Origin: Oscillospiraceae bacterium
GTDB taxonomy: Bacteria; Bacillota; Clostridia; Oscillospirales; Oscillospiraceae
Assembly: GCA_017538965.1 (NCBI GenBank)
Contig: JAFYHU010000033.1
Coordinates: 1-34,899, forward strand
Direction: 5' to 3'
DNA: 34,899 nucleotides
In this document: positions 1 to 34,899 of the stretch, piece by piece
Layout: each line of letters opens with the position of its first letter
Numbering within the stretch: position 1 is the stretch's first letter
Translations under genes and position numbers: made by a program
The notes under the pieces: generated by a model
Seen by the model: only the letters and a program-made list of their open reading frames with translations
Databases searched by the model: none
What the model was told of the DNA's origin: nothing

Positions 1-138
1 AAAGCAAAAAAATAACCCCTTCAGGGGTGGCCTGAGAAAGATATGCGGTCGGCAAACCTTTCAGGCCCCTTTAGGGGTTGCAAGTATAATGCCCTTCTAG
101 GGCTACATCAAGCCTCCGGCTTAGCCGGAGGTCTTGAC
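1..138 (+). mobile_element. Probable right end of an IS200/IS605-type (TnpB) element with omegaRNA-like hairpins
   Basis: Five short hairpins are stacked here: 15-28 (loop TTCA), 31-35 with 61-65, 66-77 (loop TTTA), 91-103, and a strong 8-bp stem at 113-120/124-131 with loop TTA. The last stem is extended by TCAAG (108-112) pairing with CTTGA (133-137). No T-run follows, so it is not an intrinsic terminator. IS200/IS605 elements carrying tnpB end in such subterminal hairpins, and their guide (omega) RNA covers this end. Bases 1-15 read as four codons and a stop (K-A-K-K-stop), which could be the tail of a tnpB gene lying outside the window, but that is very thin evidence. The assignment rests on pattern only; a dispersed palindromic repeat is the main alternative. 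Confidence 0.45.
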
Positions 139-140
139 TT

Positions 141-186
141 GTGTGATAGTTTTGTGACATTTCCCGTGATATGATAGGCTCACAAG
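141..186 (+). promoter_or_regulatory. Promoter/operator of leader peptide A, shared with peptide B
   Basis: This 46-bp block matches 20088-20133 at 35 of 46 positions without gaps. It contains an extended -10 (TG-A-TATGAT, 167-175) and a weak -35 (TAGTTT, 147-152) at 17-bp spacing. Three GTGA copies at 143, 154 and 166 lie on one face of the helix, 11 and 12 bp apart, and the same spacing recurs in the second copy. Phased direct repeats of this kind can be activator sites, but the regulator is unknown. The block begins three bases after the hairpin of the putative element end. Confidence 0.65.
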
Positions 187-216
187 CTGAAAATACACTC
201 TCAGGAGGTGTCTGAA

Positions 217-486
217 ATGGATAAAGTCAAAGGGAAACAGTCTCTGGACGATGAAGCTCTGGATCAGGTTTCCGGCGGGATTGAGCTTACCACGCTGATC
301 AACAAGGATTTCAGCGGCAGGAAGAAGGATAAATCTGCGAAGCCTCTTGTCTACAAGGGCGAAATGGTGCATGCCGGCGGTCTTGTCTATTACGGAGGAA
401 CCGGAAACGGCCTTACGATGAACAATCTCACCGTTCAGAATACGGGCAATCAGGACGATGAAGACAACTTCCTGATTCCCGTGTGA
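217..486 (+). CDS. Small double-glycine-leader peptide A (89 aa)
   Basis: The ATG at 217 is chosen because AGGAGG (203-208) lies 8 bases upstream; a GTG at 208 would overlap that site. Residues 9-21 (SLDDEALDQVSGG) match the Gly-Gly leader consensus of bacteriocin-type and secreted signalling peptides, which are cut after GG by C39-peptidase ABC exporters. The remainder (about 68 aa) is polar and rich in G, N and T, starts with I-E, has GG pairs near the middle, and has no cysteine, so lanthionine or sactionine bridges are excluded. The leader closely resembles that of the peptide at 20165. No C39 transporter, immunity gene or modifying enzyme lies nearby. It is a single-gene transcript with its own promoter and terminator. 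The leader-type assignment is good; the function is unknown. Confidence 0.75.
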   Translation: MDKVKGKQSLDDEALDQVSGGIELTTLINKDFSGRKKDKSAKPLVYKGEMVHAGGLVYYGGTGNGLTMNNLTVQNTGNQDDEDNFLIPV

Positions 487-510
487 TCCGGACACGGTAA
501 ACATTCACAG

Positions 511-540
511 GGCACTCTGCCTCGGCAGAGTGCCGTTTTT
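511..540 (+). terminator. Intrinsic terminator of peptide A
   Basis: A perfect 10-bp GC-rich stem (511-520/525-534) with a CTCG tetraloop is followed by G and five T (536-540). It sits 24 bases after the peptide A stop and isolates that gene from the GNAT gene. Confidence 0.92.
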
Positions 541-544
541 ATAG

Positions 545-573
545 TGGAAATATCCTGAGACATGCGGTAAGAT
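545..573 (+). promoter_or_regulatory. Promoter of the GNAT gene
   Basis: TGGAAA (545-550), 17 bp, TAAGAT (568-573). Transcription would start near 580, which is compatible with the ribosome site at 597-600 and a GTG start at 609. The same unusual -35 hexamer with 17-bp spacing occurs at 1089 and 5408. Confidence 0.55.
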
Positions 574-608
574 AAGAATTGAAATATCAGGATTGTGAGG
601 ATGCTGCC

Positions 609-1055
609 GTGATTTTCAGAGAGATTGTTGACAACAGGCGGGATTATCTTCCCCTGCTTCTGCTTGCCGATGAGCAGGAGAACCTGATCGACCTCTATCT
701 TGCCAGAGGGACGATGATCGTTCTTGAGGAAGACGGAATTGCAAAGGGCGAATGCGTCGTAACGGACGAGGGAGACGGAGTTCTGGAGATCCAGAACCTC
801 GCTGTAGCTCCGGAGTATCAGGGAAGAGGATACGGAAAGATGCTGATTGACTTTGTAGCAGCCCGGTACTGCAGCCAATACCGGGAGCTTCAGGTCGGCA
901 CGGGCGACAGTCCTCTGACTCTGCCGTTTTATGAACACTGCGGATTTGTCCGCCATCATACCATTCGCAATTACATGCTTGAACACTATGACCATCCCAT
1001 CTTCGAAGGCGGCAAGCAGCTGATCGATAAGGTTTATCTGCGCAAATTCCTGTAA
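609..1055 (+). CDS. GNAT-family N-acetyltransferase (148 aa)
   Basis: This is a putative acetyl-CoA-dependent N-acetyltransferase. The acetyl-CoA loop QGRGYG is at about residues 71-76, preceded by the beta-4 strand (VLEIQNLAVAP), and PFYEHCGF is the typical C-terminal GNAT motif. The family starts with a short segment leading into LLLLADEQE, which fits the GTG at 609 with GAGG at 597-600. A longer in-frame TTG start at 579 lacks a ribosome site and would lie only five bases from the -10. The gene stands alone between the peptide A terminator and the phosphatase promoter. The substrate is unknown. Confidence 0.85.
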   Translation: MIFREIVDNRRDYLPLLLLADEQENLIDLYLARGTMIVLEEDGIAKGECVVTDEGDGVLEIQNLAVAPEYQGRGYGKMLIDFVAARYCSQYRELQVGTGDSPLTLPFYEHCGFVRHHTIRNYMLEHYDHPIFEGGKQLIDKVYLRKFL

Positions 1056-1088
1056 TTTTCAGACATGCCGTCATCCCTGTTTTTTGTG

Positions 1089-1117
1089 TGGAAAAATTCA
1101 TACTTCCGGTGTATAAT
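1089..1117 (+). promoter_or_regulatory. Promoter of the phosphatase-glycosidase operon
   Basis: A perfect -10, TATAAT (1112-1117), lies 17 bp after TGGAAA (1089-1094). The first 9 bases (TGGAAAAAT) are identical to those of the promoter at 5408. Confidence 0.65.
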
Positions 1118-1169
1118 ACATTGTTATGATTTTCTGCGCTGTTTTAACTCATAAGGGAGCTGACCGGAT

Positions 1170-1874
1170 TTGACCAGAATTTTATTTGTATGCCACGGAA
1201 ATATCTGCCGCAGTCCTGCTGCAGAAATTTTGTTCCGCGATATGACGGTCCGCTGCGGGCTTGAGGAAGAATATCCCGTTTCTTCTGCTGCCACGACTTC
1301 GGAAGAGATCGGCAATCCCGTTTATCCGCCGATGCGCCGTCTTCTGGAAGAACGCGGTTATGACTGCACCGGAAAAACAGCCCGGAAAGTCAGAAGATCG
1401 GACTATGCCTGCTATGATCTGATCATCGGCATGGATGATGAAAACCGCTGGGATCTGAGGCGTATTTTCCACGGAGATCCGGAAGGCCGGATTCATAACC
1501 TTCTGGAATACCTGGGCCGCGGATCGGAATCCATTCCGGATCCCTGGTATACGCGGGATTTTTCCGGATGTCTGGATGTGATCGAGCAGGCCTGCTACGC
1601 TCTGCTGGAAAAGCTGAGCGGTGTCGTGTTTCTTGATTTTTCCTCCTGTGCCGACATCCCGGCCCTGTATTCCGAGATGCGCCAGAAAATGGCCTGGGAA
1701 GACTGGTACGGGGATAATCTGGATGCTCTTCATGACATTTTGACCGGGCTTCCTCATCGGGGCTCCCGTTTCATTCTGACCCTGCCTTCGGAGGATGCGC
1801 CGCCGGAGGTTTGCCTCTACGCCGATCGTATTGCTTCGGTATTTCAAGAGTTCGAAAAGGATAATCCAACATGA
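1170..1874 (+). CDS. Low-molecular-weight protein tyrosine phosphatase fused to a barstar domain (234 aa)
   Basis: The start is TTG at 1170, with AAGGGAG (1153-1159) 10 bases upstream. Residues 1-150 are a LMW-PTP: the P-loop C8-x5-R14-S15 (CHGNICRS) and the general-acid DP pair at 124-125 are both present, so the enzyme should be active. Residues about 152-234 match barstar-type RNase inhibitors (FLDFSSC..., WYGDNLDALHD at about 179-189). Either domain is normally a complete protein of 85-160 aa. The stop overlaps the next gene by four bases (ATGA), implying translational coupling. LMW-PTPs often reverse BY-kinase phosphorylation in surface polysaccharide export; the glycosidase next door fits a surface role, but that is inference. 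The role of the barstar part is unknown. Confidence 0.87.
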   Translation: MTRILFVCHGNICRSPAAEILFRDMTVRCGLEEEYPVSSAATTSEEIGNPVYPPMRRLLEERGYDCTGKTARKVRRSDYACYDLIIGMDDENRWDLRRIFHGDPEGRIHNLLEYLGRGSESIPDPWYTRDFSGCLDVIEQACYALLEKLSGVVFLDFSSCADIPALYSEMRQKMAWEDWYGDNLDALHDILTGLPHRGSRFILTLPSEDAPPEVCLYADRIASVFQEFEKDNPT

Positions 1875-2908
1875 GTTCCTCTGTATCATCCCGCAAAAAA
1901 CGGCATCCGGTCGGGCGTTTCTTTGCCTTTCTGGGTGTGACTTTGTTATGCCTGATTCTGACCCTCCTCGGTCTGATCTGGGTGCTGGAACGCGGTCCGT
2001 CTCCGACCGTCACCGCTATGTTTACCCGTTCCGTCCGTGAAACCAGTGCCATCCGCTGGATCAGCAACATCTTTCTCAGTGAGGAAGAACTGGAAAGCTA
2101 TAAAAGCGTCAGCACCGAGAACACCGTCACCGAAGCGGTCAACACCTCCCTGATCCATATTGCAGAAGGGACGGAAGCTGTCCCTGTTTCCGAAGCTGTT
2201 AAGCTCGTAGACATTGCGGAAGGCACCTGCAAGGGCAAGCTTCTGATCGTATCCGATCCGAAACAGGTAATTCTCGGAACCTCGGATCAGTTCGTCAAGC
2301 AGCCCGGTCTGCAGCTGACGGACATGGTTGCCAAATATGACGGCATCGCCGGCATCAATGCCGGCGGCTTCAACGACGAAAACGGCAGCGGCAACGGCGG
2401 AATCCCTCAGGGCCTTGTCATTGTAAACGGAGAACTTATCTGGGGAGACGGCACCATTCCGTATCATATGGTCGGCCTGGATGCAGACGGGATCCTTCAT
2501 GTCGGTTCCATGACCGGCAATGCCGCCTTGGAACAGGGAATTCAGTGGGCCGTCAGCTTTATCACCCATGACGGACTGGCTTCCTCGCTGATCATCAACG
2601 GAGAAGTACAGAGGCAGAATCTCGGCGGCGGCGTCAACCCGCGCACCGCACTCGGCCAGCGTGCAGACGGCGCTCTGCTCCTTCTGGTTCTGGACGGCCG
2701 CAGCATCAACACGCTCGGCGCCACGATGCAAGACGTCGTCAACATCATGCTCGAATACGGCGCGGTCAATGCCGGCAACCTGGACGGCGGTTCCTCCTCC
2801 GTGATGGTCTATAACGGGGAAATTATCAATCACTGTGCTTCGGTTACCGGTCCCCGCAGAATTCCGACCGGCTTTATCGTCCTGAAAGAAGGTGCTTCTC
2901 ATGGCTGA
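1871..2908 (+). CDS. Membrane-anchored phosphodiester glycosidase family protein (NAGPA domain, 345 aa)
   Basis: A basic N-terminus and one transmembrane helix (about 17-39) are followed by an extracellular region. Residues about 120-343 match the NAGPA/phosphodiester glycosidase domain: GIAGINAGGF near 160, NPRTALGQ, and the C-terminal NAGNLDGGSSSVMVYNG. Family members cleave sugar-1-phosphodiester links and in bacteria are often found with exopolysaccharide or teichoic acid genes. The ATG overlaps the phosphatase stop by four bases, and the next gene's ATG lies inside this gene's end, so the three form a tight operon. The substrate cannot be read from sequence. Confidence 0.85.
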   Translation: MSSSVSSRKKRHPVGRFFAFLGVTLLCLILTLLGLIWVLERGPSPTVTAMFTRSVRETSAIRWISNIFLSEEELESYKSVSTENTVTEAVNTSLIHIAEGTEAVPVSEAVKLVDIAEGTCKGKLLIVSDPKQVILGTSDQFVKQPGLQLTDMVAKYDGIAGINAGGFNDENGSGNGGIPQGLVIVNGELIWGDGTIPYHMVGLDADGILHVGSMTGNAALEQGIQWAVSFITHDGLASSLIINGEVQRQNLGGGVNPRTALGQRADGALLLLVLDGRSINTLGATMQDVVNIMLEYGAVNAGNLDGGSSSVMVYNGEIINHCASVTGPRRIPTGFIVLKEGASHG

Positions 2909-4295
2909 AGAAAATCGCCGCAGGAAGGACCGCTGGGGACTGTTTCTGCTGATCTGGACGCTGGTGCTCCTGCTGATCGGTGCCGGCTGCTGTTTTGTAC
3001 TCTATCAATATCTGTCTGTGTATGAAGACACCCGCCCCGAACCGGTTGTGGAAGCTTATCTGGCTGAAAACAACACCGAGCAGCTTCTGACAGCCGCCCG
3101 GAACAATGTTCGGCTGGAGGTCACGGAATTCGAAGACGCCTCCGACCTCTTTGACGCCTATCTTTCCTCGATTGACACCGACCGCTCGCTGACGTATCGA
3201 TTCAGCAGCAAAGACAGTGACGATCAGCATCTGGTTTATATTATCTATTGCGGAAACAGCGAGATCTGTTCTCTGGTCTTAATCCCGGAGGACGATTCTC
3301 CGGGATTCGACCGTCATCACTGGAAGATATCGGATGTGCGCTGTGCGCCGATTACCGAAATGCTTCCCTCTCTCAATGTTGTCGTGGATGCGCTGGCCGG
3401 AGAAGAGCTCTCTTTGAATGACATTGTTCTGACGGCCGACTATATCACGGATTCCGATATCCCCATTCCCGATCTGAACAAGGTGGAGTCCTCGCTTTCA
3501 CCTGAGCCGCATCTTGTCCGCTATGAAGTCGGTCCTCTCTACGGAGAAATCAAGGTCAGCGACGAACGGGGCAATACGCTCTCCCCTGTCGGTGATGCGG
3601 CTGACGGAACTCTGCGTTTTTCCGTCTCGGCGGAGACGCACAGTCTGCGGATTCGCACGCCGGAGGATCTGCACGTTTTCGTCAACGGGGTAGAGCTTGG
3701 GCCTGAGGATGTCGTTTCCTCGACGCTCGGCGTGCTGGAAGGTCTTGATGTTTACACGCAGGGTGCCTCCTGTCTCACCAACATCTATGAGCTCAACGGG
3801 CTGTATACCGTTCCGACGGTAACGGCGGTGGATGCGGAAGGCCGCAATGTCACTCCGGTTGCCGCAGCGGAAAACAACTTTACTTTCTTCCATCCCGGCG
3901 ATGCCGTCACGGAAGAAATTCTCCGGCCCTCGGCAGAACAGTTTTTCAATGCCTATATGGACTATTCCGCACACGCTTATGATGCCACACGGTATTATAA
4001 TCTTCTCAACCGGATCCTGCCCAAAACTTATCTTTATGAGTATGTTTCCACTTCCGACCAGGCCATGTACTGGGCTTCCGGCACCTCCACGGAATATAAA
4101 GATCTGCGGTATGAGAATTTCCACAAGGTAAGCGATTACTGCTGCACCTGCACGGTCATTTACAGTGCGGACATGACCGCCACGAGCTGGTATGAGCAGT
4201 ACAGCTACAGTCTGGAAAACGCGTATGAGCTTGCCTTTGTCAGCGAGCGTGGCAACTGGTACTGTGCCGCGATGAACGTGATCACGGCAAGCTGA
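2901..4295 (+). CDS. Membrane-anchored extracytoplasmic protein of unknown function (464 aa)
   Basis: I do not recognise a specific family. The ATG at 2901 is preferred to a GTG at 2892 because AAGAAGG (2886-2892) is then 8 bases away. One transmembrane helix lies at about 13-36 with a basic cytoplasmic tail, and the rest should be outside the cell. The middle contains a short segment (about DLHVFVNGVEL) like the immunoglobulin-like repeats of TcaA-type proteins, and the C-terminal 120 residues look like an NTF2-like alpha+beta fold; both are weak impressions. It overlaps the glycosidase stop by eight bases and is the last gene of the phosphatase operon, so it probably acts in the same surface process. 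Confidence 0.75.
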   Translation: MAEENRRRKDRWGLFLLIWTLVLLLIGAGCCFVLYQYLSVYEDTRPEPVVEAYLAENNTEQLLTAARNNVRLEVTEFEDASDLFDAYLSSIDTDRSLTYRFSSKDSDDQHLVYIIYCGNSEICSLVLIPEDDSPGFDRHHWKISDVRCAPITEMLPSLNVVVDALAGEELSLNDIVLTADYITDSDIPIPDLNKVESSLSPEPHLVRYEVGPLYGEIKVSDERGNTLSPVGDAADGTLRFSVSAETHSLRIRTPEDLHVFVNGVELGPEDVVSSTLGVLEGLDVYTQGASCLTNIYELNGLYTVPTVTAVDAEGRNVTPVAAAENNFTFFHPGDAVTEEILRPSAEQFFNAYMDYSAHAYDATRYYNLLNRILPKTYLYEYVSTSDQAMYWASGTSTEYKDLRYENFHKVSDYCCTCTVIYSADMTATSWYEQYSYSLENAYELAFVSERGNWYCAAMNVITAS

Positions 4296-4412
4296 TTCCC
4301 TCCCGGCAAAATGGCTGTATCATCATGTCGAGTTTCCCTCCCAATCAAGTTGTACTGTTTCGCGGCCAGGGCAGCTGCAGCCCCTGACGTACCGGTTGCT
4401 GCCGCGAATGGA

Positions 4413-4650
4413 TAGAATAGAGAGTTTATATCTCTATATAAAACGCGGCGGGGAAAGGTTCGTGCGAGGTACCAGATAGTCTTCCGCGTAAATGCAAAAA
4501 GCTGAAGTCGGGCTTTTTGTCTGCAGGCGCAGAGATTGCGGAGCGATCTGGGGATCGCTCCCTACGAGATTCTCTAACAAAAAAGGCGCGGAAGAGAAAC
4601 CTGAGTTCGAGAAACCAGTTTCTCTTCTGCGCAATTGCAGAAAGGTGAGA
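4413..4650 (+). other. Structured intergenic region, candidate non-coding RNA or mobile repeat
   Basis: Between the genes ending at 4295 and 4697 there is no convincing coding sequence, but several helices follow one another: ATAGAGA 4417-4423/4431-4437; ACGCGG 4443-4448/4484-4489; AAAAAGC 4496-4502/4512-4518; a 9-bp stem 4540-4548/4553-4561 with loop TGGG; and a 15-bp stem with one G-U pair 4586-4600/4618-4632. They are followed by a terminator at 4653. I see no hallmark of RNase P, tmRNA, SRP or 6S RNA. The stretch 4296-4412 shows nothing I can name. A degenerate dispersed repeat is an equally good reading. Confidence 0.4.
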
Positions 4651-4652
4651 AC

Positions 4653-4694
4653 GGGGTTGTCCAAAAGTATTGAGACAACCCCTTCTTTTTCTCT
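4653..4694 (+). terminator. Intrinsic terminator after the structured region
   Basis: A 9-bp stem GGGGTTGTC (4653-4661) pairs with 4674-4682 and is followed by a T-rich tail. It faces the 3' end of the minus-strand gene ending at 4697. On the minus strand no T-run follows, so it serves plus-strand transcripts. Confidence 0.65.
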
Positions 4695-4696
4695 TG

Positions 4697-5296
4697 TTAT
4701 TCTGTTTCTTCCAGAGCCTGAATCTCTCTGGTCAGCCGGTTGATTTTGGATACCAGATCCTCCGGCAGACCTTCACCGGATCCGTCCGTTCTCTCGCTTC
4801 CCGCAATCTTCTGCGGTGCTTCCGGGCTGCTTTCCGATGCGGAATCTTCATCGGCCTTCTCGTCAAAGGCATAAAGCTCATTCATAAACTTCTGCATCTG
4901 GGAATTCAGATACTCCAGGTTCTGCTCTTCCCGCCGGCGCAGCATGTTGAGACAGCTCTCCATCTGTCTGGCTGCGTAGTTGCATCGCTGTTCGGCAAGC
5001 TTCTCCATGGCTGCGCTGTATTCCCTGGCGTCGGACACGATCTTCTCCGCACGTACATGCGCCTTCGACAGGAGTTCCCGATAGGTATCCTGAACTTCTT
5101 TCAGAGATTGCTTATCTTCCCGGTTCTGCTCTTCCTGATTCTCCAGAAGAGAGCGCAGCCGTTCGTTCTCTTCAACCAGATTCTCCGCCATAACCCGGAT
5201 CTCATCGAAGACCATATTGACCTTGTTGGCGTTATAGTATTTTCTTTTTACCACGTCGATCTGGATGGCGTCCAGATAGCTCAGTATATCATCCAT
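4697..5296 (-). CDS. DivIVA-like coiled-coil protein (199 aa)
   Basis: The N-terminal 35 residues (KRKYYNANKVNMVFDEI) resemble the DivIVA/GpsB membrane-binding start, where a GYN-x2-EVD-like stretch precedes the first coiled coil. Residues about 35-140 are continuous heptad-type coiled coil rich in E, Q and R, followed by an acidic, low-complexity linker and a short terminal helix. DivIVA proteins mark cell poles or septa and recruit division or wall-synthesis proteins. The usual conserved Phe and Arg of the membrane loop are not evident, so this is a divergent member. The gene is monocistronic, with its own extended -10 promoter. Confidence 0.75.
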   Translation of the reverse strand: MDDILSYLDAIQIDVVKRKYYNANKVNMVFDEIRVMAENLVEENERLRSLLENQEEQNREDKQSLKEVQDTYRELLSKAHVRAEKIVSDAREYSAAMEKLAEQRCNYAARQMESCLNMLRRREEQNLEYLNSQMQKFMNELYAFDEKADEDSASESSPEAPQKIAGSERTDGSGEGLPEDLVSKINRLTREIQALEETE

Positions 5297-5338
5297 TTTT
5301 CTCGCCCGCCTGAATCAGATTCTGTATGGAATACAGGT

Positions 5339-5367
5339 ATTATAACACAGGATGATTCGTGTCACAA
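5339..5367 (-). promoter_or_regulatory. Promoter of the DivIVA-like gene
   Basis: On the minus strand: TTGTGA (5367-5362), 17 bp, TATAAT (5344-5339), with the extended -10 TG at 5347-5346. It is divergent from the ywaF-family promoter at 5408. Confidence 0.75.
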
Positions 5368-5407
5368 GAGAAAAGCTGTCTTTGTTCGCCTTCCCCGATG
5401 ATTTTTA

Positions 5408-5436
5408 TGGAAAAATCCTGCAAAACGTGTTAAAAT
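5408..5436 (+). promoter_or_regulatory. Promoter of the YwaF-family gene
   Basis: TGGAAA (5408-5413), 17 bp, TAAAAT (5431-5436), with TG at 5428-5429 (extended -10). Confidence 0.65.
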
Positions 5437-5469
5437 GAATCATAGTAAATCTCTTCCGGAGGCGCCGCA

Positions 5470-6258
5470 ATGGGTACAAATGCCGATTTTTGGATCATCA
5501 GGCCGTTCAACACGATTTTCAATCTCGTTTTTGCTTTCTTTCTGCTGATTCTGATTCTCTCCAGTCTGCTTCTCAGAAACAAGAGCGAAAAGACGCGTCA
5601 GACGGTTCTGGTCTCCGCCTGCGTGCTGACCCTGATCGGTTTTCTTGTCTATAAATACTATCTGTCAATCGATGAGGCCTTTAATGTCATTACGGCTTCC
5701 AAGGGCGGCTTCAACTGGTGGGGCGAGCTTCCTCTGCAGATGTGCAACATCAACATGATTCTGATTCCGATTGCCGTAATGAAGAAAAGCCGGCCTTTGA
5801 TGAGCTTCTGTTTCTTTCTCGGCCCTCTCGGCGCTATGATGGCTCTGGCCATGCCGGGAATCGGTTTTGACGGTTATTCTCTGCTTCTGCCCCGCATGCT
5901 CGGTTATTACGGAACCCATTTCATGGTTGTGATCGAAGGACTGGCGATTGTGACCTACGGTTTCTTCCGTCCGACCTTTCGCGATCTTCCCCGCACGCTC
6001 CTTGCCGCAGTCGTGATTTCCTTCTGCATCTTTATGTTCAACATGCTGCTGCGCTGGACGGAGCTTCACCCGAATGCCAATTACTTCTTCTCCGTCGAAA
6101 CCGAAGGGAATTTCCTTCTTGAGATCTTCCATTCCTGGATTCCTGTGGCCTTTCTGTATCAGATCCCCTGTATTCTGATTCTCGGCCCCTATATGCTGCT
6201 GATTACCTCTGCATTTGCACTTGCCGACCGCATCCGGTCAAAAAAAGCCTCCAAATAG
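5470..6258 (+). CDS. YwaF/TIGR02206 family integral membrane protein (262 aa)
   Basis: The ATG has GGAGG (5458-5462) 7 bases upstream. About six or seven hydrophobic helices span the protein. The family signature around ELPLQMCNINMILIPIAV (about 87-104), with the following FFLGPLGAMMALAMP, is clear. YwaF proteins are small polytopic membrane proteins of unknown function. The next small gene starts 32 bases after the stop and has its own ribosome site, so the two may be co-transcribed. Confidence 0.85.
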   Translation: MGTNADFWIIRPFNTIFNLVFAFFLLILILSSLLLRNKSEKTRQTVLVSACVLTLIGFLVYKYYLSIDEAFNVITASKGGFNWWGELPLQMCNINMILIPIAVMKKSRPLMSFCFFLGPLGAMMALAMPGIGFDGYSLLLPRMLGYYGTHFMVVIEGLAIVTYGFFRPTFRDLPRTLLAAVVISFCIFMFNMLLRWTELHPNANYFFSVETEGNFLLEIFHSWIPVAFLYQIPCILILGPYMLLITSAFALADRIRSKKASK

Positions 6259-6290
6259 AAGCGTTCGAAACGGGAAAAGAGGTGCTGCCT

Positions 6291-6482
6291 TTGAACAGGT
6301 TCATACCGTATGAAAAGCTCTCAAAAAAGGAAAAGAGAGCCGTCAACGCTCAGAAGCGCGGCGTCTGGCGAATCAGCCCGGTCACCCGCCGGCCTGACAA
6401 TCCCAAAGCCTACAAAAGAAAGAAAGCACGGATCCGGGAGGATGATCCCGACACCGAGCTTTCTTTTTTCATTGTTCCATGA
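6291..6482 (+). CDS. Small basic protein, unknown (63 aa)
   Basis: The start is decided by the ribosome site: AGAGG (6278-6282) is 8 bases from TTG 6291, whereas an in-frame GTG at 6282 would overlap it. The protein ([15 protein letters not shown]..., then NPVTRRP-like and KAYKRKKAR) is strongly basic with an acidic, hydrophobic tail. It looks like a real conserved short Clostridial protein, but I know no function. Its 3' end overlaps the 3' end of yifB by 14 bases in convergent orientation and contains a hairpin terminator before its own stop codon (see 6420-6469). Confidence 0.6.
6420..6469. terminator. Bidirectional terminator inside overlapping convergent gene ends
   Basis: AAGAAAGC (6420-6427) pairs with GCTTTCTT (6458-6465), with an inner CGGGA/TCCCG stem (6435-6439/6446-6450). 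Runs of T follow on the plus strand (6464-6469), and a T-rich GCTTTCTTTCTTTT occurs on the minus strand. It lies just beyond the yifB stop but inside the last 21 codons of the small plus-strand gene. Confidence 0.65.
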
Positions 6483-7986
6483 GGTCAAAGGTTCGGTACT
6501 GAATTGCTTCGGCGAGATGCTCGATGCCGATCTCTTCCGCTTTTTCCAGGTCGGCGATCGTCCGTGCCACGCGCAGGATCCGGTCGTGGCTGCGGGCGGA
6601 GAGGCCCATGCTGTCGAAAGCCTCCTTCATCAGTGCCTCCCCTTCCGGGTTCAGACTGCAGAAGCGCCGAAGCAGTCGGCTGTCCATGTGTGCATTGCAC
6701 ATGGTCTCGTCCCGGTCAAAGCGCTTATGCTGGACCTGACGCGCGCGGTTCACCCGTTCGCGGATCTCCGCCGAACTCTCGGAGGTCGTTTTTCTTTTCA
6801 GTTCCTCATATTCCAGCGCCGGAGCTTCCACGATCATATCGATGCGGTCAAGCAGCGGCCCCGATATGCGGTTCTGATATCGTCGGACATCGTTCATACT
6901 GCAGCGGCAGCGTCCGGAAGGATGTCCGTACCAGCCGCATTTGCAGGGATTCATCGCACAGACAAGCATAAATCTGCTTGGGAAGGTCAGACTTCCCGAA
7001 GCCCGGGAAACCGTAACCTGGCCGTCTTCAAGCGGCTGACGCAGTACCTCGAGCACATCGCTGCGAAATTCCGGCAATTCATCCAGAAACAGGACGCCGT
7101 TGTGAGCAAGGCTGATCTCTCCGGGATGCGGATTGGAGCCGCCTCCCGCAAGCCCCGCGGTCGAAATGCTGTGATGCGGGGAGCGAAACGGCCGGCTGCA
7201 GACGATGGGGTTTTTCTTTCCCGTCAGCCCGGCGACCGAATGAATCTCCGTTGTCTGAATGATTTCGTCACGGCTCATATCCGGCAGGATCGTGGGCAGA
7301 CGTTTTGCCATCATGGATTTCCCGGATCCGGGAGGGCCGACAATCAGAATGTTGTGTCCGCCGGCTGCGGCGATCTCCATAGCGCGCCGGACATTTTCCT
7401 GTCCCTTGACGTCGGCAAAGTCCGGCAGGCCCTCGTCGGTCCTGCTGACGGGCGGAACCGATGCCGGTTCCAGAATCCGCTCTCCGCGCAGATGCATCAG
7501 AAGCTGGCGGACGTCCCGGACCGGGTACACCGCGATCTCTTCCGCAAAGGCGGCTTCCGCGGCATTCTCCTCCGGGACATAGAGTTCCCGGATGCCGCAG
7601 CGCATCGCGGCGATGGCCATCGGCAGGGCGCCGGCTACCGGGCGGACTTCGCCGGTCAGCGAGAGTTCCCCGATGAAGGCACTGTCCGCAGACGGCTGTC
7701 GAAGCTCTCCGGTGGCGCTGAGGATGCCGATCAGAATCGGGAGATCGTACACCGTACCGGCTTTCTTCTTGTCCGCCGGCGCAAGATTGACAGTCATACG
7801 GCTCACGGGGAAGTGAAAACCGTTGTTCTTGATTGCCGCGCGCACCCGCTCCCGCGATTCTTTCACCGCCGTATCCGGCAGGCCGACCACGTCAAAGGCC
7901 GGCAGGCCGTTTGTAATATAGATTTCAACGCTGACTTCGTATCCGCCGATGCCGCTGACGCCGAGGCTCTTGATGCAGGAAAACAT
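6469..7986 (-). CDS. yifB: YifB/ComM family Mg-chelatase-like AAA+ ATPase (505 aa)
   Basis: This is a full-length family member. The N-terminal ChlI/Lon-protease-like fold (about 1-170) is followed by the Mg-chelatase AAA core, with Walker A GPPGSGKS (217-224), Walker B VLFLDE (298-303), and the C-terminal lid after the cysteine-rich [12 protein letters not shown] segment. ComM/YifB helicases promote branch migration of recombination intermediates in naturally transformed bacteria; in Clostridia the role is less clear. The start overlaps the aspS stop by one base (TAATG), so it is the last gene of the mgs-like/hisS/aspS operon. Confidence 0.95.
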
Positions 7987-9779
7987 TATTCTTCTTCCAG
8001 ACCGACGACCGCGATATGCAGCTCATCGAGCTGCTTCTGTTCTACCGTTGACGGAGCGCCCATCATGACATCCTGTGCGCTCTTGTTCATCGGGAAAGGA
8101 ATGATCTCCCGGATGCTGTCCTCACCGGCCAGCAGCATGACCATGCGGTCGATGCCCGGCGCGATGCCGGCGTGCGGGGGAGCGCCGTAGCAGAAGGCGT
8201 TGTACATGGCCGGGAATTTCTTCTTGACATCCTCTTCCCCGAGGCGAACCATCTCAAAGGCCTTGATCATGATTTCGGGATCGTGGTTCCGGACGGCGCC
8301 GGAGGAAAGCTCCACGCCGTTGCAGACCAGATCATACTGATCGGCGGTAATGCTGAGCGGGTCGATCTCTCCCCTTTCGGCCTTCAGGAGGACATCCAGC
8401 CCGCCGGCGGGCATGGAGAACGGATTGTGACAGAATTCGAGCTCGCCCGACTCTTCTCCGATCTCGTACATCGGGAAGTCAACGATCCAGCAGAATTCAT
8501 AACGTTCCCTGTCCATATGGCCGGGCACCTGGGCGCCGAACATCTTGATGGCCACGCCGGCCGTTTTCCGTGCCTGATCCTGATTCGCACTGGAAGCGGA
8601 CGTTGACAGAACGACAAGGGTGCCGGGTTTCAGGCCGAGGCGGTCGATAAGCGACTGCTTCACCGGGTCGAGGAACTTGGCCACTCCGCCGACAAAAGCG
8701 CCGTTTTCATCCATACGGAACCAGTAGGGTTTGCTGCCGGCCTGCACTTCAATATCCGTAATGATTTTGTCAATCTGCTTGCGCGTCAGGCTGCAGCCGC
8801 TGACCGGAACGGCTTTGACGGCCTTTCCTCCCCGGAAGGGTTCAAATTCGGTCTCGCAGAGAATCTCCGTGACATCCTTTGCGGTCAGGTCGATGCGCAG
8901 ATCGGGTTTGTCGGTGCCGTAGGTTTCAAGAGCGTCGTTATACGCAATCCGCCGGAAGGGCGCGGATGAGGCGATGTTGTACTTCCCGTATTCCGCGAAA
9001 ATCGGCGGCAGCACATCTTCGAGAACCGCAAACACGTCCTCCTGTGTGGCGAAGGACATCTCCATGTCCAGCTGATAGAACTCGCCGGGGCTGCGGTCGC
9101 CGCGGGCATCTTCATCGCGGAAGCAGGGGGCAATCTGGAAATAGCGGTCGAAGCCCGAGGTCATCAGCAGCTGTTTGAACTGCTGCGGCGCCTGCGGAAG
9201 GGCGTAGAACTTGCCGGGATGCTTGCGGGCCGGGACCAGATAGTCCCGCGCGCCTTCCGGAGAAGAGGCGGTCAGAATCGGCGTTGTAATCTCAAGGAAG
9301 CCGTGGTCGGTCATGGCCTTGCGGATGGCCGAAATCACCTGACAGCGCAGAATGATGTTCTGCTTGACCTCCGGATTCCGGAGGTCGAGGTAGCGGTATT
9401 TCAGGCGCTGCGCCTCGTCCGCCTCGCGGCTGCGGTTGATCTCGAACGGCAGCTCCCTGTAAATGCATTTTCCGGTCACGGTAATGGCATCGGGGACAAC
9501 CTCGATCTCCCCCGTCGGCAGATTCGGGTTCTTGCTGGCGCGCTCCCGGACCGTCCCGGCTACGGTAATCGTGGATTCCTTATTGATCGCCTTCACCTGC
9601 TGCAGCAGGTCTTCGCGTTCGATCACAAGCTGGGTTTTCCCGTAAAAGTCACGGACCACGACAAAGGCCAGGCTTCCGCCGACTTCTCGGACATTTTCCA
9701 TCCATCCGGCCAGCTGGACATGCTCGCCGACATTTTCCAAGCGGAGCTCTCCGCAGGTATGCGTACGGGACTGCATCAT
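7986..9779 (-). CDS. aspS: Aspartyl-tRNA synthetase (597 aa)
   Basis: A class II synthetase charging tRNA-Asp. The N-terminal OB fold (about 1-105) binds the anticodon. Motif 2 is visible ([19 protein letters not shown]), and motif 3 is [11 protein letters not shown] near the end; the bacterial GAD insertion domain lies between. Length fits the bacterial type (about 590 aa). GGAGG lies 10 bases before the first ATG. It follows hisS by 23 bases, the usual hisS-aspS pair of Firmicutes. Sequence alone does not tell whether it is discriminating. Confidence 0.97.
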
Positions 9780-9802
9780 AGTTTTCTTTCCTCCCCTGTC
9801 TC

Positions 9803-11155
9803 TCAGCCGCGGATCGGCGCGGCGCTGTTTTTTATCCGAATTGCCGCGGCAATCTGCGCGGCGGCTTCCCCTACGGGAAGCAGAAGCTGTTCCCCGGTTT
9901 CCATATTCTTCAGGGAAACCATGCCCTTTTCAAGCTCGTCCTCGCCGAGCAGGACCACATAGGGCGTGCGGATCCGGTCGGCGTAGCTCATCTTCGCCTT
10001 GAACTTGCGGTTCTCGGCGTAGATCTGGCAGCGGATCCCCGCATTGCGGAACGCGGTTGCCGCGGAAACAGCAGCGCCCATGTCCTTCGTCATGGGAATC
10101 ACCAGCACGTCGCAGGGCGAGGTCGGCATCTCGTCGGAGAGAAGATGCTGTTCCTGCAGGACATAAAAGAGCCGGGTCATGCCGATGGAGATTCCGACGC
10201 CGGGAAGCTGACGGTCGGTGTAATACTCCGCCAGATTGTCATAGCGTCCGCCGGAGCAGACCGATCCGATCTCGGGGTAATCCCTCAGTTCGGTCTCATA
10301 GACGGTCCCGGTGTAATAGTCCAGCCCGCGGGCAATCCGCAGATCAATGGCGAAGTTCTCCTCCGGCACGCCGAAGGCAGCCAGATGCCGGGTCACCGTA
10401 CGCAGCTCGTCCAGGCCCTGATCGAAGGTCTCGTCCATGCCGCGGAAGCTCTCAAGCCGTTCGATAATCTCCTCGTTGCTGCCGCTGATGGCCATAAAGT
10501 CCAGCACGTTCTCTGCCTTATAGGGGCGCATGGCGAGTTCGTCGATCAGCATCTGCTTGACCTTGACTTCGCCGATCTTGTCCATCTTGTCGACAATGCG
10601 CATGATGTCCCCGGCTTTTTCAGACATGCCGTTCATCGCGTAGAAGCCGTTCAGAAGCTTGCGGTTGTTGACCTTGATCCGAAAACGCCGCAGACCCAGA
10701 CGCGTAAAGGCGGTATAGATGATGGCCGGAATCTCGGCTTCGTTGATGATGTCCAGACTGCCGTCGCCGATCACGTCGATATCGGCCTGGTAAAACTCCC
10801 GGAAACGCCCGCGCTGCGCCCGTTCGCCCCGGTAGACCTTGCCGATCTGGTAACGGCGGAACGGAAAGGAAAGGTCGGCATAATGCGCGGCCACATATTT
10901 GGCGAGAGGAACGGTCAGGTCAAAGCGCAGGGCGAGATCGCTGTCGCCCTTCTGGAAGCGGTAGATCTGTTTCTCCGTCTCTCCCCCGCCTTTGGCCAGC
11001 AGCACGTCGGCCGCCTCGATAATCGGCGTATCCAGCGGATAGAAGGCGAAGAGCGAATAGGTATCGCGCAGGATCTGCATCATCCGCTCCATCTTCACCT
11101 GATCCTCCGGCAGCAGTTCCATAAAGCCGGAAAGCGTTCTGGGTTTTACTTTCAT
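9803..11155 (-). CDS. hisS: Histidyl-tRNA synthetase (450 aa)
   Basis: A class II synthetase charging tRNA-His. Motif 1 region, motif 2 (YQIGKVYRGERAQRGRFREF), the histidine-A motif ARGLDYYTGTVYE and SGGRYDNL are all present, followed by the C-terminal anticodon domain. The ATG at 11155 is preferred; an in-frame TTG two codons upstream (11161) is also possible. No T-box leader is visible upstream, only the palindrome at 11177-11211. Confidence 0.96.
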   Translation of the reverse strand: MKVKPRTLSGFMELLPEDQVKMERMMQILRDTYSLFAFYPLDTPIIEAADVLLAKGGGETEKQIYRFQKGDSDLALRFDLTVPLAKYVAAHYADLSFPFRRYQIGKVYRGERAQRGRFREFYQADIDVIGDGSLDIINEAEIPAIIYTAFTRLGLRRFRIKVNNRKLLNGFYAMNGMSEKAGDIMRIVDKMDKIGEVKVKQMLIDELAMRPYKAENVLDFMAISGSNEEIIERLESFRGMDETFDQGLDELRTVTRHLAAFGVPEENFAIDLRIARGLDYYTGTVYETELRDYPEIGSVCSGGRYDNLAEYYTDRQLPGVGISIGMTRLFYVLQEQHLLSDEMPTSPCDVLVIPMTKDMGAAVSAATAFRNAGIRCQIYAENRKFKAKMSYADRIRTPYVVLLGEDELEKGMVSLKNMETGEQLLLPVGEAAAQIAAAIRIKNSAAPIRG

Positions 11156-11176
11156 GATCAAACTCTCACTTTCATT

Positions 11177-11211
11177 ATGGATTCCCCCCGCCTCCGGCGG
11201 GGGGAATCCAT
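11177..11211. repeat. Perfect 16-bp inverted repeat between the MGS-like gene and hisS
   Basis: ATGGATTCCCCCCGCC (11177-11192) and its exact complement (11196-11211) are separated by TCC. On the minus strand no T-run follows, so it is not a standard terminator for the MGS-like gene. It begins 12 bases after that gene's stop and ends 21 bases before the hisS ATG. It may be a processing or stability hairpin, or a palindromic mobile repeat. Confidence 0.8.
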
Positions 11212-11222
11212 CTGGTTTTTGC

Positions 11223-11627
11223 TTATCGTTTTTTCGGGTTGACGATGTTTCGCCAATCCAGATCGCCGCGCCGCAGGCCCTGTACCAGAACCTCGGCCGT
11301 CGCCGCGTTGGTGGCGAAGGGAATCTGATACTGGTCGCACAGGCGTTCGACCTTGTTGATGTCCTCGAAGCCCTTCGGGTTGGAAGGATCGCAGAAGAAG
11401 AGGACCAGGTCGATTTCGTTATAGGAGATGCGGGAGCCGATCTGCTGGGCTCCGCCCTGATCGGCGTGCAGGTAAAGGGTGATCGGCAGGCCGGTTGCTT
11501 CGGAGACCAGTTTGCCTGTCACATGGGTCGCGCAGAGATTATGCTCAGCGAGGATGCCGCAGTAAGCAATGCAGAACTGAACCATCAGTTCTTTTTTTCT
11601 GTCATGCGCCATTAAGGCAATGTTCAT
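11223..11627 (-). CDS. mgsA: Methylglyoxal synthase-like protein with altered catalytic site (134 aa)
   Basis: Length, the N-terminal IALMAHDRKK, the TG-x6-TGL stretch and the C-terminal IPFATNAATAE assign it to the MgsA/MGS-like fold, which in true MgsA turns dihydroxyacetone phosphate into methylglyoxal. The phosphate/catalytic loop that is normally GPxGGDQQ reads ADQGGAQQ (about 55-62), so the catalytic Asp (Asp71 in E. coli) is Ala60. The PHxxD segment is KGFED, so the catalytic His (His98) is missing; His8 is kept. Its position after mreC-mreD-PBP2 is that of mgsA in Clostridia. It may have lost synthase activity and become a binding or regulatory domain. GGAGG is 7 bases before the ATG, and it has its own promoter. 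Confidence 0.85.
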   Translation of the reverse strand: MNIALMAHDRKKELMVQFCIAYCGILAEHNLCATHVTGKLVSEATGLPITLYLHADQGGAQQIGSRISYNEIDLVLFFCDPSNPKGFEDINKVERLCDQYQIPFATNAATAEVLVQGLRRGDLDWRNIVNPKKR

Positions 11628-11678
11628 GGATGCTCCTCCAATTCAGCGTTTCTTTCTCCGCTCCTTTTTTGACAATTT

Positions 11679-11707
11679 ATTATACCCGTATTTTCAGAAT
11701 AGTTCAA
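11679..11707 (-). promoter_or_regulatory. Promoter of the MGS-like/hisS/aspS/yifB operon
   Basis: On the minus strand: TTGAAC (11707-11702), 17 bp, TATAAT (11684-11679). This is a near-consensus sigma-A promoter in the 110-bp gap after PBP2, so the downstream tRNA synthetase genes need not depend on the mre promoter. Confidence 0.87.
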
Positions 11708-11737
11708 GGGAAAATCCGCCTGAAAACCATACTTTTT

Positions 11738-13858
11738 TCATCGCAGAAGCCGCATTTCATCCTCGGAAGAATCGGAATAACTGCAGATGTTGATGTAGGC
11801 ATCCATGATTCTGCGGGCAATACGCTGGACATTTGCACCGGATCCTCCGCGCTCGACCACGACGGCGATCGCAACGTCGGGATCGGTATAGGGGCCGTAG
11901 ACCAGGAAAATACCGTCGTTGGTAATCTTTTCGCCCTTCTGTGCGGTTCCCGTCTTGCCGGCGCAGATCCACGGACAGGCCGTCCAGACTTCGGCGTTCT
12001 GCTCGTTGATCCAGTCGTTCAGCACCATGTACATGCCTTCGTGGATGGCGACCCAGTTGTATTCGGCAGAACGGATGGTGTTCAGGACCTCGGGCTCGCG
12101 CTCGTAGATCTTCTTGCTGTAATCATAATTGCGGACGGTTTTCAGAATGGATGCGGAATAGCGATGGCCGGAGTTGGCGACCGTCGCGCAGTATTGCGCA
12201 AGCTGCAGCGGCGAGAAGATGCTGTCCGACTGGCCGATGGCGGCCTGCATCGTATCACCGATACGCCACACGGTTCCGGTATAGTCCGAATGGTTTTCTT
12301 CGTTGGACATGTTGCCTTTGGTCTCTACCAGTTCGATGCCGGTGCTGACGCCCAAGCCGTAGGCATGGGCATATTCGCCCATCTTGTCGATGCCGAGGTC
12401 GTGGCCGACGGAATAGAAAAAGTAATTGCAGGAGTCGCGCAGCGCCGTCGTAACGTTCTCCTCCGGATGCGTGTAATGCTCGCCCTTGACGCTGTTCCAG
12501 ATCCAGCATTCCGGCGCGTAGCCTTCGGCCGCGTACTTGGTAAAAACACCTTCGCACTTGATCTTGTATTCGGTGTTGATCTGCCCTTCCGTCAGCACCG
12601 CCGTTGCGACACAGGGCTTGAAGGTCGAGCCTGGGGCATAGGCGCCCATCAGGGCCCGGTTGAACAGCGGCGCGTTCGGGGTTTCCATCAGTTCCTGATA
12701 CTTCTCGATGATCGTGGAGACGTCGTAGGTCGGCCAGCTTGCCAACGCCAGCGGCTCGCCGGTATCCACCTTAACTACCACGGCAGCCGCGCCGGTGATC
12801 TCGTCCTTCATCTCGGGATCGTATTCGTTGCGTTCCATGGCCTCGATCCGCGCCTGATCGCGGTTCAGGATCATGGTGTTGACCGAGTTGTTCAGAATGC
12901 GTTCGGTCTGCTCCTGCAGCACCTTGTCGATGGTCAGATAGATATGGTCGCCCGGGACCGGTTCCGTTTCATAGACGGAGGCCAGAATGGTCCCGGCGTT
13001 GTTCTGCGTCTCGATCACCTTGCCGTCCTTGCCGTGCAGGTATTCCTCAAAGGCGTATTCCACGCCGTCCTTGCCGACCATGGCGTCGTTGGCATAGTTC
13101 AGCAGCGAATAGCGCTCATATTCCTCCTGGGTCATCAGGCCCGTATAGCCGAGGATATGCGCGGCGTATTCGGTCTCATAGTTGCGCAGATAGGCGCGCT
13201 GCACTTCGATGCCGACCAGCTTGTTCTCCAGAATGGAGGCGATCAGCGGCATGCTGGCGTCTTCGACAAACAGATAGTCCGCCGTGTTGACGGCATAGCG
13301 CACGTTGATGGAATAGCGCACGCCGGCGATGATGCGCATCTCTTCGCTGGAATATCGGTTGTCAATGCCGTAGCGGGTGCGCATGAAGCTCAGCAGTTCG
13401 ACGGCACTCGGGTTCTCCGGCAGGCCGTCCGGCTTCTGCCGCACAAAATAGGCGTTCAACATGGTGCGCTGGATGGCCGTCATGTTCTCGTCGTAGGTGA
13501 AGGGCGGCGTCCGGCTGATCGGCAGGTCGTCGGTATAATGGTCGCCGTAGCCTTCGACCATCCTGACCAGCTCCAGAATCACGGCATTCGGGTCTTCGTT
13601 GGCAAAAAGCTTGACGTTGTCGATCTTGAGGTTGTAGCATTCCTTGTTGCTGACCAGAACGCGCCCGTAGCGGTCGAGAATATTGCCGCGCGCGGCCGTA
13701 ATGGTGCGCTCGGTGTTGGTTACCTCATCGCTCAGGTGATAGTATTTTTCACCTTCGATGATCTGAAGGCGGTAAAGGAAGGTCAGATAGAGCGCCAGAA
13801 TGATGATGACCAGCGCGATCATCGCGGCGACTCTTCCCGGTTTAACAAGACTATTCAC
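11738..13858 (-). CDS. mrdA: Class B penicillin-binding protein 2 (706 aa)
   Basis: A transpeptidase of the elongation (Rod) complex that cross-links peptidoglycan outside the membrane. There is one N-terminal transmembrane helix (about 10-30), then the PBP dimer/pedestal domain. The transpeptidase domain shows S411-TFK, S476-CN and K635-TGT, all intact. It starts at GTG 13858, with AAAGGAG six bases upstream. It follows mreD by 11 bases. A long insertion in the pedestal (about 100-200) is typical of Clostridial PBP2. Confidence 0.95.
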   Translation of the reverse strand: MNSLVKPGRVAAMIALVIIILALYLTFLYRLQIIEGEKYYHLSDEVTNTERTITAARGNILDRYGRVLVSNKECYNLKIDNVKLFANEDPNAVILELVRMVEGYGDHYTDDLPISRTPPFTYDENMTAIQRTMLNAYFVRQKPDGLPENPSAVELLSFMRTRYGIDNRYSSEEMRIIAGVRYSINVRYAVNTADYLFVEDASMPLIASILENKLVGIEVQRAYLRNYETEYAAHILGYTGLMTQEEYERYSLLNYANDAMVGKDGVEYAFEEYLHGKDGKVIETQNNAGTILASVYETEPVPGDHIYLTIDKVLQEQTERILNNSVNTMILNRDQARIEAMERNEYDPEMKDEITGAAAVVVKVDTGEPLALASWPTYDVSTIIEKYQELMETPNAPLFNRALMGAYAPGSTFKPCVATAVLTEGQINTEYKIKCEGVFTKYAAEGYAPECWIWNSVKGEHYTHPEENVTTALRDSCNYFFYSVGHDLGIDKMGEYAHAYGLGVSTGIELVETKGNMSNEENHSDYTGTVWRIGDTMQAAIGQSDSIFSPLQLAQYCATVANSGHRYSASILKTVRNYDYSKKIYEREPEVLNTIRSAEYNWVAIHEGMYMVLNDWINEQNAEVWTACPWICAGKTGTAQKGEKITNDGIFLVYGPYTDPDVAIAVVVERGGSGANVQRIARRIMDAYINICSYSDSSEDEMRLLR

Positions 13859-13869
13859 GCGATGCTCCT

Positions 13870-14385
13870 TTACTCAAATCTGCTCATGCGAGAGGGCGGG
13901 AAATAGACCAGCGCGGCAAACGGCAGCGACCAGAGCGTCTGCAGAAGGCCGGTGGTGATCATGACGGGCGAAAAGCTGTCCGAGGCGGAGGTTTTCAGAA
14001 TCTGGGCCGCTGCCGTAATCAGAAGACCGGCTGTCGCCGCGCCCATATAGGCAAAAAAGCGGCGGTTGATAAAGTAATTGGAGATAAACGCGGCCGCAAA
14101 GCTCAAAGCCGGGAAAAGCAGCGTAAAGAACACCGTGTTCTCAGGAAAGGCCATGTCGGCAAAGATGCCCATGATCATGCTGAAAACCGGGCCCCAGGTT
14201 GCTCCCTCGAACATGCCCATGGCCACGGCCACGGCCGGCAGCACCAGCGGGCAGACACCGAGAATACGGATCTGGGTAAACAGAATGTTCTGCAGGATCA
14301 GCACAACGATCAGATAGACCGCATATCTGCCGACCTTGCCGAAATTGATTTTTTCAAGAAAATCTTTCGGGATGACGGTTTTCAA
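13870..14385 (-). CDS. mreD: Rod shape-determining protein MreD (171 aa)
   Basis: A small polytopic membrane protein with about five or six helices, whose place between mreC (3-base gap) and PBP2 and whose length match MreD. MreD belongs to the Rod complex with MreC, RodA and PBP2. Sequence conservation in this family is weak, so the call rests partly on gene order. Confidence 0.87.
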   Translation of the reverse strand: MKTVIPKDFLEKINFGKVGRYAVYLIVVLILQNILFTQIRILGVCPLVLPAVAVAMGMFEGATWGPVFSMIMGIFADMAFPENTVFFTLLFPALSFAAAFISNYFINRRFFAYMGAATAGLLITAAAQILKTSASDSFSPVMITTGLLQTLWSLPFAALVYFPPSRMSRFE

Positions 14386-14388
14386 GTC

Positions 14389-15231
14389 TTACTCCACCAC
14401 GTCAAAATCTTTGATGATAAACACCTGCACCAGCGAATCGAGGTTCGCCTGCGGCTGGACGAGGCCGTATTCAATCTGTCCGCCGGCCTCCGTCTGGACG
14501 TTGGTCACCGTACCGATGACCAGGCCTGCCGGAAAGGCACCGCCGGAACCCGAGGTCAGAATCTCGTCCCCGACGAAGATCTGGGCGCCGTCGGCCAGGA
14601 AGGTCAGCTTGGCCAGCTTCTGCTTCATCAGCGAATACTCACCCACGACCATGCCGGAGCTGCCGGTGGTCACGACCGTGCCGCCGACGCTCATGTCGAC
14701 GTCGATCAGCGTGCTCACCGTGGCCCAGGTTTCGCCGAGTTCGGTCACCTGACCGACCAGAGCGCCGTATTCGGTGATGACGGGGTCGCCGTATTCGATG
14801 CCGCTGCGCGCGCCCTTGCTGATCGTAAAGGAGGAGGACCAGTTGGAAGAAGACCACAGAACCACCTTGCTGGATTCCAGCACATAGTCGGAATGTTTGT
14901 CGCGCAGGTTCAGCAGTTCGCGCAGGCGGACATTCTCCTCCGAAGCCTCAATGCCGTCGCGCGCCGACTGCTGGGCATCGGCCAGCTGAGAGCGGAGCGA
15001 TTCGTTCTCGGCCATCAGCGAGTCATAATCATAGAGATATCCGTAAATCGTATCGAACCAGTTTGCCGCCGAGCTGAGCACCTTCTGCAGCGGCGCGGAA
15101 AATGCTCCGCGCGCGTTCTGAATGAAGCCGATCCGGTTGCCTCTCGCAGCCGCGGAAAGGCCGATGATCAGAACCGCGGCGCCAAGAATGAGAGCGACAC
15201 GAATCCCGTTTTTTCTGAGATAATCCTTCAA
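14389..15231 (-). CDS. mreC: Rod shape-determining protein MreC (280 aa)
   Basis: A cytoplasmic tail and one transmembrane helix (about 10-28) are followed by a coiled coil (YLYDYDSLMAENESLRSQL) and the beta-rich MreC domain with SGSGGAFPAGLVIGTV. The TTG at 15231 is chosen because AAAGGAG precedes it by 10 bases and it overlaps the maf stop as TTGA, the usual coupling overlap; a GTG at 15276 would lie deep inside maf. MreC scaffolds PBP2 in lateral wall synthesis. No mreB lies next to it, unlike the common mreBCD order. Confidence 0.92.
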   Translation of the reverse strand: MKDYLRKNGIRVALILGAAVLIIGLSAAARGNRIGFIQNARGAFSAPLQKVLSSAANWFDTIYGYLYDYDSLMAENESLRSQLADAQQSARDGIEASEENVRLRELLNLRDKHSDYVLESSKVVLWSSSNWSSSFTISKGARSGIEYGDPVITEYGALVGQVTELGETWATVSTLIDVDMSVGGTVVTTGSSGMVVGEYSLMKQKLAKLTFLADGAQIFVGDEILTSGSGGAFPAGLVIGTVTNVQTEAGGQIEYGLVQPQANLDSLVQVFIIKDFDVVE

Positions 15232-15803
15232 AGAAGCGATACTCCTTTCGCTGCGAGCATCCTGCCCAGCCTGCACAGCGGCAGACCGACCACGTTAAAA
15301 TAATCCCCTTCGATGGCGCGCACAAACAGCGCCGCCTTTCCCTGAATGCCGTAGGCCCCCGCCTTGTCCATCGGTTCGCGGGTTTCGATATAGCGGCGGA
15401 TCTCCCCGTCGGAAAGCTCGCGGAAGAACACGCGGGTCTTCTCCGCACCGCATGCGGGACCGTCCCTGTCCAGCAGACAGATGCCGGTATAGACTTCATG
15501 ACCGCGCCCGGAAAGCAGGCGCAGCATCCGGAACGCATCTTCTTCGTCCCGGGGCTTTCCGAGGACTTCCCCATCGCAGCAGACGATCGTATCCGCCGCG
15601 ATCACGAGAGCATCCGGGCCGACACGGCCGAACACCTCTTCGGCTTTTCTCCCGGACAGCGCCGTGACGATCGCTTCCGGATCGTCGGTATCCGGCGCCT
15701 GTTCTCCGCCCTTTGCCGGGCAGACGGAAAAGGGCCCGATCTCCAGCGTCTCCAGCAGGTCTCTGCGGCGCGGGGACGCGGAAGCCAGAACAATCCTTCT
15801 CAT
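15228..15803 (-). CDS. maf: Maf family nucleotide pyrophosphatase (191 aa)
   Basis: The start at 15803 gives the family N-terminus RRIVLASASPRRRDLL, and GGGGAG lies about six bases upstream. Conserved signatures are IAADTIV near 70, GKPRDEEDAFRMLRLLSG, and the C-terminal GKAALFVRAIEGDYFNVVGLP. Maf proteins hydrolyse dTTP/UTP or modified nucleotides to monophosphates and are linked to division arrest. It starts two bases after the U32 gene and overlaps mreC by four. Confidence 0.94.
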   Translation of the reverse strand: MRRIVLASASPRRRDLLETLEIGPFSVCPAKGGEQAPDTDDPEAIVTALSGRKAEEVFGRVGPDALVIAADTIVCCDGEVLGKPRDEEDAFRMLRLLSGRGHEVYTGICLLDRDGPACGAEKTRVFFRELSDGEIRRYIETREPMDKAGAYGIQGKAALFVRAIEGDYFNVVGLPLCRLGRMLAAKGVSLL

Positions 15804-15805
15804 GC

Positions 15806-17890
15806 TCACTCCACTCCCCGGTAATAGAGCCCGCGCGTGACCATGTTCGGCCGGTAATCCGACAGGCCGGCATAGCTCCGGGCGACCTCCAGGCATTCCC
15901 GCGCGCTTTCATTCGTAAACAGCAGGCGCATTCCCCAGAGTCCGGACGCCTGAAGCTCCGCCTGTCTGTCCGCCAGGAACAGCTTGTGCGCATTGTAAAT
16001 CACGTTCCGGCAGCCGTATTCCTTCATGACCGGAAAGACCGAGCCGGTACGGTCGGAGAGCTGGCCGGGAATCTGGCAGCTGCACTTTCCGGAGCTCTGT
16101 CGGATGACGCATTGATCGGAAACCATCACAGGCAGACGGCCGTAGATGATCATTTCGGTATCGAGCGGCTTCTGCAGGTCGCGGATCTGGGTAAGGCGCA
16201 GCTCAAACGAGGCCGTCGCCGAGAGGAAGCCCGCCGTCCGAAGCACTTCGAGCGTGCGGGAATTGAAGGCGTTCAGACCGAAATCGCCCCGGACGGCCAT
16301 GCCGGCCTGTCTGGCAATGGCGACATGGCCCATGTTGCCGACCAGCGCTTCGTTCACGCCGAGTTCGTGCAGTTTTTCCAGGGTGCGGAAAACCGGTTCG
16401 GTCTCTTCATCCGTAATCACCCTCGGCAGCACGGCGACCGGAACGGTCTTCCCGGTGAGAAAAGGCATTACGAGGTCAAAGCGCTCGGCCATCAGCATGG
16501 CCGGCACATAGAGATAATTCGGTTTCAGCTCTGCCAGCTCCGGCGTCAGCTGTTCTTCCGTCGTCACCTGAAAAATGGCGGCAGGCTCGCCGGCGGGCTT
16601 ACGGTTCTCCGGCAGCGGCGTGGGCGTCAGAGCGCGGCGTTCGGGCGGCATCATTCTCTTCTCCGAGATTTCGGAAATGAGCTTTCTCCGCAGATCATTG
16701 ATCTCCGCAGCGGAAAGGAAGAGTCCCAGATCGGTTCGGGCCAGATTTTCCGTCACCGTGAACGGCGTCCCGCCGGTCTTATACATCTGTTCTTCCACAA
16801 AAATGGGCGTCACGCCCTGTGTTCTCGCGCGTTCGGGAATCGGGCCGTAGGCAACCGCGCGGTTTCCGTCGTCGTCAAAGGCAATCGCCTTGACGCGCTC
16901 GTCCTTCTTGACGAGCGTATAGAAATGAATGGGAACCCGCCGCATCTCGCCGGAGCCGTATCCCCTTCTGGCTTCCGCGTAAAGCTCGTCCACGTCATCG
17001 TCCTGTTCGGCGCGGACGCCGTGCATGTCTTCCTTCCTGCCGTCCAGATAGCCCTGCGTGAAGCCGCTTCGCGAAAAGGTCTTCTCCAGAATCGCCATTT
17101 CTTCCGGAGTCGGGCGGCGTTTTTCCTTCAGCAGTTTGGCGTAGACGCCGGTCACGATGCCGGTGTATTCGGGGCGCTTCATCCGGCCTTCGATCTTAAT
17201 GCAGCTCACGCCGGCTTCTTCCAGGGCGTCCAGGCGGTCGGCCAGACAGTTGTCCTTCAAGGAAAGCGGATAGTCGTCCATCCGCCCGCCTAGGGAATAC
17301 TGCATGCGGCAGGGCTGGGCGCACATGCCGCGGTTTCCGCTTCTTCTGCCGATCATCGCGGACAGATAGCACTGGCCGGAATGGCAGAAGCACAGCGCGC
17401 CGTGAACGAAGACCTCGGTCTCAACGCCTACGTGCCTGCTGATGCAGCGGATCTCCTCCAGATTCAGCTCGCGTGCCAGGACCACGCGGCTCATGCCCAT
17501 CTCCCGGGCCGCCGCGGCGCCGGCCAGATTGTGAATGCTCATCTGCGTGCTGGCGTGCAGAGGAAGATCGGGGAAAGCGGAGCGGATGGCCTGCGCCATT
17601 CCGAGGTCCTGAACCAGCACGGCGTCCGCGCCTTTTTCGGAGGCGAGCCGCGCCGCGCCCAGGGCCGCGGTCATCTCGCGGTCATTGACCAGCGTGTTCA
17701 GCGTGACATAGACCCTGCAATTGCGCAGATGGCAGTAGCGAACAGCCTTTTCGAACTCTTCCGGTGTGAAATTATGGGCCGAACGGCGCGCGTTGAAATC
17801 CCCGAAGCCGAGATAAACCGCGTCGGCACCGTTCTGTACCGCTGCGATGACTGCCTCCGGCGAACCGGCCGGGGCAAGCAGTTCCATCAT
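15806..17890 (-). CDS. U32 family peptidase / tRNA or rRNA hydroxylation-type protein (694 aa)
   Basis: The ATG at 17890 has GGAGG seven bases upstream. Residues 1-300 are the U32 domain: ELLAPAGSPEAVIAAVQNGADA at the start, and the family signature EVFVHGALCFCHSGQCYLS with cysteines continuing to GMCAQPCR, which could bind an Fe-S cluster. A long C-terminal half follows, also with a cysteine group (about SGKCSCQIPG). Members include RlhA (23S rRNA hydroxylation) and TrhP/TrhO-type tRNA hydroxylation factors; the older collagenase label is doubtful. It is the first gene of the maf-mreCD-PBP2 transcript. Confidence 0.9.
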   Translation of the reverse strand: MMELLAPAGSPEAVIAAVQNGADAVYLGFGDFNARRSAHNFTPEEFEKAVRYCHLRNCRVYVTLNTLVNDREMTAALGAARLASEKGADAVLVQDLGMAQAIRSAFPDLPLHASTQMSIHNLAGAAAAREMGMSRVVLARELNLEEIRCISRHVGVETEVFVHGALCFCHSGQCYLSAMIGRRSGNRGMCAQPCRMQYSLGGRMDDYPLSLKDNCLADRLDALEEAGVSCIKIEGRMKRPEYTGIVTGVYAKLLKEKRRPTPEEMAILEKTFSRSGFTQGYLDGRKEDMHGVRAEQDDDVDELYAEARRGYGSGEMRRVPIHFYTLVKKDERVKAIAFDDDGNRAVAYGPIPERARTQGVTPIFVEEQMYKTGGTPFTVTENLARTDLGLFLSAAEINDLRRKLISEISEKRMMPPERRALTPTPLPENRKPAGEPAAIFQVTTEEQLTPELAELKPNYLYVPAMLMAERFDLVMPFLTGKTVPVAVLPRVITDEETEPVFRTLEKLHELGVNEALVGNMGHVAIARQAGMAVRGDFGLNAFNSRTLEVLRTAGFLSATASFELRLTQIRDLQKPLDTEMIIYGRLPVMVSDQCVIRQSSGKCSCQIPGQLSDRTGSVFPVMKEYGCRNVIYNAHKLFLADRQAELQASGLWGMRLLFTNESARECLEVARSYAGLSDYRPNMVTRGLYYRGVE

Positions 17891-17933
17891 TTCAGCACCT
17901 CCGAATCCTTTCTTCAGCATGTCAGACTTTGAT

Positions 17934-17963
17934 ATTATACCACATCTTTCCCCCTTGCGACAA
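17934..17963 (-). promoter_or_regulatory. Promoter of the U32-maf-mre operon
   Basis: On the minus strand: TTGTCG (17963-17958), 18 bp, TATAAT (17939-17934), with a TG one base upstream of the -10. Its -35 hexamer overlaps that of the divergent promoter at 17955. Confidence 0.8.
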
Positions 17964-17983
17964 GATCATATTCATGCTATAAT
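17955..17983 (+). promoter_or_regulatory. Promoter of the dnaD-like/dnaC-like operon
   Basis: TTGCGA (17955-17960), 17 bp, TATAAT (17978-17983), with an extended -10 TG at 17975-17976. The transcript would carry a leader of about 120 bases containing the inverted repeat at 18016-18097. Confidence 0.85.
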
Positions 17984-18015
17984 TTGAAGACCTCGCAAAT
18001 AATCTGTGAACAATC

Positions 18016-18097
18016 GCGGAACAGGCGGAACCGGGGACTGTCCTCTGTGTCAGTTCCCCCGTAAGAGCTGACACTGTGGGACTGCCCCCTGTTCCGC
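18016..18097. repeat. Imperfect long inverted repeat in the dnaD-like leader
   Basis: GCGGAACAGG (18016-18025) pairs with 18088-18097, and GTGTCAG (18047-18053) with 18068-18074; GGGGACTG/CCCC-type sequence fills the arms between them imperfectly. GC-rich palindromes containing GGGACTGTCC and TGACAC stretches resemble dispersed repeats of Clostridial genomes. It ends 16 bases before the dnaD-like ATG, where a ribosome site would be expected, and none is visible. Confidence 0.75.
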
Positions 18098-18113
18098 CCT
18101 ACTAACATTTACA

Positions 18114-19070
18114 ATGACCAGACAGAATTCCGAAAAACTCATCTCTGTACAGGCAGCGGAGAAGCTGATCTCCCTTCGGGACGGTGACATGACGCTGCTG
18201 TATCTCTATCTGTCTCTGACGGGAAACACGGACCCCGCAAAAGCGGCTCTGGACCTTTTTCTCCCCCGCCAGCGCCTGAACGAAGCCTGGGAGCGCCTGG
18301 AAATGTGCGGTCTGCTCCCCCTCGCAGCGCAGGACAGCTCTTCCCCGGCAGAAGCTCCGGATCCCCGCCCGGCTGCCGTGATCCAGCCCGAACTTCCGGA
18401 ATACAGCGCGGACGACGTCAGGATCCGCAGCGAAAATGACAGCGCTTTCTCCGCCGTCCTGCAGGAGGCACGGCTGATCATGGGCCGCGCACTGAGCACG
18501 CCGGACCTGATCAAGATGCTGGGCATCTACGATCATCTGGACCTGCCCGCCGAAGTCATGATGGAGCTGATGCACTATGTTGCCGACGTCTACCGCGAAA
18601 AATTCGGGGAAAGCCGCCGGCCGACCGCCCGCGCCTTTGAACGGGAAGCGCAGCTCTGGACGGAAAAGAAAATCACGGATTTCGACGCCGCGGAGACCTA
18701 TATCCGCACGATGCGCGAGCGCAGAGGGCTTGAAGCCTCGATCAAGGAAGCCATGGATATCCGCGATCGCGATTTCACCGATACCGAGCGCCGCTTTGTC
18801 GAGCAATGGCTTGATTTCGGCTTTGGTCCGGAGGAGATGCACCTGGCCTACGACAGAGCCGTCACCAAAACGGGCAAGCGTGCGATGGCCTATATGAACG
18901 GCATTCTCCAGAACTGGCACAAAATGAATCTCCACACGCTGAAGGAGATTCAGGAGAAGGACCGCCTCGCCGGCCATCCGGCCCGTTCTTCCGCCCCTGC
19001 CGGAAAGCAGACCATCGACACGAAGAAGCTTGATGAAATCGAGCAGATCATGAAAGGAGCCGGAAAATGA
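18114..19070 (+). CDS. DnaD domain protein (primosome component, 318 aa)
   Basis: DnaD-type proteins remodel DNA at oriC and restart sites and recruit the helicase loader. The N-terminal winged-helix-like part (about 1-75) is followed by an acidic linker, then two DnaB_2/DnaD C-terminal repeats: about 110-185, and about 215-280 with FVEQWLDFGFGPEEMHLAYDRAV and AMAYMNGILQNWH. The architecture and the DnaC-like neighbour (overlap ATGA) are typical of Firmicutes. The start at ATG 18114 gives a sensible N-terminus, but no Shine-Dalgarno sequence is visible; the repeat upstream may have displaced it. Confidence 0.87.
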   Translation: MTRQNSEKLISVQAAEKLISLRDGDMTLLYLYLSLTGNTDPAKAALDLFLPRQRLNEAWERLEMCGLLPLAAQDSSSPAEAPDPRPAAVIQPELPEYSADDVRIRSENDSAFSAVLQEARLIMGRALSTPDLIKMLGIYDHLDLPAEVMMELMHYVADVYREKFGESRRPTARAFEREAQLWTEKKITDFDAAETYIRTMRERRGLEASIKEAMDIRDRDFTDTERRFVEQWLDFGFGPEEMHLAYDRAVTKTGKRAMAYMNGILQNWHKMNLHTLKEIQEKDRLAGHPARSSAPAGKQTIDTKKLDEIEQIMKGAGK

Positions 19071-20062
19071 CGCACAACGGAAGGCTTCTTGCCAGAGCAC
19101 GGGAGGCGCTCGAAGAGGAGCGCCGCATCAACCAGGCCGAGCAGCAGCGGCGCACGGATCTGATCTATCGGGAAATTCCGGAGACGGAGCAGATCGACCG
19201 GCAGATGCGCCGTCAGATGTCGGAGCTGGTGCGGCTGACCCTGAGCAAGCCGGCCGATCTCTCCGAGCGTCTGGAAGCGCTGCGGGAGGATAATCTGGAT
19301 CTCCAGATACGCCGGGCGGAGCTTCTGACCGAGCACGGCTATCCGATCGATTATCTCGACGAGATTTTCAGCTGCAAGCTCTGCCGGGACACGGGCAACG
19401 TAAACGGCGCGCTCTGTTCCTGCATGGAAAAGCGCTATAACCGCGAGCTCACCCGGGAGCTCTCCGGTCTTCTTCATGATGGAGAGGAAAGCTTTGAGCG
19501 CTTTGATCTGAGTCTGTATCCGGATACGCCGGAAGAGACCAGCGGCATCAGCCCGCGCAGCGCCATGTCCATCGTCTTTCAGGCCTGCAGGAGCTTCGCC
19601 GAGAGCTTTCCGGATGTCTCGGCCAATCTGCTTCTCCGCGGTTCGACCGGACTCGGCAAAACCTATCTCTCCGCCTGCATCGCGCAGAAGGTCGCCGAAA
19701 AGGGCTTTTCCGTCTGTTATGATACCGCCGTCTCGGCTCTGGAAGCCTTTGAAAAGCAGAAGTTCTCCCGGATCCCCGAAGAAGCGGAAAACGCCGCCCT
19801 GCGTGTGGACCGGATGCTCTCCTGCGATCTGATGATCCTCGACGATCTCGGCACCGAGATGGTGACCCCCGCTTCGGTCAGCGCGCTGTACACTCTGATC
19901 AACACCCGTCTTTCGCGCGGCAAGCAGACCGTGATCAACACCAACTGCAGCGACGAGGAGCTGCAGCGCCGCTACACTCCACAGATCACCTCGCGCCTGT
20001 TCGGAGAGTATCTGGAACTCCCCTTCTACGGCTCCGACATCCGCCTTCTGATTAAAAATTAA
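19067..20062 (+). CDS. DnaC/DnaI-like replicative helicase loader (331 aa)
   Basis: An AAA+ ATPase that loads the replicative helicase. The N-terminal helical region carries a zinc-binding-like cysteine set C103-x2-C106 and C117-x-C119 (CKLCRDTG...CSC), as in DnaI-type loaders. Walker A is GSTGLGKT (192-199), and Walker B is LMILDDLG (255-262). The C-terminal sensor region (TNCSDEEL...RLFGEY) is IstB/DnaC-like. The ATG overlaps the DnaD-like stop by four bases, so the two are coupled. Confidence 0.91.
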   Translation: MTHNGRLLARAREALEEERRINQAEQQRRTDLIYREIPETEQIDRQMRRQMSELVRLTLSKPADLSERLEALREDNLDLQIRRAELLTEHGYPIDYLDEIFSCKLCRDTGNVNGALCSCMEKRYNRELTRELSGLLHDGEESFERFDLSLYPDTPEETSGISPRSAMSIVFQACRSFAESFPDVSANLLLRGSTGLGKTYLSACIAQKVAEKGFSVCYDTAVSALEAFEKQKFSRIPEEAENAALRVDRMLSCDLMILDDLGTEMVTPASVSALYTLINTRLSRGKQTVINTNCSDEELQRRYTPQITSRLFGEYLELPFYGSDIRLLIKN

Positions 20063-20087
20063 AAAAATCGTAAAATTCCCTCGGAAA

Positions 20088-20133
20088 GTGTGCTTGTTTT
20101 GTGACAGTTCTCATGATACACTATGCTCAGAAA
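20088..20133 (+). promoter_or_regulatory. Promoter/operator of leader peptide B, copy of the block at 141-186
   Basis: Matches 141-186 at 35 of 46 positions. The -35 is TTGTTT (20094-20099), followed by 17 bp and TACACT (20117-20122) with TG at 20114-20115. GTG(A/C), GTGA and ATGA stand at 20090, 20101 and 20113 with the same 11- and 12-bp spacing as in the first copy. The distance from block to AGGAGG differs by only one base between the two loci. Confidence 0.65.
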
Positions 20134-20164
20134 TGATCAATCTGTTTTTCAGGAGGATAAAACG

Positions 20165-20362
20165 ATGACGAAAGAAAGAAAACTTCAGGCGCTGGACGAC
20201 TCCGTCCTTGACGCTGTTACCGGCGGCGTAGAGCAGATTGCTTCCGATCTTCAGAGCAATGATGAAATCCGTGTGAATATATTCGGAAACGAACCGGATT
20301 CCGGTGTCGTGCTGCACAAGAGCCGTATCGGGCAGCTGATCAAGCTGTTCTGGCGGTATTGA
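20165..20362 (+). CDS. Small double-glycine-leader peptide B (65 aa)
   Basis: AGGAGG (20151-20156) lies exactly 8 bases before ATG 20165, as in peptide A; a longer ATG frame from 20123 would start inside the promoter block. The leader contains ALDDSVLDAVTGG, which follows the same pattern as peptide A: LDD-x2-LD-x-V-(S/T)-GG. The 44-residue remainder begins V-E, is mixed charged with a hydrophobic, aromatic and basic end (GQLIKLFWRY), and has no cysteine. The terminal segment could be amphipathic and membrane active, or a receptor-binding pheromone tail. No exporter or modification enzyme is adjacent. It lies directly after the DnaC-like gene but has its own promoter and terminator. Confidence 0.73.
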   Translation: MTKERKLQALDDSVLDAVTGGVEQIASDLQSNDEIRVNIFGNEPDSGVVLHKSRIGQLIKLFWRY

Positions 20363-20390
20363 TCTGCTCCTGCAAAACTTCATAAGCATC

Positions 20391-20418
20391 AAAAAAACAC
20401 GCTTTCGCGTGTTTTTTT
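20391..20418. terminator. Bidirectional terminator between peptide B and the hydrolase
   Basis: AAAAAAACACGC (20391-20402), loop TTTC, and GCGTGTTTTTTT (20407-20418) give a stem with a T-run on either strand, serving two convergent genes. Confidence 0.88.
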
Positions 20419-20419
20419 G

Positions 20420-21073
20420 TTACTCCGTCTCCCGAAGGATGATGTCCGCAATCTTTGTTTTGTGGATAATATAGCTTCCGTGGCCCTCTCCCGGCAGCAG
20501 GATCAGCCTGGCATTCGGAATGGCCTCCGCGATGCTTCTGGTCTCCTTTTCCCGGATCACGTCTCTCTTTCCGGCAATCACGGTCACGGGGATCGTAATT
20601 TCCGCCAGATCCTCCGGCCGGATATTCGGCTCCGTCAGCATCAGGCGGAGCTTCTGATCCTTCTTTACCAGATAGAGGCCGCAGATCAGGAGCTTCAAAT
20701 ACCACATCACTCCGTCGGGCGTCAGATTCGCGCCGCTGATGATCAGTCTGCCGATTCTGTCCGTCTTCCGTGCGGCGAGCAGACCGATGATTCCCCCGTC
20801 GCTGAAGCCGTAGAAAACGACATCCCGCAGGTCCAGCGCTTCCAGAAACTGCACGACATCCTCGGCCATATCCTCGTAGTGGAGCTCCGTCACCCGGGAG
20901 CTTCTGCCGTGGTCGCGCGAATCCAGCGCGTAGACGGTGAAATGCTGCTTCAGGATTTCGATCGCTTCCCGGAAGATAAAGTGATCCTCCCCGTTTCCGT
21001 GGACCATCAGCAGGGGCCGTCCGCTCCCGCTTTTTTCATAATACAGGCTGACCTGATTGACTTTCTGAATCAT
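20420..21073 (-). CDS. Alpha/beta hydrolase (217 aa)
   Basis: The oxyanion region is VHGNGEDHF (24-32), the nucleophile elbow is GFS91DGG, the acid is Asp171 (AGKRD) and the base is His198 (GEGHGS), so the triad is complete. At 217 aa it is shorter than usual (about 260), with a reduced cap. The substrate is unknown. It lies 19 bases after the cupin gene and is the last gene of a likely CDF-ADH-cupin-hydrolase transcript. Confidence 0.88.
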   Translation of the reverse strand: MIQKVNQVSLYYEKSGSGRPLLMVHGNGEDHFIFREAIEILKQHFTVYALDSRDHGRSSRVTELHYEDMAEDVVQFLEALDLRDVVFYGFSDGGIIGLLAARKTDRIGRLIISGANLTPDGVMWYLKLLICGLYLVKKDQKLRLMLTEPNIRPEDLAEITIPVTVIAGKRDVIREKETRSIAEAIPNARLILLPGEGHGSYIIHKTKIADIILRETE

Positions 21074-21092
21074 TTCCGCTTTCCTGTTCTGT

Positions 21093-21437
21093 TCAGAAGA
21101 GAATCAGCGCGATGAATTCCAGCGGTTCCTCGCCGTCGTTGACGATGCTGTGGCATTCTCCGTCGTTGCAGATCGCCGTGTCTCCGGGATATACCCGAAC
21201 TTTCGTCCCGTTGTCGTTGTAGATCCCGCTCCCCTTCAGAAAGTAGAAGATTTCGTTGTCGCCTTCGTGCCGATGCTCACCGATGGAGCGTCCGGGGGCA
21301 AGGATCATGTGGTTGAAGAGCCGCCCTTTGCCGTAGAGTTCTTCCGGGCTGTTCAGAATCAGATGCAGCTCCGCGTCGCCGTTGCCGTTGCGGATGCACT
21401 TGAATTCCACCGTCTGTTCGTTTTTTGTTCTGACCAT
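21093..21437 (-). CDS. Single-domain cupin (114 aa)
   Basis: The beta-barrel metal site is recognisable: H55 and H57 (EHRHEGDNE), E62, and H96 in the second motif after PGD. Such small cupins are isomerases, dioxygenases or sugar-binding regulators; nothing here narrows that down. AAAGGAG lies 8 bases before the ATG. It starts 14 bases after the alcohol dehydrogenase stop. Confidence 0.88.
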   Translation of the reverse strand: MVRTKNEQTVEFKCIRNGNGDAELHLILNSPEELYGKGRLFNHMILAPGRSIGEHRHEGDNEIFYFLKGSGIYNDNGTKVRVYPGDTAICNDGECHSIVNDGEEPLEFIALILF

Positions 21438-21451
21438 TCTGTTTGCTCCTT

Positions 21452-22555
21452 TCAGTTTTTCATAAACTGCCGTTCGAGGATGCCCCGGATGTCCTCCGTG
21501 GTGACCTCGCAGCAGGTATTGCGGACGGAATTGTTGTTTTCCCAGCGCGGGAGGACGGACAGGATTTCCTCTTCCGTCATCGTGATCCCGTTCTCGGGCA
21601 GGCAGAGGCGGATCAGCGTCGGGACTTCTTCGTACGAGACGCCCAGTTCGCGGAAGAATCCCTCCCCGTATTCCGGCATCTTTTTCATCACCTGTTCCAG
21701 CAGCGCCGGCAGAAAGTATGCGCTCGCAAAGCCGTGCAGAATCCCGCGGGTCTCCGTCAGATAATAGCCTACGTTGTGCGGAAAGCAGGTTCCGGTTCCG
21801 CAGATGGCGAGTCCGCCGAGAATCGAGGCGTCATACAGCGCCTGCCTCTGCGAAAGGTCGGGTTCTTTGCCCTCCGCCGCTTCCCGCAGCGGCTGCAGCA
21901 GCAGCCGGATACCGCGCATCGCAAAGGCTCTTGAAATCTCGTCCGCGTTCCGGTTGAAGTAGCTCTCCGCGCAGTGGCTGAGCACGTCGATGCCTGTGGA
22001 AAGCGTAACCGCCTGCGGCAGCGAAGCCGTGTATTTCGGATCTCCGAAGGCCGCGGCGGCAAAGAGCCGGTCGTCGTGGATGCTGTGTTTCCTCCCGCGG
22101 CTGTCCGTCAGAACGGAAACCTTCGTCACCTCGCTGCCCGTCCCGGCGGTCGTGCCGACAAGCAGGATAGGGAGCGGCGTGTTTTCCCATTCCTTCCGAT
22201 AAAAGCCTTCCTCGTTTAGCTCCGGGTTCGCGGCGAAAACCGCGGCGGCTTTTGCCGCGTCCAGCGCAGAGCCTCCACCGATGCCGACGATGAATTCCGC
22301 GCCGAAGGCGGAAGCCGTACGTCCGGCGGTGATGCAGGATCTGACAGAGGGGTTCTGTTCGATCCCGTCAAAGGCGCAGAACGGAATGCCGCCGCGGTTC
22401 AGCACCTCGGAGACATCCGCCAGCGCCCCGCTTCTGACCGCGGAGCTCTTTCCCGTGATCAGCGCGCAGCGGGACCCGCATTCCCGGAACAGCCCGGCGT
22501 TCTGTTCCACCGCTCCGCTTTCGCTGAACACTCTGACCGGCATATAGTGTTTCAT
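21452..22555 (-). CDS. Iron-containing alcohol dehydrogenase (367 aa)
   Basis: A group III ADH fold. The nucleotide motif GIGGGSALDAAK (91-102) is present, and the four metal ligands can be read as D190, H194, H260 and H274, so it should be active. Length fits the family. The substrate is not predictable; related enzymes reduce aldehydes or act on butanol, glycerol or hydroxybutyrate. It starts 61 bases downstream of the CDF gene, and no separate promoter is seen. Confidence 0.92.
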   Translation of the reverse strand: MKHYMPVRVFSESGAVEQNAGLFRECGSRCALITGKSSAVRSGALADVSEVLNRGGIPFCAFDGIEQNPSVRSCITAGRTASAFGAEFIVGIGGGSALDAAKAAAVFAANPELNEEGFYRKEWENTPLPILLVGTTAGTGSEVTKVSVLTDSRGRKHSIHDDRLFAAAAFGDPKYTASLPQAVTLSTGIDVLSHCAESYFNRNADEISRAFAMRGIRLLLQPLREAAEGKEPDLSQRQALYDASILGGLAICGTGTCFPHNVGYYLTETRGILHGFASAYFLPALLEQVMKKMPEYGEGFFRELGVSYEEVPTLIRLCLPENGITMTEEEILSVLPRWENNNSVRNTCCEVTTEDIRGILERQFMKN

Positions 22556-22616
22556 ACGCTTCTCTCTTTCTTTTCAGCCCGGTTTCTTTAAAAGATATCA
22601 CTTCTTCCCGGCAGGC

Positions 22617-23492
22617 TCAGGGCTCATTTTCGGGATTGACGTGGATCATGATATGCTTGACATTCGGATACTGTTTCTCAACGCTCGCATGGATGCTTTC
22701 GGCAATTCCGTGCGCATCGACCAGCGAAATGTTCCTGTCCACCGCGATTTCCAGATCCACATAGATTTTATTGCCGAACTGCCGCGTATGCAGCAGGTCG
22801 ACATGCTTCACGCCCGGCTGTTCTCCGATAAAGGCGCGCAGGTCGGATTCAAAGGCCCGGTCGCAGGAGGTGTCCAGCATCTGATTGAGCGCATCCCTGG
22901 TGATATCAAAGGCAACCTTGAGAATGAGAACACAAATCAGCAGGCTCGCGATCGGATCCATCTTCGGATAGCCCAGCTTTGCAAGTCCGATGCCGACAAA
23001 GGCGCCGACCGAGGAAAGCGCATCCGAGCGATGATGCCAGGCGTCCGCCTGAAAGGCCGCGGAATCCATCTTTTTAGCATAGTACATCGTATACCGGAAC
23101 ATGCCTTCCTTCACGACGATCGATATGACCGCCGCCAGCAGCGGCAGCAGCGTCGGCACTTCCGCCGCCGTCTGATCGGACAGCAGCTTCTGCACGCTGG
23201 CATAGCCGATGCCGATGCCGGTCCCTGCCAGAATCAGACCCAGAATCAGCGAGGCGACGCATTCAAAACGCTCGTGCCCGTAGGGATGCTCCGCATCCTC
23301 TTCCCGCCTGGACAGCCTGACGCCGATGTACGCGATCAGCGTGGCAAAGACATCGGAAAGCGAATGCGCGGCATCCGACACCATCGCCCCGGAGCGGCCG
23401 ATGATCCCGGCAAACAGCTTGAAGCCGGCCAGAAGGATATTTCCGATGATTCCGACCTCGGACAGTCTTTTTATGATTTTCTGTTCGTCCAT
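22617..23492 (-). CDS. Cation diffusion facilitator (CDF) metal exporter (291 aa)
   Basis: A proton-coupled exporter for divalent metals (Zn, Mn, Fe or Co). The ATG at 23492 is chosen over a TTG at 23510 because GGAGG is five bases upstream. Six hydrophobic helices are present, with the metal site DAAHSLSD in helix 2 (D40, H43, D47) and HHRSD in helix 5. A cytoplasmic C-terminal ferredoxin-like domain ends in VKHIMIHVNP. The D/H-type site fits Zn or Mn, but specificity cannot be read reliably. Confidence 0.93.
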   Translation of the reverse strand: MDEQKIIKRLSEVGIIGNILLAGFKLFAGIIGRSGAMVSDAAHSLSDVFATLIAYIGVRLSRREEDAEHPYGHERFECVASLILGLILAGTGIGIGYASVQKLLSDQTAAEVPTLLPLLAAVISIVVKEGMFRYTMYYAKKMDSAAFQADAWHHRSDALSSVGAFVGIGLAKLGYPKMDPIASLLICVLILKVAFDITRDALNQMLDTSCDRAFESDLRAFIGEQPGVKHVDLLHTRQFGNKIYVDLEIAVDRNISLVDAHGIAESIHASVEKQYPNVKHIMIHVNPENEP

Positions 23493-23551
23493 TTGATCCT
23501 CCGAAGGCAAGGGACTTTCCGTCCGCTCCTTTCAGAAGGAGTGACGATGAC

Positions 23552-23560
23552 AGTATAACA
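23552..23560 (-). promoter_or_regulatory. Extended -10 of the CDF operon
   Basis: On the minus strand TG-T-TATACT (23560-23552). No good -35 is visible, as expected for an extended -10 promoter. It is divergent from the promoter at 23626. Confidence 0.5.
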
Positions 23561-23625
23561 CAGACCGTCAAAGAAAGCCACCCTGGTTTCCAGATTGCCG
23601 GACATCCGTTCTTCCAAGTTCTCTC

Positions 23626-23693
23626 TTGCGAATCTGCCGGCATCTATGATAAAATGACAAATATAAACGAAACCAACCGTATTCTGTCATTTT
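23626..23693 (+). promoter_or_regulatory. Promoter and inverted repeat of the P-loop gene
   Basis: TTGCGA (23626-23631), 18 bp, TAAAAT (23650-23655), with TG at 23647-23648. Inverted arms AAAATGACA (23651-23659) and TGTCATTTT (23685-23693) overlap the -10 and flank the likely start site, so they may be an operator or a 5' hairpin. Confidence 0.55.
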
Positions 23694-23721
23694 TCATATT
23701 TTTGAACGGAGGAAGAACACT

Positions 23722-24834
23722 ATGGAAAAATACACCGATCTGGAGCAGGCACTCCGCGACCCGTATCTTGCCATCATAACCGACAGGATTTCGACGCTTT
23801 CAGAGCTCAACAGAGTCTACGCCAAATACAGAGTCCTTATGAAAAGCCAGAGACGCCTTTCCGACTATTACTCAAACGAATTTCTTGGCCACAATGTACC
23901 GGAGATGTATGTCCTCATAAAAGAGAAGCTGAGACCCGACAACGACTTCTTTGAAGACTGGCAATTGCCGAATGATACCTTCGTGCATTCCGAACCGGAT
24001 CTATATTACAAAGAAGAAAGCTTCAATGCCGGCGATACAAACATATGCTTTATTCTCGGTCATTCGGGAAGCGGAAAATCGATGATGGCAAGGACGCTTG
24101 AAGGAGACGATATTGATCATATCGAGCTTGACGATCTGCTTCTTACCAGGGACCATTTTACAATGGAGGATCTGAAGGACTATTCGGATCTGTTTTACAG
24201 CTTCTTTACCGGCGAGGGGGCAAAATATTATATCGGCGTTGACGAGAGAGACAGCATCCCCAAGGAAGAATATGAAGATCGGGTATTCATAGACTTTGTC
24301 AAATACGCGATGGATTATGCAAAGCAGCACAGGGATAAGAAGTTTATCATAGACGGGATCTGGATCTACCTCTATTTTGATGATCCGTCCGTATTTGAGG
24401 ACTATGCGGTATTCATCAAGGGAACGTCTTTCCTGAAATCCAAAATCCGGGCGACGAAGAGAGAGATGCAGAGAGACAAGGAAACCCTGCAGGACAGGAA
24501 GCAGATGTTCGGAAGAGAAGTCAGAAACTATCTTCTGGATGAGGACAAGATCAACAGCTACCGCAGCTTCTTCGGCGACAGCCCTTACACCGTTTTCAGA
24601 GAAGAGGCAAGCGAAGCGGATAAACAGAACGAAGCCGTTCTCAGTGAGTTGAAGAACATTGACAGATGCTTCGCAGACGATGACGCGGACGGCATCAATG
24701 AGATCCTGAAAAAAGCGGAAGCCGATACGGAACTATCCAACTGGAACAAGCTGAGGATCATCAACGAATGCAGATCCGCATTGCTTGAGCTGAAAATCAT
24801 CCATTCCGACATTCACGGTGCGATGACCAATTAA
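23722..24834 (+). CDS. Orphan P-loop NTPase/kinase-like protein (370 aa)
   Basis: Walker A GHSGSGKS (113-120) follows a beta strand (NICFILG), and LELDDLLL about 20 residues later resembles the second motif of zeta-toxin/shikimate-kinase-like P-loop kinases. FIIDGIWIYLYF (about 210) could be the Walker B strand, and K/R-rich helices (SKIRATKREMQRDKE) look like a lid. The N-terminal 100 and C-terminal 100 residues are helical and unassigned. It lacks a partner antitoxin and has its own promoter and terminator. Base composition is visibly lower in GC than its neighbours, suggesting later acquisition. The function is unknown; a small-molecule or nucleotide kinase is the best guess. Confidence 0.7.
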   Translation: MEKYTDLEQALRDPYLAIITDRISTLSELNRVYAKYRVLMKSQRRLSDYYSNEFLGHNVPEMYVLIKEKLRPDNDFFEDWQLPNDTFVHSEPDLYYKEESFNAGDTNICFILGHSGSGKSMMARTLEGDDIDHIELDDLLLTRDHFTMEDLKDYSDLFYSFFTGEGAKYYIGVDERDSIPKEEYEDRVFIDFVKYAMDYAKQHRDKKFIIDGIWIYLYFDDPSVFEDYAVFIKGTSFLKSKIRATKREMQRDKETLQDRKQMFGREVRNYLLDEDKINSYRSFFGDSPYTVFREEASEADKQNEAVLSELKNIDRCFADDDADGINEILKKAEADTELSNWNKLRIINECRSALLELKIIHSDIHGAMTN

Positions 24835-24840
24835 AATGGC

Positions 24841-24871
24841 AAAGGGACGGTTTGGCCGTCCCTTTTTCTTT
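24841..24871 (+). terminator. Terminator of the P-loop gene
   Basis: A 10-bp stem AAAGGGACGG (24841-24850)/CCGTCCCTTT (24856-24865) with loop TTTGG and a T-rich tail. It may also stop minus-strand transcription of the EAL gene. Confidence 0.87.
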
Positions 24872-24932
24872 CCGCTTATGCGGCGCGGTCCGCGATAAGC
24901 TGCGCGGTCTTCTCAGCCCGGAAATCACCGGA

Positions 24933-26885
24933 TCACGACCTTGACAGGGCGCTGTTATGCTCTTCCAGAAAGCGGACAAACGCATCCGGCGGAAGCGGCC
25001 GGGAGAAGTAAAAGCCCTGGATGTAATCGCAGTCCATCTGCTTCAGAACATCCACAATGTCCCGTGTTTCCGCGCCTTCGGCGACGAGTTTCTTGTCGAT
25101 GCTCTGCATCATGTGCACCGTGTGCTCCAGAATCACCCGCCCGCTGCCTTCGGCCGAGGCCTCATCCAGCATGCTCTTGTCGATCTTGATGAGCGTCAGC
25201 GGCAGATGATTGAGCCGCTGGATGTTCGAATATCCGATCCCGTAATCATCGAGCGTGAAGGTGTAGCCCATTCGGATCAGCTCGCTGACATTCTCCTGCA
25301 TCAGTTCGCTGATATTCTCAAAGGTCGTCTCCGTAATTTCCAGATTGATCCGTTTCGGATCCACGTCATATTTCCTCTGCAGACCCAGGATCTTGGCCGG
25401 CAGGCTGCTCTGCATGCACTGGGCAACAGAGAGATTGATCTCAATATATTGCAGGCCGAGGGCATCCAGATCGTGTTCCCCGACGAAACGGAACACCTGT
25501 TCCAGGACGGCATCCCCGATGGGCAGGATCAGTCCCAGGGTTTCAGCGGCAGGAATAAAGACCGCGGGAGGGATCTCGCCGTATTCCGGATCGTTGAGGC
25601 GCGCCAGAGCTTCCGCGCTCCGATAAGCGCCGGTGGCAACCTGACAGATCGGCTGATAAACCATCTCGATGCGGTTTTCGCGGATCGCGCGGTTTAGGAT
25701 CTCCTCCATATGCGCCTCCACGGCAAAGTCGTGGGAATGGATGATCTCTTCGGCGCGGAAAAGGTTCTGTCCGCTTGTGTCAAGCTGATAAAACTTATGT
25801 CCGAGGCTGATGATGTCTTCGGCCTTCTGCAGATCATCCGGGCAGCGAATCAGGCAGATCTGCGGCTCGAAGCGGATTCCCATTTTTGTATACTTCCCCA
25901 GACTGCCGACATAGTCCTCCATGAGACGCTCCCCGAGCTTCTCCAGACCGGTCTCTTTCTCATCGGCGATCAGGTAGATGGTTTCCGGGCGCTCAAAATA
26001 CAGCTCGATGCGCCTGCTGTGCTTCCAGGGAAGGCATCGGATGGCTTCGGCAATATCCGAGATATAGGTGTTATAACGGTGATAACCGAGATATCTGCCG
26101 ATTTCCCGGGAATTCGGCATCCGGATGACGGCGATCTGCACCCGCTCGCCGGAGAGAAGAATGTTCCGCAGATCGTCCTGATAGGCGTTCCAGCTCTCCA
26201 TGCCTGCCAGGCTGTCCATACGCTCTTCCGGACGCATGACCGAAAGCATGACCCCCATGGCGCCGAGCGCTCCGAAGAACATTTCCAGAAGCAGTTTCGG
26301 ATAGAAAAACTGAATGATGACGGCGCCATAGACGAGCAGATACATGATCAGCAGCGCCGCCCATTTGTTTTTCGGGAGAAAGCGCCTGGAATAGACGCAG
26401 TAAGCCAGCCCGCTGACGCCGTAGATCGCGGCCATCGCATAAACCACGGGCATCAGCACGCCGCGTGCATAGCCGCTCTCCGCAGATACCGTAAACACGG
26501 TATGGGTAAACGCGTTCTGAATCAGCAGAATCAGAATGACGATGTTCGGCAGGGAGAAAAGAATCTTGTCGCGGCGTTTGGCGATCAGAGAGGTCATGCG
26601 CGTCAGAGACAGCAGGAACAGCATCAGCACGGCGTTGGTGACATTGTGCGCCGCCAGATAGATGTTGGCCATCGCCGTCTCGAGAATGATCTCTGTCTCG
26701 GAAAAGGGCAGGTGTCGGGACAGAATCACCATCCCGAGGTCGGCAACGGCGCTGACGAGCGACAGATAGTTGATTGTAAGAAAGAGCCGGTTCGCGTTGC
26801 CCTTGGTCATCCTGCGGGAATAGCAGACGATGAGGATCATCAGGTACAGCGGTATGGCGCACAGATCAAAATAGATTACTTTCAT
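24933..26885 (-). CDS. Membrane EAL-domain cyclic-di-GMP phosphodiesterase (650 aa)
   Basis: About seven N-terminal transmembrane helices (about 1-215) form a sensor, followed by a degenerate GGDEF-like region (about 225-380, no GGDEF signature) and an EAL domain (about 390-645). The catalytic set is complete: EAL E425, N484, E516, D546-D547, K567, E603 and Q623, so c-di-GMP hydrolysis to pGpG is expected. It has its own extended -10 promoter and is monocistronic. The ligand sensed by the membrane part is unknown. Confidence 0.93.
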   Translation of the reverse strand: MKVIYFDLCAIPLYLMILIVCYSRRMTKGNANRLFLTINYLSLVSAVADLGMVILSRHLPFSETEIILETAMANIYLAAHNVTNAVLMLFLLSLTRMTSLIAKRRDKILFSLPNIVILILLIQNAFTHTVFTVSAESGYARGVLMPVVYAMAAIYGVSGLAYCVYSRRFLPKNKWAALLIMYLLVYGAVIIQFFYPKLLLEMFFGALGAMGVMLSVMRPEERMDSLAGMESWNAYQDDLRNILLSGERVQIAVIRMPNSREIGRYLGYHRYNTYISDIAEAIRCLPWKHSRRIELYFERPETIYLIADEKETGLEKLGERLMEDYVGSLGKYTKMGIRFEPQICLIRCPDDLQKAEDIISLGHKFYQLDTSGQNLFRAEEIIHSHDFAVEAHMEEILNRAIRENRIEMVYQPICQVATGAYRSAEALARLNDPEYGEIPPAVFIPAAETLGLILPIGDAVLEQVFRFVGEHDLDALGLQYIEINLSVAQCMQSSLPAKILGLQRKYDVDPKRINLEITETTFENISELMQENVSELIRMGYTFTLDDYGIGYSNIQRLNHLPLTLIKIDKSMLDEASAEGSGRVILEHTVHMMQSIDKKLVAEGAETRDIVDVLKQMDCDYIQGFYFSRPLPPDAFVRFLEEHNSALSRS

Positions 26886-26927
26886 AAAGCCCCCAATGAT
26901 CTTCCGTGATTTCCAATCAGCATAGTA

Positions 26928-26956
26928 ATTCTAGCATACCGCACAGCGATGAGCAA
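26928..26956 (-). promoter_or_regulatory. Promoter of the EAL gene
   Basis: On the minus strand: TTGCTC (26956-26951), 17 bp, TAGAAT (26933-26928), with an extended -10 TG. It lies in the 84-bp gap after the ABC ATPase gene. Confidence 0.75.
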
Positions 26957-26969
26957 GCAGAAATCCATG

Positions 26970-28061
26970 TCAAGGCTGTATCTTCAGCGTGATTCTGTTT
27001 GCCTCGGGACCGTCTTGATTCTCACCCGCCTGAATCTCCTGCGTAATTCCCTTCAGAACAGAAAGCGACAGCTGATCGTCCGAGGTCAGCGGATTAAGAG
27101 GCTCTTTCCCGTACAGGACCGTCATGACCGCCGTCTCCTCTTCGGACGCATATTCGATCGCGGCCCGGATATCCGGTTCGGCCAGCTGCGGCAGGATCAG
27201 ACGGTGAACGAGTTCCTCAAAGGCCAGCTGGATTTTTCCGATCAGGCGCGGAGGAAGCTGATTCTTCGCTCCGTATTCGGCAATCCGGCTCATCATTCCC
27301 AGAAAGTCATAGCCCCGGCTGCTGATCTCCAGCTCAAGCACCTTGAGGCGGCGGACAAAACGCCGCGTCTTTTCTTTCCTCGGATGATCAAAAATCTGCT
27401 CCGGTGTTCCTTCCTCATAGACGATGCCCTCATCCATATAGAAAACCCGTGTGCAGATCGCCCGCGCAAAGGACATCTCATGCGTCACGATCATCATCGT
27501 CTTGCCGAGCTTTGTCAGCTCCCGGATCACCGCCTGGACCTCACCGACCATGGCGGGGTCCAGCGCGCTGGTCGGCTCATCCAGAAGAATCACCGAGGGA
27601 TCCATGGCCAGAGCCCTGGCAATTGCCACGCGCTGTTTCTGTCCGCCCGACAGCTCGTCCGGATAGTTATAGGCCTTGTCGGACAGGCCGACCGCACGCA
27701 GCAGCCGCATGCCTTCCTTCCAGGCATCGTTCTTCGAAATCTTCTTCAGATCCATGGGTGCGGCGATGATGTTCTCGATGACCGTCATATGATCAAAGAG
27801 GTTGAAAGACTGAAAGACCATGCCCATCTTCCGGCGCACCGCATTGAGGTCGCAGCCGGGCGCGGTGATATCCACGCCGTCCACAAGAATCTGCCCCGCG
27901 GTCGGCGTCTCCAGGCGGTTGATGCAGCGCAGAAGGGTGCTTTTTCCGGTTCCGGACGGGCCGATCACCGAGATCACCTCACCGTCACGGATTTCGGCAC
28001 AGACATCCTTCAGCGGCGTCGCGTCGGGATAACGCTTTTCCACATGCCGGAGTTCAATCAT
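26970..28061 (-). CDS. Polar amino-acid ABC transporter ATPase with C-terminal extension (363 aa)
   Basis: Residues 1-240 are a GlnQ-type ATPase: Walker A GPSGTGKST (34-42), Q-loop, signature LSGGQ (137-141), Walker B VILLDEP (157-163) and switch H194. GlnQ proteins usually end near 240-250. Here about 120 further residues follow (240-363); a helix with FEELVHRLI (about 281-289), and later beta strands with SDDQLSLSVLKGI, resemble an HATPase N-box and core as in anti-sigma/RsbW-like domains. That resemblance is by eye only. It overlaps the permease gene by eight bases and shares its promoter. Confidence 0.9.
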   Translation of the reverse strand: MIELRHVEKRYPDATPLKDVCAEIRDGEVISVIGPSGTGKSTLLRCINRLETPTAGQILVDGVDITAPGCDLNAVRRKMGMVFQSFNLFDHMTVIENIIAAPMDLKKISKNDAWKEGMRLLRAVGLSDKAYNYPDELSGGQKQRVAIARALAMDPSVILLDEPTSALDPAMVGEVQAVIRELTKLGKTMMIVTHEMSFARAICTRVFYMDEGIVYEEGTPEQIFDHPRKEKTRRFVRRLKVLELEISSRGYDFLGMMSRIAEYGAKNQLPPRLIGKIQLAFEELVHRLILPQLAEPDIRAAIEYASEEETAVMTVLYGKEPLNPLTSDDQLSLSVLKGITQEIQAGENQDGPEANRITLKIQP

Positions 28062-30336
28062 CGACCGTCACCCCCTTCCGGATCATTTCTCTGCTGCGGC
28101 GGCGCGGATTCAGCAGGGTTTCCAGCTTTCGCATCAGCAATACGAAAAGTCCTTCCAGCGCAAAGTAGATCACCGTCACGGCAATAAGCGGGAAAAAAGC
28201 CTCATAGGTCCTGCTGCGCACGATGTCGCCCATTTTTGTCAGGTCCTGTACCGCAATATAGCCGACGACCGCCGTGGCTTTCAGAAGGCCGATGAGTTCG
28301 GCGCGGTAGGCGCCCGTCACCAGCGGAAGCGCCTGCGGAAGGATGATGCGGTAGAAGGTACGCCTGTCGGAATATCCGAGGGCGCAGGCCGCCTCAGCCT
28401 GTCCGCGCCCGATGGCGCCGACCCCGGTTTTCAGCAGGCCGAACACCGCCGCGCCGAAGGTCAGCGTAAAGCCGAACACGGAAACGGCGAGCCCGCTGAT
28501 TGAGAGCTTTCCGAATACAATATAATACAGCACCATCAGCAGAACCACTACCGGCATCCCCTGCACCAGCCACAGGCAGATCCCTGTAATGCGGTTGGCA
28601 GCGCGGTTTCCCTTCCGGCAGAGCATGAACAGCAGGAAGCCGAGCAGGTTTCCGAAGAGGACCGACAGCAGCGTGATCAGAAGCGTGCTTCCGACGCCAC
28701 GCACAAACAGGCGCCAGCGCCCTTCCCGCAGAAAGGTCTTTTCGAAGCTTTCTGCAAGCCCGCTGAAAAAGCGTGAAACGGCGCCGGGTTCCTCCTCCCC
28801 GCTCTCCGCCCGGAGTACGGCCATCCGATATCCGCCGGTATAATAGGGGTCGGAGAAGTTGACGCTCTGCATCCGTTCCTCGGTAATGGCAATGCCGGAA
28901 AGAGCAAGGTCAAACTTTCCGCTCTGCACGGCTGCCAGCATGCCGTCAAAACTCATGGCGCTGATGTTCAGGCCGTAGCCGTATTTCTCGCAGAACAGGG
29001 CGCAGAGCTCTACTTCCACCCCTGCCAGTTCTTCCCCGCGATAATAGTTCATCGGCGGATAGGTGCCCTCGGTCGTCACCCTGAGAACGCCGTTCGGAGC
29101 CGGCAGCGACCGATAATCCGGAACCGTGCGTTCCTCTTCGGGCGCTTCGATCCATTTGTCCAGAATGCTGTCCAGCTCGCCGCTCTCCTTCATGGCGGCG
29201 ATCCATTCATTCAGTTCCAGACGCAGCTTATCCCCTTTCTCGGTCTTCGGCAGGACGATGCCGCAGTCGTAGCTGCTCATTTTTTCATCCAGGATAAAGA
29301 GGGCAGGGTCTTCCGCCGCCATCATTCTCAGCACCAGCACATCCCCGGGAAAACCGTCGATCTTGTTTGCCTCCAGAGCGGCCGCCATGTCCGGGAAGGT
29401 AGTAAAATAGCTGAGCTGCGCATTCGGCAGGCTCTCGAGCGTAATCGCAGCCGCGGTCGTTCCGGTCTGGACGCCGATCCGTTTTCCGTCCAGTTCCTCA
29501 AGGGAGGCATAAGTCCCGCCGGCCGCTCCTCCGCCTTCCTCTCCCCGTACCATGATCCCGACTTCGGCTTCATACAGAGTATCAGAAAAAGGAATTGCTT
29601 CCGCACGCTCGGGCGTTTTCTGCAGGTTTGCCATGATACAGTCCACATCGCCGGCTGCGCAGGCCGGAACGATGGCGCCGTAATCGTAAACAAGCAGTTG
29701 AAGATCCGCTCCCAGCCAGGCGGCAAAGCGCCGTGCCAGTTCAATGTCATAACCGGTCAGCTGACCTTCGCTGTAATAGCTGTAGGGCGGCACGACGCCG
29801 CTGGTTCCGACCTTCAGGAGAAGATCGCTGCCCTCGGGAATCGCAATCTCGGGCATGACAGTGCCCTTGTCCGTGTTCCAGCGGGTCTTCATCTCGTCCA
29901 GCGTTCCGTCTTCCCGCAATTCGGCAATAAAACGGTTGAGCTTCTTCTCAAAATCCGGGATTTTTGTCACCGGAGAAATGCCGACCGCGATCTGCATCCG
30001 CTCTCCGAGCGACTCCGGAAGCAGATGTACCCCTTTCAAGCCGCCCTGAATCGTAAGCTCCATCTGCAGGCGGTCATAGGCAAAGGCATCGATTTTTCCC
30101 TGTCTGACCGCTTCATAGCCCATATATTTATCGTTATAATAGGCCTTTGTCGCCTGCGGAAGCCCGCTGTCCACTACCTTTTCTACAGCGCTCCCCTGGT
30201 CGACGCCGATGATCTTCTCCGGACTGTTCAGCTGCGAAAGCTCGGTGATGTCTCCGTCGGCGAAAGCCGCCGCATGCCCGAACAGCAGGCAGGCCGCCGC
30301 GGTCAGGAGAAAGCAGCGTATTTTGTTTCCTGTCAT
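28054..30336 (-). CDS. Substrate-binding/permease fusion of a polar amino-acid ABC importer (760 aa)
   Basis: A signal peptide (1-27, AFA-D) is followed by three family-3 binding segments. Residues 29-155 look like a second lobe only (IGVDQGSA... and the terminal ELREDGTLDEMKTRW). Residues 171-396 are a complete receptor (PPYSYY... PFSDTLYEAEVGIMV... IGVQTGTT... DKWIE). Residues 414-510 are a first lobe only (VTTEGTYPPMNYYRG... NFSDPYYTGG). The GlnP-type permease then spans about 545-740 with its EAA loop (GRGQAEAACALGY...RIILPQALP, about 644-671). It pairs with the ATPase gene at 26970. Two half receptors could combine into one, which is inference. The specific substrate is unknown. Confidence 0.92.
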   Translation of the reverse strand: MTGNKIRCFLLTAAACLLFGHAAAFADGDITELSQLNSPEKIIGVDQGSAVEKVVDSGLPQATKAYYNDKYMGYEAVRQGKIDAFAYDRLQMELTIQGGLKGVHLLPESLGERMQIAVGISPVTKIPDFEKKLNRFIAELREDGTLDEMKTRWNTDKGTVMPEIAIPEGSDLLLKVGTSGVVPPYSYYSEGQLTGYDIELARRFAAWLGADLQLLVYDYGAIVPACAAGDVDCIMANLQKTPERAEAIPFSDTLYEAEVGIMVRGEEGGGAAGGTYASLEELDGKRIGVQTGTTAAAITLESLPNAQLSYFTTFPDMAAALEANKIDGFPGDVLVLRMMAAEDPALFILDEKMSSYDCGIVLPKTEKGDKLRLELNEWIAAMKESGELDSILDKWIEAPEEERTVPDYRSLPAPNGVLRVTTEGTYPPMNYYRGEELAGVEVELCALFCEKYGYGLNISAMSFDGMLAAVQSGKFDLALSGIAITEERMQSVNFSDPYYTGGYRMAVLRAESGEEEPGAVSRFFSGLAESFEKTFLREGRWRLFVRGVGSTLLITLLSVLFGNLLGFLLFMLCRKGNRAANRITGICLWLVQGMPVVVLLMVLYYIVFGKLSISGLAVSVFGFTLTFGAAVFGLLKTGVGAIGRGQAEAACALGYSDRRTFYRIILPQALPLVTGAYRAELIGLLKATAVVGYIAVQDLTKMGDIVRSRTYEAFFPLIAVTVIYFALEGLFVLLMRKLETLLNPRRRSREMIRKGVTVDD

Positions 30337-30487
30337 TTTATTTCCAGCGCTCCTCGTACTATTCTGCTGTTTCCGTTCCGCCCTTTGAATTTCCGTTCTG
30401 CTCCGTTGTTGTCTGTCGGTATGCGGGCGGCGATCAGACCGATCAGATTTGAGCCTGGTGTTCCATAAAGCTTTCTCTTTTTATGAT

Positions 30488-30514
30488 ATTATATCATTTT
30501 GATCCTGCGGTCAA
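30488..30514 (-). promoter_or_regulatory. Promoter of the amino-acid importer operon
   Basis: On the minus strand an extended -10, TG-A-TATAAT (30496-30488), preceded by TTGACC (30514-30509) at a short 15-bp spacing. The hexamers lie within the last codons of the MATE remnant at 30489-30567. Confidence 0.7.
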
Positions 30515-30567
30515 TATGCCGGAAGATCAGAACAGCGATAATCGCATACAAGCTTCAGGAAAATGTC
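30489..30567 (-). pseudogene. MATE transporter 3' remnant, copy 1
   Basis: The minus strand reads AIIAVLIFRHIDRRIKMI then a stop, the same C-terminal end as the larger MATE remnant at 31766-32038. Bases 30501-30547 match 31820-31866 at 42 of 47 positions; beyond that a 7-base insertion interrupts the match. No other part of the transporter is present. Confidence 0.7.
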
Positions 30568-30618
30568 TATTGAAAGAATGATTGCGGTTTGAACAGGAAA
30601 AAGTCCCCTCCTTTATGA

Positions 30619-30687
30619 TTGACTTTTCCATGTTTCACCGTTATAATGCAGTTAGTAAACTATACAATAACTGTTATCAAGTTGTAT
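30619..30687 (+). promoter_or_regulatory. Promoter and candidate autoregulatory operator of the AbiE pair
   Basis: TTGACT (30619-30624), 17 bp, TATAAT (30642-30647). Just downstream are ATAAC-T-GTTAT (30667-30677) and arms ATACAA/TTGTAT (30662-30667/30682-30687). AbiEi antitoxins are known to repress their own promoters through inverted repeats, so these are candidate sites. Confidence 0.75.
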
Positions 30688-30710
30688 GATTTGATGAAAG
30701 AAGATGAAAA

Positions 30711-31304
30711 ATGAGCGAAAAAGTCAAAACCGTATTTTACAAGCATGGCGGGGTTATGAAAACTGCAGAGCTGAATGAAGAAGGATTCTATTATAAAAAA
30801 ATCCAGAAGCTTCTGGAAGATGGCGAAATAGAACAGCTGCGCCGCGGTTATTATCAGATTGCCGGAGAGACGTCCTATTCCGATATTCTTACGCTCACAG
30901 CTCTCTTTCCGGATGCCGTGATCTGTATGGAAAGTGCGCTGGATTATTATGGCTACACGGACAGGACACCGTCAGCCTGGCATCTTGCGGTAGATTATAG
31001 GAGCACGCGGACAAGGTTCTGTATCGAGTATCCGGTCATAAAACCTCATTTCATTCGGAGTGACCGTTATCAGTTGGGAATAGAAGAGGTAAAGCTCGAC
31101 GGAATGCCAGTCAGGATATACGACAGGGAGAAAACGATCTGTGATATACTGCTTCACAGAAACAAAGTGGATGCGGAAGTCTTTAATACGGCAATCCAGC
31201 GTTACATCCTCGATCCAGAGAAAAAGGAGGCAAGACTGATGGAGTATGCCCGACAGCTTCGCGTAGAAAAAAAGGTAAAAGAGGTACTGGGTATATGGCT
31301 GTAA
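30711..31304 (+). CDS. abiEi: AbiEi-family type IV antitoxin/autorepressor (197 aa)
   Basis: The N-terminal winged helix (about 1-55, with GGVMKTAEL and LLEDGEIEQLRRGYYQI) and the C-terminal AbiEi domain (SALDYYGYT, KPHFIRSDRYQLGIEEV, VRIYDREKTICDILLHR) are typical. It counteracts the AbiEii nucleotidyltransferase toxin and represses the operon. It overlaps the toxin gene by ten bases. The operon is visibly lower in GC than the housekeeping genes, consistent with horizontal acquisition. Confidence 0.9.
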   Translation: MSEKVKTVFYKHGGVMKTAELNEEGFYYKKIQKLLEDGEIEQLRRGYYQIAGETSYSDILTLTALFPDAVICMESALDYYGYTDRTPSAWHLAVDYRSTRTRFCIEYPVIKPHFIRSDRYQLGIEEVKLDGMPVRIYDREKTICDILLHRNKVDAEVFNTAIQRYILDPEKKEARLMEYARQLRVEKKVKEVLGIWL

Positions 31305-31684
31305 AGAACATGGAAGCGTCAGTGCTGGCACGACTGAAGACTCAGGCGAAAGAAGAAGGAATTCCTTTTCAAATGGTGCTTCAGCTCTTTGCACAGGAAG
31401 AGTTTCTGAGAAAACTTGCCCTTTCAGAATATGCAGAAAATATGATCTTGAAGGGCGGTATGTTTATCTACACACTGACAGAATTTGAATCCAGACCGAC
31501 TCGGGATATTGATTTCCTGATCAGGAACTTCCATGGAAGTTTGGAAAACATGGAGCGGACAATGAGAAAAATCTGCGGCATCAACACCGGGAATGATTTT
31601 ATTACATTGGAGGTTTTAAAGCCAGAGCCTATTTCTTCTTTCCTTAAGATTCGCGGTGGGCTTTCATCTGAGTTCTCCTGCTGA
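31295..31684 (+). pseudogene. abiEii: AbiEii-family nucleotidyltransferase toxin, C-terminally truncated
   Basis: The N-terminal 117 residues carry the expected LKGGMFIYTL (52-61) and the catalytic D71-I-D73 after RPTR, as in AbiEii toxins that act as GTP-dependent nucleotidyltransferases. Full-length members have about 280-300 residues; here the frame ends at 129 aa with an unrelated tail (GGLSSEFSC), and the rest is not found downstream in any frame. The toxin is thus probably inactive while the antitoxin is intact. Confidence 0.82.
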
Positions 31685-31688
31685 CAAC

Positions 31689-31755
31689 AATAACCTCATT
31701 GCTTTATTCGGCCAAACCGGTTTTGAAATGAGGTTATTTCTATTTTCTTTTTTTG
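31689..31755 (+). terminator. Inverted repeat and T-run after the AbiE genes
   Basis: A perfect 12-bp stem, AATAACCTCATT (31689-31700)/31727-31738, with an AAACCGGTTT palindrome in the loop, is followed by a T-rich tail at 31739-31755. It acts as a terminator but could also be a remnant terminal repeat, since it sits exactly where the toxin is cut off. Confidence 0.7.
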
Positions 31756-31765
31756 TGTTACCGTT

Positions 31766-32038
31766 TCAGATATTCCCAAGAGGTTGGGAAGTCGAAACAG
31801 GTGCTCGAATAACATTTCTGATCTCGCGGTCAACATGCCGGAAGATCAGAACGGCGATGATCGCATTCAGGAAGTCCGCTGTAAGCTGGGACCAGGTGAG
31901 GCCCACCAGCCCCCAGATCCGGTTCATCAGTAGCATGACGGGGATGATCAGCACAAGATGCCGAACAATTGCCAGCAGGAAGGACAGCGGAACAAGGCGG
32001 TTCCGACCAAAAACGTCGGCATACGACTGGTGATGAAC
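31766..32038 (-). pseudogene. MATE efflux transporter 3' fragment, copy 2
   Basis: The minus strand reads through 90 codons from a stop at 32039-32041: a segment ADVFGRNRLVPLSFLLAIVR leads into RHLVLIIPVMLLMN, RIWGLVGLTWSQLTADFL, then AIIAVLIFRHVDRE. This is the last two helices and tail of a MATE-type (multidrug/sodium antiporter) protein, lacking the first 350 or so residues. Copy 1 of the tail is at 30489-30567. The rest of 31685-32217 holds the terminator above and the promoter below. Confidence 0.75.
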
Positions 32039-32105
32039 TCATGCCGGAACGTGCAATACCTGAGCACCATGAGCACCAACAATCTTATCATTCGCATATC
32101 AGATG

Positions 32106-32134
32106 TTGCCCTGGCAGATTTTTCATGATACAAT
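32106..32134 (+). promoter_or_regulatory. Promoter of the secreted HAD gene
   Basis: TTGCCC (32106-32111), 17 bp, TACAAT (32129-32134), with an extended -10 TG at 32126-32127. A small GGCGGG/CCCGC hairpin (about 32164-32183) follows in the 5' leader. Confidence 0.75.
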
Positions 32135-32217
32135 AGCTCAGCGAAGCACCCATATCATGAAACGGCGGGTCGCTTTCCCGCGCCTGTCAATAAAACAATA
32201 CGAAAAGGAGAATCCTC

Positions 32218-33708
32218 ATGAAAAAACTGCTGACTTTTTTCCTCGTGCTCGCCATGGTGCTGAGCCTGAGCGTCTGCGGAGCTGCTTCGGCTTCGGCGGA
32301 AGAAACCGCGGAAGAGGAACCGGTCTTTGCCGACTGGATCGACACCGCTCCCGCGCTGCAGGCCCTGATTGACTACGTCGAGGCCGTTACGGATGAGGCC
32401 TCGCCGGACTATATCCCGCCCGAGGACAGGATTGCCGTCTTTGACATGGACGGCACGCTCTGCGCGGAACTCTGCCCGACCTATCTTGAGTATTATCTGC
32501 TGGCCTGGCGCATTCTGAAGGACCCGACCTATACCCCCGATGCAGAGATGCTGGAGTTTGGCCGCATGCTGCGTGATCATGCGCTGGACAAGTCCTTCCC
32601 GGACGGGATGGATCTGCTGCACGCCACCCACGCGGCCAAAGCCTACGCGGGCATGACCCTGCAGGAATTCGCAAGCTTTGTCAACGGCTGCCTGCTCCGC
32701 GACTGCGACGGCTTTGAAAACATGACCTGGGCAAAGGCTTTCTATACGCCGATGATCGAGGTCGTGGACTATCTTGTGGAGAACGATTTCAAGTGCTATA
32801 TCTGCTCCGGAAGCGACCGTTTCATCTGTCGGACCTTTATCGAGGGCATGCTGGATATTCCTCCCGAGCAGGTCATCGGCATGGACGTGGAATATGAGGC
32901 CACCAACCAGGGTGATGTCGACGGACTGCATTATGTCTTCCAGCCGGGCGACCAGATTATCCGTACCGACCATCTGCTCATCAAGAACCTGAAGATGAAC
33001 AAGGTCAAGCAGATTGTCCAGCAGATCGGCAAGCAGCCCGTTCTCTCCTTCGGCAACTCCAGCGGCGACGTCAGCATGCACCTGTACACCATCAGCGACA
33101 ACGCCTATCGCAGCGCGGCGTTCATGCTGGTTGCGGATGACGACGTACGCGACTACGGCAATCCCCAAAAGACCGAGAGCCTGAAAGAAAAGTGGGCGGA
33201 CCTCGGCTTCGAGGTGATCTCCATGCGTGACGATTTCCGCACCATCTACGGCGACGAGGTCGTGAAGACCGGCACCTTTACCTGGCTGGAGGATCTGGCC
33301 GAGAACCGCGAGGCCGCGCCTGTCGTTTTCGCTGAGCCTGTGCCTGCAGAGGAGGAAAGCTCAGATGTCCAGTATGTGCTGTATCTGGGCACCAACGACA
33401 TGGATACCAACAAGCCGGTGTTCACCCAGGCCGAGGCGCAGGAAAAGGCCAAGGAAATCCTGATCCGCCACTTCGGCGGCTATACGCTGCAGGAGGCCAG
33501 CGGCGGCTGGGTCAGTGACGATAACCTGTATCAGGAGTATACCCTGATCATCTACCTGAGCGATACCACCGAAGAGGCAGTTCACGCCGCCGCGGACGAA
33601 CTGTTGGAAACCTTCCGCCAGTCTTCGATCCTGATCCAGTCGATTCCGTCCACGGCTGAGTTTTACTCGGGTTCGAGCACGGCGGAGGTCCTCCCGAACG
33701 CCGCATAA
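32218..33708 (+). CDS. Secreted HAD-superfamily phosphatase with C-terminal extra domain (496 aa)
   Basis: A Sec signal peptide (about 1-27, ASASA-E) marks it as exported; the Cys20 context is a poor lipobox. The HAD core is complete: motif I D76-M-D78-GT, motif II S197 (ICSGSD), a lysine-rich segment near 259-264, and motif IV GNSSGD (279-284). It is probably a phosphatase acting outside the cell. Residues about 384-480 form a separate alpha+beta domain (YVLYLGTND..., GGYTLQEASGGWV, YTLIIYL) similar by eye to DUF3574-type ferredoxin-like domains. AAGGAG lies seven to eight bases before ATG 32218. The function of the added domain is unknown. Confidence 0.87.
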   Translation: MKKLLTFFLVLAMVLSLSVCGAASASAEETAEEEPVFADWIDTAPALQALIDYVEAVTDEASPDYIPPEDRIAVFDMDGTLCAELCPTYLEYYLLAWRILKDPTYTPDAEMLEFGRMLRDHALDKSFPDGMDLLHATHAAKAYAGMTLQEFASFVNGCLLRDCDGFENMTWAKAFYTPMIEVVDYLVENDFKCYICSGSDRFICRTFIEGMLDIPPEQVIGMDVEYEATNQGDVDGLHYVFQPGDQIIRTDHLLIKNLKMNKVKQIVQQIGKQPVLSFGNSSGDVSMHLYTISDNAYRSAAFMLVADDDVRDYGNPQKTESLKEKWADLGFEVISMRDDFRTIYGDEVVKTGTFTWLEDLAENREAAPVVFAEPVPAEEESSDVQYVLYLGTNDMDTNKPVFTQAEAQEKAKEILIRHFGGYTLQEASGGWVSDDNLYQEYTLIIYLSDTTEEAVHAAADELLETFRQSSILIQSIPSTAEFYSGSSTAEVLPNAA

Positions 33709-33949
33709 TGCATAGAACAGGCAGGATATATGGGCAGATAAAATTAAAATTCTCCGATTGAAACTTCCAATCACAGAACCGCCCTCTGATTGGTCTGCGA
33801 TGCCAGAGTTTGCACGTGTTTTTCGAGAGGCATTCCAGATTGGCATAACAAATGATCTCCATTCGCTTGCCGTCACCGCCGCGCTGGAATAAAATAAGAA
33901 CATAGACGGAAATTATTCGCGCAGTCCTGTAAACAATGGAAGGAAAAAA

Positions 33950-34899
33950 ATGAAGATTGATGAGATAGGATATGCGACTCTCAGCGATATACGAGCAAGA
34001 AGTGCCAGTGAAAAAAGCCCGATGGTCCGCTGCGACATGGTACTGACCGATCGCTGTACATTCAGATGCCCATACTGCCAAGGGATTCGTGAAGACTGCC
34101 AAGGGTCGGTAAGCATGGAAGAAGCAAAGCGGATGATTGATCTTTGGACGGAGAACGGGCTCATGGAGCTGCGTCTGACCGGCGGAGAGCCGACGGTATG
34201 GCCTGGGATTGTCGAATTGGTGAAATACGCCAAGTCACGCGGCACACGATCTGTCGGGCTTTCAACGAACGCGTTTTCCGATCTGGCGCTTTACAACGAG
34301 CTGATTGACGCCGGTGTTGATGTGTTCTCCATATCGCTTGATACCTGCAATCCGGAAGTAGGCGACCGGATGAGCGGAGGAATCAAAGGCAGTTGGTACA
34401 AAGTTACTGCTAACATTCGCGAGATATCCAAACGGGCATATGTCTGGCTTGGCATCGTAACGACCGCCGAAACGGCAAAAGACCTTCCCGAGACGATTGA
34501 TTTCGCGCTGTCGCTCGGTGTCCATGACATCAAGCTGGTCTCAGCTTCACAGTACAATCAGCTGCTTACTTCAGCCGGGTTGATTTCCAAAAAACCGCGG
34601 GAAGAGCATCCACTTCTGAACTATCGCATCACCAATATGGAACACGGCCGTAATATCCGCGGGCTCACCGAATATGACAGTCACAGATGTCCGCTGGTTC
34701 TGGATGACTCCTCATTTGCTGGCGGGTATCATTTTCCATGCACGGTCTATATGAGAGAACGCGGAGAGCCGATTGGAATTCCAAATGAAAATATGAGACT
34801 GGATCGGGCCGAATGGTACCGCAGGCATGATTCTCACAAGGACCCGATTTGCAGCGCCTATTGCATAGATTTTTTTGTGGAATACAATAATCGCTATCT
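33950..34899 (+). CDS. Radical SAM enzyme, 3' end beyond the window (316 codons seen)
   Basis: GGAAGG (33938-33943) precedes ATG 33950 by six bases, and the frame stays open to the window edge. The 4Fe-4S site C36-x3-C40-x2-C43 (CTFRCPYC) and the SAM-binding TGGEP (77-81) are intact. Later cysteines (CPLVL about 247, HFPC about 262, and PICSAYC about 303-308) suggest a SPASM-like auxiliary cluster region, as in MoaA-related and peptide-modifying enzymes. No substrate peptide or partner is seen just upstream; 33709-33949 has only small inverted repeats. The reaction cannot be assigned. Confidence 0.88.
   Translation, partial: MKIDEIGYATLSDIRARSASEKSPMVRCDMVLTDRCTFRCPYCQGIREDCQGSVSMEEAKRMIDLWTENGLMELRLTGGEPTVWPGIVELVKYAKSRGTRSVGLSTNAFSDLALYNELIDAGVDVFSISLDTCNPEVGDRMSGGIKGSWYKVTANIREISKRAYVWLGIVTTAETAKDLPETIDFALSLGVHDIKLVSASQYNQLLTSAGLISKKPREEHPLLNYRITNMEHGRNIRGLTEYDSHRCPLVLDDSSFAGGYHFPCTVYMRERGEPIGIPNENMRLDRAEWYRRHDSHKDPICSAYCIDFFVEYNNRY

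Follow-up and report, generated by a model that had tools for sequence, protein, structure and literature searches.

Two genes that lie 20 kb apart each encode a short peptide with a double-glycine (DG) leader and may share one export pathway. A first-pass annotation had drawn attention to the pair in the window, by which we mean the whole stretch of 34,899 nucleotides of an Oscillospiraceae genome that was analyzed. The open reading frames at 217 and 20165 encode, as it had stated, short cysteine-free peptides (89 aa and 65 aa). Their leaders, LDDEALDQVSGG in peptide 1 and LDDSVLDAVTGG in peptide 2, have L(-12), a hydrophobic residue at -7 and GG at -2/-1 near the N-terminus; the accessible part of PMC6363468 gives the ComA leader consensus as L(-12), E(-8), L(-7), and of these residues E(-8) is missing from both. 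The leaders of the two peptides (P0001, P0002) do not match the NHLP or Nif11 models, and the matches to TIGR04495 are weak and below cut-off (E 0.1 and 0.16). The cores have no domain match in Pfam or NCBIfam. A search of 60 genomes for homologues of peptide 1 (E <= 0.01) returned only the self-match; relatives of peptide 2 were sought in its own genome only. Because gene 1 is followed by a hairpin with a T-run, it is probably monocistronic (Table 1).

Table 1. Positions in the window of the two peptide genes and their putative control elements
Feature	Position	Strand	Basis or remark
Putative regulator box, upstream repeat TGTGATA, gene 1	142..148	+	Motif match 142-175; logo
Putative regulator box, downstream repeat TGTGACA, gene 1	153..159	+	11 bp from first; motif search, logo
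Extended -10 TG-A-TATGAT (hexamer coordinates), gene 1	170..175	+	Logo; position read from sequence
Shine-Dalgarno AGGAGG, gene 1	203..208	+	Read from sequence
DG-leader peptide 1	217..486	+	89 aa; orphan core
DG leader of peptide 1, 21 aa	217..279	+	Sequence and leader profile match
Hairpin and T-run 3' of gene 1	511..540	+	By eye, without scoring tool
Putative regulator box, upstream repeat TGTGCTT, gene 2	20089..20095	+	Motif search; logo
Putative regulator box, downstream repeat TGTGACA, gene 2	20100..20106	+	Motif search; logo
Extended -10 TG-A-TACACT (hexamer coordinates), gene 2	20117..20122	+	Logo; position read from sequence
Shine-Dalgarno AGGAGG, gene 2	20151..20156	+	Read from sequence
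DG-leader peptide 2	20165..20362	+	65 aa; core without domain match
DG leader of peptide 2, 21 aa	20165..20227	+	Sequence and leader profile match
Hairpin and T-run 3' of gene 2	20396..20419	+	By eye, without scoring tool

The annotation had also pointed to a shared upstream block, and here its reading holds: the blocks at 141-186 and 20088-20133 are identical at 35 of 46 positions without gaps, both genes have an AGGAGG, and the distance from the start of the repeats to the ATG is 75 bp in one case and 76 bp in the other. The block consists of a direct repeat, TGTGACA-N4-TGTGACA, with an 11-bp period, 5' of an extended -10; the downstream repeat ends 10 bp before the extended -10, and by eye there is no good -35. 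The genome-wide search that the annotation had proposed gave 23-25 copies, depending on the pattern used. With GTTTTGTGACAGNNNCTGTGMTANNMT and up to 3 mismatches, there are 25 places in the 3.39-Mb genome, both window sites included, and none for the reversed pattern, so the shared block is not due to chance. DG-leader genes lie downstream of 19 of the 25 sites. The periodicity recurs in loci chosen by leader profile rather than by motif: upstream of the 29 DG entries fetched in this way (one gene is present twice), TGTGA/TGTGC words up to 45 bp apart are spaced only by 10, 11, 12, 22, 23 or 33 bp.

Beyond this genome, the core motif is present in 14 of 60 genomes (our own counted) and a stricter pattern in 11, with no control matches in any of the 60 in either case. 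Across these genomes, 145 sites were read, classed by a regular expression on ORFs starting within 330 bp and then corrected by eye; two of the G013 sites share one gene. After correction, 93 sites precede DG genes, 25 precede Sec/lipoprotein-like genes, 14 precede other genes and 13 have no called ORF (script classes before correction: 88, 28, 16 and 13). The annotation had named a motif before many unrelated genes as a refuting observation; in this test, 118 of the 145 sites belong to the DG or Sec/lipoprotein-like classes, and 27 do not or lack a called ORF.

In agreement with the annotation, no C39 exporter lies in the window: all three PF03412 matches in this genome fall on other contigs. 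One of these contigs, C34, carries a candidate exporter operon, with an NHLM-type C39 ABC pair, a histidine kinase and a response regulator, RR_A. A motif site lies upstream of this exporter gene set, and a DG-LysM gene follows it. The peptidase/permease/ATPase scores 933.8 bits against TIGR03796 (cut-off 853.3) and the second permease/ATPase 741.8 bits against TIGR03797 (cut-off 709.4), whereas the HlyD-like protein (138 aa) stays below the TIGR03794 cut-off (33.3 vs 156.2 bits). The C34 operon is likely to be the exporter for the motif-linked DG peptides. Its motif, together with the many further copies and a co-occurring regulator, lends good sequence support to a regulon of DG-leader peptides processed in trans.

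Which protein reads the motif? A second response regulator, the SARP-like RR_B, occurs in 13 of the 14 motif genomes and in none of the 46 others (Fisher p 2.7e-12, uncorrected for relatedness; the genomes compared are relatives of one another, and most are incomplete MAGs), which is the kind of link between further copies and a single regulator that the annotation had named as support. RR_B scores above 500 bits in these 13 of the 60 genomes, the next best score being 192 bits. It was not found in G009, a 65% complete genome with the motif. In two genomes of the same genus, G021 (79% complete) and G022, the exporter, RR_A and DG cargo are present but RR_B and the motif are both absent; a weakly RR_B-like fragment is present in G021 (31% over 117 aa). 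RR_A is the less likely reader of the motif, since RR_A-type regulators occur without any motif site in the same-genus genomes G021, G022, G029, G032 and G035. The exporter gene shares a stretch with RR_B in 11 of 13 genomes, and no close exporter was seen in the RR_B stretches of the other two, G036 and G026. Since RR_B moves as part of a module, co-occurrence does not set it apart from the other module genes.

The DNA-binding part of RR_B is more conserved than its receiver (mean identity 88.8% vs 57.8%, 13 sequences); for RR_A the values are 59.9% and 51.6%, from 14 sequences that include paralogues and are not like for like with those of RR_B. SARP proteins combine an OmpR-type winged helix with a BTA domain behind it. 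For RR_B, a profile of the DNA-binding part (10 sequences) matches two of them, EmbR (E 2.3e-5) and AfsR (E 0.013), and Pfam Trans_reg_C is below cut-off. The structure model is confident for the receiver alone (DNA-binding part, pLDDT about 30). The accessible part of PMC10936776 places the 11-bp direct repeats of SARP sites between -35 and -10, close to the latter. The motif promoters have such 11-bp direct repeats near the -10, and binding by RR_B is predicted.

Taken together, the DG leaders (L(-12), L(-7), V(-4), GG), the common two-repeat promoter and the exporter set behind the same signal make it probable (roughly 0.7) that the window genes belong to one dispersed secretion regulon, with one regulator, an exporter in trans and many exported mini-proteins, often directed to the cell wall. 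In this model, RR_B, with its degenerate receiver, would sit on both repeats as a side-by-side dimer and recruit RNA polymerase, replacing the -35 contact. The precursors would be produced without modification, and the C39 exporter would cleave after GG and set the cores free outside. There, many cores of the family (LysM, CW_7, SH3-like) may bind peptidoglycan, and once wall-bound may protect or remodel the wall of the producer, or else act on competitors.

In the Com/Blp regulons of streptococci, too, scattered DG-peptide loci share a promoter box and use a single exporter in trans. A class II bacteriocin regulon of this type, whose peptides kill competitors or signal and whose immunity genes lie elsewhere, would account for tandem arrays in which the leaders are conserved and the cores highly variable, for the 21 of 33 own-genome cores that are Cys-rich and without class, and for L188, a cargo in one relative that by eye is glycine-zipper-like and looks like a bacteriocin. 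We nevertheless consider it unlikely. Among 77 distinct DG cores from other genomes, nearly all of the same genus and with close homologues counted separately, 61 are LysM-, CW_7- or SH3-like and four are PepSY-like. Classes were assigned with home-made profiles (E <= 1e-4), loci of other genera from the order- and class-level searches being left out; the stricter Shine-Dalgarno rule for the core set drops some DG genes and kept 33 own cores. Pfam confirmed example assignments. No bacteriocin model in Pfam or NCBIfam matches either window peptide above cut-off. Both regulators appear to have Trans_reg_C/SARP-like DNA-binding parts, Pfam reporting a LytTR domain in neither, and a separate pheromone was not identified here, unlike in Com/Blp-type regulons. 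The annotation's regulon of exported signalling or antimicrobial peptides is partly supported: it stands as a DG regulon, given the additional copies, the co-occurring regulator and the motif-headed exporter, while a signalling or antimicrobial role is conjectural. The LysM-, CW_7- and SH3-like cores of the relatives point to cell-wall binding. As the window cores have no domain match, such binding does not follow for them, and export alone is predicted.

Still less probable is that the repeats belong to a WalR- or PhoP-like regulator acting globally on the envelope, with the DG genes as one target class among others. The Sec/lipoprotein-like genes behind 25 of the 145 sites would suit it, as would the 11-bp period of the TGTGA direct repeats, which resemble OmpR-family sites. 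The motif, however, tracks RR_B, and of the 394 genomes sampled at order level only our own reached an RR_B-orthologue-like score (553 bits; next 224). Least probable is that the peptides are RiPP precursors subject to modification in trans, for instance by the two proteins on contig C63 that by eye are radical-SAM-like and lie beside a second C39 exporter. This locus encodes Nif11-type, Cys-rich precursors of its own, just above the TIGR03798 cut-off, and the own-genome searches found no motif there, so that we set this reading aside. Moreover, the window cores have no cysteine, and no modification enzyme was recognized among the ORFs of four DG clusters, a weak test confined to residues 1-50 of each.

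Compared with known systems, the parts of the proposed regulon are of known kinds, and their combination appears to be new. The NHLP/N11P export systems (NHLM_micro_ABC1/ABC2, TIGR03796/TIGR03797), as far as the accessible parts of PMC2887384 and PMC3140520 describe them, share the two-ABC exporter with C39 peptidase, DG-type leaders and hypervariable cores; here, the leaders are short and, for the window peptides, unmatched by those models, the HlyD-like protein falls short of its model, the relatives carry folded-domain cargo, and there are a dedicated promoter motif and a SARP-like regulator. With the activators AfsR and EmbR, RR_B would share a putative OmpR-type winged helix, beyond which the EmbR alignment extends, and the 11-bp direct repeats (PMC10936776, in part); its domain differs in following a receiver-like domain, in a host of the gut Oscillospiraceae kind and with exported peptides as targets. 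Microcin V type I export also serves very diverse small proteins, but it is Gram-negative and, according to the excerpt of PMC10231218, generally has one small protein per system rather than tens. LahT of Lachnospiraceae C6A11, a gut Firmicute, has a C39 protease that tolerates many cores behind related DG leaders; its cargo, all encoded in one cluster, is a set of nine Nif11-type lanthipeptide precursors, and the accessible part of PMC6363468 describes no dispersed promoter regulon. Among openly licensed PMC papers, neither the titles listed nor the accessible passages present LysM domains as DG-leader cargo. In a search for DG-LysM genes outside the genus, 147 of 391 class-level genomes had a LysM match, and frames below 100 aa among the matches listed were all from our own genome. 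For the beta-rich cargo family A6 (model pLDDT 76), the best PDB match has E 5.1e-3, short of the threshold of E <= 0.001.

DG-leader peptides distant from exporters are hard to assign. Here, motif, regulator and exporter can be tied by co-occurrence across a genus, and this tie is a testable rule for locating tens of exported mini-proteins per genome. Somewhat short of even odds, in our estimate, is the broader idea that one genus of gut Oscillospiraceae has a programme dedicated to secretion, in which a pseudo-receiver SARP-like regulator would open promoters at tens of unlinked loci and a single C39 exporter would release dozens of naked wall- or ligand-binding domains (LysM, CW_7, SH3-like, PepSY, zinc-ribbon-like) as swappable surface mini-proteins, not as toxins or pheromones. 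If true, C39 cargo made up of lone LysM and CW_7 domains would widen the supposed purpose of this export route, and a route of the bacteriocin type would serve to deploy surface mini-proteins.

The two double-glycine (DG) peptide genes of the window, their leaders, their spacings and the match of their upstream blocks at 35 of 46 bases all stood up when the sequence was re-read and the blocks were compared, as the first-pass annotation had described them. The window is the entire contig C22 of a genome of 3.39 Mb in 91 contigs. An initial pattern hit both window sites and a third site upstream of another DG gene, and the same block lies upstream of DG genes on contigs C35 and C87 that were found via protein similarity. 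The whole-genome motif search proposed in the annotation bore out its suspicion of a regulon, with 25 sites for a refined pattern against 0 for the reversed control. Nineteen of these sites lie upstream of DG genes, one heads an exporter gene set and five stand before other genes; at three of the five, the second repeat reads TGAGACA instead of TGTGACA. One motif copy, at locus L065, is followed by a predicted gene pair, presumably nucleotidyltransferase-like and then HEPN-like, as though a toxin-antitoxin-like pair had taken the place of a DG gene.

Coordinates of individual features in the window and in two fetched loci
Feature	Position	Remark
Peptide 1	window 217-486	DG leader
DnaB_2-domain protein	window 18114-19070	upstream of the putative DnaC/IstB-type ATPase gene
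DnaB_2-domain protein and next gene	window 18114-20062	the next gene, before peptide 2, resembles a DnaC/IstB-type ATPase (PF01695)
Peptide 2	window 20165-20362	DG leader
Motif copy before gene pair	L065:1501-1527
Second C39 exporter locus	L040:2019-7250	contig C63

A motif-independent test set consisted of loci of the same genome fetched by leader profile; one gene appears twice among their 29 DG entries. In the 150 bp upstream of these entries, pairs of the words TGTGA and TGTGC at most 45 bp apart have spacings of only 10, 11, 12, 22, 23 and 33 bp. The strict repeat lies upstream of 12 of the 29 entries, and many of the remaining ones are later genes in the same arrays.

Of 60 genomes including this one, 14 contain the core pattern TGTGAYNNTTNTGTGAYNNNNNNNNTGNTANNMT when a single mismatch is allowed, and none contains the reversed pattern. 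In a named collection, from which records close to this genome may be left out, exact matches occurred on only two contigs, from the MAGs Ruminococcaceae bacterium RUG10626 and Oscillospiraceae bacterium RGIG3212 (goat reticulum). A logo built from 144 sites, conserved by construction at the fixed positions of the pattern, reads TGTGAC(a) twice, 11 bp apart, and then TG-n-TAnnMT, an extended -10. A further conserved C-(G/A)-n-A-A follows directly at positions +39 to +43, near the expected transcription start. When 145 distinct sites in the fetched loci (four from contigs of the two MAGs) were classified by eye, 93 preceded DG genes, 25 genes with Sec- or lipoprotein-like N-termini and 14 others, and 13 had no called ORF, at least four of which (L037, L085, L131, L137) do precede DG genes. 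Because the sites are followed mostly by DG and Sec- or lipoprotein-like genes, the motif marks mainly products predicted to be exported. As to the objection that it might precede many unrelated genes, 118 of the 145 sites lie before DG or Sec/lipoprotein-like genes, and 27 do not or lack a called ORF. On this sequence evidence, we put the probability of a regulon at about 0.93.

The search for a C39 exporter, also suggested at first pass, gave three Peptidase_C39 matches in the genome, on contigs C34, C63 and C13. On C34, the motif heads a set of genes on one strand, encoding an SBP-like lipoprotein, a histidine kinase, the response regulator RR_A, an alanine racemase, a STAS protein, a short HlyD-like protein, an NHLM ABC1 with C39 peptidase, ABC2, a protein that we take to be YdcF-like, and a DG-LysM protein. 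Gene order and common strand suggest a single operon. This exporter is probably linked to the DG-peptide regulon. The frame of the C13 match runs off the contig end, and its C39 domain is not followed by an ABC part. On C63, another C39 exporter is accompanied by two radical-SAM-like proteins and a methyltransferase-like protein (both types assigned by eye), as well as by two Cys-rich precursors of the Nif11 type that score barely above the TIGR03798 cut-off; this is likely a separate RiPP locus.

Divergent from the C34 set lies the gene of a second, SARP-like response regulator, RR_B, which is probably the reader of the motif. Its orthologues in 12 relatives have 65-70% identity and similar neighbourhoods, and 11 of the 13 genomes, this one included, have an exporter gene in the same stretch (exceptions G036 and G026). 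Exactly 13 of the 60 genomes have an orthologue above 500 bits, the next best scoring 192 bits. All 13 contain the motif, as does only G009 (65% complete) among the other 47 (Fisher p 2.7e-12, relatedness not corrected for). Two relatives, G021 and G022, keep the exporter (ABC1 identity 84 and 75%), a regulator of the RR_A type and DG genes with LysM or CW_7 cores, while the motif and an RR_B orthologue are both missing. G021 is 79% complete and holds a weak RR_B-like fragment, and in neither stretch does a kinase gene appear next to RR_A. RR_B is 88.8% identical in its DNA-binding part versus 57.8% in its receiver (13 sequences), as expected for a protein that reads many sites; the RR_A values are 59.9 versus 51.6, from 14 sequences that include paralogues and are not like for like. 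By eye, the acidic pair usual in receivers cannot be made out in that of RR_B, and the phospho-acceptor aspartate is a serine in one of 13 sequences. The DNA-binding parts resemble SARP proteins, whose known sites contain 11-bp repeats near the -10 (PMC10936776). We infer that RR_B binds the repeats directly.

The cores were classed with home-made profiles. The 77 distinct cores from other genomes comprise 39 LysM, 15 CW_7, 7 SH3-like, 4 PepSY, 3 of a beta family, 1 Cys-rich and 8 other; the 33 from this genome comprise 21 Cys-rich, 4 LysM, 1 SH3-like and 7 other, the last including both window peptides and one core barely at the LysM cut-off (21.0 vs 20.9). Pfam confirmed example cores for LysM (E 9.4e-20), CW_7 (1.2e-29) and PepSY (4.4e-11); for an SH3-like example the SH3_3 match fell below cut-off, and a second SH3-like type had no Pfam SH3 match. 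Several predicted products, once mature, would consist of hardly more than a LysM domain, and the chances are about even that wall binding is the common theme of the cargo.

Tandem DG arrays at L035, L036, L037 and L039 (contigs C87, C55, C76 and C47 of this genome) combine near-identical leaders with hypervariable Cys-rich, zinc-ribbon-like cores, which are rare in the loci fetched from other genomes (1 of 77, plus L088/L089). A DG peptide under the motif at L188 (G023:C64) has a core that, by eye, resembles the glycine zippers of class IIb bacteriocins. Another cargo family of about 140-150 aa (L077, L082, L123, L124, L131, L134) is predicted to be all-beta (pLDDT 76), with no PDB match at E <= 0.001.

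The exporter, the leader type and the SARP-type site geometry are of known kinds. Searches of openly licensed papers turned up neither LysM or CW_7 domains behind DG leaders nor a description of this regulon (CW_7 was not queried by name). In the most likely mechanism, RR_B, activated or constitutively active, would bind the repeats and RNA polymerase would start at the extended -10. The C39 exporter would then export and trim the precursors in trans, and the cores would act outside the cell, many of them on peptidoglycan.
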